From Cupriavidus oxalaticus (GTDB taxonomy: Bacteria; Pseudomonadota; Gammaproteobacteria; Burkholderiales; Burkholderiaceae): 64,000 bases of DNA. Shown here in pieces: positions 1 through 64,000 of the stretch. Both the position numbers and the translations under genes were made by a program. Below the pieces are notes generated by a model that did not search any database, had not been told where the DNA came from, and worked only from the letters and a program-made list of their open reading frames with translations. The stretch spans positions 2,046,001 through 2,110,000 of the forward strand of contig NZ_CP038635.1 in assembly GCF_004768545.1 (NCBI RefSeq). The letters run 5' to 3'. Positions within the stretch are counted from its first letter, which is position 1. Each line of letters starts with the position of its first letter.

Positions 1-366
1 GATGCGATGCGCGTGCGAGGTCGCCAGCACGATCGACAGCATCAGCCGCCCCAGCCCCTGGCGCTGGCGCGGCGGGTCGACGGTGATATTGAGCAGGTGC
101 ATCTCGTCGACCACCGGCATCAGCACTGCATAGGCCACCAGCGTGCCGGCGGGATCGCGCAGCGTCAGGCCGAGATGCCCGGCCTTGACCGAGTTCTCGA
201 AATTGCCGCGCGTCCACGGATGGCTGTAGGCGCGCGCCTCGATCCCGGCCACCGCCTCCAGGTCGAGCGCGCTCATCCGGCCCAGCGCAAAGCCCGGCGG
301 CAGCGGCGGCATGGCGGGCACGGCCGGCCAGTCGGCACGCTCTTCCAGCGGGTAGGCGGCGCTCAC
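1..366 (-). CDS. rimI: Ribosomal protein alanine N-acetyltransferase RimI, N-terminal part
   Basis: A GNAT-fold acetyltransferase that would acetylate the N-terminal alanine of ribosomal protein S18. The window holds the first 122 codons; the C-terminus lies beyond position 1. Visible features are a HPWTRGNF block near residue 49-56, typical of RimI, and the acetyl-CoA pyrophosphate loop RQRQGLG at residues 100-106. The start is a GTG whose last two bases overlap the tsaB stop (GTGA), which implies translational coupling. The tsaB-rimI pairing is common in proteobacteria. Function is by family; the start is inferred from the overlap. Confidence 0.9.
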   Translation of the reverse strand, partial: MSAAYPLEERADWPAVPAMPPLPPGFALGRMSALDLEAVAGIEARAYSHPWTRGNFENSVKAGHLGLTLRDPAGTLVAYAVLMPVVDEMHLLNITVDPPRQRQGLGRLMLSIVLATSHAHRI

Positions 367-1121
367 GATGCACTCCCGGCCGTGGCCGCGGCGCGCGCGG
401 CGGCGGCGGCTTCGCGTTCGGCGACGGTTCGCGCGACCTTGTCGCGCAGGTAGATCGGCATGGCACGGTCGGCGTCGATGGCCTCGCCACGCGCCAGCGC
501 GCGCAGTGCGATGGCGACCATCGGCTGCGCATGGGGCATCGCCTCCGGCAGCACGCGCTGCGCGCGCGCCAGGCCGGCGAGGCGTTCGCCGAAGACCGTG
601 GCGGCATTGCCCGCCAGCCAGAATTCGCCACCGGGCAGCTGCACGGTTTCCGGCGCGCTTACCAGCATCGGCGTGCGCTCCACCCACTCCTGCGCGGCGG
701 CATCCCAGCCGAAGGCGCCGGCATAGGCCTCGTCCATGCGTGCGTCAAGCGCGACCAGCACCGAGATATCCGCGGGCAGCGCCGGCTCGGCGGCGCGCAC
801 GCGCTCGGCGCAAGCCAGCAAGGTATTGACCGGCACCACCGGCAGGCCGGCACCGAAGGCCAGTCCCTGCGCCACGCCACACGCGGTACGCAGGCCGGTA
901 AACGAGCCGGGACCGGCGCCGAAGGCGATCGCGGCGCAATCGGCCAGTGCGATGCCGGCCTCGGCCAGCAGCTCGCCGGCGGCGGGCAGCACGCGCGCGG
1001 AGGAGCGTGCGCCGGTGTGCTCATGGCGCACCAGGCACTCAATGCCGGCGCCGGCCACGGCACGTCCGAGCGCGACCGAGCACCACTCCGTAGAAGTTTC
1101 AACAGCAAGAATCCAGGACAT
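363..1121 (-). CDS. tsaB: tRNA threonylcarbamoyladenosine biosynthesis protein TsaB
   Basis: TsaB partners with TsaD and TsaE in making the universal t6A37 modification of ANN-decoding tRNAs in the cytoplasm. The 252-residue product starts with the ASKHA-fold strand ILAVETSTEWCSVAL and has the GPGSFTGLR motif around residue 75, both diagnostic of the TsaB/YeaZ family. An open frame continues upstream to 1259, but those codons are not conserved-looking, and the ATG at 1121 places the first beta strand at the N-terminus as usual. The gene is coupled to rimI by a GTGA overlap. It is divergent from the acyl-CoA-binding protein gene. Confidence 0.95.
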   Translation of the reverse strand: MSWILAVETSTEWCSVALGRAVAGAGIECLVRHEHTGARSSARVLPAAGELLAEAGIALADCAAIAFGAGPGSFTGLRTACGVAQGLAFGAGLPVVPVNTLLACAERVRAAEPALPADISVLVALDARMDEAYAGAFGWDAAAQEWVERTPMLVSAPETVQLPGGEFWLAGNAATVFGERLAGLARAQRVLPEAMPHAQPMVAIALRALARGEAIDADRAMPIYLRDKVARTVAEREAAAAARAAATAGSAS

Positions 1122-1240
1122 GGCGCGATTGTAGCCGCTGGCGCCCGGAACCGAGGGCTTCTTCGGTTTTAGACGCGCGGTCTGGCGCACCGGCGCGGCT
1201 ATCATCGGCAGCACTTTCACAAACTCCCACGGAGAAACCC

Positions 1241-1756
1241 ATGAGCGACCTGCAGGCACGCTTCGACCAGTCCCAGATCGACGTCAAGCAACTGAGCGAG
1301 CGCCCCAGCAACATGACCCTGCTGCGCCTGTACGCCCTGTTCAAGCAAGGCAGCGAAGGCGACGCGCACGGCGACAAGCCGGGCATGACCGACTTTGTCG
1401 GCCGCTACAAGTTCGAAGCCTGGGAAGCGCTGCGCGGCACCGCGCGCGAGCAGGCGATGGAGCAGTACATCGCGCTGGTGGAAGAACTGCGCAGCGGCGG
1501 CCAGCTAAGCCCTGCCACGCCAGCCGGCGGCCTCAGCCCGCCGGCAGCGGCCTTGGCCGGATACGCCAGGCCGCGAAGATCGCACTGGCGATCACCACCC
1601 CGACCGCCAGGAAAGTCTCATCGAAGGCGCGGATGCGCGCCGCCTGCAGCGCGGCGTCGCCCGCCTGGTCCAGCACCGCGCCGTGCTGCGTCAGCCGCCA
1701 CTGCAGCCCCACGCCGGCAAGGCTCACGCCGATCGCGCCGCCCAGCTGACGGATAA
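1241..1756 (+). CDS. Acyl-CoA-binding protein with abnormal C-terminal extension
   Basis: The first ~87 residues are a standard acyl-CoA-binding protein (ACBP), a small cytosolic four-helix carrier of long-chain acyl-CoA esters. They carry the LYALFKQ segment, GDKPG turn and YKFEAWEALRG helix that contact the ligand. Bacterial ACBPs usually end there, at about 85-90 residues, but this frame continues to 171 residues of low-complexity Arg/Pro/Ala sequence antisense to the 3' end of the convergent efflux gene. A TAA lies at 1506-1508 in the next frame; losing one G at 1499-1500 would give an end of EELRSGAS. I think the tail is the result of a one-base insertion or sequencing error. The Shine-Dalgarno sequence GGAGA lies 6-7 bases before the ATG. 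Confidence 0.85.
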   Translation: MSDLQARFDQSQIDVKQLSERPSNMTLLRLYALFKQGSEGDAHGDKPGMTDFVGRYKFEAWEALRGTAREQAMEQYIALVEELRSGGQLSPATPAGGLSPPAAALAGYARPRRSHWRSPPRPPGKSHRRRGCAPPAARRRPPGPAPRRAASAATAAPRRQGSRRSRRPADG

Positions 1757-3014
1757 AGTTGATGCAGCTCGACCCCTGCGCGATCAGCGAGAAATCCACG
1801 CCCCGCATCGATCCCAGCGTCAGCGACGGCAAGATGCAGCCGAGCCCGATCCGCCCCAGCACCGCCAGCGCGACCAGCAGCAGATACGGCGTAGAAGGCG
1901 ACCCCAGCGCCATCAGCAGGAACGACAGCGCCAGCAGCGCCAGCCCGAACGATACCTGGACATGCGGCGAGATCCGGTGCGTGAAGCGGCCCGCCACGGC
2001 GATGGTCAGCGCCAGCATCACGCCCGCCGGCAGCAGCACCAGGCCCGCGCGCGAGGGCGTGTACTCCAGCGCCATCTGCATGTAGACCGGCAGCAGGTAG
2101 GTCGAGCCGAACAGGCCCGCACCGTAGATAAATGCCACTACCGCGCCCGCCGCGAACTGCCGGTAGCTGTACAGCCGCATGTTCATTAGCGGATGGGGCG
2201 CGCGCAGCTGCCACAGCACGAACGCCGCCAGCATCAGCACGCCGAAGCCGGCCAGCGCCATGCCCGCGGCCACGCTTTCGCGCATTTCGACCACGCCGTT
2301 GAGCAGGCTCACGGTCGCCACGCCGGCCAGCGCCAGGCCGCGCCAGTCCAGCGGCTCGCGCTCGCCCATCATGATCGAATCCACCGCCATGAAGCGCCGC
2401 GCCATCGCCGCGCCGAGCAGCGTCAGCGGCACCACCACGAAGAAGATCGAGCGCCAGCCGAACGCCTCGACCAGGAAGCCGCCCAGGCTCGGCCCCAGCG
2501 CCGGCGCCAGCACCACGCCGAAGCCGAACATGCTGATGGCCTTGCCCTGCTCGCGCTCCTCGAACACACGCAGGATCAGGATATTGGGCAGCGGCTGCAT
2601 GATGCCGGCGGCGGCGCCTTCGGCCACGCGCATGGCGATCATCACGCCGTAGGTCGGCGAGAACCCGCCGAACAGTCCGCCCGCGCCCAGCAGCAGCAGC
2701 GACCCCAGGAAGGTGCGGCGCAGCCCGTAGCGGTTGAGCAGCCACGGCGTCAGCAGCATCGACAGCGTCATCGCGATCATGAAGCTGGCCGCGACCCATT
2801 GCGCGCGCTCCTGCCCCAGCACGAAGTGCCGGCTCAGGTCGGGGATGGCAACGTTGATGATGGTGGACGAGACGATCGACGAGACCGTGCCCAGCATCAG
2901 TGTCATCAGCACCAGCCAGCGCAGGCGGTCGCCATAGCGCTCACGCAGCGCCGCCCGGGTCGGCCCGCCCGGCTGCTTGCCGGACGTCTCCGGCGCGACG
3001 GGGCCCTCGCTCAC
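1533..3014 (-). CDS. DHA2-family (EmrB/QacA-type) MFS drug efflux transporter
   Basis: An inner-membrane proton-driven multidrug exporter of 493 residues, the normal size for the 14-helix DHA2 branch of the major facilitator superfamily. About fourteen hydrophobic segments are visible. The N-terminal motif WVAASFMIAMTLSMLLTPWL followed by RYGLRRTFL matches the helix 2 and loop 2-3 region (motif A), and GVVLAPALGPSLGGFL matches motif C of antiporters. The GTG start overlaps the stop of the upstream SRPBCC gene (GTGA), so the two are coupled. No membrane-fusion (EmrA) partner lies nearby, so it may work alone. The 3' end overlaps the extended frame of the convergent ACBP gene. Confidence 0.9.
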   Translation of the reverse strand: MSEGPVAPETSGKQPGGPTRAALRERYGDRLRWLVLMTLMLGTVSSIVSSTIINVAIPDLSRHFVLGQERAQWVAASFMIAMTLSMLLTPWLLNRYGLRRTFLGSLLLLGAGGLFGGFSPTYGVMIAMRVAEGAAAGIMQPLPNILILRVFEEREQGKAISMFGFGVVLAPALGPSLGGFLVEAFGWRSIFFVVVPLTLLGAAMARRFMAVDSIMMGEREPLDWRGLALAGVATVSLLNGVVEMRESVAAGMALAGFGVLMLAAFVLWQLRAPHPLMNMRLYSYRQFAAGAVVAFIYGAGLFGSTYLLPVYMQMALEYTPSRAGLVLLPAGVMLALTIAVAGRFTHRISPHVQVSFGLALLALSFLLMALGSPSTPYLLLVALAVLGRIGLGCILPSLTLGSMRGVDFSLIAQGSSCINFIRQLGGAIGVSLAGVGLQWRLTQHGAVLDQAGDAALQAARIRAFDETFLAVGVVIASAIFAAWRIRPRPLPAG

Positions 3015-3481
3015 CCCAGCCGCCCGGTGTCGGCGATCTCGCGGATCTTGCGGACGGTGTCGAGGTCGGCCTCGTGATAGGCGGACTTGACGATCTCGGC
3101 GTAGCGGTCGTCGCCGCTGGCATCGACGGCCGGCATGGTGGTGTCGTAGGTGAAGCGCAGCAGCAGCGCGCCCGGGCCGGGGGTCTCGATCACCATGGTC
3201 AGCGTGCCCCCGGCGTGCTCGGCAGTGGCTGCGGTTTCGTAGCGCACCTGGCGGCGCGGCTCGAACACGACGCGGTCATGGATGGACGCCTCGCCGAAAT
3301 GCAGCACGCGGTCGATCCAGTTGTCGCCGCGCGCCACCACTTCGGCACTGTCCAGGCCCAGCACGAACAGTTCGGGAGACTCGGCGCGCAACACCAGGCC
3401 TTGCCAAAGCTGGTCGGGTGTCAGCGGATCCAGCTGGGGGTTGCCGGGATCATTGATTTCCACCAAGTGCTCGAAACGCAA
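3011..3481 (-). CDS. SRPBCC-fold protein of the AtaL/DUF1857 type
   Basis: A 156-residue START/Bet v1-like protein; the sequence after LRFEHLVEIND and the motif LTPDQLWQGLVLRAE resemble the DUF1857 (AtaL-like) group, whose biochemical role is unknown. The beginning is uncertain: I chose the TTG at 3481 because GGGAGAG precedes it by about 5-6 bases, whereas the TTG 21 bases upstream lacks a ribosome binding site. Its stop overlaps the GTG start of the DHA2 transporter, so the two proteins are probably made together. A role in binding the same hydrophobic compound the pump exports is possible but is only inference. Confidence 0.7.
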   Translation of the reverse strand: MRFEHLVEINDPGNPQLDPLTPDQLWQGLVLRAESPELFVLGLDSAEVVARGDNWIDRVLHFGEASIHDRVVFEPRRQVRYETAATAEHAGGTLTMVIETPGPGALLLRFTYDTTMPAVDASGDDRYAEIVKSAYHEADLDTVRKIREIADTGRLG

Positions 3482-3624
3482 CTTCTCTCTCCCTGTCTTC
3501 AATAAGTCGATATTATGAAGTCTCCGCGTGTTCGGAAGACGTTTTTGTCTGCGCGGTGCAACATTGCCGAGGCAGCCCTCTCGCCGGATATCGACCGATC
3601 ATCATGTTGACTGGAGTACCGCGC

Positions 3625-4299
3625 ATGCCTGCCGCGTCGCTAGCAGACACCGATCCGCTGCAAGTCCTTGTCTATGCCGATTCACTGTCCTGGGGGATCG
3701 TCCCCGGCACGCGCCAGCGGCTGCCGTTCCCGGTGCGCTGGCCGGGCCGCCTGGAACTGGCGCTGAATGCCGACCGCGGCACGCCGGTGCGCATCATCGA
3801 AGACTGCCTGAACGGCCGCCGCACGGTCTGGGACGATCCCTTCAAGCCGGGACGCAACGGGCTGCAGGGGCTGGCGCAGCGTATCGAGATCCACTCGCCG
3901 CTGGCACTGGTGGTCTTGATGCTGGGCAACAACGATTTCCAGTCGATGCATCCGCACAATGCCTGGCACGCCTCCCAGGGCATCGGCGCCCTGGTGCAGG
4001 CCATCCGCAGCGCACCGATCGAACCGGGCATGCCGGTGCCATCCGTGCTGGTGGTGGTGCCGCCGCCGATCCGCACGCCGCGCGGGCCGCTGGCGCCCAA
4101 GTTTGCCGGTGGCGAGCATAAATGGACCGGCCTGCCGCAGGCGGTTGCCGAACTCTGCGCGCAGCTGGATTGCCCGATGTTCGATGCCGGCACGGTCATC
4201 CACAGCAGCGCCGTCGACGGCGTGCATCTTGACGCGGACGCCCACGTGGCGCTTGGCGACGCATTGCATCCTGTCGTTCGCGAACTGCTGCCGCGCTGA
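3625..4299 (+). CDS. SGNH/GDSL-family hydrolase (arylesterase-like)
   Basis: A 224-residue SGNH-fold ester hydrolase. Block I is YADSLSWG with the nucleophile Ser20, block III is GNND (LMLGNNDF), and block V is DGVHLDADAH with the Asp-x-x-His pair; all four catalytic positions are therefore present. The substrate cannot be told; relatives include arylesterases and acyl-CoA thioesterase-like lipases. There is no signal peptide, so the protein is probably cytoplasmic. The ATG at 3625 has GGAG nearby (TGGAGTACCGC) and gives the usual length; ATGs upstream at 3604 add only unconserved residues. Confidence 0.85.
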   Translation: MPAASLADTDPLQVLVYADSLSWGIVPGTRQRLPFPVRWPGRLELALNADRGTPVRIIEDCLNGRRTVWDDPFKPGRNGLQGLAQRIEIHSPLALVVLMLGNNDFQSMHPHNAWHASQGIGALVQAIRSAPIEPGMPVPSVLVVVPPPIRTPRGPLAPKFAGGEHKWTGLPQAVAELCAQLDCPMFDAGTVIHSSAVDGVHLDADAHVALGDALHPVVRELLPR

Positions 4300-4319
4300 C
4301 CCCCGCGTCTCGGCACTCC

Positions 4320-4365
4320 TTCAGCGGCCGGCTGAAACATCACTCCTGACAGCAGTTGTCAGGAG
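4320..4365. other. Two tandem hairpins after the SGNH hydrolase gene
   Basis: TTCAGC/GCTGAA (4320-4336, five-base loop) is followed by a perfect nine-base stem CTCCTGACA/TGTCAGGAG (4343-4365, loop GCAGT). No T-run follows, so this is not a textbook intrinsic terminator. It may still protect the 3' end of the upstream mRNA, or be an operator for the VOC gene starting at 4418. Confidence 0.45.
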
Positions 4366-4417
4366 GGCCGGCGCACAATGCGGCCGCTTTCACACGGAAC
4401 GCCGCAAGGAGGCTGTC

Positions 4418-4825
4418 ATGGAGTTGCTGATCAATATCGATGTCGACGACCTCGCGCGCGGCATCGCCTTCTACGAGCAAGGCCTGGGGCTGAAGCTGCA
4501 GCGTCGGCTGTTTGATGGCACCGTCGCTGAAATGCTGGGCGGCAATACGCCGATTTACCTGCTCGCCAAACCCGCCGGCACCCGCCCTACCAGTCGTTCG
4601 GATACCCGGCGCGATTACCGGCGGCATTGGACGCCGGTGCATCTCGACTTTGTCGTGGCCGACCTCGAAGCCGCGATCGAACGGGCGCTGGAAGCCGGGG
4701 CCGAGATCGAGGACTGGCCGCAGGATTTCGACTGGGGCAGGCAGGCTACGTTGTCGGATCCGTTTGGGCATGGGCTTTGTTTTGTTGAGTGGAGGGGTGA
4801 GGGGTATGGGGTGGTGGCGGGCTGA
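4418..4825 (+). CDS. VOC-superfamily (glyoxalase/bleomycin-resistance fold) protein
   Basis: A 135-residue single-domain vicinal-oxygen-chelate protein. The beta-alpha-beta-beta-beta modules are visible: IDVDDLARGIAFYEQGLGL at the N-terminus, VHLDFVVADLEAAIERALEAG in the middle, and the closing DPFGHGLCFVEW. The His in VHLDFV and Glu in CFVEW are at positions that bind metal in this fold. The specific reaction (dioxygenase, glyoxalase or resistance protein) cannot be told. AAGGAGG lies 6 bases before the ATG. Transcribed alone downstream of two hairpins. Confidence 0.85.
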   Translation: MELLINIDVDDLARGIAFYEQGLGLKLQRRLFDGTVAEMLGGNTPIYLLAKPAGTRPTSRSDTRRDYRRHWTPVHLDFVVADLEAAIERALEAGAEIEDWPQDFDWGRQATLSDPFGHGLCFVEWRGEGYGVVAG

Positions 4826-4901
4826 ATGACCGGTTTGCCGCTATCAAAGCCTGGCCTTGTCGCGGCTGGTGACATGTTGTCGGCCATTGAACCGCCTGGT
4901 T

Positions 4902-4945
4902 CCGCCCTCCTGGGCGGGTCACTTTTTGTCCAAGCGACAAAAAGT
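4902..4945. repeat. Double-hairpin intergenic repeat
   Basis: CCGCCC-TCCT-GGGCGG (4902-4917) is followed directly by a perfect ten-base stem ACTTTTTGTC/GACAAAAAGT with loop CAAGC (4921-4945) and then AACCAAAAAACGCG. This two-hairpin cassette is a form I recall as dispersed in intergenic regions of Cupriavidus, Ralstonia and Xanthomonas; copy number cannot be checked from one window. It follows the VOC gene by 76 bases and could act as a bidirectional terminator, since T- and A-tracts lie inside the arms. Confidence 0.6.
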
Positions 4946-5282
4946 AACCAAAAAACGCGTCGCCTGAGCGGCTGGCTATCAATTTAGCTGCGTGCGTGGT
5001 TCGGGCGGTGGTGATTTCCGTTCGATGTGGATGGTGGTTCGAACCTGCTACGCCAGGTGAGTTTGGGATAGTGGCTACGTCGTCCCACTATTGGACGATC
5101 CCCATGCAGGGCGTAGGCCGCCTGCTAAATGCGTTATCGGTGGGACGCCTTCGGCTGCGCTGCGCGCCGTCCCTAGTGTGACAGGACGCCGCGCCCAGCA
5201 TAGCGCCATTTAATGCCGGCATTCGCCTTTAGGTAGGATTCATAAGCATATGAAAAAGAAATAGACGCCAGATCCGTTCCTG

Positions 5283-5306
5283 TTGCGCGGTTTTAGCGCA
5301 ATTGCG
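5283..5306. promoter_or_regulatory. Cluster of TTGCG/GCGCAA half-sites upstream of the MetQ-like gene
   Basis: TTGCGC-N7-GCGCAA (5283-5301) runs into the palindrome CGCAATTGCG (5297-5306), so three TTGCG-type half-sites occur in 24 bases, about 87-110 bases before the ATG of the binding-protein gene. The spacing suits a dimeric regulator. Which regulator is unknown. Confidence 0.4.
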
Positions 5307-5392
5307 TTAATCTGTGGCCTCGCCTACGTAGACAATCCCTGCCAAGGCGTACCTGTCTCTCTCGCCACATAATCAAAACATACAGAACTCCT

Positions 5393-6205
5393 ATGCGCAG
5401 CACCTCCCTTATCAAGCGCCTGGCGGTTGCCATCTCCGCAATCGGCTTTATCGCCGCCGGCAGCGCCTCGGCCCAGGAACAGACCATACGCGTCGGCACG
5501 GTCAGCGGTCCGGACGCGGAAGTCTGGCAAGTCGTACAGAAGGTCGCCAAGCGCAACGGCCTGAACGTCAAGGTCGTGGAATTCAACGACTACGTGCAAC
5601 CCAACGCTGCGCTGGATGCGGGCGACCTGGATGCCAACAGCTTCCAGCACCAGCCCTACCTGGACAGCCAGGTCAAGCAGCGTGGCTACAAGATGCAGAG
5701 CGTCGGCTACACCTATATCTCGCCGCTGGGCATCTACTCGAAGAACCTGAAGTCGCCCAAGGACCTGCCGCAGGGTGCCAAGGTGGCGGTGCCCAACGAC
5801 CCGTCCAATGAAAACCGCGCGCTGCTGCTGCTGCAGTCGCAGGGCGTGATCAAGCTCAAGGCCGGTGCCGGCACCAATGGCAACAACGCCACGCCGCTGG
5901 ACGTGGCCGAGAATCCCAGGAAGCTGAAGATCGTGGAACTGGACGCTGCGCAATTGGCGCGCGCCCTGCCCGATGTCGGCGCCGCGGTGATCAACACCAA
6001 CTACGCGCTGGCCGCCGGCCTGCAGCCGACCAAGGATGCGATCGCACTGGAAGACATCCACAGCCCGTACGCCAACATCATCGTGGTGCGCACGCAGGAC
6101 AAGGACAAGCCGTGGGTCAAGAAGCTGGTTGCCGCCTACCAGTCGGAAGACGTGCGCCAGTTCATGAAGGCCCAGTTCAAGGGCGCGATGGTGCCGTCGT
6201 TCTGA
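5393..6205 (+). CDS. MetQ/NlpA-family periplasmic substrate-binding protein
   Basis: A 270-residue solute-binding protein of the NlpA family, whose best-known members deliver D/L-methionine to the MetNI ABC importer. The N-terminus is a Sec signal ending GSASA|QEQ; unlike E. coli MetQ there is no lipobox Cys, so the mature protein should be soluble in the periplasm. Family hallmarks are GPDAEVWQVVQKVAKRNGL, FNDYVQPNAALDAGDLDANS and FQHQPYL. No metN or metI neighbour is present, so ligand and partner are unknown. It is followed after 72 bases by tRNA-Leu with its own promoter. Confidence 0.88.
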   Translation: MRSTSLIKRLAVAISAIGFIAAGSASAQEQTIRVGTVSGPDAEVWQVVQKVAKRNGLNVKVVEFNDYVQPNAALDAGDLDANSFQHQPYLDSQVKQRGYKMQSVGYTYISPLGIYSKNLKSPKDLPQGAKVAVPNDPSNENRALLLLQSQGVIKLKAGAGTNGNNATPLDVAENPRKLKIVELDAAQLARALPDVGAAVINTNYALAAGLQPTKDAIALEDIHSPYANIIVVRTQDKDKPWVKKLVAAYQSEDVRQFMKAQFKGAMVPSF

Positions 6206-6235
6206 CCGGACGCGCCTGGCTCTGCAACTTCGTGC

Positions 6236-6263
6236 TTGCAAATTCCGCCGCCTTCGGTAGAAT
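6236..6263 (+). promoter_or_regulatory. Sigma-70 promoter of first tRNA-Leu gene
   Basis: TTGCAA (6236-6241), 16-base spacer, TAGAAT (6258-6263), ending 14 bases before the tRNA 5' end. The same arrangement recurs exactly at the second copy. Confidence 0.75.
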
Positions 6264-6277
6264 GCGGCGCTCACCTT

Positions 6278-6364
6278 GCCCAGGTGGCGGAATTGGTAGA
6301 CGCACTAGGTTCAGGTCCTAGCGGTGGCAACACTGTGGAGGTTCGAGTCCTCTCCTGGGCACCA
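6278..6364 (+). tRNA. tRNA-Leu (anticodon CAG), copy 1
   Basis: A class II tRNA of 87 nt including an encoded CCA. The acceptor stem pairs GCCCAGG with CCTGGGC, the anticodon stem CTAGG/CCTAG encloses loop TTCAGGT with anticodon CAG, a long variable arm follows, and the T arm contains GGTTCGAGTCC. It decodes CUG, the dominant leucine codon in this GC-rich genome. The mature sequence is identical to the copy at 6497. Confidence 0.97.
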
Positions 6365-6381
6365 GAAGGTTTCAAGCGAGA

Positions 6382-6413
6382 AGCCCGCACGAATGTGCGG
6401 GCTTTTTGTTTTT
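6382..6413 (+). terminator. Intrinsic terminator of first tRNA-Leu gene
   Basis: Nine-base stem AGCCCGCAC/GTGCGGGCT with loop GAAT, followed by TTTTGTTTTT. It begins 17 bases past the tRNA. Confidence 0.9.
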
Positions 6414-6454
6414 GCGCCGACTGATATGAATTTTGGACACGGTGCTTCCGGGCC

Positions 6455-6482
6455 TTGCAAATTCCGACGCGCCGTGTAGAAT
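6455..6482 (+). promoter_or_regulatory. Sigma-70 promoter of second tRNA-Leu gene
   Basis: TTGCAA (6455-6460), 16-base spacer, TAGAAT (6477-6482). Spacer sequence has diverged from copy 1 (GACGCGCCGTG versus GCCGCCTTCGG) while both boxes and the GCGGCGCTCACC discriminator region are kept, which suggests selection on the promoter. Confidence 0.75.
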
Positions 6483-6496
6483 GCGGCGCTCACCTT

Positions 6497-6583
6497 GCCC
6501 AGGTGGCGGAATTGGTAGACGCACTAGGTTCAGGTCCTAGCGGTGGCAACACTGTGGAGGTTCGAGTCCTCTCCTGGGCACCA
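6497..6583 (+). tRNA. tRNA-Leu (anticodon CAG), copy 2
   Basis: Identical in all 87 positions to the copy 219 bases upstream, with encoded CCA, anticodon CAG in loop TTCAGGT and a long variable arm. Tandem duplication with a full promoter and terminator for each copy points to a gene-dosage demand for CUG decoding. Confidence 0.97.
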
Positions 6584-6599
6584 AAGGTTTCAAGCGAGA

Positions 6600-6630
6600 A
6601 GCCCGCACGAATGTGCGGGCTTTTTGTTTT
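6600..6630 (+). terminator. Intrinsic terminator of second tRNA-Leu gene
   Basis: The same AGCCCGCAC/GTGCGGGCT stem with GAAT loop and a T-rich tail as after copy 1. Confidence 0.9.
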
Positions 6631-6641
6631 TCCGGAACCTG

Positions 6642-6863
6642 TCAATCAATCCGCCGAGCAAAGCTCCGACGCCGCCAAGTCCATTGCGACTTGACCATTG
6701 CCAACAGGCAATGGATATCATGCGTCGACTCTGATCGCTCGCTCTCCTTCTCCAGCAACAACAAGATGGCGCTCAATCCGGCGCTAATTCGCTCCAGCGA
6801 TTCCGCCGTCCCGGGCGGGACAATGTTGAGTACGTCTGTGGTGTGATAACTGCGCGTATGCAT
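6642..6863 (-). CDS. Small hypothetical protein (73 aa)
   Basis: A 73-residue protein I do not recognise with certainty. The central part, VLNIVPPGTAESLERISAGLSAILLLLEKE, has the layout of small DUF3077-like proteins (a short conserved strand, then an amphipathic helix), but the match is weak. A strong ribosome binding site GGAGGA lies 8 bases before the ATG, which is the main reason to accept the gene. The C-terminus is basic (WRRRSFARRID). It is transcribed towards the tRNA-Leu terminators and ends 12 bases from the second one, which may serve it as well in reverse. Confidence 0.5.
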   Translation of the reverse strand: MHTRSYHTTDVLNIVPPGTAESLERISAGLSAILLLLEKESERSESTHDIHCLLAMVKSQWTWRRRSFARRID

Positions 6864-7202
6864 AGCATTCTTCCTCCGACAAGAGAAACGCCGCCGATCT
6901 GGTTCAGACAGGAGGTGGCGGGCCTGACAACGGGGGTGACAACCGGTGAACCGAGGGAAAACCGGCCAGCCATGCGGCTGCCCCGCCCGGCCCGCCGTGG
7001 AAACGGCTTGCTCGCGCGATTCTTACCAAACTCCCTTGGTTCCTTCGGGTTGTCGCGCCCGCCTCACCGAACCCCTCGGTGAGGCTTCCAGTCTCCCGCC
7101 CTGCCGTCAGGGCGTACATGAGACGCTTCGCATTCATTGCCCGCATCCATCGCCTACAGTAAATCCGACAGGCGCCATAGCGCCGCCGTCGGGAGACCTG
7201 CC
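6864..7202. other. Intergenic region of 339 bases with one hairpin
   Basis: No gene is supported. A perfect ten-base stem GCCTCACCGA/TCGGTGAGGC with loop ACCCC lies at 7062-7086, without a T-tract. The rest is G+C-rich. The region separates the divergent small gene and the serine hydrolase, so both promoters should be here; I see no convincing -35/-10 pair. Confidence 0.5.
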
Positions 7203-8750
7203 GTGGGCAAACTGAAAGAGCGTCGCCGTTTCCTGGGAGCCGCGCTGAGCGGCCTGCTCGCACCGGCCCTGCCCGCCTGCGGCGGCGATGACGATCCCGC
7301 GCCGCCGCCGGATCCGGTTCCCGAAGCGCAGATCACCGCCGCCATCGCGCAGGTCGATACGCTGGCCGCCAACCTGATGGCCAGCTCGGGCGTGCCCGGC
7401 ATGGCCATCGCGGTGGTGCGCGGCAACCGGGTCGTCTACGCCAGGGGCTTCGGCCGCCGGCTGGTCACCGATCCCGCGCCAGTCGATGCCGATACCGTGT
7501 TCCAGCTGGCGTCCGTGTCGAAGTCCATCGGCGCCACGGTGGTGGCGCGGCAGGTGGGGCGCGGCAGCATCGGCTGGGACACCCCGGTCATTCAGCACCT
7601 GCCATGGTTCGCGCTGGCCGATGCGGAAACGACAGAAGCCGTCACCATCGGCGACCTTTATGCGCATCGCTCCGGCCTGCCCGACCATGCCGGCGACCGC
7701 CTCGAGGACATGGGCTACGACCGCCGCGAAGTGCTGACGCGCCTGCGCTTCCTGCCGCTGCATCCGCTGGGCGCGGTCTACGAGTACACCAACTTCGGCA
7801 TGACCGCCGCCGCCGATGCGGTGGCCAGCGCCGCGGGCATCGACTGGGCCACGCTGTCCGAGCAGGCCATCTACCAGCCGCTGGGCATGACCCGCACCAG
7901 CTCGCGCTACGCCGACTTTGCCGCGCGCGACAACCGCGCGCTCGGCCACGTCAAGGTCAACGGCACCTGGGTGCAGGGCATGGGCACCATGCCCGATGCG
8001 CAATCGCCCGCGGGCGGCGTCAGCGCCTCGGTCAACGACCTGGCGAAATGGCTGATCATGGTGCTGGCCAAGGGCGAGTTCGCCGGCCAGCGCATCGTCG
8101 ATGCGGCGGCCCTTGCGCCGGCGCTGTCGCAGCAGATGCAAAGCGGCCCGCCCGTGCAAGGCCGCCCTGCGAGCTACTACGGCTACGGCTTCAATATCGG
8201 CACGACCGAACTGGGGCTGACCAACTACAACCATTCCGGGGCCTTCGCGGTCGGCGCGGCGACCAGCTTTACCGCGGTGCCGTCGCTGAACCTGGCCATC
8301 GTCACGCTGACCAACGGCTACCCCATCGGCATCCCGGAAACATTGAATGCGCAGTTCTTCGATCTGGTCCAGTACGGCACCTTCCGCCGCGACTGGGGCG
8401 CGATCTTTGCCGAGGCCTTCGCGCCCTTGCTGCTGCCCGAAGGCAGGCTGGTCGGGCAGTCGCCGCCGGCAAGCCCGTTGCCCGCGCGGGCGTTGTCAAC
8501 CTATGCCGGCACCTATCGCAACGACTATTACGGCCCGCTAGTGGTCGCCGAGCAGGGCGGCGCGCTGGTGATGACGCTGGGCGCGAAACCGCTGGTCCTG
8601 CCGCTGACGCACTGGGACGGAGATGTCTTTACATTCACGCTAAATAACGAGAACGCCAATCCCGGCACCATCTCCCGGGCAGAATTCTCCAGCGACCGGG
8701 TATGGCTGGAGTATTACGACCACGAAGGGCTCGGCGTTTTCGTCCGCTAA
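7203..8750 (+). CDS. Class C beta-lactamase-like serine hydrolase, predicted lipoprotein
   Basis: A 515-residue penicillin-binding-protein-like esterase/peptidase. The N-terminus is a Tat/Sec-like signal (KERRRF then a hydrophobic run) ending in lipobox LPAC at Cys26, followed by GGDDD, so the enzyme is probably membrane-anchored in the periplasm. The catalytic SxxK is S104-V-S-K107, and YTN (in VYEYTNFG) is the second motif; HSGAFAVG near residue 345 sits at the third (K/H-T/S-G) motif. A C-terminal beta domain follows from about 430. The GTG start was chosen because GGGAG precedes it by 8 bases. True substrate unknown; beta-lactam hydrolysis should not be assumed. Confidence 0.85.
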   Translation: MGKLKERRRFLGAALSGLLAPALPACGGDDDPAPPPDPVPEAQITAAIAQVDTLAANLMASSGVPGMAIAVVRGNRVVYARGFGRRLVTDPAPVDADTVFQLASVSKSIGATVVARQVGRGSIGWDTPVIQHLPWFALADAETTEAVTIGDLYAHRSGLPDHAGDRLEDMGYDRREVLTRLRFLPLHPLGAVYEYTNFGMTAAADAVASAAGIDWATLSEQAIYQPLGMTRTSSRYADFAARDNRALGHVKVNGTWVQGMGTMPDAQSPAGGVSASVNDLAKWLIMVLAKGEFAGQRIVDAAALAPALSQQMQSGPPVQGRPASYYGYGFNIGTTELGLTNYNHSGAFAVGAATSFTAVPSLNLAIVTLTNGYPIGIPETLNAQFFDLVQYGTFRRDWGAIFAEAFAPLLLPEGRLVGQSPPASPLPARALSTYAGTYRNDYYGPLVVAEQGGALVMTLGAKPLVLPLTHWDGDVFTFTLNNENANPGTISRAEFSSDRVWLEYYDHEGLGVFVR

Positions 8751-8792
8751 GCCTTGCCGCAAACCCATGACTCCGCCACGGAAGGAATGACC

Positions 8793-9662
8793 ATGATCAG
8801 ATTCCGCGCAGTCGTACTCACCGCCGCCGTCGCCACACTCGCCGCCTGCGGCACGCCCACGCCGACACCGACCGCGGTTACGCAGGTACCCACCCCCACC
8901 ACCGCCGCCGGCAAGACTGAAGTCCTGTGGCTCGGCCAGTCCGCGATCCGCATCACCTCGCCGGGCGGCAAGGTCATCGTCATCGATCCGTGGCTCACCA
9001 CCAACCCAAAGACCCCTGCAGGATTCAAGCAGCTGACGTCGCTGGGCAAGGTCGACCTGATCCTGGTCACCCATGCGCATAGCGACCATCTTGGCGACGC
9101 CCCCGCGCTCGCGCAGCTCAACAACGCGCCGATCTACAACGCAGGCGGCATGGGGCAGGCACTGATCAACCTCGGCATGGTCCCGGCCGCGCTGGTGCAG
9201 CGCTTTGGCAAGAGCGGCACCGTGATGCCGTTCGGCCAGACCGGACCCAAGATCACCGCGGTACACGCCGAGCACTCGTCCGAACTGGTGATGAAGAACC
9301 CGGCCACCGGCAAGGACGAAACCCACTATGGCGGCGAACCGGTCGGCTACATCGTCGAGATGGAGAACGGCTTCCGCATCTGGCACATGGGCGATACCGG
9401 CCTGTTCGGCGACATGCGGCTGATCGGCGACCGCTACCGCCCCGACCTGGTGCTGATCCCGATCGGCGACCACTTCACCATGGGGCCGCAGGACGCGGCG
9501 ATCGCGGTGCGCGACATGATCCGGCCTCGCTTTGCCATCCCGATCCACTATCAGACTTCACCGCAGCTGCGCGGCACGCCGGAGGAATTCACCACCGCGC
9601 TGGGCGCCGGCGCGGTCACGCGCGTGATCGTGCCGCAGCCGGGAGAAAAGGTAGATTTCTGA
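8793..9662 (+). CDS. UPF0173-type metallo-beta-lactamase-fold hydrolase, predicted lipoprotein
   Basis: A 290-residue MBL-fold protein with signal peptide and lipobox LAAC (Cys19), so likely anchored in the periplasm, unlike the cytosolic UPF0173 proteins. The metal-binding motif THAHSDHLGD is at His94, His96, Asp98 and His99; WHMGDTGLFGD supplies the bridging Asp and IPIHYQT the last His. A low-complexity Thr/Pro linker (residues 21-37) separates lipobox and domain. GGAAGGA precedes the ATG by 7 bases. It follows the serine hydrolase by 42 bases on the same strand, so both may form a small envelope operon. Confidence 0.85.
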   Translation: MIRFRAVVLTAAVATLAACGTPTPTPTAVTQVPTPTTAAGKTEVLWLGQSAIRITSPGGKVIVIDPWLTTNPKTPAGFKQLTSLGKVDLILVTHAHSDHLGDAPALAQLNNAPIYNAGGMGQALINLGMVPAALVQRFGKSGTVMPFGQTGPKITAVHAEHSSELVMKNPATGKDETHYGGEPVGYIVEMENGFRIWHMGDTGLFGDMRLIGDRYRPDLVLIPIGDHFTMGPQDAAIAVRDMIRPRFAIPIHYQTSPQLRGTPEEFTTALGAGAVTRVIVPQPGEKVDF

Positions 9663-9697
9663 TCCGCACGGCAAGGGTCGTTGCCGTGCACACCGCT

Positions 9698-10789
9698 TTA
9701 CGCCATGTGCACGGCGGCGCCGCGAACCGCGGCATCTCCCTTGCCCTCACCCTCCCCTTCAATGCGAAGGCGAGGCAGGAACTGCGGATACTCGCGCTGC
9801 ATGAAGTCGATCAGCCCTTCGCGCACGACGCAGCGCAAGTCCCACGCCAGGCCGGATGACGCCGCGGTGCACAGCACGCGCAGCTGCATGGTGCGCTCGG
9901 TCGCATCGGTCACCACCAGGTTGAAGAAGCGCCGGTCCCATTCGGGCGCCGCGTGGACGATGCGCTCCAGCTCCTTGCGCAGCGGTGCCAGCGGCATGCC
10001 GTAGTCCACGTGGAAGAACACCGAGCCCAGCAGCTCCGCGCTGCTGCGGGTCCAGTTCTGGAACGGCTTCTCGATGAAGTACTGCAGCGGAATGATGAGG
10101 CGGCGATCGTCCCAGATCCGCAGCACCACGTAAGTGCCGGTGATCTCCTCCACGCGGCCCCACTCGCCCTCGACGATCAGCACATCGTCCAGCCGGATCG
10201 GCTGGGTCAGCGCCAGCTGCAGGCCGGCGATCAGGTTGCTGAACACCGGCTTGGCGGCAAAGCCCGCGATCAGGCCGACCACGCCGGCCGAGGCCAGCAG
10301 GCTGGCGCCGACCTGCCGAGCGCCGGGGAAGGTCATCAGCACCATCGACGCGCCGATCACGATCACCAGCGACATGGCGATGCGCGAAAGCACCCGAGTC
10401 TGCGTGTGGATGCGCCGCGCGCCCATGTTGTCCGCCACATCGACCGGGTGCCGTTCCAGCACGCCCTGCGCAAAGCCCGCAATGACGCGCGCCGCCAGCC
10501 AGGTCATGGCGATGATCATCAGCAGGCCGTTCAGATGACGCACGTTGTCGATCCAGCGCAGGTCGTCCGGCGCCGCCTGCCAAACTGCCTGCAACGCCAG
10601 CAGCGGCAGCACCGCCTTGGCCGGCGCGCGCGACTTGATCGCGATGGCATGCAGCACCGGCGTGGCGCGCGTAATGCGCAACAGCACCAGGCCGCCAAGG
10701 CGATGCGCGATCAGCGCGACGATGACGGCGACCAGCGCGGCGGTCCACGTGCCGAACCAGGGATGATCGAGGAGGAGGTCAAGGTTCAT
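9698..10789 (-). CDS. MscS-family mechanosensitive channel
   Basis: A 363-residue small-conductance mechanosensitive channel protein in the inner membrane. Hydrophobic helices are seen near residues 15-38, 50-70, 85-110 and 135-155. The pore helix TM3 and beta domain follow: GVVGLIAGFAAKPVFSNL then PIRLDDVLIVEGEWGRVEEI, the conserved MscS core. The C-terminal alpha/beta domain contains DYGMPLAPLRKELERIV and a basic, Gly/Glu-rich tail. The family releases solutes on osmotic downshock. It is convergent with the MBL gene, 35 bases apart. Confidence 0.9.
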   Translation of the reverse strand: MNLDLLLDHPWFGTWTAALVAVIVALIAHRLGGLVLLRITRATPVLHAIAIKSRAPAKAVLPLLALQAVWQAAPDDLRWIDNVRHLNGLLMIIAMTWLAARVIAGFAQGVLERHPVDVADNMGARRIHTQTRVLSRIAMSLVIVIGASMVLMTFPGARQVGASLLASAGVVGLIAGFAAKPVFSNLIAGLQLALTQPIRLDDVLIVEGEWGRVEEITGTYVVLRIWDDRRLIIPLQYFIEKPFQNWTRSSAELLGSVFFHVDYGMPLAPLRKELERIVHAAPEWDRRFFNLVVTDATERTMQLRVLCTAASSGLAWDLRCVVREGLIDFMQREYPQFLPRLRIEGEGEGKGDAAVRGAAVHMA

Positions 10790-11089
10790 GCGTCGTCCTG
10801 TTCATTGCGGGTTGCACGGTTATGGAGCTAACGACACCCCGGCGGCGCGAAAGTTCGGCTCGTGCCACGTCACCGGAGCGCGGGAACAGAGATGTTAGAA
10901 CACGCCTGTTACCGCATCGCCCGCGACGGGTTTCATTTCTACAACGGGCGGCAAGATGTTCAGCGGGAGGCACGGAAACCCAGGGCGCAACGCCCTCCGG
11001 CACAGCTCTGCCGGAGTCTGCAGCGCCCTGCCCGCCACGGCATGGATGTTGCAACTCCATCGGTTCCGGCCAACCCACAGGAGAGCGAT
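10790..11089. other. Intergenic region of 300 bases with small hairpins
   Basis: No gene supported. Two hairpins are adjacent: GGGCG-CAA-CGCCC (10983-10995) and TCCGGCA/TGCCGGA (10996-11015). They lie upstream of the small gene at 11090 and could affect its leader; no promoter boxes are convincing. Confidence 0.45.
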
Positions 11090-11290
11090 ATGGCAACGCA
11101 GAAGGAACAGCGGAATGCGCCTGGGGCCCAGCCCAATCCGGGCGTCAGGACCGACCGCGACGCGCGCGACATCAAGAGCCGCAGCGAAGATCCGGGCCAG
11201 AGCAGCTATGGCGGCTTCAAGAACCAGGACCCAAGCAGGCAACACCAGGGCGATGCAAGCCGCAAGCCGGGTCAGCGGCAGGGCAAGTAG
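11090..11290 (+). CDS. Small hydrophilic protein (66 aa), unknown function
   Basis: A 66-residue very hydrophilic protein rich in Gln, Asp, Arg, Gly and Ser with no Cys or Trp, and no predicted helix-rich core. The segment SYGGFKNQDPSRQHQGDAS recalls the Gly-rich KGG-type stress proteins, but I cannot assign a family. GGAG stands 7 bases before the ATG (AGGAGAGCGAT). A longer open frame begins at 10862, but it covers the hairpin region and has no ribosome binding site. Likely intrinsically disordered. Confidence 0.6.
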   Translation: MATQKEQRNAPGAQPNPGVRTDRDARDIKSRSEDPGQSSYGGFKNQDPSRQHQGDASRKPGQRQGK

Positions 11291-11327
11291 CCAGCGCTTG
11301 CATTGAAGACGACCACGCGTACGCGCG

Positions 11328-11831
11328 CTATTCCGCGTGCACGCGGTGGTCGGCCGCGCGCCATTGCCGCCGCTGCCGGCGCCAGCGATTCATCGCAGCG
11401 ATGCCGAGCCGCCACAACCGGCGCGGGTGCGCATGCGGGTGCGGATGCGGATCGACCAGCAGGCTCAGTGCACGCGCGTAGTCACGCACCAGCCCCGGCG
11501 TCCACGCCATGGTCTTGCCGCGCTTGCGGATCTGTGCGGCCAGCCATAGCTCCGGCATGCACAGCGTCTGCAGCAGCAGCGTCCACGACTGCCGCTGCCC
11601 TCGCCTGCGCATCAAGGCGCCTTCCACCGCGGCTTCGAGCGCGCGCGCCACGCTGACGGCGCAATTCCGGTAGGTCAGGTTGTACGTCGTATCTGCGCAC
11701 CACGCATGCCAGAAGCGCTGCAGGCGCGCGGCATCGTAGTTGCGCAGGTGCACGCGCACGGTGGAGTCGCCGCGCCGCGACGCCTCGGTCGCATAATCGG
11801 GCTCGAACACGCTGGCGGATTCCCGCCACAA
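11328..11831 (-). pseudogene. Fragment resembling the C-terminal domain of a larger membrane-associated protein
   Basis: A 167-codon frame with no ATG start; it can only open at a TTG (11831), preceded after six codons by an in-frame stop, and no ribosome binding site is visible. The part RLQRFWHAWCADTTYNLTYRNCAVSVARALEAA looks like a folded, conserved domain with an Asn-Cys pair; I associate it with the C-terminal part of longer HdeD-like/DUF4105-like membrane proteins, but only from memory. The remaining His/Pro-rich linker and Arg-rich tail look degraded. It may be a 5'-truncated pseudogene or a short real protein. Confidence 0.45.
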
Positions 11832-11980
11832 GATGCGGGCGGTGCGAGATTATGGCGCGGCCGGCACATCGGAAACGGCCGGCGGAAATGGCCGGCGGAA
11901 ACGAGCGACGGAAACGGGGCCCGTGCGGTGGTAAGCTACCAGACCCCATCGCCCTCGCCAATCCGCAGCGTCCCCGCCCC

Positions 11981-12688
11981 ATGCGCCTGTCCAAGGTCTC
12001 CGCCATCTCCTTCGATCTCGACGACACCCTGTGGCCGTTCGGCCCCGCCGTGGCCCGCGCCGAGGCGACGCTGCTGGCCTGGCTGCTGCAGCACGCGCCG
12101 AAGACAGCCGGGGTGCTGACCTCGCCCGCGGTGCTGCGCGACCTGCGCGCGAGCTATGAAGGCCGCAACCCGCACCTTGCGCATGACTACCGTGCGCTGC
12201 GCCTCGGCTCGATCCTGCTGGCGCTGGAGATGGCCGGCGAGGACGCTAGCCTGGCAGAAGACGCATACGACGCCTTCTTTGCCGCGCGGCAGCAGGTCGA
12301 ATTCTTCGAGGACGCGCTGCCCGCGCTGGAATGGCTCAGCGAACGCTTCCCGCTGGTGGCCGTGTCCAACGGCAACGCCGACCTGAAGGTCACCGGCGGC
12401 CATCACTTCTTCCGCGCGGCGCTCAGCGCCGGAACGTTCGGCACGGCCAAGCCGGCGGCGGCGATCTTCCATGCGGCGGCCGCGGCAGTCGACACGCCGC
12501 CGGAACAGATGCTGCATGTCGGCGACGATCCCGACCTCGACATCGTCGGCGCACTCGGCGCGGGGCTGCAGGCCGCGTGGCTGGTGCGCCCGGACGGCCC
12601 GCACACGGCGCAATGGCAACGCGGCGGCGCGCGCCCGCACCTGATCCTCAGCGACCTGCCATCGCTCTGCCGCGCGCTGGCCGGCTGA
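11981..12688 (+). CDS. HAD-superfamily hydrolase (phosphatase-like)
   Basis: A 235-residue haloacid-dehalogenase-type hydrolase. Motif I is DLDDTLW with nucleophile Asp12 and acid/base Asp14; motif II is VAVSNGN; the Lys of motif III is in FGTAKPAA; motif IV is HVGDDPDLD with the two Mg-binding acids. The helical cap lies between residues 20 and 95 (subclass C1). Physiological substrate unknown; the closest groups act on small phosphorylated metabolites. The frame is open upstream to 11852, but the ATG at 11981 starts the fold correctly. Confidence 0.88.
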   Translation: MRLSKVSAISFDLDDTLWPFGPAVARAEATLLAWLLQHAPKTAGVLTSPAVLRDLRASYEGRNPHLAHDYRALRLGSILLALEMAGEDASLAEDAYDAFFAARQQVEFFEDALPALEWLSERFPLVAVSNGNADLKVTGGHHFFRAALSAGTFGTAKPAAAIFHAAAAAVDTPPEQMLHVGDDPDLDIVGALGAGLQAAWLVRPDGPHTAQWQRGGARPHLILSDLPSLCRALAG

Positions 12689-12933
12689 GCGCGCCAACGC
12701 AACAGGACCCACGCTGCCCGAAGGCGATATCGGGCCAACGCATACCTAATATGCGAAAATGTCGGCTCGCGACCAGGGCCGAGACCCCTGCGCTTGCCTC
12801 GCCACCGCACGATCCAGACGTTCCCCGCCATCCGCTCCGGGCCGTTCCAGTGCCCGACACCGCCGCAATCCGACAGGTTCACAGGCAGCAAGCCAGGGTC
12901 CGCCCCGCAAGATTTCGATCGAGGAGAAACAAG

Positions 12934-13905
12934 ATGTTGAAGGCCCTCTTTGCCACCCTGCTGGTGGCATGCGGACTGACGAGCGCCCACGCGCAGACCC
13001 CGGCCAGCTTTCCGACCAAGCCGATCCGGCTAGTGATCCCGTTCCCGCCCGGCGGCGGCACCGACATCCTGTCCCGCCTGGTGGCAACGCAGGTCGGCCA
13101 GGCCACCAAGTGGAATTTCGTGCCGGACAACAAGCCGGGCGCCGGCGGCACGCTGGGCATCGCCGAGGCGGTCCGGGCAGCGCCGACCGGTTATGAGCTG
13201 GTGATGGGCCAGAAGGACAATCTGGTGGTCGCGCCGTGGCTGTACAAGTCGGTCACTTATGTGCCGAACCGCGACCTGGTCGCGATCAGCCATGTCGCCT
13301 ACACCCCGATCGTGATCGTCACGTCGGCCAATTCGCGCTTCAAGACGCTGGCCGACGTGGTCACCGCCGCGCGCAGCGCACCGGGCGCAGTCAAGTATGG
13401 TTCGCCCGGCAACGGCACCACCATCCACCTGGCTGCCGAGATCTTCAGCCATGCGGCGGGGATCAAGCTGCTGCACGTGCCCTACAAGGGCTCCAACGCG
13501 GCGATGATGGACGCGCTGGCCGGCAACGTCGACCTGATGGTGGCATCGGTGCCGTCGGCGCTGGCGCAGGTCAAGGCGGGCAAGCTGCGCGCGCTGGCCG
13601 TGACCTCGGCCACGCGCAGCACGTCGCTGCCTGACGTGCCCACCGTGGCGGAAAGCGGCTACAAGCAGGTGGACGTCAGCACCTGGTACGGCCTGTTCGC
13701 CCCGGCCAGGACGCCGCCCGAGGTGGTCAACCGCATCCATGCCGAAGTGAACAAGGTCCTGGCCACGCCGGCGATGATCCAGGCGATCCAGGAGCAAGGC
13801 GCGGAAGCCAAGCTGATGACGACCAGGGAGTTCTCCGAGCTGGTGCAGTCGGACTACAAGAAGTGGAAGGACATCGTCGAGCGTTCGGGCGCGAAGCTGG
13901 AGTAA
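12934..13905 (+). CDS. Bug-family (TctC) periplasmic solute-binding protein
   Basis: A 323-residue Bug protein with signal peptide ending AHA|QTP. Hallmarks are KPIRLVIPFPPGGGTDILSR near the mature N-terminus, the NKPGAGGTLG loop and HVPYKGSNAAMMDALAG. Bug proteins bind carboxylates or amides in the periplasm; only a few work with TctAB permeases, and none is near here. The Cys near the signal's hydrophobic core (VACG) is not in a clear lipobox context. GAGGAG is placed 7-8 bases before the ATG. It ends at a good terminator. Confidence 0.9.
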   Translation: MLKALFATLLVACGLTSAHAQTPASFPTKPIRLVIPFPPGGGTDILSRLVATQVGQATKWNFVPDNKPGAGGTLGIAEAVRAAPTGYELVMGQKDNLVVAPWLYKSVTYVPNRDLVAISHVAYTPIVIVTSANSRFKTLADVVTAARSAPGAVKYGSPGNGTTIHLAAEIFSHAAGIKLLHVPYKGSNAAMMDALAGNVDLMVASVPSALAQVKAGKLRALAVTSATRSTSLPDVPTVAESGYKQVDVSTWYGLFAPARTPPEVVNRIHAEVNKVLATPAMIQAIQEQGAEAKLMTTREFSELVQSDYKKWKDIVERSGAKLE

Positions 13906-13939
13906 GGCCGGCGCGCCGCCACCGGGTTCGTTGCCAAGG

Positions 13940-13974
13940 AATGCCCGCCGCGGATCACGGCGGGCATTTTCTTT
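13940..13974 (+). terminator. Intrinsic terminator after Bug gene
   Basis: Eleven-base stem AATGCCCGCCG/CGGCGGGCATT with loop CGGATCA, followed by TTCTTT. The A at the 5' foot means it can also work for the phaB gene reading the other way (stop at 14055), though 80 bases away. Confidence 0.85.
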
Positions 13975-14054
13975 GGAATCCGAGGCCGGCAATCACGGCT
14001 GCCGCATAGCCGGCGATATAGCCATTGACGGCGCCCCGACCGCCCATCCCTACG

Positions 14055-14798
14055 TCAGTCCATATGCTGACCGCCGTTGATGGCGAGATTCGCACCAGTC
14101 AGGTAAGCCGCATCCTCCGAGCAAAGGAAAGCGACCAGTCCCGCCACTTCCTCGGGCTTGCCCAGGCGCCCCATCGGAATCTGCGGCAGGATCTTGCTGT
14201 CCATGATCTCCTTCGGCACGGCCGTCACCATCTTGGTGGCCAGGTAGCCCGGCGATACCGTGTTGACCGTCACGCCTTTCCTGGCGACCTCCAGGGCCAG
14301 GGCCTTGGTGAAGCCATGCATGCCGGCCTTGGCCGCGGAATAGTTGGTCTGGCCAAAGGCGCCCTTGGAAGCGTTGACTGACGAGATGTTGATGATCCGG
14401 CCCCACCCGCGCTCCACCATGCCCTCGCAGAGGGGCTTGGTGACATTGAACACGGAGTCGAGATTGGTCCTGATCACCGCATCCCAGTTTGGCTTGTCCA
14501 TCTTCCTGAACGCCATGTCCCGCGTGATGCCGGCGTTGTTCACCAGGATGTCGACGCGGCCGAACTCGGCCAGGATCCGTGCCATGCCTGCCTGGCAGCT
14601 CTCGTAGTCCGCCACATCGACCTCGTATGCGCGGATCTCGCGGCCGCCGGCGGCCATGGATGCCAGCCATTCCTGGACCTTGGTGTTGCCCGGCGAATGC
14701 GTAACCACCACCGTATAGCCCGCGTCATGCAAGCGGATGGAAATGGCCTCTCCCAGGCCACCCATGCCGCCGGTAACCAATGCGATTTTCTTCGTCAT
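14055..14798 (-). CDS. phaB: Acetoacetyl-CoA reductase (PhaB-type short-chain dehydrogenase)
   Basis: A 247-residue SDR that reduces acetoacetyl-CoA to (R)-3-hydroxybutyryl-CoA with NADPH, the second step of polyhydroxybutyrate synthesis. Visible are the Rossmann loop TGGMGGLG (residues ~9-16), NNAG, catalytic Ser in INISSVN, Tyr-x-x-x-Lys in NYSAAKAG, and SPGYLATKMV, which matches PhaB closely. C. necator carries several phaB paralogues; standing apart from phaC-phaA, this is probably a secondary copy. AAGAGAGA precedes the ATG at 14798; seven upstream codons open in frame are not needed. The phasin gene lies 187 bases upstream on the same strand. Confidence 0.92.
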   Translation of the reverse strand: MTKKIALVTGGMGGLGEAISIRLHDAGYTVVVTHSPGNTKVQEWLASMAAGGREIRAYEVDVADYESCQAGMARILAEFGRVDILVNNAGITRDMAFRKMDKPNWDAVIRTNLDSVFNVTKPLCEGMVERGWGRIINISSVNASKGAFGQTNYSAAKAGMHGFTKALALEVARKGVTVNTVSPGYLATKMVTAVPKEIMDSKILPQIPMGRLGKPEEVAGLVAFLCSEDAAYLTGANLAINGGQHMD

Positions 14799-14985
14799 GC
14801 TGATTCTCTCTTCTTGCAAAGTAAAAGACCCCTGACCTGCCGGGAATGGCAGGCCGACTTAACGGCTTACCGCAACGGCTGCAGCCCCTGCCGGCGCCAT
14901 GCGGCAAGGGGGGAGCCGATCGATGACCGAGTTTCTTCTTGGATGGATACCGGCCAGGCCGGCGCGCGCCGCTCGATCCGGCGGA

Positions 14986-15525
14986 CTAGCGCTGCGTTGG
15001 CTGGCGATCCGGGCCCGTAGCCGCGCCGGGGGTTGCGGTAAACGTGGCGGAAGCCAGGCCGGCCAGCTGCTGGCTCAGGGCTTGCGCGGCGCGGTAGGAT
15101 TGCGTGGCGTTATCTAATGTCGCCTGCAGCGTGGCGGAAATGGCTTCGGAACCGGCCGGGGCATTTTTCACGAAGGCATCGACGAAGGCCTGCACATTGC
15201 GCTGCTGCTGCTCGTATTGCTCTTCAACGGCCCTGGCCAGGTCGGCCTGGGCCTGCGATGCGATCTCGCACACGTGGCGCGCATACTCGATGGCTTTGTC
15301 CGCAGCAGATTGCGGCACATTGCCTTGAACTGACAACCCCGGATCTTGGTTGGCCGACACGGCCTGCAGGATTACCTGCCCTTCAGCCATGGCTGCCTTG
15401 GCCGCCTGCAGGTTCAGTTCCGTCAGCTTCTGGATCCCTTCGAGGGTGGAGTTCGACAGCTTGGCCAGGTTGGTCAGGTTGTTCTTATGGACTGCCGCAA
15501 ACTGATCGGACGTAAAAAAGGACAT
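14986..15525 (-). CDS. phaP: Phasin (PHB granule-associated protein)
   Basis: A 179-residue phasin-family protein that coats polyhydroxybutyrate granules. It starts SFFTSDQFAAVHKNNL, the typical phasin opening, followed by a largely helical amphipathic core (LAKLSNSTLEGIQKLTELNL, AAKAAMAEGQ) with no Cys cluster or signal peptide. The Ala/Thr-rich tail is probably flexible. The ATG at 15525 is preferred to the in-frame codons up to 15645 because the conserved start is there. The neighbouring phaB and the PhaR-like box upstream support the assignment. Size is typical of the phasin family. Confidence 0.92.
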   Translation of the reverse strand: MSFFTSDQFAAVHKNNLTNLAKLSNSTLEGIQKLTELNLQAAKAAMAEGQVILQAVSANQDPGLSVQGNVPQSAADKAIEYARHVCEIASQAQADLARAVEEQYEQQQRNVQAFVDAFVKNAPAGSEAISATLQATLDNATQSYRAAQALSQQLAGLASATFTATPGAATGPDRQPTQR

Positions 15526-15620
15526 GGATTGGGTATGCCTCTTGTAGTCGCCGGGTGTCGCCTGCCGCAAGGCTACAACGCACCGGTCGAGCGTGGTTTT
15601 CCAAACGGTTATGGGCCTTG

Positions 15621-15682
15621 GTGCACTGCACAAAGACCAACGCAAAGATTAGAGGACTTGCTCTAATTTCGTCCCTAGGGAC
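15621..15682. promoter_or_regulatory. Three inverted repeats upstream of phaP, including a possible PhaR site
   Basis: GTGCA-C-TGCAC (15621-15631) lies 96 bases before the phaP start and contains the TGCA repeats typical of PhaR operators. Two more perfect dyads follow: TTAGAG-N6-CTCTAA (15649-15666) and GTCCCTAGGGAC (15671-15682). PhaR control of phasin genes is established in this genus; assigning this particular element to PhaR is inference. Confidence 0.5.
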
Positions 15683-15804
15683 TTACCAGAGGTGAAGTGA
15701 AGCCCACGCCTTAATGTGCATTAAACGTCATGTATATAACATTTGCTTACATAATGGCGTTGCGTTGGCAGGCGGACAGGCGTGTCCTGTCGGGCATTGC
15801 ATGG

Positions 15805-16719
15805 CTACCCCTCCCCACCCGTCTCACCGTCTGCCGCGGCGCGCCGGAGGAGACTCATCGGGCCAAGCCTCTCAACCGTGCGTCTCTGCGCTGCATCCCG
15901 GACAAACAACGAGCCGGCAAATGCGAGGGCATTGAGCGCGATGCCTTCCACGCATTCCCTGGCCCTGCGCACCAGCAGCAGCCCGGCAGGCATGACCAGC
16001 AGGTTGTATGGCGCCGACTGAAGCAATGTGCCATCGACATGCAGCGTCCGTACGCCAACCGAATCGAGCAATGCGCGGTAGCGCTCGCAGGCCGTGCACG
16101 CCAGCTCGTGCGGGGGCGCCGCAACCAGGTCCAGTGGTGCGAATGCGTGCGCAAACGGAAGGCCCGGGACGGCGCGGATGGCGCCTGGGTCGCCGCTGAT
16201 CCGCGCCGGCTGCAGCAGGGTATCGATCGGCAATGGACTGCCTGCGGCCAGAGGCAGCGGCACGAGCTGCAGGTGCTTGTGGGCCTGGCTCGCACCGGCG
16301 GCCGCCCCGCCGTTGTAGAAGCCCAGGCTTGGGAACTCCGCCATGCAAGCAAGCAGTGCGGCAAAGTCCGGGAGGGTCAGTAGTGATTCCTGCGGTTCGA
16401 AGCAGCGGGTGACGATCAGCAGGTGATGTTCGATGACGTAGAACTTGTTCAGCAGGGCCACATGGCCGTCGGAGATATCCGTGACAAACAGTTCAGCGTC
16501 ATAGGGCAGGAACGGATTGCCGCCGGCACTGCCCCCCTTGCGAGCCTTGTCCTTGCTCCGCAGGCTCGACACCTCGCGCACCAGGAAGCGCACGCCGCCG
16601 TCCTCGATTACCGTCTGGATGGTCTCGATCGGACATAATGCGCCGCTCTGCAGGGCGTGCGCTGTCCGTCGGACAATGGCCGGCCAAAGTGTGCCTGGCT
16701 GAAGGTGTGGATGGTGCAT
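15805..16719 (-). CDS. Ap4A phosphorylase / ATP adenylyltransferase-like HIT-superfamily protein
   Basis: A 304-residue protein of the APA1/APA2 type, which phosphorolytically splits diadenosine tetraphosphate into ATP and ADP. The HIT-like catalytic motif is HKHLQLVPL, preceded by GFYNGGAAAGASQ. Upstream strands NPFLPYDAELFVTDIS and LLNKFYVIEHHLLIVT match the family's nucleotide-binding region, and YNLLVMP the C-terminal domain. The ATG at 16719 is chosen; GTG codons in frame up to 16758 also have GGGAG nearby. It lies 56 bases downstream of the GntR gene and is probably co-transcribed with it. Confidence 0.8.
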   Translation of the reverse strand: MHHPHLQPGTLWPAIVRRTAHALQSGALCPIETIQTVIEDGGVRFLVREVSSLRSKDKARKGGSAGGNPFLPYDAELFVTDISDGHVALLNKFYVIEHHLLIVTRCFEPQESLLTLPDFAALLACMAEFPSLGFYNGGAAAGASQAHKHLQLVPLPLAAGSPLPIDTLLQPARISGDPGAIRAVPGLPFAHAFAPLDLVAAPPHELACTACERYRALLDSVGVRTLHVDGTLLQSAPYNLLVMPAGLLLVRRARECVEGIALNALAFAGSLFVRDAAQRRTVERLGPMSLLRRAAADGETGGEG

Positions 16720-16775
16720 GTCCGCTGGCGCTCCCACTTCAGCATAGAGCCGCCGCACGGCGGCTGCGGCAATCC

Positions 16776-17510
16776 CTACCCCGCCGAGCGCTGCAAGCGC
16801 ATCGAAACAGAAAAACTGTCGGCGGGGTGTACCGTAACCGAGACTTCGAAGGTCTCGCCGGCGGCGTCCAGGTAGCGCCGCACGATCTTCAACGCGGCCG
16901 CGCCAGGTTCCAGCCTGAGCGCTTCGGCGATGCGCCCCTCACCGAGCGCAAACGCGCGCACGTCCTGGCGGATCTCCGCGATCTGCCGGTCATAGCGCGA
17001 CTCCATCAGCGTGCTGACCAGCATGTCCGGCGACGCGCGCACCAGTTCGCCAAGCTCGGCATAGGCAGGATCCACGTAGATGTCGGTCCATGCCATCGGC
17101 GTGCCGCCCTCGCCGCCATCCATCCGCAGGCTGGAAATCCGCAGCCAGCGCGCACCCGGCTCGCAGCCGATCTCGGCCGCCACCTCGGCGGTCACCGCGA
17201 CCTCATCCACCGACTGCACCACGCGCAGGTGCTCGGCGGCGAACTGCATCAGGTCGTCCACCGACGCCAGCGAGGGCCGGAACACCGGCCGCGGCCGCGC
17301 CGATTCCACGCGCGTGCCCACGTTCTTGCGCCGCGACACCAGCCCCAGCTGCTGCAGTTCCTGCAACACCGCGCGGATGGTGTAGCGGCTGGCCTGGTAC
17401 TGCTCGCACAGCTCGAATTCGGTGGGCAGCAGCGATCCGACCGCGTAGCGGCCGGAGGTGATGCCCTCGATAAGTTGTTTGCTGATCTCTGCCGGATTGG
17501 TTTTGCTCAT
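16776..17510 (-). CDS. GntR-family regulator, HutC/UTRA subfamily
   Basis: A 244-residue transcription factor: winged helix at residues ~8-70 (LLPTEFELCEQYQASRYTIR is the recognition region), UTRA ligand-binding domain from ~95 to 235 (WTDIYVDPAYAELGELV). It is divergent from the lyase-Bug-fumarase operon and the intergenic space holds two nearly identical palindromes that are strong candidates for its operator. So the likely role is repression of that operon and of its own gene, relieved by a carboxylate ligand. The ligand is unknown. Confidence 0.9.
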   Translation of the reverse strand: MSKTNPAEISKQLIEGITSGRYAVGSLLPTEFELCEQYQASRYTIRAVLQELQQLGLVSRRKNVGTRVESARPRPVFRPSLASVDDLMQFAAEHLRVVQSVDEVAVTAEVAAEIGCEPGARWLRISSLRMDGGEGGTPMAWTDIYVDPAYAELGELVRASPDMLVSTLMESRYDRQIAEIRQDVRAFALGEGRIAEALRLEPGAAALKIVRRYLDAAGETFEVSVTVHPADSFSVSMRLQRSAG

Positions 17511-17557
17511 GACCGCCTGCCCGCGGCCTCGTAGGACACGGGTTTACCCTCCTTTCC

Positions 17558-17602
17558 TAAATATGTTCGAACATATTTAATGGTGGATATGTTCGAACAT
17601 AT
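17558..17602. promoter_or_regulatory. Two palindromic operators, probable GntR/UTRA binding sites
   Basis: A perfect 22-base palindrome at 17558-17579 and a 16-base perfect one at 17587-17602 share ATATGTTCGAACATAT. Their centres are 26 bases apart (two and a half helical turns). They sit between the divergent GntR gene (start 17510) and the lyase gene (start 17637). GntR proteins bind inverted repeats of this size, so a pair of dimers is expected. Confidence 0.85.
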
Positions 17603-17636
17603 TAACGAACTACCCTCTTTTCCTCAAGGTAGCCCC

Positions 17637-19028
17637 ATGACCCTGTTCCTTGCCCCTACGGCCAGTACTGTCGTTGACTCGATCCTGTTCCGCGATGCCT
17701 TCGGCACCGCCGGGATGCGCCAGATTTTCTCCGATGTGGCCCTGATCCAGCGCTATATCGACGTCGAGGTCGCGCTGGCCAAGGCCGAGGCCAGGGTCGG
17801 CATCATCCCCGCGGAAGCGGCCGAGGTCATCGCCCGCGAGTCGCGCCTGGAGCGCATCGACTTCGACCACATGCGCGAGGAAACCGACATTGTCGGCTAT
17901 CCGATCCTGCCCCTGGTACACCAGCTGGTGGCGATGTGCGGCGACGCCGGACGCTATGTGCACTGGGGCGCCACCACGCAGGACATCATGGACACCGCGG
18001 TCGCGCTGCAGGTGCGCGACGCGCTCGACAGCATCGACGCCGATATCCGCGCGCTGCGCGGCATCCTGGCCGACCTGGCGGTCAGGCACCGCGACACGCC
18101 GATGGCCGGCCGCACCCACCTGCAGCAGGCGCTGCCGGTGACCTTCGGCTATAAGGCGGCGATCTGGCTGGCCATGTTCGACCGCCACCAGCAGCGCCTG
18201 GCCGAACTGCGTCCGCGTGTGGCCGTGGTCGAGTTCGCGGGCGCGGCCGGCACGCTGGCATCGCTCGGCCGACAAGATGGCAACAAGGGCTTCGCAGTGC
18301 AGGAAGCGCTGGCGCAGGAGCTGGGCCTCGGCGTGCCGGCCACCACCTGGCACGTGGCACGCGACGGCTTTGCCGAAGCGGTCAACCTGCTCGCGCTCAT
18401 CACCGGCTCGCTGGGCAAGATCGCGCTCGACATCATGATCATGGCGTCGACCGAATTCGCCGAGGTGTACGAGCCCTTCGTCAAGGGCCGCGGTGCCAGC
18501 AGCACCATGCCGCAGAAGCGCAACCCGATTTCCAGCGAGCTGATGCTGGCCGCATCCAAGGCGGTGCGCCAGCACGCCGGGCTGATGGTCGACGCGATGG
18601 TGCAGGACTTCGAGCGCGCCACCGGACCCTGGCATGCGGAATGGATTGCCATCCCCGAGAGCTTCATCCTGACCGCCGGCGCGCTGCACCAGGCGAAGTT
18701 CGCGCTGGGCGACCTGGTCGTCGACGAAGCCCGCATGAAGCACAACCTGGGTATCACCAACGGCCTGATCGTGGCCGAGGCTGTGATGATGGGGATGGCC
18801 CCGCATATCGGCCGCCAGCAGGCCCACGACGTGGTCTACGACGCCTGCCGCACGGTCAACGAGCACGGCGGCACGCTGGCCGACGCGCTGGCCGCGCTGC
18901 CGGCCGTGACGAAGCACTTCGACCGCGCCGCCATCGACCGGATGACCGATCCGGCCAACTACCTCGGCCTCGCGCCGCAGATGGTCGACCGCGCCGTCGC
19001 GCTGTCCCGAAAGCAATCCGCGGCCTGA
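17637..19028 (+). CDS. Fumarase/aspartase-superfamily lyase (PcaB/adenylosuccinate lyase-like)
   Basis: A 463-residue enzyme of the superfamily that cleaves C-N or C-O bonds and usually releases fumarate, or cycloisomerises carboxymuconate. The signature GASSTMPQKRNPISSE (from ~residue 285), catalytic-region WGATTQDIMDTA (from ~104) and GRTHLQQALPVTFG are all present. The best-matching named group is 3-carboxy-cis,cis-muconate cycloisomerase, but there are no other pca genes, and the FumC-like enzyme downstream suggests a fumarate-releasing lyase. The ATG at 17637 has AAGG 9 bases upstream; an ATG at 17580 falls in the operator region and is unlikely. Confidence 0.85.
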   Translation: MTLFLAPTASTVVDSILFRDAFGTAGMRQIFSDVALIQRYIDVEVALAKAEARVGIIPAEAAEVIARESRLERIDFDHMREETDIVGYPILPLVHQLVAMCGDAGRYVHWGATTQDIMDTAVALQVRDALDSIDADIRALRGILADLAVRHRDTPMAGRTHLQQALPVTFGYKAAIWLAMFDRHQQRLAELRPRVAVVEFAGAAGTLASLGRQDGNKGFAVQEALAQELGLGVPATTWHVARDGFAEAVNLLALITGSLGKIALDIMIMASTEFAEVYEPFVKGRGASSTMPQKRNPISSELMLAASKAVRQHAGLMVDAMVQDFERATGPWHAEWIAIPESFILTAGALHQAKFALGDLVVDEARMKHNLGITNGLIVAEAVMMGMAPHIGRQQAHDVVYDACRTVNEHGGTLADALAALPAVTKHFDRAAIDRMTDPANYLGLAPQMVDRAVALSRKQSAA

Positions 19029-19075
19029 GGCAGCAGGCCGACCCGCATTACCAATCAATCCAAGGAGACAAAGCC

Positions 19076-20065
19076 ATGAACCCCATCCGCAAAGTGGCCG
19101 CCTGCGCGGCACTGGCACTCGCCACGGCCGTGGCCGCAACCCCGGCACTGGCACAGGCCTGGCCCAGCAAGCCGATCACCTGGATCGTCCCGTTCGCGGC
19201 CGGCGGCCCCACCGATGCGCTGGCGCGCACCATTGCCGAGCGGGTCTCGCGCGAGGTCGGCCAGTCGATCATCATCGACAACTCGCCGGGCGCCGGCGGC
19301 ACCGTCGGCACGGCCAAGGCGGCGCGCGCGCCGGCTGACGGCTACACCATGCTGGTCGGGCACATGGGCTACATGGGCGCCGCGCCGGCGTTGTACAAGA
19401 AACTGTCCTACGACCCGGTCAAGGACTTCGCGCCGGTGTTCCGCTTCCCGGATACGCCGATGGTGCTGATGGTGCGCAAGGACCATCCCGCGAAAAACGT
19501 GCGCGACCTGGTCGAGTTCGGCAAGAAGAACCCCGGCAAGCTCAACCTGAGCAATGCCGGCATGGGCTCCACCTCGCACCTGGTGGCGGCGCTGTTCGCG
19601 GCGTCGGCGGGCATGCAGGTATCGCTGGTGCCGTACAAGGGGGCCGGCCCGGCGCTGATCGACGTGATCGGCGGGCAGGTCGACGGCATGTTCGACCAGA
19701 CCAATACGGCGCTGCCGCAGATCACCGAATCCAAGGTGCGGCCGCTGGCGGTCACCTCCGCGACCCGCGTGGCGCAGCTCAAGGACGTACCCACGCTGGC
19801 CGAATCGGGACTGGCCGGCTTCGAGGCCAGCACGTGGTACGGCATCTACGCGCCCAGGGGCACGCCGCAGGCCGTCATCGACAAGATGCAGCAGGCCTAC
19901 CTGAAGGTCATTGCCGACAAGGCCTTCACCGGCAAGATGACCGCGCAGGCGATCCAGATGCTGCCGCCTGAGCAATACACCGCCGGCGCGCTCGGCAAGC
20001 ACACCCAGGCCGAGATCACGCGCTGGAAGGCAGTGGCGGCCAGGGCCAATATCTCGCTGGACTGA
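19076..20065 (+). CDS. Bug-family periplasmic solute-binding protein in lyase operon
   Basis: A 329-residue Bug protein with signal ending ALA|QAW. The conserved blocks are KPITWIVPFAAGGPTDALAR, NSPGAGGTVG, and LVPYKGAGPALIDVIGGQ. It lies between two genes of the fumarase superfamily in one operon (48 and 18 bases spacing), so its ligand is most likely the lyase's substrate or a related dicarboxylate. No TctA/TctB permease is encoded here. AAGGAG precedes the ATG by about 9 bases. Confidence 0.9.
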   Translation: MNPIRKVAACAALALATAVAATPALAQAWPSKPITWIVPFAAGGPTDALARTIAERVSREVGQSIIIDNSPGAGGTVGTAKAARAPADGYTMLVGHMGYMGAAPALYKKLSYDPVKDFAPVFRFPDTPMVLMVRKDHPAKNVRDLVEFGKKNPGKLNLSNAGMGSTSHLVAALFAASAGMQVSLVPYKGAGPALIDVIGGQVDGMFDQTNTALPQITESKVRPLAVTSATRVAQLKDVPTLAESGLAGFEASTWYGIYAPRGTPQAVIDKMQQAYLKVIADKAFTGKMTAQAIQMLPPEQYTAGALGKHTQAEITRWKAVAARANISLD

Positions 20066-20083
20066 GCGCTGGACTGAGCAACC

Positions 20084-21490
20084 ATGACAGCATATCGCGT
20101 AGAACACGACGCCTTCGGTCCGCTCGACATCCCCGCCGACCGCTACTGGGGCGCCCAGACGCAGCGGGCGCTGGCGATCTTCGAGATCGGCGAAGAGCGT
20201 TTTCCCGACTGCCTGGTCCATGCCTTCGGCGTGCACAAGATGGCGGCGGCCAGGGCCAACCTGCGTTGCGGCGCGCTCGACGCCGCCATTGCCGAGGCGA
20301 TCGTCGACGCCGCCGCCGAGCTGCGCTGTGGCCGCTTCGACAGCCATTTCCCGCTGACGATCTGGCAGACCGGATCGGGCACGCAGACCAACATGAATGC
20401 CAACGAGGTCATCGCCAACCGCGCCAACGAGCGGCTGGGCCAACCCCTGGGCACGCGCGCGCCGGTGCACCCGAACGACCACGTCAACGCGTCGCAGTCG
20501 TCCAACGACAGCTTTCCGACGGTCATGCACCTGAGCGCGGTGCTGGAACTGGAAGACCGGCTGCTACCTGCCCTGGTGATGCTGCGCGACACCCTGCGCG
20601 AGCGCGCCCTGGCCTTTGCCGATATGCTCAAGATTGCGCGCACGCACCTGATGGACGCCGTGCCCATGACCATGGGGCAGGCGTTCGACGGCTTTGCCGC
20701 GCAGGTAGACAACGCCATCGAACGCGTGCGCGGCGCCCTGCCGCGCCTGCTGGTGCTGCCGCAAGGCGGCACCGCGGCCGGCACCGGCCTGAACGCCCCG
20801 GCGGGTTTTGCCGAGGCCTTCTGCGAGGAAGCCAGTCAGCTCACCGGCCATTCCTTCCGCTCCAATCCCTGCAAGGTCGAGGGCATGGCCGCGCACGATG
20901 CGCTGGTCGAGCTGTCGGGCGTGCTCAACGTGATCGCCGTCTCCCTCACCAAGATCGCCAACGACCTGCGCTGGCTGGGCTCGGGCCCGCGCTGCGGGCT
21001 GGGCGAGCTGGTGCTGCCGGACGATGGCCTGACTTCGTCGATCATGCCCGGCAAGCGCAACCCGACCATCGCCGAGGTCGTGGCGCAGGCCGCCATGCAG
21101 GTGGCCGGCAACCACGTCACCGTGACCATGGCGGGCGCCTCCGGCAGCTTCGAACTGAACGTGGCCAAGCCGGTGCTGATCTACAACGTGCTGCAGTCGA
21201 TCCGCGTGCTGGCCGATGGTGCGCGCGTATTCGCCCTGCGGCTGGTGCAGGGGCTGGCGGTCAACGCCGAACGGCTGGCGCGCAACCTGGACAACCCGCT
21301 GCTGGCGGTCACCGCGCTCAACCCGGTGCTGGGCTATGACCGCGCGGCGCAGATCACCAAAGTCGCGCTGGCACAAGGCGTCTCGCCGCGGGAAGCGGCG
21401 ATTGCGCTGGGATTGCTGAGCGGCGAGGCATTCGACCGACTCGTGGATCCGGTGCGGTTGGCAAAGGGACACGCCACGGGGCAACAGTAG
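20084..21490 (+). CDS. fumC: Class II fumarate hydratase-like enzyme with divergent signature
   Basis: A 468-residue homotetramer-type enzyme interconverting fumarate and L-malate by family. It has the FumC N-terminus (EHDAFGPLDIPADRYWGAQTQR), WQTGSGTQTNMN, NDHVNASQSSNDSFPT and the flexible signature loop SSIMPGKRNPT. In typical FumC the loop reads GKVNPTQCE; here it is GKRNPTIAE, so Val is replaced by Arg as in the PcaB/adenylosuccinate-lyase branch. Activity or substrate may therefore differ. Being last in an operon with a fumarate-releasing lyase, a role in converting the fumarate to malate fits well. Confidence 0.8.
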   Translation: MTAYRVEHDAFGPLDIPADRYWGAQTQRALAIFEIGEERFPDCLVHAFGVHKMAAARANLRCGALDAAIAEAIVDAAAELRCGRFDSHFPLTIWQTGSGTQTNMNANEVIANRANERLGQPLGTRAPVHPNDHVNASQSSNDSFPTVMHLSAVLELEDRLLPALVMLRDTLRERALAFADMLKIARTHLMDAVPMTMGQAFDGFAAQVDNAIERVRGALPRLLVLPQGGTAAGTGLNAPAGFAEAFCEEASQLTGHSFRSNPCKVEGMAAHDALVELSGVLNVIAVSLTKIANDLRWLGSGPRCGLGELVLPDDGLTSSIMPGKRNPTIAEVVAQAAMQVAGNHVTVTMAGASGSFELNVAKPVLIYNVLQSIRVLADGARVFALRLVQGLAVNAERLARNLDNPLLAVTALNPVLGYDRAAQITKVALAQGVSPREAAIALGLLSGEAFDRLVDPVRLAKGHATGQQ

Positions 21491-21514
21491 GCTGGCGACC
21501 GCGCAGCGCCGCGG

Positions 21515-22123
21515 TCAGACCACCGGCAGCTTCAGCACCTGCTCCGTCGTCAGCACATCGCCAAAGGTATCCTCGATGCTCGCCAGCGCCGCCTGGTGAA
21601 GGTCAGGATGCCGCACCACGCCGCCGCGCCGGTCCAGGTCGCGCGTCGCGCAGGCGTCTTCCGCCACGATCACGCCATAGCCCAGCGGCACCGCGTCGCG
21701 CGCGGCGCCAGCGACGCAGGCGTGCGTCATCAACCCGGTGATGACCAGCGTCCTGATGCCGGCGGCCTTGAGGCGCTGGTCCAGGTCGGTGGTCGGAAAC
21801 ACGCTGACCGAAGTCTTCTGCACCACCGTATGGTGGCCTGCGGGCTGCAGGTCCTGGTGGAACGCCGCGCTGGCGCCCTGCTCCGCAAAGACGGGGCTGC
21901 CCGCCGGCGCCAGGTGCTGGACGTGGAACACGGGAATGCCGGCGGCGTCCGCATGCGCCACCAGGCGCCGCGCGTTGCCGAGCGCGGCCGCGCCATCCGG
22001 GATCGGCAGCTTGCCGTCGAAGTATTCGTTCTGGAAATCGATCACCAGCAGCGCCGTGCTGGCGGCTGCGATCGCGGTGGGGGCGCTGGCACCGGCCAGG
22101 GTGCGGATCGTCGGGTGTGTCAT
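21515..22123 (-). CDS. Isochorismatase-fold cysteine hydrolase
   Basis: A 202-residue cysteine hydrolase. The catalytic triad is visible as Asp in LLVIDFQNEYF, Lys in VVQKTSVSVF and Cys in THACVAGAARDA. Relatives include nicotinamidase, N-carbamoylsarcosine amidase and maleamate amidohydrolase; the substrate here is unknown. The ATG at 22123 has GAGG 9-10 bases upstream; a longer frame up to 22252 is not supported. The divergent GlxA-type regulator, 178 bases away, probably controls it, as such regulator-hydrolase pairs are common. Confidence 0.85.
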   Translation of the reverse strand: MTHPTIRTLAGASAPTAIAAASTALLVIDFQNEYFDGKLPIPDGAAALGNARRLVAHADAAGIPVFHVQHLAPAGSPVFAEQGASAAFHQDLQPAGHHTVVQKTSVSVFPTTDLDQRLKAAGIRTLVITGLMTHACVAGAARDAVPLGYGVIVAEDACATRDLDRRGGVVRHPDLHQAALASIEDTFGDVLTTEQVLKLPVV

Positions 22124-22301
22124 CGTTGTCCTCGCTGTCTTCATCGTGATGGAAGGGAGCGCGCCTGCCTGGCGGGATTGCCGCCATGGCACATCGCTGC
22201 ACGCAGTTTCCAACGACCGCCGCCGCCCCGAAAGCGTCCCGATGGACAACATCCGCTAGAATCGGGCCAACTTCAGACGCCCCCCTGCCTGCGAGGAAGC
22301 G

Positions 22302-23276
22302 ATGCACACCGTCGCCGTGATTGCCTTCGAAGGCATCAGCCCGTTCCACCTGTCCGTGCCCTGCATCGTGTTCGGCGACGATCTCGCCAATCTGGGCGTG
22401 CCGCGCTACCGACTGCTGATCTGCGGCGAGCAGACCGGCCTGATCCGGACCATGTCGGGCTTCCGCATCGAGGTCGAGCACGACCTCTGCGCGCTGGAAC
22501 AGGCCGATACCGTCATCATGCCGGCCTGGCGCGACCCGGCGGAACGTCCGTCGCCGGCCCTGCTGGCGGCGCTGCAGGCCGCCAGCGCCCGCGGCGCGCG
22601 CATCGCCGGGCTGTGCCTGGGCACCTTCGTGGTCGCCGAGGCCGGCCTGCTCGACGGCCGGCCGGCGGCCACCCACTGGGTCTGGGCCGATGACTTCGCC
22701 GCGCGCTATCCCAGGGTCCGGCTCGACCGCCGTTCGCTCTATATCGACGATGACAGCATCCTCACGTCGGCGGGCACCGCCGCCGCGCTGGACTGCTGCC
22801 TGCACCTGGTGCGCCGCGACCATGGCGCGGACGTCGCCAACCGCGTGGCCCGCCGCATGGTGGTGGCGCCGCACCGGCATGGCGGGCAGGCGCAGTACAT
22901 CGAGCAGCCGCTGCCGCAGACGGCCGGCGCCGACAAGCTGAGCACCACGCTCGATTGGGCCATCGAGCACCTGGAACAGCCGCTGACGCTTGACCTGCTG
23001 GCCGACAAGGCGGGCATGAGCCGGCGCAATTTCACGCGGCGCTTCAAGGCCAAGACCGGCACCACGGTGACGCAGTGGGTGCTGAACCACCGGCTCACCG
23101 CGGCGCAGCGGCTGCTGGAGACCACCAGCAAGAGCATCGACGTGATCGCCGGCCTAGTCGGGTTCGGCTCGGCGGTTTCGTTGCGCCAGCACTTTGCCCA
23201 GACCTTTGCCATTTCACCTTCCGCCTACCGCAAGCAGTTCGGCACCACAGCGCCGTCAGGCCGTGCCGCTGCATAA
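22302..23276 (+). CDS. GlxA-family transcriptional regulator (DJ-1/PfpI plus AraC HTH)
   Basis: A 324-residue regulator. The N-terminal DJ-1/PfpI-like domain (residues 1-180) contains the nucleophile-elbow region AGLCLGTFVVAEAG; the C-terminal AraC-type double helix-turn-helix spans ~220-318 (LADKAGMSRRNFTRRFKAKT and FGSAVSLRQHFAQTF). Such proteins sense amides or quaternary amines or act as general activators. It faces the divergent isochorismatase-fold gene, its likely target. GAGGAAG lies 5 bases before the ATG. Confidence 0.9.
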   Translation: MHTVAVIAFEGISPFHLSVPCIVFGDDLANLGVPRYRLLICGEQTGLIRTMSGFRIEVEHDLCALEQADTVIMPAWRDPAERPSPALLAALQAASARGARIAGLCLGTFVVAEAGLLDGRPAATHWVWADDFAARYPRVRLDRRSLYIDDDSILTSAGTAAALDCCLHLVRRDHGADVANRVARRMVVAPHRHGGQAQYIEQPLPQTAGADKLSTTLDWAIEHLEQPLTLDLLADKAGMSRRNFTRRFKAKTGTTVTQWVLNHRLTAAQRLLETTSKSIDVIAGLVGFGSAVSLRQHFAQTFAISPSAYRKQFGTTAPSGRAAA

Positions 23277-23282
23277 CCCGTC

Positions 23283-23642
23283 ATGACCCGCTTTCTCCGC
23301 TTCCGCTTTTTCCGCTCCCGCTTTGTGCGCTGCTGCATTGCCGCCATTGCCGTTGCGCTCGCCGGCACCGCCCATGCTGCGACCGATATCGACTGCGACC
23401 CGTCGGCCGCGCCCGCGGGCCGCGCGCCCTCGCAGCGGCTGATCTGCGAGTCGGCGCTGTTTTCGATGGGCTATCAGCGCATTTATGCCGACCAGCAGCG
23501 GCAGCTGAAGGCCGGCACGATCACGGAGGCCGAGGTTGCCGCGTTCCGCAAGAAGCGTGACGGCTGCGAGACGGCGGCATGCCTCGACGCCGTGTTCCGC
23601 GAATGGCGGACGTTCGCGGCGCAAGCGGGCGGCAAGCGCTGA
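23283..23642 (+). CDS. Small secreted protein, LprI/DUF1311-like
   Basis: A 119-residue protein with an Arg/Phe-rich n-region and signal peptide ending AHA|ATD. The mature part has four Cys residues (CDP, ICE, GCE, ACL), which may form two disulfides, and the arrangement LICESALFSMGYQRIYADQQRQLK resembles the DUF1311/LprI group, some of which inhibit lysozyme. The Cys pattern is what I can see; the inhibitor function is only possible. It starts 6 bases after the regulator's stop, so it may be co-transcribed. Confidence 0.7.
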   Translation: MTRFLRFRFFRSRFVRCCIAAIAVALAGTAHAATDIDCDPSAAPAGRAPSQRLICESALFSMGYQRIYADQQRQLKAGTITEAEVAAFRKKRDGCETAACLDAVFREWRTFAAQAGGKR

Positions 23643-23658
23643 AGGCTGCCGCGTCCGG

Positions 23659-24114
23659 TCAGCCCGATGCCCGGCTGACGAGCATGCACGTTGCCGTCGC
23701 GGTGGCGACCGCCCGGCCGTCCTGCAGCAGCTCCGCCGCAACGTAACAGACGTTCTTGCCGCGGCGCTCCAGCCTGGCGCGCCCGAGCAATTCGCCTGCT
23801 CTGGCCGGCCGCAGGAAGGAGAGGTTGAGGTTCAGCGTTGCACAGAATTCCTCAGCGCCCAGCGTAGCCGTCACCAGCATGGCAGTCACGTCGTCGAGCA
23901 TCGCTCCCAGCATGCCGCCCTGCACCTGGCCGGCCGGGTTCAGGAAAGCCGGCGTGGCCTGATAGGCGGATTCCAGCGTTCCCGCTTGCAGGTCGACCGC
24001 GCCGATATTGCCGCCAAGCAATGCGCAGATCGGCGGTGGCGGCACCTGCCCGCGCCGCATCCTGGCAAAGTAGTTGTCCGAGGCTTTTTCCAACGATGTC
24101 GACAACGATGTCAT
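23659..24114 (-). CDS. PaaI-family hotdog-fold thioesterase
   Basis: A 151-residue acyl-CoA thioesterase of the hotdog fold. The motif NPAGQVQGGMLGAMLDDVTAML holds the conserved Gly-Gly and the catalytic Asp. FLRPARAGELLGRARLERRGKNVCYV is the typical second half. It is the last gene of the long minus-strand catabolic operon (16 bases after the crotonase), where it could hydrolyse dead-end aryl-CoA thioesters and free CoA, as PaaI does in phenylacetate breakdown. Confidence 0.85.
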   Translation of the reverse strand: MTSLSTSLEKASDNYFARMRRGQVPPPPICALLGGNIGAVDLQAGTLESAYQATPAFLNPAGQVQGGMLGAMLDDVTAMLVTATLGAEEFCATLNLNLSFLRPARAGELLGRARLERRGKNVCYVAAELLQDGRAVATATATCMLVSRASG

Positions 24115-24130
24115 TCTCTATCCTCTCTTC

Positions 24131-24922
24131 TCAGCAGCCGCGAAAGCGCGGCGCGCGCTTTTCCAGCCAGGCCTGCGCGCCTTCGCGCAGGTCTGCGGAC
24201 GCATCGGCGCGCGCAATGTCGGCGGCAATCTCCGCCGGATCGAGCGTGCCGGCCGCGATCCGGTTCAGGTATCGCTTCATGCCAAGCAGGGCCAGCGGCG
24301 CCATGCCGGCCAGCTTTTCGCTCAACCCGGCGGCCTGCACCTGCAGCGCTTGCGCATCCGCCGCCACGCGGTCAAGGAAGCCGCATGCCAGCATCTGCGC
24401 CGCATCAAGCCTGTCGGCCGCCAGCAGCACGCGCTTGGCCGTGGCCAGGCCCAGCCGGGCCACGTAGCGCTCCAGCCCGCCGCGATAGAACAGCAGCCCC
24501 AGCCGCGCCGCCGGCACGAACATGTCGACGCCCTGCGCGCCCAGCCGGAAATCGCAGGCCAGCGCGAGGTCGGTAGCGCCCCCGTACAGGCCGCCCTGGA
24601 TCACCGCGATGGTGACGGGCCGTGCCGCTTCGAGCGCGTTGGCGAGGGCTTCGAAGCGCTCGCCGGCGTTGCTGCCACCGACCTTTCCGATATGGAAGCC
24701 GCTGCAGAAATGCTTGCCCTGCGCCTCGATCCGCAGCACCAGCACTTCGTCGCGGGCATTGATGGCGGCGATGTGCTCGCGCATCAGGTCGAGGTCTTCC
24801 GGCTCGAGGCGGTTCGCGACCTCGGGCCGGCGCAGCGTGATGACCGCCACCGCACCGTCGATGGCAAGCGCCGGCGGCTGCCCCGGCGCGGTCGCGCTGG
24901 CCTTACCGTCAGTGGAAGCCAT
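24131..24922 (-). CDS. Enoyl-CoA hydratase/isomerase family protein (crotonase)
   Basis: A 263-residue crotonase. Oxyanion-hole strands are KHFCSGFHIGK and VIQGGLYGGATDLALACDFRLG. At the two glutamate positions typical of enoyl-CoA hydratase there is no obvious Glu (GLYGGATDLA, RLGLLFYRGGLERY), so the reaction may be an isomerase, hydrolase or lyase rather than hydration. The ATG at 24922 overlaps the upstream RraA-like gene by 14 bases. It belongs to the minus arm of the catabolic supercluster. Confidence 0.82.
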   Translation of the reverse strand: MASTDGKASATAPGQPPALAIDGAVAVITLRRPEVANRLEPEDLDLMREHIAAINARDEVLVLRIEAQGKHFCSGFHIGKVGGSNAGERFEALANALEAARPVTIAVIQGGLYGGATDLALACDFRLGAQGVDMFVPAARLGLLFYRGGLERYVARLGLATAKRVLLAADRLDAAQMLACGFLDRVAADAQALQVQAAGLSEKLAGMAPLALLGMKRYLNRIAAGTLDPAEIAADIARADASADLREGAQAWLEKRAPRFRGC

Positions 24923-25577
24923 AGATCTGCATGGTCGATTCGCCCGCGCGCACGCGGCCGAGGATGGCGGCTTCGGCAGCTTCGCGCTGCTGCGCGCGCG
25001 CCACCACGTCGGCCGCGCTCCGCCGCGGCACGACCACCACGCCATCCGCGTCGCCCACGATCAGGTCGCCGGCTTCCACGCGGGTTTCGCCGAACAGCAC
25101 CGGCTCGTTGAGCCAGCCGATGGCGCCATAGTCCTTGCCGGTGCCGCGTATGCACAGCCCGCGCGCAAAGACGGGGAGGCCGATCTCGTCGAGCAGCACG
25201 CCGTCGCGCACGCAGCCGTCGATTACCAGTCCCGCCAGGCCCTTCACCTTGGCGGCAGTGGTCATGATCTCGCCCCAATAGCCGTGCTCGTAGGCGCCGC
25301 CGACATGGACCACCAGCACATCGCCGGGCCGGGCGGCTTCGATGGCGCGATGCAGCCACAGGTTGTCGCCACCGGGCGAATGCACGGTCAGCGCCGGGCC
25401 GCACAGGCGGAAGCGGGGCGCCACCGGCTTGATCACCGGCGGCAGCACGCCGATCTTGCCGCCTGCCTCGTGCAGCGTGGCGGTTGGCAGCGTCGCCGCG
25501 GCCACGACGACCTCCGCCGGCACGCGTTCGAAATCCGCACGCGTGGTGCTGGCTGCGTCATGTTCCTTCATGCTCAT
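24909..25577 (-). CDS. RraA/HMG-aldolase-family protein 1 (4-carboxy-4-hydroxy-2-oxoadipate aldolase-like)
   Basis: A 222-residue class II pyruvate aldolase of the HMG/CHA type. GGAYEHGYWGEIMTTAA and the substrate/metal motif VIDGCVRD match the catalytic core, and the overall pattern is close to LigK/ProA, which cleaves CHA to pyruvate and oxaloacetate in protocatechuate meta-cleavage. It is the first of three such genes in a row, overlapping the next by ATGA. Of the three it best fits the active aldolase. Metal is expected to be Mg or Mn. Confidence 0.82.
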   Translation of the reverse strand: MSMKEHDAASTTRADFERVPAEVVVAAATLPTATLHEAGGKIGVLPPVIKPVAPRFRLCGPALTVHSPGGDNLWLHRAIEAARPGDVLVVHVGGAYEHGYWGEIMTTAAKVKGLAGLVIDGCVRDGVLLDEIGLPVFARGLCIRGTGKDYGAIGWLNEPVLFGETRVEAGDLIVGDADGVVVVPRRSAADVVARAQQREAAEAAILGRVRAGESTMQIYGFH

Positions 25578-26236
25578 GCCCCTTTCGTCTGCAACTGGTG
25601 ATAGCGGAACTGGCGGCGCGCCTCGTCCAGGCGCATGCCGCCGCGCACGGCTTCGCGGATCGCGTTCTCGGCATGCTCGACGGCCTCGGCCGTGTCCAGC
25701 ACCGCCGCTTCATGCTCGCGCGGGATCACCACCACCCCATCGGCATCGCCGCGCACGATATCGCCGGGCTGCACGCGCGCATCACCGATATTGACGGGGA
25801 TATTGGTGGCTTCCACCTGCACGCGGTCCTTGCCGGTGCGCATCCAGTGGTCCTTGCTGAAGACCGGGTAGCCGAGCTGGCGGCACAGCGCCACGTCGCG
25901 GCACACGCCGTCGATCACGGTGCCGGCGATGCCGCGGCGGTGCGCGATCTCGGTCAGGATGTCGCCCCACACGGTGGCGTTGTCGCGCCCGCCGTTGTCG
26001 AGTACCAGCACGCTGCCCGGCGGCACGTCGTCGATGTAGTCGCCCACCGTGCCCGGCGGGTTGGAAGCCGGGCCGTACAGCAGCGTCCACGCGCGCCCCG
26101 CCATGGCAAAGCTGTCGCCGCGCGGCTTGATGCGGTAGCACTGCCCGGCGATGCCGAGCTTGTCGAGCGCGTCGCTCAGGGTGGCGGTATCGAGCCGCGC
26201 CGCGCGGCCCACGTTGATGTCCGTTGATTCGCTCAT
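25574..26236 (-). CDS. RraA/HMG-aldolase-family protein 2
   Basis: A 220-residue paralogue of the gene just downstream. The core motif is VIDGVCRDVALCRQLGYPVF, retaining the Arg-Asp pair, with LVLDNGGRDNATVWGDILTEIA before it. The residues around the active site differ from copy 1 (GGRDNATVWGD versus GGAYEHGYWGE), which suggests a different substrate. I prefer the ATG at 26236, nine bases after AAGGA, over the TTG at 26245 that overlaps the upstream stop. Stop overlaps the next start. Confidence 0.8.
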   Translation of the reverse strand: MSESTDINVGRAARLDTATLSDALDKLGIAGQCYRIKPRGDSFAMAGRAWTLLYGPASNPPGTVGDYIDDVPPGSVLVLDNGGRDNATVWGDILTEIAHRRGIAGTVIDGVCRDVALCRQLGYPVFSKDHWMRTGKDRVQVEATNIPVNIGDARVQPGDIVRGDADGVVVIPREHEAAVLDTAEAVEHAENAIREAVRGGMRLDEARRQFRYHQLQTKGA

Positions 26237-26241
26237 GGTCG

Positions 26242-26904
26242 TCAATCCTTCAGCATGTGTTCGTAGTTGCCGCCCATCACCTGCCCGATCGGCGTGCCGG
26301 CCAGGATGGCCTTCGACATGGCGGACTCCTTGAGGACGATGGCCTCGGCGGTGTCGAGCACGCGCTCGATATCGCCCGCCGCGATGAAGATCACCGCGCT
26401 GCGGTCGGCAAGCACGTAGTCGCCGCCGGCCACGGTCACGTCCGCGATCTCGACCGGCACGTTGGTGCCCTTCTCCACCACGCGGCCGCGTGCGGTGAAG
26501 GACGTCAGGCCCCGGCTGAACACCGGGAAATCAAAGGCGATGGCCTCGTCGATATCGCGCACGGGGCCATCGGCGACCACGCCGGCCACGCCGCGCACCT
26601 TGGCGCCCAGCGACAGCAGGCCGCCCCAGCTGCCGGCTTCGACGCCGCTGCGCTGCTCGACCACGATGATGTGGTCGGGGCCGGCCGCTTCGATGGCGGT
26701 GCAGCCCAGGTGCCGCACCGGCCCCGCCGGCGGCGCGCCGGTGCCGAGCTTGACGGTGATGGCGCGGCCGGCAATGCGGCCGGCGCCGCTGCGCTGCGGC
26801 AGGCCCGTGACCACGCCGGGCAGTTGCAGCTTGTCGAGCGCGTCCGAGACGGCGCAGCAATCGAGCCGGCGCAGGCGTTGTACGTAGGAATCAGGTTGCG
26901 TCAT
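26242..26904 (-). CDS. RraA/HMG-aldolase-family protein 3
   Basis: A 220-residue third member of the run. The core is VVADGPVRDIDEAIAFDFPVFSRG, again with Arg-Asp, and VVEQRSGVEAGSWGGLLSLGA before it; the acidic residue after the Trp in copies 1 and 2 (WGE/WGD) is Gly here (WGG), so metal or water binding may be changed. It may be an aldolase with altered specificity, an oxaloacetate decarboxylase or a non-catalytic partner. It follows the extradiol dioxygenase by 37 bases. Confidence 0.78.
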   Translation of the reverse strand: MTQPDSYVQRLRRLDCCAVSDALDKLQLPGVVTGLPQRSGAGRIAGRAITVKLGTGAPPAGPVRHLGCTAIEAAGPDHIIVVEQRSGVEAGSWGGLLSLGAKVRGVAGVVADGPVRDIDEAIAFDFPVFSRGLTSFTARGRVVEKGTNVPVEIADVTVAGGDYVLADRSAVIFIAAGDIERVLDTAEAIVLKESAMSKAILAGTPIGQVMGGNYEHMLKD

Positions 26905-26941
26905 GGTGTTGTCTTGGCTTGTCTTGTGTGGCGGGATGCGG

Positions 26942-27949
26942 TCAGCCCAGCGTGCGCCAGGCGGCGAAGCACAGGCCGGTGCCGGTCAGCGCGGGGGTGC
27001 GGTAGCCCGGCACGTAGCTGACCCATTCCAGGTCCAGCTCGCGCACCGCTTCCACGGCGATCAGCCAGTTGCGGATCTCTGAGCTGCCGGCCTGCAGCTG
27101 CTTCGGATCGAGCGAAGCCAGGAAGGCGGTGTCCTTGTTGCGGATGGCGGCGATGATGGCTTCGTCCAGCGTTTCGTCCACCACGAAGTGGCTCAGGCCG
27201 CCGGAGGCCAGCACGCCCACGCGCAGGTCTTCCGGGTAGCTGGCGATCAGCTCGCGCAGCGCGGTGCCGAGCTGGATGCAGCGCCGCGGCGTGGGCTGGT
27301 TGGGCGGATCGAAGGTGTTGACGATCACCGGCACGATCGGCACCACTGGCCGGTCAATGTCCTGCAGGTAGCGGCGGTGGATAAACGAGAAGGCATGGCC
27401 CTCGAACTGCCCGCGCTCCAGGCCGTCCATTGCGGTGATGTCGAAATCGCGGTCGCACAGCGCGCGGATCAGCCAGCGCGCCAGCGGCGCATGCACGGGG
27501 TAGTCGCGGTCGGCGTCGGGCTCTTGCCGCGCCATGCGGGCCTTCTTGTACCAGCCGTCGTTCGCGCCCACGTCGCGCCTGGCGTTGCGGATGGTGTCGC
27601 CGTAGTAGATCGCGAAGGCCGGGTTGTTGGTGGTGCGGAACAACTCGGTCTGGTCGTCGCCGACCACCAGCAGCACGTCCAGCCGGGCGGCGTGGATACG
27701 CTCGCGCAGCTCGTCCATGGCGGCCTCGGCGCGGTCGTAGCGCTCGCCCATGCGACCGGGCGTAACCATGGACTCGGCCTCGGCCGGCGCCGCGGCAAGC
27801 AGCTTCTCGTAGGTGGTGGGCTCGCCCGCGCGGTCGAAGTAATACGGGTTCTTGGGATCGACCTGCGGGAAGCCGTATTGCCAGTCCTCGCGCTGGGCGG
27901 CCAGCATGATGCTGTGTGAAGAGCCGAATGCGGCAACGATTTTTGCCAT
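26942..27949 (-). CDS. LigB-type class III extradiol ring-cleavage dioxygenase
   Basis: A 335-residue non-haem-iron dioxygenase of the LigB superfamily, without a separate LigA subunit gene. His12 in FGSSHSIM is the expected iron ligand, and SGGLSHFVVDE supplies a His and acidic residues further on. At the second ligand position of protocatechuate 4,5-dioxygenase (NDH/DDH) this protein reads GDDQ (Gln100). As I recall, this is a trait of the 3-O-methylgallate-dioxygenase subgroup (DesZ type), which also has a similar length, but I could not check. Substrate: a catechol, gallate or methylgallate-like ring. In one operon with the aldolases. Confidence 0.82.
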   Translation of the reverse strand: MAKIVAAFGSSHSIMLAAQREDWQYGFPQVDPKNPYYFDRAGEPTTYEKLLAAAPAEAESMVTPGRMGERYDRAEAAMDELRERIHAARLDVLLVVGDDQTELFRTTNNPAFAIYYGDTIRNARRDVGANDGWYKKARMARQEPDADRDYPVHAPLARWLIRALCDRDFDITAMDGLERGQFEGHAFSFIHRRYLQDIDRPVVPIVPVIVNTFDPPNQPTPRRCIQLGTALRELIASYPEDLRVGVLASGGLSHFVVDETLDEAIIAAIRNKDTAFLASLDPKQLQAGSSEIRNWLIAVEAVRELDLEWVSYVPGYRTPALTGTGLCFAAWRTLG

Positions 27950-27964
27950 GGAAATGTCCTTCGA

Positions 27965-29194
27965 TCAGACGATGAATGCCGCGCGCAGTTCGGCGATGCG
28001 CGCCGCGCTGTAGCCAAGCTCCGCGAGAATGGTGTCGGTGTCGCCGCCCTGTTCGGGCGCCATGCGCGGCGGCGCTTCGCGCGGATAGCGCGACAGGCGC
28101 ATGGGCTGGCCCACCAGCGAGACCTCGCCCAGTTCCGCATGCCGCATCGGCCATGCCATGCCCAGGTGGCGCACCTGCGCGTCGGCGAATACCTGGTCGA
28201 TGCCGTGGATCGGCCCGCACGGCACGCCGGCCTTGAGCAGGCGCTCGGTCCATTCCGCGGTGGTGCGCCCGCGCAGCGCGGCGGCGACTGCCGCATTGAC
28301 CTGGTCGCGGTTGCGCACGCGTTCCGGGTCCGAGCCCATGCCCGGCTCGTCGACGAGATGCGGCACGTCGAGTGCCTCGCACAGCCGCTTCCACATGGTC
28401 TGCCCGATCGCGGCGATATTGAGGTAGCCGTCCCGCGTGGCAAACACGCCGGTGGGCACGGTGAGCGGATGCTCGTTGCCGCTCTGCGCCGGCACCTTGC
28501 CGTCGATCAGCCATTGCGCGGCCTGGAAGTCCAGCATGGCGATCTGCGCTTCCAGCAGCGAGGTCTGCACCCACTGCCCCTGGCCCGACGCTTCGCGTTC
28601 GAGCAGCGCGGTCAGGATGCCCATGGCGCAGAAGTGGCCCGCGCACAGGTCGGCAATGGGAATGCCTACCCGCATCGGCCCTTCGCCCGGCTTGCCGGTC
28701 ACGCTCATCAGGCCGCCCATGCCCTGCGCGATGGAGTCAAAGCCCGGCCAGCCCGCATAGGGGCCGTCCTGGCCAAAGCCGGAGATGCTGGCGTAGACCA
28801 GGCGCGGATTGATCTCGCGCAGCGCATCGGGCCCGATGCCAAGGCGATGCTTCACGTCCGGCCGGTAGTTCTCGATGAAGACATCGGCGCGCCGGACCAG
28901 GTCATGCAGGATCGCCACGCCCTGCGGCGACTTCATGTTGAGCGTCAGGCTTTCCTTGTTGCGGTGCAGGTTCTCGTAGTCGGCACGGTTGTGGTCGCGC
29001 CCGCCGATCATGTCGTCGCCGCCGGGTGCGCCGGGCGGGATCTCCAGCTTGATCACGCGCGCGCCCATGTCGGCGAACAGCCGCACCGCGGTGGGGCCGG
29101 CCCGCACGCGCGAGGCGTCGATCACGGTGAAGCGCGACAAGGGGCCGTGGCGCTTCGGCTCCGCCTGCCGGGGATTGGTTGCGTTGTCTTCCAT
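27965..29194 (-). CDS. CaiB/BaiF-type (class III) CoA-transferase
   Basis: A 409-residue CoA-transferase. Markers are VIDASRVRAGPTAVRLFADMGARVIKLE, the NYRPDVKHRLGIG loop, and GIPIADLCAGHFCAMG with the conserved catalytic Asp. Such enzymes move CoA between acids without ATP, for example from succinyl-CoA to an aromatic or side-chain acid. GGGAGAG is 8 bases before the ATG at 29194; the upstream ATG at 29215 is less well placed. It may activate the substrate alternatively to the NDP-forming ligase. Confidence 0.88.
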   Translation of the reverse strand: MEDNATNPRQAEPKRHGPLSRFTVIDASRVRAGPTAVRLFADMGARVIKLEIPPGAPGGDDMIGGRDHNRADYENLHRNKESLTLNMKSPQGVAILHDLVRRADVFIENYRPDVKHRLGIGPDALREINPRLVYASISGFGQDGPYAGWPGFDSIAQGMGGLMSVTGKPGEGPMRVGIPIADLCAGHFCAMGILTALLEREASGQGQWVQTSLLEAQIAMLDFQAAQWLIDGKVPAQSGNEHPLTVPTGVFATRDGYLNIAAIGQTMWKRLCEALDVPHLVDEPGMGSDPERVRNRDQVNAAVAAALRGRTTAEWTERLLKAGVPCGPIHGIDQVFADAQVRHLGMAWPMRHAELGEVSLVGQPMRLSRYPREAPPRMAPEQGGDTDTILAELGYSAARIAELRAAFIV

Positions 29195-29211
29195 CTTCAA
29201 GCTCTCCCAGG

Positions 29212-29619
29212 TCATGCGGGTGTGAACATTGGCACCGCGTGGCCGCCATCGCTCGCCCTGAACACCACCCGCACGCGCTGGCCGATGGCCAGCTCGCGCG
29301 GATCGCAGTCCACCAGGTTGCTCATCATGGTCACGCCCTCGTCGAGCTGGATGAAGGCCAGCGTGTAGGCCGCCTCGGCCCGCCCCATGGTGCTGTACGA
29401 ATAGACCGTGCCGTGGCCGCTGGCCTCGCGCCATTCGGTGCGCAGGGACTGGCAGTGCGGACAGACGTCGCGCGGGTAGTGATGCGCCTCGCCGCAGTCC
29501 AGGCAGAACTTGACCAGCAGGCGGCCCTGGTCGGCGGCCTCCCAGAAAGGAAGGCTCTCTGCCAGCGTGCGCGGCGCGGGGATCCTGCGCGCGGCGGTGT
29601 TGGTAGTCGTGGTGCTCAT
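29212..29619 (-). CDS. DUF35 Zn-ribbon/OB-fold protein, thiolase partner
   Basis: A 135-residue protein with a zinc ribbon (Cys-x-x-Cys in FCLDCGE and VCPHCQS, residues ~40-60) followed by an OB fold. DUF35 proteins bind SCPx-type thiolases and are needed for their activity. The thiolase gene ends 5 bases upstream, the usual arrangement, so a complex is probable. The ATG at 29619 is preferred to an in-frame start at 29670 that lies within the thiolase gene. Confidence 0.88.
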   Translation of the reverse strand: MSTTTTNTAARRIPAPRTLAESLPFWEAADQGRLLVKFCLDCGEAHHYPRDVCPHCQSLRTEWREASGHGTVYSYSTMGRAEAAYTLAFIQLDEGVTMMSNLVDCDPRELAIGQRVRVVFRASDGGHAVPMFTPA

Positions 29620-29623
29620 GGTT

Positions 29624-30787
29624 TCAAACCCTTTCCAGGATGAGCGTGGCCGCGGTGTGGCGCGAGGCAAGCGCGCCGCCGATGCCGCTGGCCAGCGCCA
29701 GGTCGCAGTTCTTGACCTGCACGGCGGGATGCGCTTCGCCGCGCAGCTGGCGGACGGCCTCGATCACCTTGGTAACGCCGCCGCGATTGGCCGGGTGGTT
29801 GTTGCACAGCCCGCCGCCGTCGGTGTTGAAAGGCAGCCTGCCCACGCCGGAGATCAGGCCGCCGTCGGCGACGAATTTGCCACCCTCGCCCTTCTTGCAG
29901 AAGCCGAGGTCTTCCAGCTGCATCAGCACGGTGATGGTGAAGCTGTCGTAGAGCGATGCGTACTTGATGTCGGCCGGCGTCACCCCGGCTTCGGCGAATG
30001 CCGCGGGGCCGGACCACGCGGCCGCGGACCAGGTCAGGTCGATCTTGCCGCCCATGGCGTGCTTGGGTGCCTCGCCAGCGCCCTTCACCTTGACCAGCGG
30101 GCGCTTGAGCTGCCTGGCGATCTCGGGACGCGCCACGATCAGCGCGCCGCCGCCGTCGCTCATCACGCAGCAGTCGAGCCGGTGCAGCGGATCCGAGACC
30201 ATGGGCGAATTCACCACGTCTTCCACCGTCACCACATTGCGCAGCATCGCGTGCGGGTTGTGCCGGGCATGGTGCGAGGCGGCAACCTTGATCCACGCCA
30301 GCTGCTCGCTGGTGGTGCCGAATTCGTGCATGTGGCGCCGGGCCACCAGGCCATACAGATTCTGCGTGGCCGGCCCGAACGGCAACTCGAAGGCCAGCTC
30401 CGGCGCGTCCGGGTCCGGCGCCTTGAGCGAGAGCGCCGCGCCCGCCGCGCGGGGGCGCCCGGCCAGCGTGATCAGCGCCACGTTGCAGCGCCCCGCGGCA
30501 ATCGCCTCGGCGGCGTGGGCCACGTGCAGGATCGGCGCCGAGCCGCCGCATTCGGTGGAATCGACGTGGCGCGGGCGCAGGCCGAGGTATTCGACGATGG
30601 TGGTGGTGCCGAGCCCCGGCGCATCGCCGGCGCAGAAGTAGCCGTCGATATCGCTCGCCGAGAGGCCGGCATCGGCCAGCGCCCCGAGGGCGACGTCGGC
30701 GTGCAGGCGGGCAACGGAAAGATCGTCGGCCTTGCGGGTGGGGTGCTCGTAGGCCCCCACGATGTATGCGGATCCGTTCAGAGTCAT
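29624..30787 (-). CDS. Thiolase-family protein (SCPx/lipid-transfer type)
   Basis: A 387-residue thiolase-fold protein for cleaving a 3-oxoacyl-CoA with CoA. It has the family's N-terminal ADALADAGLSASDIDG-like region, the Cys-containing STECGGSAP where the nucleophile lies, and the C-terminal NNHPANRGG (NxHP motif). The thiolase base Cys near the C-terminus is not in the usual GG-x-G-x-C form, which is typical of SCPx-like members acting on bulky substrates. With the DUF35 partner it suits side-chain beta-oxidation of an aryl- or ring-containing acid. Confidence 0.85.
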   Translation of the reverse strand: MTLNGSAYIVGAYEHPTRKADDLSVARLHADVALGALADAGLSASDIDGYFCAGDAPGLGTTTIVEYLGLRPRHVDSTECGGSAPILHVAHAAEAIAAGRCNVALITLAGRPRAAGAALSLKAPDPDAPELAFELPFGPATQNLYGLVARRHMHEFGTTSEQLAWIKVAASHHARHNPHAMLRNVVTVEDVVNSPMVSDPLHRLDCCVMSDGGGALIVARPEIARQLKRPLVKVKGAGEAPKHAMGGKIDLTWSAAAWSGPAAFAEAGVTPADIKYASLYDSFTITVLMQLEDLGFCKKGEGGKFVADGGLISGVGRLPFNTDGGGLCNNHPANRGGVTKVIEAVRQLRGEAHPAVQVKNCDLALASGIGGALASRHTAATLILERV

Positions 30788-30806
30788 AGCGGGATGGATG
30801 GAGGGG

Positions 30807-31787
30807 TCACTGTTCGGGCTTGAAGCCGCTGGCCTTGATGACGGGGCCCCAGTAGGCCAGCTCTTTGCGCTGCAGGCGGTCCAGGTCCGCGGCGTCGCGG
30901 TAGTCCGGCTGCAGCACCGCCTTTTCTTCCAGCATGCTGCGCACGTCGGGCATGGCCAGCACCTTGCCGAGCGCCGTCTGCATGCGTTCGAGTTCGGCCT
31001 TGGGCGTCTTCGCCGGCGCCCAGACGCCGGTCCAGGCCTCGCCGGCATCTACCTTGACGCCCTGCTCGGCCACCGTGGGCACGTCGGGCAGCAACGGCGA
31101 GCGCCTGGCGCCGAACACGCCGATGATGCGCACCTTGCCGCCGCGCGTGTGCGGCAGGATGTCGCCGGCGGTCATCACCGCGGCGGCCAGCTGGCCGCCG
31201 ATCAGGTCTGTCGCCAGCGGCCCGTTGCCCTTGTACGGCACCACGTTCAGCGGCACGCCGGCTGCCTTGCCGAACTGCAGCCCGGTAAAGTGCGTCTGGC
31301 CGCCAAGGCCGGCGCTGCCGAACACGGTTTCCTTGGGATGCGCCTTGAGCCAGGCCACGTATTCCCTGACGTTGGTCACGCCGGTCTGGCTGCTCACCAC
31401 CAGCGCCAGCGGGTAGGAAATCACCACGGCGACGGGGCTCAGGTCGGTCAGCAGGTCGTACTTGAGCGTTGCCGGCGGATAGAGCAGCGTCGGGAAGATC
31501 GCGGTGGCATTCGGCGCGACCATATAGGTCAGCCCATCGGGCGCGCTGTGCTTGAGCATGCCGGTGGCGATGCGGCCGCCCGCGCCGGGCTTGTTGTCGA
31601 CGATCACCACCTGGCCGAGCACGCCTTGCAGCTTGTCTGCCAGCACGCGGGCGACGGTATCGGTGGAGCCGCCCGGCGGAAAGCCCACCAGCAGCCGGAT
31701 CGGCGGCTTTTCCTGGGCGTGGGCCGCGAGGCAGAAGCCCAGCGCCAGCGCGCAGCACACCGTCCTGAGGGTCTTGAAAATGGCCAT
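30807..31787 (-). CDS. Bug-family solute-binding protein of catabolic minus arm
   Basis: A 326-residue Bug protein with signal ending AHA|QEK. Blocks are PPIRLLVGFPPGGSTDTVAR, NKPGAGGRIATG, VVPYKGNGPLATDLIGGQ. It resembles the Bug protein at 40274 in many places (GLTYM-APNAT, GLGGQ-HF-G, KVRIIGVF-RRSPLLP versus KVRVIGIF-KRSPLAP, and GF-PE at the end), so the two are paralogues, one in each arm. The likely ligand is the pathway substrate. It lies between the ACAD and thiolase genes. Confidence 0.9.
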   Translation of the reverse strand: MAIFKTLRTVCCALALGFCLAAHAQEKPPIRLLVGFPPGGSTDTVARVLADKLQGVLGQVVIVDNKPGAGGRIATGMLKHSAPDGLTYMVAPNATAIFPTLLYPPATLKYDLLTDLSPVAVVISYPLALVVSSQTGVTNVREYVAWLKAHPKETVFGSAGLGGQTHFTGLQFGKAAGVPLNVVPYKGNGPLATDLIGGQLAAAVMTAGDILPHTRGGKVRIIGVFGARRSPLLPDVPTVAEQGVKVDAGEAWTGVWAPAKTPKAELERMQTALGKVLAMPDVRSMLEEKAVLQPDYRDAADLDRLQRKELAYWGPVIKASGFKPEQ

Positions 31788-31829
31788 GCCTTGTCTCCTT
31801 TTATCTTTATGGATGCGCCGTCCGGGCGG

Positions 31830-32957
31830 CTACGCTTGTCCGCCGAAGCGGCGCAGGTGATGCGAGGCGTCGCCGAACAGCTGGTTGATCACCATCAGCC
31901 GCTTGGCGTAGTGCCCCACGCGGCATTCGTCGGTCATGCCCATGGCACCGTGCATCTGGATGGCCCACTGCCCGAGCTGGCGGCCGGCCTGGCCGGCCAG
32001 CACCTTGGCCGCGGACACCAGCCGGCGCCGTTGTGCCGGCTCGCCTTCCTGCACCGCCATGGCGGCCGCGCAGGCCATCGACTTGCCCTGCTCCAGCGCG
32101 ATCAGCATGTCGGCGATGCGGTGCTGCAGCACCTGGAACTTGGCCAGCGTGGAGCCGAACTGCTTGCGGGTCTTGAGCTGCTCGGCAGTCAGCTCGATCA
32201 GCGCTTCCAGCGCGCCCACCGCCTCCGCGCACAGCATGGCGCTGGCGCGGTCGGTGGCGGCCTCGACCAGTGGCAGCGCTGCGCCGGCCTCTCCCACCAG
32301 GGCATCGGCCGCTACGCGCACGCCACGCAGCGTCAGGTGTGCGGCGCGGCGCCCGTCGAGCGTGCTGAATTCCCTGAGCGAAAGGCCCGAAGTGCCCGCC
32401 TCGACCAGAAAGAGCGAGAGGCCCGCAGCATCGTCGGCATCGCCGGCGGTGCGCGCGACAACCAGAAACACGTCCGCGCTGCCGGCCTCCAGCACCAGGG
32501 TCTTGGTGCCGTCCAGCACCCAGCCAGCGCCATCGCGCCGCGCCAGCGTGGTGACGCGGGACAGGTCGTAGCGCGCATCGGCTTCACTGCATGCCAGCGC
32601 CATGCGCGCTTCGCCTCCGGCGAGGGCCGGCAGCCAGCGTTGTCGCTGGGCCTGGCTGCCCGCCTCGTCCAGCAGCTGGCCGGCCAGCACCACGCTGGAG
32701 AGCCAGCCCGCGCCACCCAGCGCGCGGCCGAGTTCCTGCGCCACCAGCATCATTTCCACGGGGCCCTGCGCACTGCCGCCGACATCGTCGGCCAGCGGCA
32801 GCCCGAGCAGGCCCAGATCGGCCATGCCGGCCCAGCGCGCGGCGGCCAGTTCCGCCGGCTCGGCCTCGCCGCGTTGGTGGGCGGGATACTCGCCGTCGCA
32901 GAATCGGCGCACCGCATCGCGCAGCGCCAGGTGTTCGTCGCTAAGAGAAAAATCCAT
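31830..32957 (-). CDS. Acyl-CoA dehydrogenase A
   Basis: A 375-residue flavoprotein (FAD) that forms a 2,3-double bond in an acyl-CoA. N-terminal helices MDFSLSDEHLALRDAVRRFC, beta domain around residues 120-235, C-terminal helical domain with KTRKQFGSTLAKFQVLQHRIADM and the terminal QMHGAMGMTDECRVGHYAKRL. It ends 43 bases before the Bug gene and begins 15 bases after the other ACAD, so they may form an alpha/beta heterotetramer, as in bulky-substrate (steroid or aryl) systems. The catalytic Glu position cannot be fixed by eye. Confidence 0.87.
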   Translation of the reverse strand: MDFSLSDEHLALRDAVRRFCDGEYPAHQRGEAEPAELAAARWAGMADLGLLGLPLADDVGGSAQGPVEMMLVAQELGRALGGAGWLSSVVLAGQLLDEAGSQAQRQRWLPALAGGEARMALACSEADARYDLSRVTTLARRDGAGWVLDGTKTLVLEAGSADVFLVVARTAGDADDAAGLSLFLVEAGTSGLSLREFSTLDGRRAAHLTLRGVRVAADALVGEAGAALPLVEAATDRASAMLCAEAVGALEALIELTAEQLKTRKQFGSTLAKFQVLQHRIADMLIALEQGKSMACAAAMAVQEGEPAQRRRLVSAAKVLAGQAGRQLGQWAIQMHGAMGMTDECRVGHYAKRLMVINQLFGDASHHLRRFGGQA

Positions 32958-32971
32958 GGTCGGGTACGGTG

Positions 32972-34168
<1,197 letters not shown>

Positions 34169-34178
34169 CGTGCTTGCC

Positions 34179-36341
34179 TCATGCGTGCGGCTTCATGACC
34201 ACCGCCTGCGGCTGCAGGACCACCAGCGCATCCAGCGCCAGCACGCGGTCCGGGTAGGCCACCAGCGGATTGATGTCGATCTCCGCAAGCCCGGGATTGG
34301 CCCGCATCTGCTCGCCGATCAGCGCGACCACTTTGGCGATGGCCGCGGTGTCGACCGCAGCCGCGCCACGGATGCCGCGCAGCAGCGATGCCGCCTTCAG
34401 CCGGCCGAGTTCCTGCAGGATGTCGGCCTCGGCCAGGTCGGCCGGCAGTAGCCGCACGTCCTTCAGCGCCTCGATCCAGATGCCGCCCAGGCCCACCAGC
34501 ACCACCGGCCCCCAGTCGGCATCGCGCCGCGCGCCAACCACCAGTTCGAGCCCGCGCGGGCCCATGGCCTCGACCAGCACGCCGTCCAGGCGCAGGCCGG
34601 GACGGTGCTTGCCGATGTTGTCGTGCAGCTGCTGCCAGCCGGCACGCAAGGCCGCCTCGCCCGCCAGCCCGACGATCACGCCGCCGACGTCGCTCTTGTG
34701 CGGCAGCTCGCTGGCCTGCGCCTTGATCACCACCGGATAGCCGATGCGCGCGGCCACTGCGACGGCCTCGTCCGCGGTGGCGGCGAGGCCACCCTGCGGC
34801 ACCGGCAGCCCGGCGCCGGCGAGCCAGGCCTTGCCCTGGTACTCGGCAAACACACCCGAGGGTGGCACCGGGCCGGGCAGCGGCAGCGCCCGTGGCGCGC
34901 CCTGCGTGGCACGGTGCGCACGCTGCAGCGCCTCGCCGTAGGCGGCCACGCGCGCCAGCGCGCGCAGCGCGCGGTCCGGCGAACGGAAGAACGGCACGCC
35001 GCTGGCGCGGATCGCCTCCACGAAGAACGGTTCGATCGGTCCGCTGTCGCCGGTCACCACCAGCACCGCCGGCTTGTCCGCGCGGGCCAGCGCCGGCACG
35101 ATGTGCTCGGCCTTGTCGCGCTGGGCCACCTCCGGGCCGGCCGGAATGCCCAGCACGATGCTGCCGATGTTGGGATCGGCCAGCATGGTCAGCAGGATGT
35201 CGCCGATCAGGCCGGGCTGGCGCACGCCGATGGTGGTGTAGTCCAGCGGATTCTCCGCGACGGCATAGCCGGGCAGCATTTCGGTAAGGCGCTGCGTGGT
35301 CGGCGCGGTCAGCGCCGGCAGCTCCAGGCCGAGTCCGTCGCAGAAGTCGAGCGCGATGTTCTTCATCGCACCCGATCCGGTCATAAAGGCCGGCCCGCCG
35401 CTGGGCGGAACCGGAAAACGCAGCAGGATCGCCGCTGTGTCGAACAGTTCGTCGAGCGCATCGACCAGCACCACCGCCTCGCGCGCCAGCAGCACCGACG
35501 CCGTGGCGTGGTCGCCGGCCAGCGCGCCGGTATGCGACTGCGCGGCCTCGCGCGCCCGCGCACTGCGGCCCGGCATCAGCATCACCACGGGCTTGCCGGC
35601 GGCGCGGGCTGTGCGCGCCAGCTGCAGGAACAGGCCCGGCCTGCGCACCTGCTCGGCGTAGACCGCGATGACGCGCGTCTGCGGATCGGCGATGTAATAC
35701 GAGAGCACGTCCTCGATGCCGACCGACGCCTCGTTGCCCGTGGACACCGTGGCGGTCATCGGCAACCCGCGGCCGATGAAGGCATCGCGCAGGTTGGCCG
35801 CCATCGCGCCGCTCTGCGCCACCACGCCGATGCCGGGACGGCCGCCGCAGGGATATGGCTGCACCGGCTCGAAGGTCACCGGCACGCCGGCCTCGAAGTT
35901 GGTGAAGCCCATGCAGTTGGGGCCCAGCAGCAGGATGCCGGCCGCACGCGCGGCGGCAGCCAGCTCCTCCTGCTTCGCACGGCCTTCGTCGCCGGTCTCG
36001 GCATAGCCCGAGGCAAACAACACCGCCGCGCTGGCACGGCGCTCGGCCAGCGCCCGCACGGCATCCAGCACGCCGGCTTCGGGAATCGCCAGCACGGCCA
36101 GGTCGATGCCTTCCGGCAGTTCATCCACGCTCTTCACGCAGGCACGGCCGTTGATCTCGGTACTGCTGCGGCTGACCAGGTGGATGGCGCCGGCATAGCC
36201 GAAGCGCTCCAGGTTATCGAGCACGAAGCCGCCAAACGACCTCGGGTCCGCCGAGGCGCCGACGATGGCGATCGAACGCGGCTTCAGGATGCGATCCACC
36301 GGCACCAGTTCGGATGCAGGGGCGGGAGTGTGACTGTTCAT
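34179..36341 (-). CDS. NDP-forming acyl-CoA ligase (FerA/acetyl-CoA synthetase-ADP type)
   Basis: A 720-residue fused alpha-beta CoA ligase of the succinyl-CoA-synthetase-like family. The N-terminal CoA-binding domain begins ILKPRSIAIVGASADPRSFGG (~residue 18), the SHTGALAGD stretch carries the conserved phospho-His region, and the ATP-grasp domain starts near GKAWLAGAGLPVPQGG and ends with EIDINPLVAY. In Sphingobium SYK-6 the feruloyl-CoA synthetase FerA is of this family, though others activate acetate, pimeloyl or phenylacetyl acids. It is the first gene of the minus operon, so it probably activates the pathway's substrate. ATG at 36341. Confidence 0.88.
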   Translation of the reverse strand: MNSHTPAPASELVPVDRILKPRSIAIVGASADPRSFGGFVLDNLERFGYAGAIHLVSRSSTEINGRACVKSVDELPEGIDLAVLAIPEAGVLDAVRALAERRASAAVLFASGYAETGDEGRAKQEELAAAARAAGILLLGPNCMGFTNFEAGVPVTFEPVQPYPCGGRPGIGVVAQSGAMAANLRDAFIGRGLPMTATVSTGNEASVGIEDVLSYYIADPQTRVIAVYAEQVRRPGLFLQLARTARAAGKPVVMLMPGRSARAREAAQSHTGALAGDHATASVLLAREAVVLVDALDELFDTAAILLRFPVPPSGGPAFMTGSGAMKNIALDFCDGLGLELPALTAPTTQRLTEMLPGYAVAENPLDYTTIGVRQPGLIGDILLTMLADPNIGSIVLGIPAGPEVAQRDKAEHIVPALARADKPAVLVVTGDSGPIEPFFVEAIRASGVPFFRSPDRALRALARVAAYGEALQRAHRATQGAPRALPLPGPVPPSGVFAEYQGKAWLAGAGLPVPQGGLAATADEAVAVAARIGYPVVIKAQASELPHKSDVGGVIVGLAGEAALRAGWQQLHDNIGKHRPGLRLDGVLVEAMGPRGLELVVGARRDADWGPVVLVGLGGIWIEALKDVRLLPADLAEADILQELGRLKAASLLRGIRGAAAVDTAAIAKVVALIGEQMRANPGLAEIDINPLVAYPDRVLALDALVVLQPQAVVMKPHA

Positions 36342-36433
36342 GGAATTGCAGCTTCCAGTTGGATGGTGCGGCCCGGGCCATACAGGCCCCACGCAGCCAT
36401 GGTTGGTTCGTGACCGGGTTGGTTGAATTCATT

Positions 36434-36445
36434 CTGGCATACCAG
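36434..36445. promoter_or_regulatory. Candidate FCD-regulator operator, minus side
   Basis: CTGGCATACCAG, inverted repeat CTGG/CCAG around CATA, 93 bases before the CoA-ligase start. The core GCATACCA recurs at 36739-36746, and GTATACCA in front of the second FCD regulator. GntR/FCD operators often have the form TGGTATACCA. Confidence 0.6.
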
Positions 36446-36735
36446 AACACCAATTTCAACACACCACATAAATTTCTTGGCATTCACCGATCGGTGTTTT
36501 CCCTAGGCGAAGATTGCGCACCCGAGCGCGGCGCGGCGCCGAAGGCACTGCTTCCCAGGCCGCTTCCGCAGCAACAGATTAGGACGCGCTTTCCGCACCA
36601 GCAAAGGCTTTGCTGCGAATTCCGAGCCGGAGCAACAGCTTGCCGAGGCGGCGACGGCATGCATCGATGGGCCCGAAACCAGCACTTTGCCAGCGGCGTA
36701 TCAGCCTCAACCTAACTGGATGCCTGAAATCTCTG

Positions 36736-36766
36736 TTTGCATACCACAAATCATGTGTTGTATATT
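36736..36766 (+). promoter_or_regulatory. Promoter and overlapping operator for the plus arm
   Basis: TTGCAT (36737-36742), 18-base spacer, TATATT (36761-36766) is a plausible sigma-70 promoter with the start codon 46 bases beyond. The -35 box lies inside TTTGCATACCACAAA, which contains the GCATACCA core, so repressor binding would block polymerase. Autoregulation by the FCD protein is inferred. Confidence 0.6.
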
Positions 36767-36811
36767 TTTTCGCATACAGAGCTGGCTTCGCCCCGACAGA
36801 AAGAAACGCCG

Positions 36812-37564
36812 ATGACTCCGCACACTCCTCACCCGCACACGCCCGCCCCGACGGCAGGCACCGGCGCTGCTGACGCCCCGGCACGTGCCGGCCTGGCCAA
36901 CGACATACGGGCCACGCTCGAGGATGAGGTCGAGAAGGGTGTGCTGACGCCCGGCGCGCTGCTGGACGAGCGCGCGCTGGCAGACCGCTTCGGCGTGTCG
37001 CGCACGCCGGTGCGCGAGGCGCTGCAGCAACTGGCCGCGCGCGAGCTGGTATGCATGTCGCCGCGCCAGGGCGCCACGGTGGCGCGCATGTCGATCGCCA
37101 GGGTGCGGGCGATGCTCGAGTACGTGGGAGAACTGGAGGCGCTGAGCGCCAGGCTGGCCGCGCGGCGCATCGACGAAACCGTGCAGGCGGCGCTGGACGA
37201 GGGTCTGCGCTGCTGCCAGGCAGCCGCCGACAGCGGCGACGCCGCCGGCTACGCGGCCGCCAACGTGGTGTTCCACGAGGCCATCTATGCCGGCAGCCGC
37301 AACGACTTCCTGGCCGACCACATCCGCCACGCGCGCCGGCGCCTGCAGCGCTACCGCACGCGCGACTTCATCAGCCCGGCGCAGATCGCCAGGTCGCTGC
37401 ACGACCACCAGCAGATCGCCCGCGCCATCCAGGCCGGCGACGAAACCCAGGCCGGCAAGGCGATGCTGCTGCACGTGCCGGCCGGCACCACCGGCTTTTC
37501 CGAATTCCTGGCCACCGTGCCCCGCCATTTCTTCGACGGCGACCACGGCGCCGACATCTCCTGA
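36812..37564 (+). CDS. GntR-family regulator, FCD subfamily (cluster regulator 1)
   Basis: A 250-residue transcription factor. After a His/Pro-rich N-terminal stretch (residues 1-30), the winged helix runs ~35-95 with LLDERALADRFGVSRTPVRE as the recognition region, and the FCD helical ligand domain follows. It is transcribed divergently from the long minus operon and heads the plus operon, so it very likely controls both. Its C-terminus (GTTGFSEFLATVP) is closely similar to that of the regulator at 45853. ATG at 36812, preceded by GAAAGAAAC; upstream ATG at 36737 lies within the promoter. Confidence 0.9.
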   Translation: MTPHTPHPHTPAPTAGTGAADAPARAGLANDIRATLEDEVEKGVLTPGALLDERALADRFGVSRTPVREALQQLAARELVCMSPRQGATVARMSIARVRAMLEYVGELEALSARLAARRIDETVQAALDEGLRCCQAAADSGDAAGYAAANVVFHEAIYAGSRNDFLADHIRHARRRLQRYRTRDFISPAQIARSLHDHQQIARAIQAGDETQAGKAMLLHVPAGTTGFSEFLATVPRHFFDGDHGADIS

Positions 37565-37575
37565 CAGAGGACTCC

Positions 37576-37977
37576 ATGACCCGCCCGGCTCGCTCACTCG
37601 ATGTTCCCGGCCTCGCGCACAAGGCTCCGATCCCGGTCGGCGCGCGCGTGGGCAACCTGATCTGCACGTCGGCGATCGCCGGCAAGGATGCGCGCACCGG
37701 CGAGCTGCCGCCAGACGCCGCCGCGCAGGCCGCGCTCGCCTTCCACAACCTGCAGGGCGTGCTCGATGCCGGCGGTGCCTCGCTCGCCGATGTGCTCAAG
37801 CTCACCGTGTACGTGAAGGACGACAGCGTGCGCGATGCCATCAACGGCGCATGGCTGCGCTGCTTCCCGGACCCGCGCGACCGCCCCGCGCGGCACATCG
37901 TCGTGCACGACCTCCAGCACGGCATGTTGCTGCAACTCGAATGCCTGGCCGTGGTGGCCAGCGATACCCAAGGCTGA
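37576..37977 (+). CDS. Rid-family (YjgF/RidA-like) protein
   Basis: A 133-residue trimeric-type Rid protein. VGARVGNLICTSAIAGKDARTGELP and LADVLKLTVYVKDDSVRDAINGAWLRCF are recognisable; the end, HGMLLQLECLAVV, replaces the classical RidA 'VEIEAIA' with ECLAVV. Rid proteins deaminate reactive enamines, but in catabolic operons many serve as hydrolases or pathway helpers. GAGG is placed 8 bases before the ATG. It lies between the regulator and the hydratase, so it is presumably a pathway component. Confidence 0.85.
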   Translation: MTRPARSLDVPGLAHKAPIPVGARVGNLICTSAIAGKDARTGELPPDAAAQAALAFHNLQGVLDAGGASLADVLKLTVYVKDDSVRDAINGAWLRCFPDPRDRPARHIVVHDLQHGMLLQLECLAVVASDTQG

Positions 37978-37982
37978 AACCC

Positions 37983-38987
37983 ATGATCATCGATTCCCAC
38001 GCCCACATCGTCATGCCCCCCGAAAGCTTCCGCTACATGGCGGAACTGGTCGGCGGCCGCGCCAACCCCTCGACCACGCCGCGCATCCCCGATGAATCGG
38101 TGCGCAAGGTCGCCGAGGAGCTGGTGCGCAGCATGGACAACGTCGGCACCGACGTGCAGTTCATCTCGCCACGCCCCTACCTGCAGATGCATTCGGTCAA
38201 GCCCGGCCGCGTCACGGAACTGTGGTCGCGCCACTGCAACGACCTGATCGCGCGCTTCGTCGAGCTGTTCCCCGACCGCTTCCGCGGCGTGGCGGGCCTG
38301 CCCCAGTACATGGACGAATCGCCGGCGCTGCGCGCGGTGCCCGAGCTGGAACGCTGCGTCAAGGAACTGGGCTTTGTCGGCTGCCTGATCAATCCGGATC
38401 CCACCGAAGGCGAAGGCCCGACCCCGCCGGGGCTGGGCGACCCGTTCTGGCATCCGCTTTACGACGCCATGACGCGACTGGACGTGCCGGGCCTGATCCA
38501 CTCCGCGGGCAGCTGCAGCGCGCGCGAGTCGTACACGCTGAAGTTCATCAACGAGGAAAGCATCGCCATCGTCTCGCTGCTGGGCGCCAAGGTGTTCGAC
38601 AAGTACCCGGACCTGAAGATCGTGGTGGCACACGGCGGCGGCGCGATTCCCTACCAGATGGGCCGCTTCCGCGCGTGGAACGTGCGCAAGGGCGAAGCCA
38701 CCAGTTTCGACGACCAGCTCAGGCACCTGTACTTCGACACCTGCAACTACTCGCGCGAGGCGATCGAGCTGCTGCTCAAGGTGGCCGGCACCGACAACGT
38801 GCTGTTTGGCACCGAGAAGCCCGGCACGGGTAGCGCGCGCGACCCGGTCTCGGGCCGCGACTTCGACGACATGAAGCCGGTGATCGAAAGCATCGACTGG
38901 CTGACCGAGGAACAGCGCCGCAATATCTTCGAGTGCAACTGCACCCGCCTCTACTCACGCGCCTTCCGCAAGGACGAGGAGTGCTGA
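37983..38987 (+). CDS. Amidohydrolase-family hydratase (LigJ-like 4-oxalomesaconate hydratase)
   Basis: A 334-residue TIM-barrel protein of the amidohydrolase_2 family. MIIDSHAHIVMPP gives the metal-binding His-x-His; the middle HSAGSC and the later VVAHGGGAIPYQMGRFR and FGTEKPG supply further His and acidic residues. The NPDPTEGE... FWHPLYDAM segments match LigJ, which hydrates 4-oxalomesaconate to CHA; other members are decarboxylases (ACMSD). With the LigB-type oxygenase and RraA aldolase present, LigJ-like hydration is the favoured role. It begins 5 bases after the Rid gene stop. Confidence 0.82.
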   Translation: MIIDSHAHIVMPPESFRYMAELVGGRANPSTTPRIPDESVRKVAEELVRSMDNVGTDVQFISPRPYLQMHSVKPGRVTELWSRHCNDLIARFVELFPDRFRGVAGLPQYMDESPALRAVPELERCVKELGFVGCLINPDPTEGEGPTPPGLGDPFWHPLYDAMTRLDVPGLIHSAGSCSARESYTLKFINEESIAIVSLLGAKVFDKYPDLKIVVAHGGGAIPYQMGRFRAWNVRKGEATSFDDQLRHLYFDTCNYSREAIELLLKVAGTDNVLFGTEKPGTGSARDPVSGRDFDDMKPVIESIDWLTEEQRRNIFECNCTRLYSRAFRKDEEC

Positions 38988-38988
38988 C

Positions 38989-40227
38989 ATGGCAATGACC
39001 CGCGAAGACAACGACCTGCTCACCCGCGTCGAGGGCGGCGCGCCGATGGGCGAGATGATCCGCCAGCACTACTGGCTGCCGGCGGTGCCGTCGGCCAAGC
39101 TGGTGGCAGACGGCGCGCCGGTGCGCGTGCGCCTGCTGGGCAGCAACTATGCGGCCTTCCGCGCCACCGACGGCAGCGTGGGCGTGGTCGACGAATTGTG
39201 CCCGCACCGCAAGACCTCGTTGCTGATGGGCCGCAACGAAGACAACGGCCTGCGCTGCATCTTCCACGGCTGGAAGCTCAACACCCGCGGCGAGGTAGTG
39301 GAGGCGCCCAACCACACCGGCGAGCAGGCGCAGTTCTGCAAGCACGTGCGCGTCAACCGCTATGCGGTGGAGGAGCGCGGCGGCATCGTCTGGGTGTGGC
39401 TGGGCAAGGGCGAGCAAGCGCCGAAGTTCCCCGACCTGCCATTTACCACCCTGCCGGAAGACCAGCGCTCGGTCACCAGCCAGGAAGTGCCGACCAACTG
39501 GGTCCAAGGCGTGGAAGCCTCGATGGATTCTTCGCATGTCGGCGTGCTGCACGAGTCCACCACGCAGATCACCGCCGGCTCCGGCAACGAGCGCCTGCAC
39601 ATGACGCAGGCCCTGGCGCCGCGGCTGGAATTCGAGGACCGGCCCTACGGCTACCGTTATGCGGCCATCCGCCCCCTGGCCGACGACAAGGTCTATGCCC
39701 GCGTCAACAACTTCGTGATGCCGTGGTACGGGATCATCTGCGCCCCCGACGCGAAGGGTCCCGGCACGGTGTTCTTCTCGACGCCTGTCGACGACGTCAC
39801 GCACCGCGCCTGGTTCGTCCACTTCAATCCGCACCGGCCGCTGGGCATGACGGTGATGTCGGCCACGCCGGACGTGTGGGACTTCCCGCCGCTGCCGCCG
39901 GGCGGCCCCGACAACAACTGGGGACAGAACCGCGACCTGATGCGGCGCGGCCACGCCACCGGCTTCCCGCAGCACCTGGGGACCGAAGACTTCGCCATGT
40001 TCCTGGGCCAGGGCCCGATCGCCGACCGCACCACCGAACAGTTGTGCTCGGCCGACGGCGCCGTGCTGCGCGTGCGCCAGGCGCTGCTGAAGTCCGTGCG
40101 CGAGTTCATGGCCGGCAAGACCCCCACGCTGGCGGACAGCCCCGAGCTCGACTACGCGCAAGCGGTATCGGTGGGCGGCGTGCTGCCCGCCGGCACGGAC
40201 TGGCGCGTGCTGACCCAGGCGGGCTGA
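38989..40227 (+). CDS. Rieske non-haem-iron oxygenase, large subunit (phthalate 4,5-dioxygenase class)
   Basis: A 412-residue oxygenase component. The Rieske [2Fe-2S] ligands are Cys71, His73, Cys90 and His93 (CPHR ... CIFHGW). The mononuclear iron is held by Asp180-x-x-His183-x4-His188 (DSSHVGVLHE) and a later Asp in GTEDFAMF. This class includes phthalate dioxygenase and O-demethylases such as LigXa, so the ring could be dihydroxylated or demethylated. No small (beta) subunit is encoded, as usual for this class. One base separates it from the hydratase stop. The reductase gene lies beyond the Bug gene. Confidence 0.9.
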   Translation: MAMTREDNDLLTRVEGGAPMGEMIRQHYWLPAVPSAKLVADGAPVRVRLLGSNYAAFRATDGSVGVVDELCPHRKTSLLMGRNEDNGLRCIFHGWKLNTRGEVVEAPNHTGEQAQFCKHVRVNRYAVEERGGIVWVWLGKGEQAPKFPDLPFTTLPEDQRSVTSQEVPTNWVQGVEASMDSSHVGVLHESTTQITAGSGNERLHMTQALAPRLEFEDRPYGYRYAAIRPLADDKVYARVNNFVMPWYGIICAPDAKGPGTVFFSTPVDDVTHRAWFVHFNPHRPLGMTVMSATPDVWDFPPLPPGGPDNNWGQNRDLMRRGHATGFPQHLGTEDFAMFLGQGPIADRTTEQLCSADGAVLRVRQALLKSVREFMAGKTPTLADSPELDYAQAVSVGGVLPAGTDWRVLTQAG

Positions 40228-40273
40228 AGCGCGCCGGCACGGAAACCAAAGACAAAGAGAAACGGAGACAAGC

Positions 40274-41314
40274 ATGACAAGCATGTGCCGACGCCGGCTG
40301 TTGCTGGCGGCCTGTGCCGCCATCGCCGCCCCAGCCGCCCCAGCCGCCCCAGCCGCCCCAGCCGCCCCAGCCGCCCCAGCCGCCCCAGCCGCCCCCGCGG
40401 CGGCGCATGCCGGCATGCAGGGCAGACCCGTGATCCGTATTCTGCTCGGGCTGCCGCCCGGCGGCGGCACCGACGCGATCGCCCGCTACTTCGCCGACCG
40501 GCTGCCCGCGCTGCTGGACCAGCCCGTCATCATCGAAAGCCATGTCGGCGTGGGCGGCCGCATCGCGGCCGATATGCTGATGGCGGCCAGGCCCGACGGC
40601 CTGACCTACATGATCGCCCCCAACGCGACGCCGACCTTCCAGACCCTGGTGTTCGGCAAGCAGCTCAAGTGGGACCTGTGGCGCGACTTCGCGCCGGTGG
40701 CCGGGCTGGTGTCATACCCGCTGGGCATGGCCGTGCGCCCGGATACCGGCAAGAACGCGCAGGAGTTCATCCGCTGGGCCAAAAGCCATCCAGCCGAGGC
40801 CTTCGGCACGCCCGGGCTGGGCGGGCAGAACCACTTCCTCGGCATGCAGTTCGCGCGGGCGGCCGGCATCACGCTGACCGCGGCGCCCTACAAGGGTACC
40901 CCGCCGATGATCACCGACCTGGTGGGCGGCCATGTGCCCGCGGCCGTCACGCTGCTGGACGACATGATGAAGTACCACCGCAGCGGCAAGGTCCGCGTGA
41001 TCGGCATCTTCAGCCCGAAGCGCTCGCCGCTGGCGCCCGAGATCCCGACCATGGCCGAGCAAGGCGTGAACATGCCGTTCGCCGAAGGCTGGACCGCGAT
41101 GTGGGCGCCCGCCCGGACCCCGCCGGCCGAACTTGAGCGCATGCAGCAAGCCCTGCGCAAGATCCTGTCCGCACCCGGGACCGCGACGTTCCTGATGCAG
41201 CGCCTGTCGGTCGTGCCCGACTACCTCAACGCCGCGGACATGGCCCGCCGGCAGCGCGCCGAACTGGCGACGTGGGAACCCATCATCAGGTCGTCCGGGT
41301 TCAGCCCGGAATGA
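40274..41314 (+). CDS. Bug-family solute-binding protein of plus arm, with repetitive signal region
   Basis: A 346-residue Bug protein. The N-terminus MTSMCRRRLLLAACAAIAAP leads into an APA repeat encoded by a 9-base microsatellite (residues ~18-41), ending with AAHAG; mature domain starts near GRPVIRILLGLPPGGGTDA. Other blocks are ESHVGVGGRIAADML and KGTPPMITDLVGGH. LLAAC at residue 10-14 could be a lipobox, so the protein may be a lipoprotein with a long linker. It is a paralogue of the Bug protein at 30807. It sits between oxygenase and reductase genes. Confidence 0.88.
   Translation: MTSMCRRRLLLAACAAIAAPAAPAAPAAPAAPAAPAAPAAPAAAHAGMQGRPVIRILLGLPPGGGTDAIARYFADRLPALLDQPVIIESHVGVGGRIAADMLMAARPDGLTYMIAPNATPTFQTLVFGKQLKWDLWRDFAPVAGLVSYPLGMAVRPDTGKNAQEFIRWAKSHPAEAFGTPGLGGQNHFLGMQFARAAGITLTAAPYKGTPPMITDLVGGHVPAAVTLLDDMMKYHRSGKVRVIGIFSPKRSPLAPEIPTMAEQGVNMPFAEGWTAMWAPARTPPAELERMQQALRKILSAPGTATFLMQRLSVVPDYLNAADMARRQRAELATWEPIIRSSGFSPE
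40325..40396 (+). repeat. Nine-base tandem repeat encoding Ala-Pro repeats
   Basis: Seven perfect copies of GCCGCCCCA (40325-40387) and an eighth with one change (40388-40396) lie in the signal/linker part of the Bug gene. Because the unit is three codons, slippage changes the length of the linker without a frameshift. Confidence 0.95.
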
Positions 41315-41348
41315 CAGCGTTCCGACAGGAAGAACCGAAGGAAGCACC

Positions 41349-42317
41349 ATGAGCAATTCCGAAACACTGCAGGTGAGGGTCAAGTCCATGGCCTGGGAGG
41401 CCGACGGCATCCTGAGCTACGAGCTGTGGCCCGAGCCGCCGCGCAAGGCGCTGCCGCCGTTCTCGGCCGGCTCCCATGTCGACGTGCACCTGCCCAATGG
41501 CCTGATCCGCAACTACTCGCTGCTCAACGCGCCGCACGAGCGGCACCGCTACGTGATCGGCGTGAACAAGGACCCGAACAGCCGCGGCGGCTCGCGCTAC
41601 CTGCACGAGGTGCTGCGCCCCGGCGATACGCTGGCGATCAGCGCCCCACGCAACAACTTCCCGCTCGAGGAGTCGGCCGCGCTGAGTGTGTTTATCGCGG
41701 GCGGCATCGGCATTACGCCGATCCTCGGCATGATCCGCCGCCTGCAGGCGCTCGGCCGGCACTGGCAGCTGCACTACGCAGCGCGCACGCGCCGCAATGC
41801 CGGCTTCCTCGACGCCGTGCAGGCGCTGCGCGATGACGCCAACGCCGAAGTGCAGCTGTGCTTCGACCGCGAGCCCGGCGGGCGCATGCTGGATATCGCC
41901 GGCATCGTCCGTGCGCTGCCGGCCAGCGCCCATGTCTATTGCTGCGGCCCGCTGCCGATGCTGGAAGCGTTCGAGCAGGCCACTACCGGCCTGCCGCCCG
42001 CGCAGGTCCACCGCGAGTACTTCGCGGCGCGCGAGAGCGCCGCCACCGAGGGCGGCTTCACCGTCGAGCTGGCCCGCAGCGGCCGCAGCGTCGAAGTGCA
42101 GGCGGGCCAGACCATCCTGGACTGCCTGCTCGGTCAGGGCATCGAGCCGCCGTATTCGTGCCAGGAGGGCATCTGCGGCACCTGCGAGGTGCGCGTGCTC
42201 GACGGCGTGCCGGACCATCGCGACCTGGTGCTCAGCGAGGCGGACAAGACCGCGAACCAACGCATGATGATCTGCTGCTCCGGCGCCAGGAGCCGCAAGC
42301 TGGTGCTGGACCTGTGA
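41349..42317 (+). CDS. Phthalate-dioxygenase-type reductase (FMN/NAD/[2Fe-2S])
   Basis: A 322-residue one-protein electron carrier: FMN-binding domain (residues ~1-105, RNYSLLNAPHER), NAD-binding domain (FIAGGIGITPILGMIRRL, YCCGPLPML), and C-terminal plant-type ferredoxin with Cys ligands in SCQEGICGTCE and MICCSG. It passes electrons from NADH to the Rieske oxygenase at 38989, the only partner in the window. VanB- and PDR-like relatives serve O-demethylases and dioxygenases. The Bug gene between oxygenase and reductase is unusual. Length is typical. Confidence 0.92.
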   Translation: MSNSETLQVRVKSMAWEADGILSYELWPEPPRKALPPFSAGSHVDVHLPNGLIRNYSLLNAPHERHRYVIGVNKDPNSRGGSRYLHEVLRPGDTLAISAPRNNFPLEESAALSVFIAGGIGITPILGMIRRLQALGRHWQLHYAARTRRNAGFLDAVQALRDDANAEVQLCFDREPGGRMLDIAGIVRALPASAHVYCCGPLPMLEAFEQATTGLPPAQVHREYFAARESAATEGGFTVELARSGRSVEVQAGQTILDCLLGQGIEPPYSCQEGICGTCEVRVLDGVPDHRDLVLSEADKTANQRMMICCSGARSRKLVLDL

Positions 42318-42384
42318 CCGCCCCCATCCACCGATCGAATGAACGAACGAGCGATATCCGCTCCTGCCAACTGGAACTCCCATT

Positions 42385-43191
42385 ATGAGCACTGAACTGG
42401 TTACCTATGAACTCGACGGGCCGGTCGCGCTGATCGGCCTCAACCGCCCCGACAAGCGCAACGCCATCAATGAAGACGTGGTGTGGGCGCTGCGCGATGC
42501 CGTGGTGCGCGCCGGCGAAGAAGCCAGCGTCGGCGTGCTGTTTGGCCATGGCAGCAACTTCTGCGCGGGCCTGGACCTGAAGGAAGCGCTGGCGCGCGCG
42601 GCCGGCGCCCTCGCCAACGCCCCGCGGCCACGCAAGCGCCAGCGGCATTCCTGGCACACCGTGTTCGACATCATCGCGCGCGGTCCCATTCCGTTCGTGG
42701 CCGCACTGCATGGCGCGGTGGTCGGCGGCGGGCTGGAGCTGGCCACCGCGGCGCACGTGCGCGTGGCGGATGAATCCGCCTTCTTCGGCCTGCCCGAAGG
42801 CCAGCGCGGCATCTTTGTCGGCGGCGGCGGAACGGTGCGCGTGCAGCGCGTGGTGGGCTACACCGTGATGGCCGACATGATGCTGACCGGCCGCCTGCTG
42901 TCGGCGGCCGAGGGCGAGCGCGAGCACATCGTGCGCTACGTTGTGCCGGCCGGGCAGGCGCTGGACAAGGCGCGCGAGCTGGCCGCCAGGATCGCCCGCA
43001 ATACGCCCGACACCAACTGGCGCATCACCAATGTGCTGCCGCGCATCAACGACCTGTCGCATGACGACGGCCTGTTCATGGAGTACCTGAACTCGAACAT
43101 GGAGCGTTCCCCCGAAACCGCCGAGCGGCTGCGCGAATTCGTCGAAGGGCGGGCCCAGCCGCTGGTCTCCCCGGCAGGCAAACAGGACTGA
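42385..43191 (+). CDS. Enoyl-CoA hydratase/isomerase family protein (crotonase), plus arm
   Basis: A 268-residue crotonase. Oxyanion-hole strands are SNFCAGLDLKEAL and ALHGAVVGGGLELATAAHVRVA; ESAFFGLPEGQRGIFVGGGGTVRV includes a Glu at the catalytic region, GLELA offers the other, so a hydratase function is supported. Four bases upstream of the 3-hydroxyacyl-CoA dehydrogenase gene, with which it would make a two-step module of side-chain beta-oxidation. The spacer of 67 bases from the reductase includes no terminator. Confidence 0.87.
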   Translation: MSTELVTYELDGPVALIGLNRPDKRNAINEDVVWALRDAVVRAGEEASVGVLFGHGSNFCAGLDLKEALARAAGALANAPRPRKRQRHSWHTVFDIIARGPIPFVAALHGAVVGGGLELATAAHVRVADESAFFGLPEGQRGIFVGGGGTVRVQRVVGYTVMADMMLTGRLLSAAEGEREHIVRYVVPAGQALDKARELAARIARNTPDTNWRITNVLPRINDLSHDDGLFMEYLNSNMERSPETAERLREFVEGRAQPLVSPAGKQD

Positions 43192-43195
43192 GGCC

Positions 43196-44566
<1,371 letters not shown>

Positions 44567-44764
44567 GTTTTCCACCCCTCGCCACCCCGACACCGTCCGA
44601 TGCGTCCGATGGATTGCAGCCCTGCCTGGGCTGCGCCTCGGGCGCGGGTCCGTGCCGCCGGAAAACGCCGTTTCCGGCCATTTTTTCATGCCGTTGATGC
44701 AATGGCACCCCGGTGCAGCGGCGGGATCAGCCGCGCAATCCGTTCATCCTGGAGGAGAAAAGCA

Positions 44765-45832
44765 ATGAAAAAAAGCACCATCGGCATCGCGTGCGCCCTG
44801 GCCGGCCTGGCCGGCACGGCGCAAGCTTCGGTCACGCTGTACGGCGTGGTCGATGCCAACATCGAGTACAGCAACAACAACCTCGCGACGGGGCAGCCGG
44901 ACGGCAAGTCAAAGGTAGCGCTCAGCTCAGGCGGCCTGTCGCCGAGCCGCTGGGGCCTGCGCGGGGTGGAAGACCTGGGCGGCGGCAAGCAGGCGATCTA
45001 CGCGCTGGAAAGCGGCTTCAGCGTCGACACCGGCATTTCCACGCAGGGCGGCCGGCTGTTCGGGCGCCAGGCCTGGGTCGGACTCGCGGCCGGCGGGCAC
45101 AAGCTGACCTTCGGCCGGCAATACTCGTCGCTGTTCCTGACCATGGCCAACTACTCGCCCACCGCGTATGCGACCCTGTACGAACCGGTGACCACCATCG
45201 CCGGCGCCGGGCTGCGCCAGGACAATATGGCGAAGTACCACGGCGACTTCGGCCCGCTGTCCACGGAACTGCACTGGAGTTTTGGCGAGCAGCCGGGCTC
45301 GATGACGGGATCCGCGGGCTACGGTGCCGGCGTGGACTACCGCATCGGATCGTTCGGCATTGCGGCGGCCTATGACAATGTGAACAGCGCGAAGGTGGCG
45401 GGCGACTACCAGCGGACGCAGAAAGCAGCACTGGGCCTGCGCTACCAGGTCACGCCGCAGTTGCTGGCCCAGGCCGCGTACCGCTACGGCAAGAACGATG
45501 TCGCGACGCCCGGCGCCATCGGGCGCGACGACCTCTGGTGGTTCGCCCTCAATTTCCAGGCCACTCCGGCGCTGCAGCTGACCGGCGCGGTCTACTACGA
45601 CAACCTCAGGTCGGTCTATGGCGCCGCGGGCGATCCGGCCAACCCGTGGCAGGTCACGATGATCGCCGACTACAGCTTGTCCAAGCGCACCGACGTCTAC
45701 CTCAGCGCAGCCTTCACCAAGAACGCGGCGCTCAACTTCGAGAACTTCAACGGGGCCACGGCGGCCTACCGGATCGCGCCCAGCGAGGACAGCCAGTTCG
45801 GCGTCGCCGCCGGCATACGGCACCGCTTCTGA
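44765..45832 (+). CDS. Gram-negative porin (OmpC-like, Burkholderiales type)
   Basis: A 355-residue trimeric outer-membrane porin. Signal peptide ends AQA|SVTLYGVVD, the mature start typical of Burkholderiaceae porins. Strands and the L3 constriction loop follow (SRWGLRGVEDLGGGKQAIYALESGF, RLFGRQAWVGL), with the closing FGVAAGIRHRF ending on the obligatory Phe. It is 198 bases beyond the 3-hydroxyacyl-CoA dehydrogenase and GGAGGAG precedes the ATG. Being in the supercluster, it may favour the aromatic substrate. Confidence 0.92.
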   Translation: MKKSTIGIACALAGLAGTAQASVTLYGVVDANIEYSNNNLATGQPDGKSKVALSSGGLSPSRWGLRGVEDLGGGKQAIYALESGFSVDTGISTQGGRLFGRQAWVGLAAGGHKLTFGRQYSSLFLTMANYSPTAYATLYEPVTTIAGAGLRQDNMAKYHGDFGPLSTELHWSFGEQPGSMTGSAGYGAGVDYRIGSFGIAAAYDNVNSAKVAGDYQRTQKAALGLRYQVTPQLLAQAAYRYGKNDVATPGAIGRDDLWWFALNFQATPALQLTGAVYYDNLRSVYGAAGDPANPWQVTMIADYSLSKRTDVYLSAAFTKNAALNFENFNGATAAYRIAPSEDSQFGVAAGIRHRF

Positions 45833-45852
45833 GCGGCGGCGAGGCGCGTCAG

Positions 45853-46653
45853 TCAGGCCGTGCTGACGCGGCCCGGCATGCGCCGGGCGCGCGGCCTGGC
45901 TTCGCCCTCGTCTTCCGTCGCGGCGCGCCGGCCTCGCTTGCCGGCGGTCGCGGGCGCCATGCCGGCGGCCGGTCCGCTGTCGGTTTCGAGGTAGCTCATC
46001 GGCAGCGTCGACAGGAACTCCGAGAACCCGGTGGTGCCGACCGGCGCATGTTCCAGCATGGCCGCATGCGCCGCGGCCTCGTCGCCGCTCAGGATGGCAT
46101 CGGCCAGGCGCTGGTGGTCCGCGAGCGCACGCTGGCGCTGGCCCTGGGTCAGGAAGATCTTCGGCCGGTAGCGCTGCATCAGCCGGCGGATGCCCTGGAT
46201 CTGCTCGACCAGGTATTCGTTGTGGCTGCCGGCGTAGACCAGGTCATGAAAGCCGGCATTGGCCTCGGCGAATTTCTTGCCGTCTTCCTGGGAGAACGCC
46301 TCGGCGCACTGCTGCATGCTGGCCTTGAGCTGGAGGCGTTGCTCGTCGTCCATGCGGCGCGCGGCGAGCTTGGCGGCAACCGCTTCCAGCTCGCCAAGCA
46401 GTTCCAGCGTTTCCCGCAACTGTGTGATCGACATGCGCGAGACAAAGACCCCTACGCGCGGGGCGATGCGCACGAGATTCTGCACGGCGAGTTGCTGCAG
46501 CGCCTCCCGCACCGGCGTGCGCGATACGCCGAAGCGCTCTGCCAGGCTGCGCTCGTCCAGCGGCGTACCGGGAGGCAACGCACCGCTTTCGATCTCGGCC
46601 TCGATGGCCGCCCGGATCTCGGCGGCCATGCTTTGCTTCTGCGGTTGGGTCAT
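45853..46653 (-). CDS. GntR-family regulator, FCD subfamily (cluster regulator 2)
   Basis: A 266-residue GntR/FCD regulator. Winged helix at ~8-70 (TPLDERSLAERFGVSRTPVRE), FCD domain ~80-220, then a basic, disordered tail (KRGRRAATEDEGEARPRARR). It is a close paralogue of the regulator at 36812: LDER-LA-RFGVSRTPVREALQQLA is nearly identical and so is GTTGFSEFL. It is convergent with the porin. The ATG at 46653 was chosen over an open frame to 46809 because conservation begins just after it. Confidence 0.88.
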   Translation of the reverse strand: MTQPQKQSMAAEIRAAIEAEIESGALPPGTPLDERSLAERFGVSRTPVREALQQLAVQNLVRIAPRVGVFVSRMSITQLRETLELLGELEAVAAKLAARRMDDEQRLQLKASMQQCAEAFSQEDGKKFAEANAGFHDLVYAGSHNEYLVEQIQGIRRLMQRYRPKIFLTQGQRQRALADHQRLADAILSGDEAAAHAAMLEHAPVGTTGFSEFLSTLPMSYLETDSGPAAGMAPATAGKRGRRAATEDEGEARPRARRMPGRVSTA

Positions 46654-46702
46654 GGCGGGTCGTTGGTATTTGTGGCCCGGCAAAGGGCCAGGAAGTTGCG
46701 TT

Positions 46703-46715
46703 GAAGTATACCAAA
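46703..46715. promoter_or_regulatory. Candidate FCD operator before regulator 2
   Basis: GAAGTATACCAAA, read on the minus strand as TTTGGTATACTTC, contains GTATACCA, very close to the GCATACCA cores near regulator 1. It lies 50 bases upstream of the regulator's ATG. Confidence 0.55.
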
Positions 46716-46809
46716 TGGACCCGCTGGCATTCCAGCCACAGCACGGCGCTTTGGGCCGTGATGGCTTCCCCTCACGCCAGTCTCGACACCGGTGCGCGCG
46801 GCGGCGCAC

Positions 46810-47190
46810 TCAGAAGTTCGTCTCGATCGCCATCCTGGCGCCGTCCGGCACCTGGTTCGGAATCACCCGGTGGGCAAGGATCGCGTAGTCGCGGGCAGCC
46901 GCCACCGACGTCGGACTCACCAGCCGCTTCGGGCCGCCCAGCCAGGCGAAGTGATCCTTGCCGTCGTCGCTGCTGAACCAGGCAAAGTCGCCGATGCGGT
47001 CGAGGCCGCGCTTCACCATCTTCAGCAGCGCCAGGGCTTCCTCTGAAACGCCGAGGTGCCGTCCTGTGTCATGGATGACCGTGGCCAGGTTGCGGAGCTT
47101 GTCGGTCGAGGTGCCGTCGCCGTTTGCCGGGTCAGGCACCAGTTCGACGACCAGAATCCCTTTGTGCGCGGTGATGCGTGCTTGATGCAT
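46810..47190 (-). CDS. Hypothetical protein (126 aa)
   Basis: A 126-residue soluble protein that I do not recognise. ILVVELVPDPANGDGTSTDKLRNLATVIHDTGRHLG and DRIGDFAWFSSDDGKDHFAWLGGPKRLV look like a well-folded alpha/beta domain. GGGAGA stands 6 bases before the ATG. An open frame reaches upstream to 48018, but it is antisense-type low-complexity sequence. No signal peptide. Divergent partner is absent; the gene stands alone. Confidence 0.65.
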   Translation of the reverse strand: MHQARITAHKGILVVELVPDPANGDGTSTDKLRNLATVIHDTGRHLGVSEEALALLKMVKRGLDRIGDFAWFSSDDGKDHFAWLGGPKRLVSPTSVAAARDYAILAHRVIPNQVPDGARMAIETNF

Positions 47191-47504
47191 GGCTTCTCCC
47201 AACGGATGGATGTCCCCTGTCGGCCAGATGCAATCAACAAGCAAGTTTGCTGCCAGGCCGTGCGGGATGTGCAGCGTACCTGCCTCGCATGACATTTTTG
47301 GGTGTGCGGCGCGGGCATCGACGCCGGCGGCTAGCCAAGCCACTCGCGGACGCCGGTGTGGCGGAATGGGTGTAGTGTTGGTACCGGCCCTGCACTTCCC
47401 GGAGACCGTTGGGCCGCAGGCAACTTTGCCTGCGTTGGATTGCCGACGTCGCCAGCCCAGGACAGGCACGGAACTGGTGCACGCGCTGTTCGGGGTGATG
47501 CCTT
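47191..47504. other. Intergenic region of 314 bases with one hairpin
   Basis: No gene is supported. A nine-base stem CGCAGGCAA/TTGCCTGCG at 47415-47434 could be an end-of-operon structure for the MR/MLE gene (stop at 47505 on the minus strand), 70 bases after it; a T-tract is missing. Confidence 0.5.
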
Positions 47505-48608
47505 TCATCCGACCCGGTAGCGCCGGATCACCTCCGGATCGGGATCGATGCCCAGACCCGGCCCGTCTGGCACCCGAATCATCCCGTCCCGCGGCACCAC
47601 CGCATCGCCGAGCACCCGGGCCTCCATGTCGAAGTAGCGCCATTCGATCATGGCACGCGCATCGCCCAGCGCCGCCGTGGCATGGATGCTGGCCAGCAGC
47701 CCGGGGCCGTCGTAGAAGGTGTGGACCATCACCTGCGTGTTGTGCGCCTCGGCCAGCGCGAACACCTTGCGCAGCGGGCTGATGCCGCCCATCTTGGCCG
47801 GGCTCGGCTGGATGACGTCGACCGCGCCGGCGCCGAGCATCTGGTGGAAGTCCATCAGCGTCGAGGCGTTCTCGCCCGCCGCCACGGCAATGCCGCATTG
47901 CCGGCGCAACGCGGCCAGGCCGGCGTAGTTCTCCGGTGGCCACAGCGGCTCCTCGAGCCAGCGCAGCGACAGCGGCGCCAGCGCGCGCGCCATGTCGATG
48001 GCCTCGGCCAGCGACCACGGACAGTTCGCATCGAGCGTGAATTCGATATCGGGCCCGGCCGTCTCGCGCGCGGCCTGTACGACAGCGAGGTCGACCTCGT
48101 GCAGCTTGATGCTGCGGTAGCCGTCGGCGATCGCGCGCTGCGTGTTGGCCGCGATCGTCTCACGGTCGGCGTAGCGGATCAGGCTGGCATACGCCGGCAG
48201 TTGTTCCCGCCGCGTTCCGCCCAGCAGCCGGTACAGCGGCAGGCCGGCGGCCTTGCCACAGATGTCCCACAGCGCGATATCTAGCGCCGACAGCCCGTAC
48301 ATGATGGCGCCGCTGCGCCCGAAGACGTGGAACCGGCGCTGCAGGTCCAGGCTTAGCGCCTCGGGCTGCGTGGCATCCATGCCGAGGCACGCGGGCGCCA
48401 GCAGTTCGTCGAGCGCCGCCTTGACCATCGGGATGCCGATAAAGCCGAAGGTTTCGCCCCAGCCCACGATGCCGTCGTCCGTGGTCACCTTGACCAGCAG
48501 CGAATCGGCGGCCTGCAAACCCGCCCCGCCCCACACGCCGGCGGCGGAGACCCCGCCGACCGTGAATGGCACGCGCAGCACGATGGTGTCGATCGACGCA
48601 ATCCGCAT
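47505..48608 (-). CDS. Enolase-superfamily enzyme, mandelate racemase/acid-sugar dehydratase-like
   Basis: A 367-residue enzyme of the MR/MLE family. Metal ligands are in DANCPW, LEEPLW and AGENAS. The second-strand motif is IKLHE (Lys-x-His) instead of the Lys-x-Lys of muconate cycloisomerase, and IQPSPAKMGG plus VHTFYDGPG at the later strands suit the MR subgroup, which includes dehydratases of sugar acids and racemases. So it is not a second CatB. GGGAGG is 6 bases from the ATG. It follows benD by 117 bases on the same strand. Confidence 0.82.
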   Translation of the reverse strand: MRIASIDTIVLRVPFTVGGVSAAGVWGGAGLQAADSLLVKVTTDDGIVGWGETFGFIGIPMVKAALDELLAPACLGMDATQPEALSLDLQRRFHVFGRSGAIMYGLSALDIALWDICGKAAGLPLYRLLGGTRREQLPAYASLIRYADRETIAANTQRAIADGYRSIKLHEVDLAVVQAARETAGPDIEFTLDANCPWSLAEAIDMARALAPLSLRWLEEPLWPPENYAGLAALRRQCGIAVAAGENASTLMDFHQMLGAGAVDVIQPSPAKMGGISPLRKVFALAEAHNTQVMVHTFYDGPGLLASIHATAALGDARAMIEWRYFDMEARVLGDAVVPRDGMIRVPDGPGLGIDPDPEVIRRYRVG

Positions 48609-48725
48609 GGCTCGCCTCCCGTGGCCGCTGCAGCCCCCGAGGACCGGCTGCTGCATGGCTGCGTTCACTATAGGCGAGCGCGTGTTCTCCAGCCGCGCCG
48701 GACTGGCTGGCTCAACCGCTCGCGC

Positions 48726-49511
48726 TCAGCCCTGGTCGCCGCCACCGACCGGCAAGACCGTACCGGTGATGTAGGACGCTTCGTCCGATGCCAGGAACAG
48801 GATCGCATGCACCTGTTCGTCGATCGTGCCATAGCGGTGCATCAGGCTGCTCTCGCGGGTCTGGTCGACGATGGCCTGGTACCAGCCCGCCTCCTGCTCG
48901 CTCTGCGCTTCGGTGTTGCGCGGAATCCTGCGCGGCGGCGCCTCGGTCCCGCCGGTGGCGATGGCGTTGACGCGGATGCCTTCGTGCGCGTGTTCGAAGG
49001 CCAGGCTGGCGGTCAGCGCATTGACGCCGCCCTTGGCCGCCGCATAAGGAACGCGGTGAATGCTGCGGGTGGCGATCGACGACACGTTGACGATCACGCC
49101 CTGCCGGCGCTCGACCATGCCCGGCAGCACCGCGCGGCAGCACCACAGCGTCGGAAACAGCGAGCGCCGGATCTCGGCTTCGACCTGGTCCTCTTCGTAG
49201 AACTGGTAGGGCTTGGCCCAGATCGTGCCGCCGACGTTGTTGACGAGGACGTCGATGCGGCCGTAGGCGGCTTCGGCGGCCTGCGCCATCTGCGTGGCGC
49301 CGGCAAACGTTTCCAGGTCGGCATGCACGGCGATGGCCTTGCCGCCGGCGGCAACGATCCCGGCGGCGACTTCATCGACCAGCGCCGAGCGGTCGGCCAG
49401 CGCCACCGACGCGCCCTCTGCGGCGGCGGCCAGCGCCACGCCGCGGCCGATGCCCGGCGCGGCGCCGGTGACGATCATTGCCTTCCCGGCGAATCGTGCG
49501 GAGCTTCTCAT
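48726..49511 (-). CDS. benD: BenD-type cis-dihydrodiol carboxylate dehydrogenase (SDR)
   Basis: A 261-residue short-chain dehydrogenase that by family oxidises the benzoate cis-diol (1,6-dihydroxycyclohexa-2,4-diene-1-carboxylate) to catechol with NAD. Rossmann loop TGAAPGIGRG, NNVGG, catalytic Ser in VNVSSIA, Tyr-x-x-x-Lys in YAAAKGG. The ATG at 49511 has a strong GGAGGG, 8 bases away. An open frame runs upstream through the relic benB fragment, but initiation there is unlikely. No benzoate dioxygenase remains, so the enzyme lacks its usual partner here, though it may act on diols from another oxygenase. Confidence 0.85.
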   Translation of the reverse strand: MRSSARFAGKAMIVTGAAPGIGRGVALAAAAEGASVALADRSALVDEVAAGIVAAGGKAIAVHADLETFAGATQMAQAAEAAYGRIDVLVNNVGGTIWAKPYQFYEEDQVEAEIRRSLFPTLWCCRAVLPGMVERRQGVIVNVSSIATRSIHRVPYAAAKGGVNALTASLAFEHAHEGIRVNAIATGGTEAPPRRIPRNTEAQSEQEAGWYQAIVDQTRESSLMHRYGTIDEQVHAILFLASDEASYITGTVLPVGGGDQG

Positions 49512-49532
49512 GTTGTTGCCCTCCTTCGTCAC

Positions 49533-49628
49533 GCCGCGTTGCGGGTCGGTGACCAGCTTGCCGTCGTCGTCCCAGCACGGCATCCAGAACTTCACGTCCG
49601 GGTGGTAGCACTCGACCCAATCGTCCAA
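49533..49628 (-). pseudogene. benB: Relic of benzoate 1,2-dioxygenase small subunit (benB)
   Basis: About 32 codons in frame with benD read LDDWVECYHPDVKFWMP and WDDDGKLVTDPQRG. This is the N-terminal-region motif of BenB/XylY ring-hydroxylating dioxygenase beta subunits (family pattern: YxxDxxFWMPxWDDDDxxxxDPQRE). The rest of benB and all of benC are missing, and the fragment joins straight to the benD ribosome binding site. BenA is also absent upstream. I read this as a deletion scar. Confidence 0.75.
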
Positions 49629-49652
49629 GGAATAAGGCGCCGTCTACAATCC

Positions 49653-49667
49653 ATACTTTTGAGGTAT
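49653..49667. promoter_or_regulatory. BenM/CatM-type LysR operator ATAC-N7-GTAT
   Basis: ATAC TTTTGAG GTAT at 49653-49667, the established consensus for BenM and CatM, lies between the benB relic and catB. No LysR gene is in the window, so the regulator must be elsewhere. Confidence 0.75.
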
Positions 49668-49748
49668 CAAATCAGACGACAACGGTCTTGGACAGCTGAA
49701 AAATAGCCATCCATACTCCGATGCAACGTTCAACTGCATCAGGAAGGT

Positions 49749-50888
49749 ATGAAAGTGGCGACACAATCCAGTTCCACGGCCATCGAGTCGATCGAGGCCA
49801 TCCTGGTCGACCTGCCGACCATCCGCCCGCACCAGCTCGCCATGGCGACCATGCAGCGGCAGACCCTCGTGATCGTGCGCCTGCGCTGCACCGACGGCGT
49901 GGAAGGCATCGGCGAGGCCACCACCATCGGCGGCCTGTCCTACGGCGATGAAAGCCCCGAGGGCATCAACCTGACTATCGACACTTACCTGGCGCCGGCG
50001 TTGCTGGGGCAGGATGCCACCAACGTGCACGCCGCCATGGCGCGGCTGAACAAGGTGGCGCGCGGCAACCGCTTCGCCAAGTCGGCACTGGAGACCGCGC
50101 TGCTCGACGCGCAGGGCAAGCGCCTGGGCGTGCCGCTGGCGACGCTGCTGGGCGGCGCCGTGCGTGAAACGCTGCCGGTGCTGTGGACGCTGGCCAGCGG
50201 CGATACCGCGCGCGACATCGACGAGGCCGAGCGCCTGCTGGCCGAGCGCCGCCACGACACCTTCAAGCTCAAGATCGGCCGGCGCAGCGTGCGCGAGGAC
50301 GTGGCCCATGTGTCGGCGATCAAGCGCGCGCTGGGCGACCGTGCCCGGGTCACCGTCGACGTCAACCAGGCCTGGAACGAAGCGGATGCCGCCACCGGCA
50401 TCGCCATGCTGGAAGCCGCCGGCATCGACCTGATCGAGCAGCCCACGCCGCGCGAGCAGCGCGCCGCGCTGGCCCGGCTGGCGGCGCGCTTTATCGTGCC
50501 CATCATGGCCGACGAAGCCGTGTGCGGTCCCGAGGACGCGATGGAACTGGCCCGCCTCGGCGCCGCCGACGTGTTCGCGCTGAAGATCGCCAAGTCCGGC
50601 GGCATCTTCGGCATGTTGCGCACCGCCGCGGTCGGCGACGCGGCCGGCATCGCGCTGTATGGCGGCACTATGCTGGAAGGCAGCGTCGGCACCATCGCCG
50701 CGGCCCACGGCTTCGCCACGTTGCCGCAACTGGCGTGGGGCACCGAGCTGTTCGGCCCGCTGCTGCTGAAGGACGATATCGTGCTGGAGCGGCCGGTGTA
50801 CCGCGACTTTGCGCTGCACCTGCCGCAAGGGCCCGGGCTGGGGATCGCGCTCGACGAAGACAAGCTGGCGCACTATCGTCGCGCCTGA
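49749..50888 (+). CDS. catB: Muconate cycloisomerase
   Basis: A 379-residue enolase-superfamily enzyme converting cis,cis-muconate to muconolactone, in the catechol branch of the beta-ketoadipate pathway. The catalytic Lys-x-Lys is in FKLKIG, the opposite Lys in ALKIAKSGG, and metal ligands in VDVNQAW, IEQPTP and ADEAV. It is first in the catB-catC-catD operon and has the BenM/CatM-type site 82 bases upstream. GGAAGG precedes the ATG. CatA is not in this window. Confidence 0.93.
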   Translation: MKVATQSSSTAIESIEAILVDLPTIRPHQLAMATMQRQTLVIVRLRCTDGVEGIGEATTIGGLSYGDESPEGINLTIDTYLAPALLGQDATNVHAAMARLNKVARGNRFAKSALETALLDAQGKRLGVPLATLLGGAVRETLPVLWTLASGDTARDIDEAERLLAERRHDTFKLKIGRRSVREDVAHVSAIKRALGDRARVTVDVNQAWNEADAATGIAMLEAAGIDLIEQPTPREQRAALARLAARFIVPIMADEAVCGPEDAMELARLGAADVFALKIAKSGGIFGMLRTAAVGDAAGIALYGGTMLEGSVGTIAAAHGFATLPQLAWGTELFGPLLLKDDIVLERPVYRDFALHLPQGPGLGIALDEDKLAHYRRA

Positions 50889-50920
50889 AATCACCATCAG
50901 ACTGGAACAAGGAGAACCCG

Positions 50921-51199
50921 ATGCTGTATCTGGTACGAATGGACGTGAACCTGCCGCACGACATGCCCGCCGCGCAGGCCGACGAAATCAAGGCGCGCGA
51001 GAAGGCCTACGCGCAGGACCTGCAGCGCCAGGGCAAATGGCTGCACCTTTACCGCGTGGTCGGCGAGTATGCCAACTACAGCGTGTTCGACGTCGAGTCG
51101 AACGAGGCGCTGCACAACCTGCTGTCGGCCCTGCCGCTGTTCCCGTACATGAAAATCGCCGTCACGCCGCTGGCGCCGCATCCGTCTTCGATTCGCTGA
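50921..51199 (+). CDS. catC: Muconolactone delta-isomerase
   Basis: A 92-residue ferredoxin-fold decameric isomerase. MLYLVRMDVNLPHDM, LQRQGKWLHLYRVVGEYANYSVFDV and LPLFPYM are the diagnostic segments, and the length is exactly that of the family (about 92-96). It moves the double bond of muconolactone to make 3-oxoadipate enol-lactone. GGAG lies 7 bases before the ATG; 32 bases after catB. Confidence 0.95.
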   Translation: MLYLVRMDVNLPHDMPAAQADEIKAREKAYAQDLQRQGKWLHLYRVVGEYANYSVFDVESNEALHNLLSALPLFPYMKIAVTPLAPHPSSIR

Positions 51200-51213
51200 G
51201 AGAGGCCGCCCTA

Positions 51214-51996
51214 ATGAGCATTGCCACCCGTGACGGGCTGCGCCTGCACTACGAACTCCAGGGCCCGGCCGGCGCGCCGGCGCTGGTCATGTCCAACTCG
51301 CTCGGCACCAGCCTGTCGATGTGGGACCCGCAGATGCCGGCGCTGCTGGAGCGCTTCCGCGTGCTGCGCTACGACACGCGCGGCCACGGCGCCTCTGCCG
51401 TGCCTGACGCGCCGTTCGGCATGGCCGAACTGGGCGCCGACGTGCTGGCCGTGATGGACCATGCCGGCGTCGAACGCGCACATTTCTGCGGCCTGTCGAT
51501 GGGCGGCATGACCGGCATCTGGCTGGCACGTCATCACCCCGGACGCTTCGGCCGCTTTGTGCTGGCCAACACCGCGGCGCTGATCGGCCCGGCTTCCGGC
51601 TGGAACACGCGCATCGAGCGCGTGCGGGCCGAAGGCATGGCGGCCATCGCCGAGGGCGTGCTGGCCCGCTGGTTCACCCCGGCGGCGCTCGCCGGCGATC
51701 CGGCGCGCATGGCACCGGTGCTGTCGATGCTCGCCTCGACCGATGCCGACGGCTATGTCGCCAATTGCGCCGCGGTGCGCGATGCCGACCTGCGCGGCCT
51801 GCTGCCCGGCATCGATGCGCGCGTGCTGGTGATCGCCGGCGTCCAGGATGCCGCCACCACGCCGGAACAGGGGCGCGAGCTGGCTGAAGGCATTGCCAAC
51901 GCCGATTACCTCGCGCTCAATGCGGCGCATCTGTCGAACTGGGAATTGCCGGCGGAGTTTTCCGACGCGGTGATCAACTTCGTTTCAGAGGCCTGA
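51214..51996 (+). CDS. catD: 3-Oxoadipate enol-lactone hydrolase
   Basis: A 260-residue alpha/beta hydrolase that opens the enol-lactone to 3-oxoadipate. The oxyanion turn is SNSLGTSLSMWD, the nucleophile elbow GLSMGGM near residue 93, followed by DTRGHG earlier and the C-terminal His in AAHLSNWELP. It closes the catBCD operon, 14 bases after catC. Also called PcaD in other genomes; here the operon context favours catD. Confidence 0.93.
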   Translation: MSIATRDGLRLHYELQGPAGAPALVMSNSLGTSLSMWDPQMPALLERFRVLRYDTRGHGASAVPDAPFGMAELGADVLAVMDHAGVERAHFCGLSMGGMTGIWLARHHPGRFGRFVLANTAALIGPASGWNTRIERVRAEGMAAIAEGVLARWFTPAALAGDPARMAPVLSMLASTDADGYVANCAAVRDADLRGLLPGIDARVLVIAGVQDAATTPEQGRELAEGIANADYLALNAAHLSNWELPAEFSDAVINFVSEA

Positions 51997-52023
51997 TACC
52001 GGCGCTGCTTGCGCGAGGCTGGT

Positions 52024-53472
52024 TCACACCACCATCTCGACCCCAGACGCTGGCCGGCGCTCGAGCAATGCCGCCAGCTTCCTCAGAGCCAGCGACAGCT
52101 GCGCGTGATTGTCGACGCCGCCCAGCGAGATGCGGATGGCATTGGGCGCATTGGGCCCGTCCCAGAACGCGTCGGAAGGCGTGACCCGCAGGTCTTCCGC
52201 CAGCGCGGCCCGGGTGAGCTGCTGCGCCGACCACTGCGCGGGAAGGCGGTGCCAGACGTGGATGGCGCTGGGCGGCAGCTGGCCGATCCCGCTCAGCCAT
52301 CGGCTTGCCAGCGCGCACCGCGCCAGCGCTTCGGTGCGGATGCCGTCGAGCAGCTGCATGGCCGAGCCGTCATGGATCCATTGCGTGGCCAGCGCCGCGG
52401 TCATCGGCGCGGCCATCAGCGCGAAGGCGCGCAGCGAAGCCAGCAGGTCGTCGCCACTCCTGCCCTCCGGCAACAGGACGTACGCGGTGCGCAGGCCCGG
52501 CGTGAGCGCCTTGGACAGCGTCGCGACGTAGCAGGTGCGCTCGGGCGCAAAGGTGGCGAGCGGCGGCGGTGCCGACGGCGTCAGCAGCCAGTACGGGTCG
52601 TCCTCCAGCAAGGCGATATCGCATCGGTGCGCGGCGCTGGCGATCTCTGCCCGGCGCGAGGCCGGCATGGTGTGCGTGGTCGGATTCTGCGCGGTCGGGT
52701 TGAGGTAGGCCAGCGTGGCGCCTGCGGCGCGGGCCGCGGCGAGCGCGTCGGGCAGCATCCCGTCCGCATCGCACGGTGCGACCACCACGCGCCGGCCCAG
52801 TTGCGCTGCCGCGGCGCGGATGCCCGGATAGGCCAGCGGCTCGGTCACGATTGCCTCGCCGGGCCGGGTCCAGCTCAGGATCACGGCGGCCAGCGCAGCC
52901 TGGGCGCCGGGGCACACCACCAGCCGCGCCGTGTCGACCTGCCCGAAGATCGGCGCAAGCCAGAGCGCCCCGGCCGCCCGGTCCGACGCACTGCCGCCGC
53001 CAAGCTGGTAGGTCATCAGCAGGTGCGGGTCGCTGCGCAGCAGGACCTGGTTCAGGCCGCGCCGCAACAGGTCCGGGAAATCCACGCCCGCCGGCGGCGG
53101 CGGCACGTTCATGCTCATGTCGACCACGCGCGCGAGTTCCGCACGCGGCGCGGCAATGAAGGTGCCGAGCGCGCCCCTCGCTTCGATCAGCTGTCTTCGC
53201 CGCGCCTCGTTATAGGCGCGCGTCACTGTCGTCAGGTCCACGCCGAGAGATTGCGCCAGGCTGCGCTGCGGCGGCACGCGGTCGCCGGCCACGAGGCGGC
53301 CCTCGCCGATTGCCCGCTCGATGAAGTCGACGATCTGCAGGTACCGGACCCCACCGGACGCAGTGATCCGCAGATCCCACTGGCCGGTGATCCGGGCAGC
53401 GCTTTCGCTATCTTGTATGGATTCTGTCCCCAAAACTTTCCTCGATGTATGGGTCTTGTCTTCGACTAGCAT
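52024..53472 (-). CDS. MocR-type GntR regulator with aminotransferase domain
   Basis: A 482-residue PLP-dependent transcription factor. GntR winged helix at ~45-105 (VPPQRSLAQSLGVDLTTVTRAYNE), then an aminotransferase class I fold, with the PLP-binding Lys in TLSKALTPGLR, and Asn/Tyr/Asp positions typical of the fold (LNPTAQNPTTH; LEDDPYWLL). Start is uncertain: the ATG at 53472 or TTG at 53436 are the candidates. It is divergent from cyoABCD. Targets of MocR proteins are usually vitamin B6 or amino-acid genes next to them; here the neighbour is a terminal oxidase. Confidence 0.85.
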   Translation of the reverse strand: MLVEDKTHTSRKVLGTESIQDSESAARITGQWDLRITASGGVRYLQIVDFIERAIGEGRLVAGDRVPPQRSLAQSLGVDLTTVTRAYNEARRRQLIEARGALGTFIAAPRAELARVVDMSMNVPPPPAGVDFPDLLRRGLNQVLLRSDPHLLMTYQLGGGSASDRAAGALWLAPIFGQVDTARLVVCPGAQAALAAVILSWTRPGEAIVTEPLAYPGIRAAAAQLGRRVVVAPCDADGMLPDALAAARAAGATLAYLNPTAQNPTTHTMPASRRAEIASAAHRCDIALLEDDPYWLLTPSAPPPLATFAPERTCYVATLSKALTPGLRTAYVLLPEGRSGDDLLASLRAFALMAAPMTAALATQWIHDGSAMQLLDGIRTEALARCALASRWLSGIGQLPPSAIHVWHRLPAQWSAQQLTRAALAEDLRVTPSDAFWDGPNAPNAIRISLGGVDNHAQLSLALRKLAALLERRPASGVEMVV

Positions 53473-53502
53473 GCCAGACATTGTCGAGGGAATCCATACA
53501 AG
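53412..53502. promoter_or_regulatory. Inverted repeats around the MocR/cyoA promoter region
   Basis: CTTGTATGGATTC (53412-53424) and its exact inverse GAATCCATACAAG (53490-53502) are separated by 65 bases; a looser copy, TGTATGGGTC, lies between at 53446-53455. MocR proteins bind spaced, repeated half-sites, so this is a strong candidate for autoregulation and control of cyo. The first copy falls inside the 5' end of the MocR gene as annotated. Confidence 0.6.
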
Positions 53503-53583
53503 CCCGCAGCCGCGGGCTGACGCAGCACTTGAATCGGAGCGCGGACCGGATGCCTTCGGTAATCCGTAACCAAGGTGTCCGAC

Positions 53584-54594
53584 ATGCTCAAACCTACCGC
53601 CGGGCTGGCAAACAAAGATCGACAAGGCCCGTTGCCCCACCCTTCCCCCAGCCTCAGCCCATCGCCCGCCCTGCCGCCCCGCATCGGCGCGTTGCTGCTG
53701 GCCGCCGGGCTGAGCGCCCTGCTCAGCGGCTGCAACCTCGAACTGCTCAATCCCAAGGGCAGCATCGGCGCACAGGAAAAATCGCTGATCCTGATCGCGT
53801 TGTTCGTCATGCTGATGGTCGTCATCCCGGTGATCTTCCTGACGCTGTGGTTTGCCTGGCGCTACCGCGAGAGCAACACGCGCGCGACCTACGCGCCCAA
53901 GTGGTCGCACTCGACCAAAATCGAGATCGTGGTGTGGGGCATCCCGTGCGTGATCGTGGCCTGCCTGGCCGTGCTGATCTGGGATTCGACGCACAAGCTC
54001 GACCCCTATCGGCCGCTGGAGTCCGAGGTCAGGCCGCTGCAGGTCGACGTCATCGCGCTGAACTGGAAATGGCTGTTCATCTATCCCGAATACGGCGTCG
54101 CCTCGGTGAACCAGCTTGCCATCCCGGTCGGCACGCCGGTCAACTTCCGGCTGACCGCGGAATCGATGATGAATGCGTTCTTCATTCCGCAGCTTGGCAG
54201 CATGGTCTACACCATGGCCGGCATGCAGACCCGCCTGCACCTGATCGCGGACACACCGGGCGTCTATCTCGGCCAGTCCGCGGCGTACAGTGGCGCGGGC
54301 TTCTCGGACATGCATTTCAAGACCCTGGCGACCTCGCGCGAGGACTTCGACGCGTGGATCAGCAAGGCGCGGGCCTCGGCCCGGACGCTTGACGCGAACA
54401 CCTACAGCACACTGGAGCAGCCCAGCACCAGGGACCCCGTCGCGCTCTACGCATCGGTGACGCCGAAGCTGTTCGACCAGGTGGTTGACAAGTACATGCT
54501 GGCCAACGGCGCGATCTGCCGCGCGAACACCCCCGAATCACTGCAGGCCTTCCAACGCGTCCCGTCGGCGCTCCCCGGCCGCATGGAGCAATGA
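53584..54594 (+). CDS. cyoA: Cytochrome o ubiquinol oxidase subunit II
   Basis: A 336-residue lipoprotein subunit of the proton-pumping quinol oxidase. Signal peptide with lipobox LSGC, then two membrane helices ([40 protein letters not shown]) and the periplasmic cupredoxin domain, in which the CuA Cys pair is absent as is usual in quinol oxidases. The ATG at 53584 is preferred; a GTG at 53575 is possible. First gene of cyoABCD. Confidence 0.92.
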
Positions 54595-54595
54595 C

Positions 54596-56572
54596 ATGCT
54601 AGGAAAACTCAATCTCGAGGCCATCCCCTACCACGAGCCGATCATCATGGGGACGCTGGCCGTGGTGCTGGTGCTGGGCGCCGCGCTGCTCGGCGCGATC
54701 ACCAGGTACGGCAAGTGGAAATACCTGTGGACCGAATGGATCTGCTCGGTCGACCACAAGAAGGTCGGCGTGATGTACATCATCCTGGCCCTTGTCATGC
54801 TGCTGCGCGGCTTCGCCGACGCGATCCTGATGCGCACGCAGCAGGCAGTCGCCTACGGCGATGCCGCCGGCTACCTGCCGCCGCACCACTACGACCAGAT
54901 CTTTACCGCCCACGGCGTGATCATGATCTTCTACGTGGCCACGCCGCTGGTGGTGGGGCTGATGAACGTGATCGTGCCGCTGCAGATCGGCGCGCGCGAC
55001 GTGGCCTTCCCGTTCGTCAACTCGCTGAGCTTCTGGCTGTCGGCCATGGGCGCGGTGCTGGTGATGCTGTCGATGTTCGTCGGCGACTTCGCCGCGACCG
55101 GCTGGGTGGCCTATCCGCCGTTGTCCGAGCTGGGCTACAGCCCGACCGTCGGCGTGGACTACTACATCTGGTCATTGCAGATATCCGGGCTCGGCACCAC
55201 GCTGACCGGCATCAACTTCATCGTCACCATCCTGCGCATGCGCGCTCCGGGCCTGACCCTGATGAAGATGCCGGTGTTCACCTGGACCGCGCTGATCACC
55301 AACATCCTGATCGTCGCCATCTTTCCGGTGCTGACCGCCACGCTGGCCCTGCTCACCGCCGACCGCTACCTCGGCATGCACTTCTTCACCAACGAGCTGG
55401 GCGGCAACGCCATGATGTACGTGAACCTGATCTGGATCTGGGGGCACCCCGAGGTCTATGTGCTGATCCTGCCCGCGTTCGGCGCGTTCTCGGAAATCAT
55501 CGCCACGTTCTCGCGCAAGCCCCTGTTCGGCTACAAGTCGATGGTCTATGCCACCTCGTCGATCGGCGTGCTGTCGTTCTTCGTCTGGCTGCACCACTTC
55601 TTCACCATGGGCTCGGGCGCCAACGTCAACGCCTTCTTCGGCATCATGACGTCGATCATCTCGATCCCCACCGGCGTGAAGCTGTTCAACTGGCTGTTCA
55701 CCATGTACCGCGGCCGGATCCGCTTCCATACCTCGACCATGTGGACCATCGGCTTCATGGTGACGTTCGCGGTCGGCGGCATGACCGGCGTGCTGCTGGC
55801 GGTGCCGGGCGCCGACTTCGTGCTGCACAACAGCCTGTTCCTGGTGGCCCACTTCCATAACGTGATCATCGGCGGCGTGCTGTTCGGCTGCCTGGCGGCG
55901 ATCAGCTTCTGGTTCCCGAAGGTGTTCGGCTTCAAGCTGAACGAGTTCTGGGGCAAGGTGTCGTTCTGGTGCTGGCTGACCGGCTTCTTCCTGGCCTTCA
56001 TGCCGCTCTACGTGCTGGGCTTCAAGGGCATGACCCGCCGGATGAACCACTACGCCAACGTCGACTGGCATCCCTACCTGGTGGTGGCGATGATCGGCGC
56101 CTTCGTCATCGGCGCCGGCATCCTGGCGATGATCGTGCAACTGGCCGTCAGCATCCGCGACCGCAAGCAGAACCAGGACCTGACCGGCGACCCGTGGGAC
56201 GGCCGCAGCCTGGAATGGTCGACCGCATCGCCGGCGCCGTTCTACAACTTCGCCCTGGTGCCGCACATCACCTCCCTGGAGCAGCACTGGGACGACAAGG
56301 AAGCCGGCCGCGCCTGGCGCCAGCCGGCCCGCTACGAGGACATCCACATGCCACGCCCCACCGCGGCCGGCTTCCTCGTGTCAGTGTTCGGGCTGGTGTC
56401 CTGCTTCGCGCTGGTCTGGCACATGTGGCTGGTCGCCGTGGCCGGGCTGGTTGGCGCGATCGCAACCTTCGTGCGGCGCAGCTACGACCGCGATGTCGAC
56501 TACTACGTCCCGGCCGCCGAAGTCGAGCGCATCGAGCGCGCCCGCTACGCCCAACTGCAACAAGCTGCCTGA
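54596..56572 (+). CDS. cyoB: Cytochrome o ubiquinol oxidase subunit I
   Basis: A 658-residue haem-copper oxidase main subunit with about fifteen hydrophobic helices. [13 protein letters not shown] holds the CuB ligand His and the cross-linked Tyr; HHFFTMG gives the CuB His pair and [11 protein letters not shown] the haem ligands. It carries the low-spin and o3 haems and reduces oxygen to water while pumping protons. The start is one base after the cyoA stop. No cyoE haem O synthase is in this cluster. Confidence 0.95.
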
Positions 56573-56575
56573 ACC

Positions 56576-57220
56576 ATGAACCCGACGCTATCCCCTACCC
56601 TGCACCATCCAGGCCCGCACGCCGCACATCCGGTGCCGCACGCCGCCGACCACGGCCATCACGATGCCGCCGCCCATACCACGCTGGGCTTCTGGCTCTA
56701 CCTGATGAGCGACTGCCTGATCTTCGCGGTGCTGTTCGCAACCTTCGGCGTGCTGTCGGGCAACACGGCGGGCGGGCCGGGCGGGCAGCAACTGTTCGAG
56801 CTGCCGTTCGTGTTCACCGAGACCATGGTGCTGCTGCTCAGCAGCTACACCTTCGGCCTGGCCATGCTGCGGCAGGACGCGAATGCCGCGCCGCGCATGA
56901 TCCGCTGGCTGGCGGCCACCTTCGTGCTGGGCGCCGTGTTCGTCGCCATGGAGGTCTACGAGTTCGCCCACCTGCTGCACCAGGGCGCCGGGCCCGGCGT
57001 AAGCGCCTACCTGTCGGCGTTTTTCACGCTGGTCGGCACCCACGGCCTGCACGTCACCGCGGGCCTGTGCTGGCTGGCGGTGATGATCCACCAGGTCCGG
57101 CGTTTCGGCCTCGATGACATCGTGCGCCGCCGGCTGGCGTGCCTGAGCCTGTTCTGGCACTTCCTGGACCTGGTCTGGATCTGCGTCTTTACCTTCGTCT
57201 ACCTGCGGGAGTTCGCATGA
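56576..57220 (+). CDS. cyoC: Cytochrome o ubiquinol oxidase subunit III
   Basis: A 214-residue subunit with five hydrophobic helices, preceded by a His-rich N-terminus (HHPGPHAAHPVPHAADHGHHD). Family features include TLGFWLYLMSDCLIFAVLFA and the Glu-containing VAMEVYEFAHLL. It stabilises subunit I. Gap to cyoB is 3 bases, and the stop overlaps cyoD. Confidence 0.93.
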   Translation: MNPTLSPTLHHPGPHAAHPVPHAADHGHHDAAAHTTLGFWLYLMSDCLIFAVLFATFGVLSGNTAGGPGGQQLFELPFVFTETMVLLLSSYTFGLAMLRQDANAAPRMIRWLAATFVLGAVFVAMEVYEFAHLLHQGAGPGVSAYLSAFFTLVGTHGLHVTAGLCWLAVMIHQVRRFGLDDIVRRRLACLSLFWHFLDLVWICVFTFVYLREFA

Positions 57221-57594
57221 AGCCGTCCCATCTTCACTCCGTCCATCCGGGTGAGCACCCCACCCACGGCAGCGTGCGCAGCTACACCATCGGCCTGCTG
57301 CTGTCGGTCGCGCTTACCGTGGCATCGTTTGCCTCGGTGATGACCGGCACGTTGCAAAGCCACGCCGCGATCGCGCTGGTTGTCGGCCTCTGCGTCGCGC
57401 AACTGCTGGTGCAGCTGGTGTACTTCCTGCACCTGGGCACCGGTCCCGGCCAGCGCGGCAATACCGCCATCTTCGCCTGTACCGGCTTCCTGATCGTCAT
57501 CGTCGTCGCCGGCTCGCTGTGGGTGATGCACAACGCCGACCTCAACATGATGCCGACCGACATGTCCATCGAACGGGCACGGGCAAAAGACTAG
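57217..57594 (+). CDS. cyoD: Cytochrome o ubiquinol oxidase subunit IV
   Basis: A 125-residue three-helix subunit (helices ~25-45, 52-73 and 85-105), which assists assembly of the copper site in subunit I. QLLVQLVYFLHLGTG is the typical segment. Its ATG overlaps the cyoC stop (ATGA). Confidence 0.92.
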   Translation: MKPSHLHSVHPGEHPTHGSVRSYTIGLLLSVALTVASFASVMTGTLQSHAAIALVVGLCVAQLLVQLVYFLHLGTGPGQRGNTAIFACTGFLIVIVVAGSLWVMHNADLNMMPTDMSIERARAKD

Positions 57595-57619
57595 CGCTAC
57601 GCGCAAGGAGACCTTCATC

Positions 57620-59347
<1,728 letters not shown>

Positions 59348-59376
59348 CGATCATGGATCCACGTTGAGGATGACCG

Positions 59377-59622
59377 ATGTTTGCCCGATCTTTGCCGTGC
59401 ACCTGCGCCAGCCCCGACGACCTGTGGTCTGCCATCGCCGGCCTCTCCGCCGAGCAGCTGCATACGATCATCGATACCGCCAGTGCATCGCCTGAACCGA
59501 CGATGGACCTCAATGCCTTCAGGCGCCGCATTCTTGGCATGTTCGGCAATGTCGCGGGCTTCGCACCGGCGCCGCCGCCGGAATCGGTTCTGCGCGAACT
59601 GTGGGAGAAATACCGGGCCTGA
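59377..59622 (+). CDS. Small hypothetical protein (81 aa)
   Basis: An 81-residue protein with a mixed composition, predicted helical, containing SPDDLWSAIAGLSAEQLHTIIDTASASPEPTMDL and a proline-rich turn (APAPPPES). Not recognised. GAGG lies about 9 bases upstream of the ATG. It follows the sulfite reductase gene by 29 bases and may be co-transcribed. Confidence 0.5.
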   Translation: MFARSLPCTCASPDDLWSAIAGLSAEQLHTIIDTASASPEPTMDLNAFRRRILGMFGNVAGFAPAPPPESVLRELWEKYRA

Positions 59623-59803
59623 AAGAAGACCGCGCGCCACTCAGTGCCCGACCGCTTATCGCACACTGACTTCACGGAAAGCGCCCTACCGCAGCCTCTT
59701 GGCACGTACCCGCTTCGACCGCTCCGGCATAATCACCCGGCGGAATCACCGCTGGAACCCGCCGCAAAGGCGGGAGGAAAATTTGCCAAAGCAGGAGACG
59801 TAG

Positions 59804-60790
59804 TTGAGCATTTCGAATCGCGCGGCGCGCAGCGCACGACTGGTGACGCTCGCCATCACGAGTGTCGTTTTCGGCCATGCAGCATTGGCGGCCGATGCCT
59901 GGCCGACCAGGCCGATCAAGGTCATCGTTCCCTATACCCCCGGCGGGTCCACCGACACGGTATCCCGGGTCGTGTTCGAAAAGGTCTCGCAAAGCCTCGG
60001 GCAGCCCATCATCATCGAGAACAAGCCGGGCGCGAACAGCACGCTTGGCGTTGGCGTGGCCGCGCGCTCGGCGGCGGACGGCTATACCTTTGTCTCGGTT
60101 CTCGCGGCCTACAGCGCCAACATGTCGCTGTATTCCAAGCTGAGCTACAAGCCTTCGGACCTCGTGCCGGTGGCGGAGATGGCGGAGCTGCCGCTGTTCC
60201 TGTTCGCGAGCAAGAAGGTGCCCGCGAAGACTGTTGCCGAACTGATCGACTATGGCAAGAAGCATCCCAACACGCTGACATTCGGCTCGAGCGGCGTGGG
60301 TAGCTCGGCGCACCTGACGGGCGAGCGGCTGGCGATGGAGTCCAAGGTCAAGATGACCCACGTGCCGTACAACGGCAGCGCACCGATCCTGCCGGCGCTC
60401 GTTTCCGGCGAGGTGTCGGTCGCATTCGATCCGCTGCTGGTGCCGATGCCGCACGTGAAGTCGGGCAAGATCAATGTGCTGGCCGTCGCCTCGGCCAAGC
60501 GCTGGCCGGGCGAGCCGAATATCCCGACCATGGAAGAGTCGGGCTTCCCGGGCTTCGTGATGAGTTCCTGGACCGGCCTGCTGGCGCCTGCCGGCACGCC
60601 CGCGCCTGTGGTTGACCGCATGGCAAAGGAAATCGCCGCGGCAACGCGCAGCCCCGAAGTGGCCAAGAGGCTGACCGACCTGGGCTTCGTGCCGGTAGGC
60701 GGTTCCTCCGAGGAATTCCGCAAGGTGATCGAGCGCGACATCGCTCGCTATGGCCAGATCGTCAAGGCGGGAAAGATTACCCTCGACTGA
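59804..60790 (+). CDS. Bug-family periplasmic solute-binding protein
   Basis: A 328-residue Bug protein, TTG start (GGAG 7 bases upstream). Signal peptide ends ALA|ADA; blocks are RPIKVIVPYTPGGSTDTVSR, NKPGANSTLGVG, HVPYNGSAPILPALVSGE. A Bug with NG in place of KG at the ligand loop. No TctA/B partner, no obvious catabolic neighbour; ligand unknown. Confidence 0.88.
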   Translation: MSISNRAARSARLVTLAITSVVFGHAALAADAWPTRPIKVIVPYTPGGSTDTVSRVVFEKVSQSLGQPIIIENKPGANSTLGVGVAARSAADGYTFVSVLAAYSANMSLYSKLSYKPSDLVPVAEMAELPLFLFASKKVPAKTVAELIDYGKKHPNTLTFGSSGVGSSAHLTGERLAMESKVKMTHVPYNGSAPILPALVSGEVSVAFDPLLVPMPHVKSGKINVLAVASAKRWPGEPNIPTMEESGFPGFVMSSWTGLLAPAGTPAPVVDRMAKEIAAATRSPEVAKRLTDLGFVPVGGSSEEFRKVIERDIARYGQIVKAGKITLD

Positions 60791-61108
60791 GGCCGGCGCT
60801 GCGGCCGCGACCGGCGGGCACGCCCCGCCGCCGCAGCCGCGCCTGAAACTGCAGGTACCTTTGAAAAAGCTTGCAGGGTTCGCCTGTAGCGGCTCGGTCA
60901 CCCTCCAGCCGCAACCTGGTTCGACGTTGCCGCCAACACCGCACACCGCGCGCGGGCACGAAAAAAACGAGGGCCGGGCGGATGATTTCTGGTCAGGCGT
61001 GGATATTGCTGGCCTATATTTCATCCAGAGATTCTCCTGCTGGTCCGCTTCGTTGCAGCACGACGAATGTGCGTGGCGGCGGGGAATCCGTCTGCGCTGG
61101 AGAGTCAG
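60791..61108. other. Intergenic region of 318 bases
   Basis: Nothing recognisable as a gene. A seven-A run followed by CGAGGGCCGGGCGG occurs near 60961-60980. GGAGAG close to 61100 is the ribosome binding site for the ABC transporter. No terminator is clear. Confidence 0.4.
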
Positions 61109-62875
61109 ATGAGCGTCGTGCCCGAGCCAAGGATTGCCGGCACCACTTCGGCCCGCAAGAAACGTCCGGGCGTCCCCACGCGCCACGTGTGGACCCGTTA
61201 CTGGGCCATTGCCCGCCCCTACTGGTTTTCGCGTGAGCGATGGAAGGCGTCCGGCCTGCTGCTCCTGCTGATCCTGCTGCTGCTCGGCCAGACGCAGGCC
61301 GAAGTCTGGATCAACGAACAGACCGGCGAATTCACTTCGGCCCTGGCGGCGCAAGATGCCGACCGCTTCTGGGGCTCGATCCAGAAGTGCCTCTACATCC
61401 TGCTCGGCGCCGTTCCCATCTATTCCTCCTACTACTTCCTGCGCAACAAGCTGGGCCTGCTGTGGCGACGATGGCTCACCCGTCACTACCTCGACGGGTA
61501 CTTCAGGGACCGGACCTATTACAAGCTCAACGCCAACGCGGCGATCGACAATCCGGACCAGCGCATCACCGAAGACATCAACACCTTTACCAAGCAATCG
61601 CTGTATTTCCTGTCGATCGGCATCGGCGCGCTGCTGCAGCTGATCGCCTTCAGCGCCGTGCTGTGGTCGATTTCCCAGATGCTGGTCTACTTCCTGGTGG
61701 TCTACGCCATCGCCGGGAGTTTCGTCTCGATGTACTTCTTCGGGCGCGTGCTGATCGGGTTGAATTTCTTCCAGCTCAAGCGCGAGGCGGATTTCCGCTT
61801 CAGCCTGATCCGTGTGCGCGAGAACGCCGAATCGATCGCCTTCTACCGCGGCGAGGCGCTGGAATCGTCGCATGTCAGCGGCCGCTTCGAGCAGGCCTTC
61901 CGCAACTTCGACAAGCTCATCAAGTGGCAGCTCAGCCTGAACACGTTCCAGTACGGCTACGGCTTCCTGACCATCCTGCTGCCCAGCGCCATCGTCGCCT
62001 CGCATGTGCTGTCCGGTGAAATGGAGGTCGGGCGCGCGATCCAGGCTGCGGGGGCGTTCGCCGCAGTGTTGAATGCGCTGACGGTGATTGTCGACAACTT
62101 CGAAGAGCTGGCCCGCTTTGTCGCCGGGCTGGACCGGCTGGATACCTTCGCCAGCACGCTGGCCGACACGCCGGCCAAACCGGACAAACTCGCCGAGCCG
62201 GCGCACAAGATCGAGTCCGTGCAGGACTCGCGCCTGTCGCTGCTGCATGTGACGCTGCACACGCCGAACCTGGAACGCACGCTGGTGCGCGACCTGACGG
62301 TGTCGGCCGATCCCGGCGAAGGGCTGCTGATCGTCGGCGCCAGCGGCGGCGGCAAGAGCTCGCTGATGCGCGCCATCGCCGGTTTGTGGACCAGCGGCAC
62401 CGGCTGCATCATGCGCCCCAGGCCGCAGGACATGCTGTTCCTGCCACAGCACCCGTACATGGTGGTCGGCAGCCTGCGCGGCCAGCTGCTCTACCCCAAC
62501 CACATCGGGCAGCACATCGCCGACGACGAGCTGATCCGGCTGCTCGAGCTGGTGAATCTTGGCGGCATTGTCGACCGCTTCGGCGGCCTCGATACCGAAG
62601 TGGACTGGGGCAAGGTGCTGTCGCTGGGCGAGCAGCAGCGGCTGACGATCGGGCGCGTGCTGCTGTCGCGGCCCCGCTATGTGATGCTTGACGAGGCCAC
62701 CAGCGCGCTCGATATCGCCAACGAGGAAGGCATGTACCGGTTGCTGGCCGGCATGGACGCGACGCTGGTCAGCGTCAGCCACCGCCCCTCGCTGCTCAAG
62801 TACCACCACCAGGTGCTGGAACTCGATGGCGCCGGCGGCTGGAAAGTGAATCCAAGCCGGGGCTACCGCTTCTGA
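61109..62875 (+). CDS. SbmA/BacA-like ABC transporter, fused membrane and ATPase domains
   Basis: A 588-residue half-transporter with ATPase. The membrane domain (residues ~35-330) has about six helices and resembles SbmA/BacA (YFLRNKLGLLWRRWLTRHYLDGYF; NPDQRITEDINTF); the ATPase has Walker A GASGGGKSS, signature LSLGEQQRL and Walker B YVMLDEATSALD. The E. coli homologue with ATPase is YddA. Possible roles are uptake or export of peptides or fatty acyl-CoA. ATG at 61109 is preceded by GGAGAG; an upstream ATG at 61067 is not supported. Confidence 0.88.
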   Translation: MSVVPEPRIAGTTSARKKRPGVPTRHVWTRYWAIARPYWFSRERWKASGLLLLLILLLLGQTQAEVWINEQTGEFTSALAAQDADRFWGSIQKCLYILLGAVPIYSSYYFLRNKLGLLWRRWLTRHYLDGYFRDRTYYKLNANAAIDNPDQRITEDINTFTKQSLYFLSIGIGALLQLIAFSAVLWSISQMLVYFLVVYAIAGSFVSMYFFGRVLIGLNFFQLKREADFRFSLIRVRENAESIAFYRGEALESSHVSGRFEQAFRNFDKLIKWQLSLNTFQYGYGFLTILLPSAIVASHVLSGEMEVGRAIQAAGAFAAVLNALTVIVDNFEELARFVAGLDRLDTFASTLADTPAKPDKLAEPAHKIESVQDSRLSLLHVTLHTPNLERTLVRDLTVSADPGEGLLIVGASGGGKSSLMRAIAGLWTSGTGCIMRPRPQDMLFLPQHPYMVVGSLRGQLLYPNHIGQHIADDELIRLLELVNLGGIVDRFGGLDTEVDWGKVLSLGEQQRLTIGRVLLSRPRYVMLDEATSALDIANEEGMYRLLAGMDATLVSVSHRPSLLKYHHQVLELDGAGGWKVNPSRGYRF

Positions 62876-62897
62876 TCCGCTGGCGGATTGCGCAAGC

Positions 62898-63329
62898 TCA
62901 GCGATAGACCAGCACGGGGATCCTGCAGTGGGTCAGCACCTTCTGCGTTTCGCTCCCGACCAGCAGCCCCTCCAGCCCGCGCCGTCCGTGCGACGCCATG
63001 AAGATCACGTCGCAGCCGTGCTTGGCGGCGGCATCGATGATGCCCTTGTACGGCACCGACGTGCTCATGTCGGTCTGGCAGGTCACGCCCGCCTCGGTGG
63101 CCGCCGCGACAACCTCGGCCAGCACCGCGCTGGCCCGCTCGGCCTCATGTTCCTCATACGCCTTTCGCCGCGGATGGCCGGCATCCCCCGAGGACAGGTA
63201 GGGATATTCCTCCATGCACGTATACGCCGTCAGCTTCGCGCCGCCCGCCTTGACGAAATTGATCGCGGCCGCCATGGCGACCTTGGAAAGCTCCGAGCCA
63301 TCGGTGGCCAGCAAGATGTGCTTGAACAC
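62898..63329 (-). CDS. Universal stress protein (UspA family)
   Basis: A 143-residue single-domain UspA-like protein. It begins FKHILLATDGSELSKVAM, the usual start, and ends with ASHGRRGLEGLLVGSETQKVL and PVLVYR, which contain the ATP-binding G-x2-G-x9-G-(S/T) motif. So it probably binds ATP and acts in stress tolerance. The GTG at 63329 fits both the motif and the GGAGG before it; an ATG four codons earlier is possible. It is convergent with the ABC transporter. Confidence 0.88.
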   Translation of the reverse strand: MFKHILLATDGSELSKVAMAAAINFVKAGGAKLTAYTCMEEYPYLSSGDAGHPRRKAYEEHEAERASAVLAEVVAAATEAGVTCQTDMSTSVPYKGIIDAAAKHGCDVIFMASHGRRGLEGLLVGSETQKVLTHCRIPVLVYR

Positions 63330-63471
63330 GATTCCCTCCATAGGCTGCTGATTCTTGATTGCCGCGGCATGGCGCCGCAACAAGTCCAGTATGGACAAGA
63401 AATCGCCTGGCGGCAGATCCCGGCGTTCAGCTCCGGCAGCGTTGACCGTCTCCGGGACCGGCCTGGCAGGC

Positions 63472-64000
63472 TCAATTCTCGATCTTGAAGCCGATGTCCT
63501 TGATAAATTGGCCCCAGCGCGCATGATCGGTCCGGATCTGCGCGGCAAATGCTTCCGGCGTGACCGCCTGCGCCGGCAGCACGCCAACGCCGGCCAGCCG
63601 CTTCTGGTACGCGGGATCGGCCAGCACCTTGCGCACGGCCTCCGAGACGGCATCGACCGTTGCCTTGGGCATGGCCTTGGGCCCGAACAGCGCAAAATAT
63701 CCGCTAAGTTGCTCCATTTCCTGGAAACCGAGCTCACGGAATGTTGGAGCGCCGGGCGCCATGTCCGACCGCTCCGGCATGGTGGTCGCCAGCACCTTGG
63801 TCTTGCCGGCCTGGTACAGCGGCACGCCGGTGGTCAGGCCGTCGATCATCAGCGGCACCACGCCGCCCACCAGGTCCTGCGTGGCGGGCGCCGAGCCCTT
63901 GTACAGCACCGGCTCCAGGTTGGTGCCTGCCAGCCGGTTGAACAGCAGCGGGCCAAAGTGCGACGACGTGCCCGGGCCATAAGAGGCGGAATGGATCGGC
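63472..64000 (-). CDS. Bug-family solute-binding protein, N-terminus beyond window
   Basis: The C-terminal ~176 residues of a Bug protein. Visible blocks are ASYGPGTSSHFGPLLFNRLAG, PVLYKGSAPATQDLVGGVV and PTFRELGFQEMEQLSGYFAL. The start is outside the window. It is 142 bases upstream of the universal-stress gene on the same strand. Confidence 0.85.
   Translation of the reverse strand, partial: PIHSASYGPGTSSHFGPLLFNRLAGTNLEPVLYKGSAPATQDLVGGVVPLMIDGLTTGVPLYQAGKTKVLATTMPERSDMAPGAPTFRELGFQEMEQLSGYFALFGPKAMPKATVDAVSEAVRKVLADPAYQKRLAGVGVLPAQAVTPEAFAAQIRTDHARWGQFIKDIGFKIEN

Follow-up and report, generated by a model that had tools for sequence, protein, structure and literature searches.

The window, which is the whole stretch of 64,000 nucleotides of Cupriavidus oxalaticus DNA that was analysed, carries a cluster of 22 genes in two divergent arms (positions 23659-45832). 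Matches to Pfam and NCBIfam profiles confirm that this two-arm gene set is real. It may well encode a complete route that degrades a methoxylated phenylpropanoid acid and finishes with the meta-cleavage of a 3-substituted 4,5-dihydroxybenzoate, a reading which we hold with some reserve. Known enzyme families appear here in a combination for which no description was found in the literature searched (titles, beginnings of abstracts, and passages, mostly outside subscription journals), including parts of PMC12997858, PMC11069340, PMC8091115, PMC9867520, and PMC5065237.

Gene content and borders of the cluster

The features are listed with their coordinates in the window, strand, and the matches on which the assignment is based.

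23659..24114, minus, 4HBT hotdog thioesterase (Pfam PF03061)
24131..24922, minus, crotonase ECHa (Pfam PF00378; start chosen among candidates)
24909..25577, minus, RraA-fold aldolase c, CHA aldolase-like (NF006731, 181.8 bits, cut-off 179; PF03737)
25574..26245, minus, RraA-fold protein b (PF03737; D-X20-RD present)
26242..26904, minus, RraA-fold protein a (PF03737; Gly at the D position)
26942..27949, minus, LigB-family extradiol dioxygenase, third clade beside LigZ and DesZ (PF02900; tree)
27965..29194, minus, class III (CaiB) CoA-transferase (PF02515; start chosen among candidates)
29212..29619, minus, ChsH2/DUF35-type zinc-ribbon OB protein (PF01796, PF12172; start chosen among candidates)
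29624..30787, minus, thiolase-fold protein without nucleophilic Cys (NF006010 (PRK08142), 729.6 bits, cut-off 462)
30807..31787, minus, Bug (TctC) solute-binding protein 1 (PF03401)
31830..32957, minus, acyl-CoA dehydrogenase, PimD-like subunit (TIGR03203, 337.3 bits, below the cut-off of 652.7)
32972..34168, minus, acyl-CoA dehydrogenase, PimC-like subunit (TIGR03204, 398.9 bits, below the cut-off of 623.85)
34179..36341, minus, ADP-forming acyl-CoA ligase, FerA-like (domain matches; start chosen among candidates)
36432..36447, unstranded, operator-like palindrome before the left arm (promoter comparison)
36736..36750, unstranded, operator-like site before the GntR gene (promoter comparison)
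36812..37564, plus, GntR/FCD regulator (PF00392, PF07729, matched on the longer ORF from 36737)
37576..37977, plus, RidA-family protein (PF01042)
37983..38987, plus, amidohydrolase, LigY side (bit scores and tree)
38989..40227, plus, Rieske oxygenase, LigXa_C family (PF00355, PF19301; motifs)
40274..41314, plus, Bug (TctC) solute-binding protein 2 (PF03401)
41349..42317, plus, oxygenase reductase, C-terminal 2Fe-2S domain (PF00175, PF00111)
42385..43191, plus, crotonase ECHb (PF00378; NF006013, 369.1 bits, cut-off 232)
43196..44566, plus, 3-hydroxyacyl-CoA dehydrogenase (PF02737, PF00725)
44600..45832, plus, porin (PF13609)
45853..46809, minus, second GntR/FCD regulator, which probably marks the right border (in the same position in 8 of the 9 Cupriavidus copies for which both flanks were fetched)

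A preliminary description of this DNA had counted about 20 genes in two arms. The arms exist, and Pfam/NCBIfam matches were obtained for all of the parts that it named: two Bug proteins, porin, ligase, CaiB transferase, two acyl-CoA dehydrogenases, two crotonases, 3-hydroxyacyl-CoA dehydrogenase, thiolase-fold protein with ChsH2-type OB partner, LigXa_C Rieske oxygenase, reductase, LigB-family dioxygenase, amidohydrolase, and RraA proteins, the genes for which are three in tandem. The count was too low, the RidA gene having been overlooked. The cluster also holds a 4HBT thioesterase gene, missing in many copies outside Cupriavidus/Paraburkholderia, and a GntR regulator gene, for which the ATG at 36812 is preferred over the start at 36737.

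Two groups of neighbouring genes were rejected as members. Among the fetched copies, the AraC and isochorismatase genes (21515-23276) adjoin the cluster only in the closest relative (L026). Two mandelate-racemase-type genes and an SDR gene (47505-50888) are unmatched beside the fetched copies, except for weak SDR matches (25-35%).

Conservation and the divergent promoter

The preliminary description had proposed a search for the same gene order across genomes, and this bore out the arrangement. Among the 80 named loci (the best 80 of 266 confirmed matches, some misses being due to short contigs), 48 conserve both the order and the strand of eleven left-arm genes, and a seven-gene core is present in 57. 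This conservation of gene order is far beyond chance. The arms are linked in Beta-, Alpha-, and Gammaproteobacteria, and the linked gene set occurs in Cupriavidus, Paraburkholderia, Variovorax, Limnohabitans, Acidocella, and Halomonas. C. necator UYPR2.512 and C. pinatubonensis HN-2 are among its carriers. A single row is formed in Halomonas, where the Rieske gene is followed by ligase-ACAD-ACAD-SDR-thiolase fold-OB-CaiB-LigB-RraA (three copies)-crotonase.

The divergent promoter between the arms contains two operator-like sites. Such sites are rare elsewhere in the genome, and at least one is present in 50 of 51 distinct homologous promoters. One local regulon covering both arms is likely, which the local GntR regulator would control via the two predicted sites.

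Predicted side-chain and ring-cleavage enzymes

The ligase carries ADP-forming domains (CoA binding, Succ_CoA_lig, ATP-grasp) and shows 44% sequence identity to the gene at the inferred ferA position and 48-50% to two paralogues. The thiolase-fold protein had been taken for an ordinary thiolase, which has to be revised: the nucleophilic Cys is absent, with GGS at this position in all 69 distinct sequences from the window and the loci (sequences that fell below about 300 residues, contained stops, or duplicated another row were left out). Among solved structures, the position holds Cys in 7yvy and none in 4u4e and 6ok1; we take the last to be the Ltp2-ChsH2 steroid side-chain aldolase. C80 was rejected as an alternative nucleophile, because it is replaced by Thr or Ser in three loci (L091, L071, L081) and lies two columns off the 7yvy Cys. 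With Ltp2-ChsH2, the window protein shares the Cys-less fold, the LYDxFT tyrosine motif (as LYDSFT), the adjoining gene for a ChsH2-type OB partner, and an adjoining two-subunit acyl-CoA dehydrogenase. The Ltp2-ChsH2 aldolase has a second catalytic Tyr in a C-terminal loop. This loop aligns with a gap (NNHP in the window protein vs. GE---AY in 6ok1), and the window protein keeps the NHP histidine which is absent in 6ok1. The window cluster differs further by its additional 3-hydroxyacyl-CoA dehydrogenase, and a thiolase-fold protein devoid of Cys fits poorly with such a preceding step.

The LigB-type dioxygenase falls into its own 27-row clade (100/99) outside the LigZ and DesZ clades, with long branches flagged by the tree program, while LigAB and DesB lie far outside as outgroups. 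On the strength of the tree, it was not accepted as a direct orthologue of either DesZ or LigZ but placed in a separate third clade, and the ring substrate may differ from those of both. Another Cupriavidus (L021) has a separate operon of the DesZ clade. The amidohydrolase had been described as a LigJ-like hydratase, an assignment that the tree overturns. It scores 268.6 bits to LigY vs. 231.9 to LigJ, and in a 49-row tree split 100/100 into a LigJ clade (13 rows) and a LigY side (36 rows) it belongs to the latter. There it has its own 22-row clade (99/96), sister to a set with LigY and the desZ-adjacent paralogue. By this placement it is a LigY-side protein but not a LigY orthologue, with a putative role in processing the meta-cleavage product. 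In 49 of 80 loci that have a LigY-like gene, the RidA gene adjoins it.

HMG/CHA aldolases of the RraA fold have D-X20-RD as metal/catalytic motif. The RD is kept in all three window proteins; the D position is Asp in RraA b (motif complete), Glu in RraA c, and Gly in RraA a. An RD motif with Arg-123 is described for an RraA-fold aldolase in passages of PMC5065237.

The Rieske protein has the CXH...CXXH cluster motif and the D..H..H iron motif, these two lying at 71 and 180, and the PF19301 LigXa_C domain, in a family which, as searched, also holds phthalate dioxygenases. A partner reductase gene is present (41349-42317). Among the family matches of the 22 cluster genes, none is to a usual dihydrodiol-dehydrogenase family, so that a demethylase or hydroxylase is the likelier role of the Rieske enzyme.

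The ring-cleavage genes match two loci of strain SYK-6, LigZ-RraA-RraA-LigY and LigY-DesZ-RraA-RraA-RraA. In the dehydrodivanillate locus (ligZ, two RraA genes, ligY, ligXa), the dioxygenase belongs to the same family and a Rieske gene of the LigXa_C type lies close by; two adjacent RraA genes (56%, 73%) and a LigY-side hydrolase (41-43%) are also shared. In contrast, the window dioxygenase, at 36-38% identity, falls into a different clade, a third RraA gene and a RidA gene are additional, and a LigXa orthologue beside LigZ/LigY-type genes is not found in the window, its Rieske protein sharing only 28% identity with the LigXa gene. Furthermore, the two-subunit dehydrogenase, HAD, and CaiB of the window were not found in the 20-kb ligZ stretch of an SYK-6-like genome. 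The desZ locus (3-O-methylgallate 3,4-dioxygenase), located by locus-tag spacing rather than by label, has a LigY paralogue, a LigB-family enzyme (37-40%), three RraA genes (72%, 73%, 61%), and a Rieske gene (34-36%) a few kb away, but its dioxygenase clade is separate and no window-type CoA side-chain genes were matched in a 16-kb stretch. The fde/ifc flavonoid clusters also serve plant-aromatic ring cleavage in Betaproteobacteria. According to passages of PMC11069340, the ifc cluster has an FAD monooxygenase and a dioxygenase of the glyoxalase type, which resemble FdeE and FdeC; as these enzyme classes differ from those in the window, identity with such clusters was rejected.

Proposed pathway and competing explanations

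What was observed directly is which genes are present and how they are linked, along with the promoter sites, the placement in clades, and the missing Cys; the substrate, the order of steps, and every catalytic role are what we infer. The substrate would be a ring-methoxylated 4-hydroxyphenylpropanoid acid, most likely of syringyl type (dihydrosinapate/sinapate-like) or another 5-substituted guaiacyl acid. LigZ and DesZ, the closest ring enzymes whose roles are known, act on dihydroxybenzoates with a 3-substituent, so that ferulate would be a weaker candidate. The acid would enter via the porin and the Bug proteins and be converted to its CoA ester by the ADP-forming ligase. A saturated side chain would be oxidised by the two-subunit acyl-CoA dehydrogenase, crotonase, and 3-hydroxyacyl-CoA dehydrogenase and then be cut by the Cys-less thiolase-fold/OB lyase. 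The CoA-transferase and, where present, the thioesterase would free the benzoate and recover CoA. O-Demethylation by the Rieske oxygenase and its reductase would give the 3-substituted 4,5-dihydroxybenzoate, the putative substrate of extradiol cleavage by the LigB-type enzyme. RidA (as tautomerase) and the LigY-side hydrolase would process the product, from which the RraA aldolases would release acids at the level of pyruvate/oxaloacetate.

A single pathway is suggested by linkage and order in three proteobacterial classes, the sites in the shared promoter, the SYK-6 locus matches, and the clade placements. It is also suggested by one locus (L091) with ligase-crotonase-HAD-thiolase fold-OB and, downstream in the same row, LigB, and by a paralogous side-chain set with a PRK12582 AMP-ligase, presumably of the feruloyl-CoA synthetase type, in L071 and L081. 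Counted against it are the distinct dioxygenase clade, the Cys-less thiolase fold, the thioesterase absent from many copies, the DesZ-clade operon of L021, and distant homologues of the halves that stand apart. The linkage, the shared promoter, and the Halomonas row support the self-contained aromatic-acid route of the preliminary description, without its LigJ hydratase and ordinary thiolase.

Less probable is the wider claim that this is a new and widespread lignin-fragment pathway, in which the Cys-less lyase would follow a steroid-like logic to shorten the side chain of a phenylpropanoid, after which a LigZ/DesZ-type dioxygenase of a new clade, a LigY-side hydrolase, RidA, and three RraA proteins would dismantle the 3-substituted dihydroxybenzoate. 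If true, bacteria other than the sphingomonads would have a CoA-dependent route for lignin fragments that are of syringyl type or C-C linked. The linked set would give a testable route by which bacteria common in soil and freshwater use such carbon. It would also provide markers for metagenomes and, with the Cys-less lyase and the third dioxygenase clade, enzymes for lignin conversion.

The main rival is that the ring is attacked first, which we consider unlikely, though worth serious attention. The Rieske, LigB, and LigY-side enzymes would then act on a C-C linked aromatic, a 5-5′ biaryl or diarylethane-type lignin fragment, in the way that LigXa/LigZ/LigY do in SYK-6, and release a saturated R-COOH (e.g., an arylpropionate) for the CoA arm. 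The saturated acid would account for the retention of the dehydrogenase pair. The LigY-side amidohydrolase and the same neighbours in SYK-6 are consistent with this, as is a ligase-crotonase-thiolase fold-OB operon a few kb from ligZ. However, the ring genes are as close or closer to the DesZ locus, as with the RraA identities given above, than to the LigZ locus, the Rieske protein is distant from LigXa, and in L091 the side-chain genes lie upstream of LigB.

It is improbable that the same architecture serves a non-methoxy substrate, from which the Rieske enzyme would remove a carboxyl, halogen, sulfonate, or aryl ether group or which it would hydroxylate. RidA relatives can act on nitrogen-bearing intermediates, the solved chain closest to the Rieske protein is one named phthalate 4,5-dioxygenase, and on plasmids the ring module adjoins P450, FAD, or two-component Rieske enzymes. 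Against this, no recognised dihydrodiol dehydrogenase is among the cluster genes, and the substrates of the closest ring enzymes with a named role are benzoates that carry methoxy or aryl groups.

Very improbable is the version of the preliminary description, in which ferulate-type acids are converted to protocatechuate or gallate and degraded by a LigJ hydratase and a LigK-type aldolase. RraA c just passes the CHA-aldolase model, and JGI names amidohydrolase relatives 4-oxalmesaconate hydratase and some dioxygenase relatives 3-O-methylgallate 3,4-dioxygenase. This LigJ/LigK protocatechuate-type lower pathway was nevertheless rejected, because the tree places the amidohydrolase outside the LigJ clade and LigAB and DesB are so remote.

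Finally, although the preliminary description had taken separate clusters for the two halves as a refutation, and distant homologues do stand apart (ring module in L126-L130 and L100; side-chain module in L071 and L081, in L081 with a Rieske gene alongside), it is hardly credible that two unrelated pathways abut by chance, given that both arms occur together in all 22 relatives for which both sides were fetched, the single Halomonas row, and the operator-like sites. With distant homologues of each half occurring apart, it looks as if two older modules had been fused into this pathway. In 13 of the 80 loci (L093-L105; LigB 53-60% identical), the dioxygenase is present and the CoA genes are absent.

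Composition, conservation and promoter of the cluster

Pfam and NCBIfam family matches define 22 genes in two divergent arms at 23659-45832. The preliminary description had recognised both arms; it had overlooked the RidA gene.

Genes of the cluster
Left arm, from the promoter leftwards: ADP-forming ligase, two acyl-CoA dehydrogenases, Bug protein
Left arm, next: thiolase-fold protein, ChsH2-type OB protein, CaiB transferase, LigB-type dioxygenase
Left arm, distal end: three RraA proteins, crotonase, thioesterase
Right arm, proximal: GntR regulator, RidA (37576-37977), amidohydrolase, Rieske oxygenase
Right arm, distal: second Bug protein, reductase, crotonase, 3-hydroxyacyl-CoA dehydrogenase (3HCDH), porin

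A scan with a LigB alignment, one genome per species, confirmed 266 stretches, of which the best 80 were kept. The search for gene order across genomes, as proposed in the preliminary description, recovered eleven left-arm genes with order and strand preserved in 48 of these best 80 of 266 loci, those without the row including short contigs as well as true absences; a seven-gene left-arm core was found in 57 of the same 80. No CoA genes were seen in L093-L105, 13 loci whose dioxygenases are more divergent (53-60%).

In every one of the 22 genomes fetched on both sides the two arms adjoin; these genomes were picked for having the left arm, and the count thus indicates that the right arm accompanies the left, not how frequent the cluster is. 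They comprise nine Cupriavidus and thirteen others, including Azohydromonas, Burkholderia sp. lig30, Paraburkholderia, Variovorax, Polaromonas, Limnohabitans, Ramlibacter, Caldimonas, Acidocella, and two Halomonas. All 16 named genomes queried for the Rieske gene gave an orthologue (66-86%). Occurrence of the cluster is uneven within the genus (dioxygenase of at least 84% in 14 of 59 other genomes); judged by this cluster, Cupriavidus sp. amp6 (dioxygenase 97%) is the closest relative of the 7.97 Mb host genome.

The Halomonas copies (L178/L179, L184/L185) are rearranged: Rieske and CoA genes form one row, headed by the Rieske gene, and an SDR lies in the place of 3HCDH, between the dehydrogenases and the thiolase-fold gene. 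No 3HCDH match was found at the locus in either copy, and the only crotonase match (46%), in one of the two, lies far away from it. A MarR gene adjoins the LigY-like gene in L178; in Acidocella, no RidA is next to that gene. In 12 copies (L108, L110, L116, L118, L120, L154, L173, L176, L177, L180, L181, L182) the second Bug gene is followed by another Rieske gene (27-30% to the first); the window lacks this additional gene.

Of the nine Cupriavidus copies with both sides fetched, eight have a second GntR gene (45853-46809) at the right end. Beyond it in the window are two mandelate-racemase/muconate-lactonising-type genes and an SDR (47505-50888), which were not seen beside the fetched copies of relatives, except for weak SDR matches (25-35%). 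To the left, an isochorismatase-family gene and a DJ-1/AraC (GlxA-like) regulator (21515-23276) are common, among fetched copies, only to the closest relative (L026/L106). Two tandem tRNA-Leu(CAG) genes lie at 6278-6583.

Operator-like sites in the divergent promoter
36432-36447: TTCTGGCATACCAGAA
36736-36750: TTTGCATACCACAAA

Of 51 distinct homologous promoters, window counted, 50 have at least one such site by a loose pattern, against 4 of 200 mononucleotide-shuffled promoters; the homologous promoters share descent and are not independent samples. The promoter of locus L064 has no match. Both occurrences of the core TKGCATACCA in the window lie in the divergent promoter. Genome-wide, TNTGGCATACCANA has one match, in this promoter; because the pattern read backwards also gives one, a single match in 8 Mb is near chance level, and position alone, not match count, is informative. 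The second site has one exact genome copy, in the divergent promoter, and one two-mismatch place on another contig. We read these predicted operators as pointing to one probable local GntR regulon spanning both arms.

The ring-cleavage module

Genome G619, with a 100% LigY match, is by inference SYK-6. Its gene order is LigZ, RraA, RraA, LigY, and a few kb beyond lies a Rieske gene of the LigXa_C type, in agreement with the tags SLG_07720, 07750, and 07770 in Table 1 of PMC12997858. A second G619 locus, with, in order, a LigY paralogue, a LigB-family gene, three RraA genes, and a Rieske gene farther along, is a candidate for desZ (SLG_19030), its position fitting by tag spacing. The window dioxygenase matches the desZ candidate at 208.5 bits (40%), LigZ at 194.9 bits (38%), and the four remaining matches at 36.4 bits or less; the window's RraA proteins show 72%, 73%, and 61% identity to those of the desZ locus and 56% and 73% to those of the LigZ locus. 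Orthology to LigZ or DesZ was rejected, as the dioxygenase falls in a separate 27-row clade (100/99; 47-row tree, long branches flagged).

In a 49-row tree a 100/100 split separates a LigJ side from a LigY side, and the amidohydrolase, formerly described as a LigJ-like hydratase, belongs to the latter, in its own 22-row clade (99/96). Two rows pre-assigned to the LigJ outgroup left the LigY/LigJ split intact, but the pre-named outgroup matched no branch side because L102 and L104 fell on the LigJ side. The hydratase label is therefore replaced by that of a LigY-side enzyme, probably a hydrolase.

The enzyme families of the cluster are already known. For their combination, the third dioxygenase clade, and a Cys-less lyase in such a context, no description was found in the papers that could be searched.

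The side-chain module

The acyl-CoA dehydrogenase pair resembles PimC/PimD, both models scoring under cut-off; the solved chains closest to the larger subunit are 4x28 and 6wy9, which presumably have a steroid role. The thiolase assignment did not hold: all 69 distinct sequences (window and loci) have GGS at the position of the 7yvy Cys. The window protein shares LYDxFT and the Cys-less site with 6ok1 (Ltp2), but retains an NHP histidine missing from 6ok1. Together with the OB partner, it is most like the Ltp2-ChsH2 aldolase. A retro-aldol reaction does not account for 3HCDH, or for the SDR in Halomonas.

A ligase-crotonase-thiolase fold-OB operon in G619 (L151 24-4532), about 2.3 kb upstream of ligZ and next to the DDVA genes, also lacks the Cys and has no HAD match. 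In L071 (5487-13383) and L081 (11061-20996), a paralogous set adjoins the cluster: an AMP-forming ligase, one large acyl-CoA dehydrogenase, HAD, a MarR regulator, and a thiolase-fold protein (68-69% identity), with a crotonase and a Rieske gene (49%) in addition in L081. The L081 ligase reaches 764.1 bits (cut-off 777) for PRK12582, presumably the feruloyl-CoA synthetase type. In L091 a single row comprises ligase, crotonase, HAD, thiolase fold, OB, and LigB. These contexts favour phenylpropanoid acids.

The Rieske oxygenase and a proposed order of steps

The solved chain nearest to the Rieske protein is named phthalate 4,5-dioxygenase. Since none of the 22 genes gave a hit to a usual dihydrodiol-dehydrogenase family, the Rieske enzyme most likely demethylates or hydroxylates. 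According to the roles named in PMC12997858, benzoates are the substrates of relatives of the ring enzymes, with methoxy (DesZ) or aryl (LigZ) beside the diol; 3-O-methylgallate and gallate are given for DesZ in PMC8091115. Taken together, these observations tentatively point to a route in which the side chain would be removed first, followed by O-demethylation, extradiol ring cleavage, hydrolysis of the product, and finally aldol cleavage. Automatic JGI labels partly oppose this, naming relatives 4-oxalmesaconate hydratase and 3-O-methylgallate 3,4-dioxygenase. Ring cleavage ahead of the CoA arm is less likely but a serious rival. A substrate devoid of methoxy groups is less likely still, and the version of the preliminary description, with its LigJ-like hydratase, is improbable.

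Side chain first remains our best explanation. Plasmids of Rhodococcus, Bradyrhizobium, Aminobacter, and Polymorphobacter also carry variants of the ring-cleavage module, next to other peripheral genes, as does pNL1, where the dioxygenase is missing. A separate Cupriavidus operon (L021, genome G037, 2-3836) carries a reductase (61%), a LigY-like gene (46%), and RraA a and b (75% each); its dioxygenase joins DesZ in the tree (100/95), and it is likely a 3-O-methylgallate operon.
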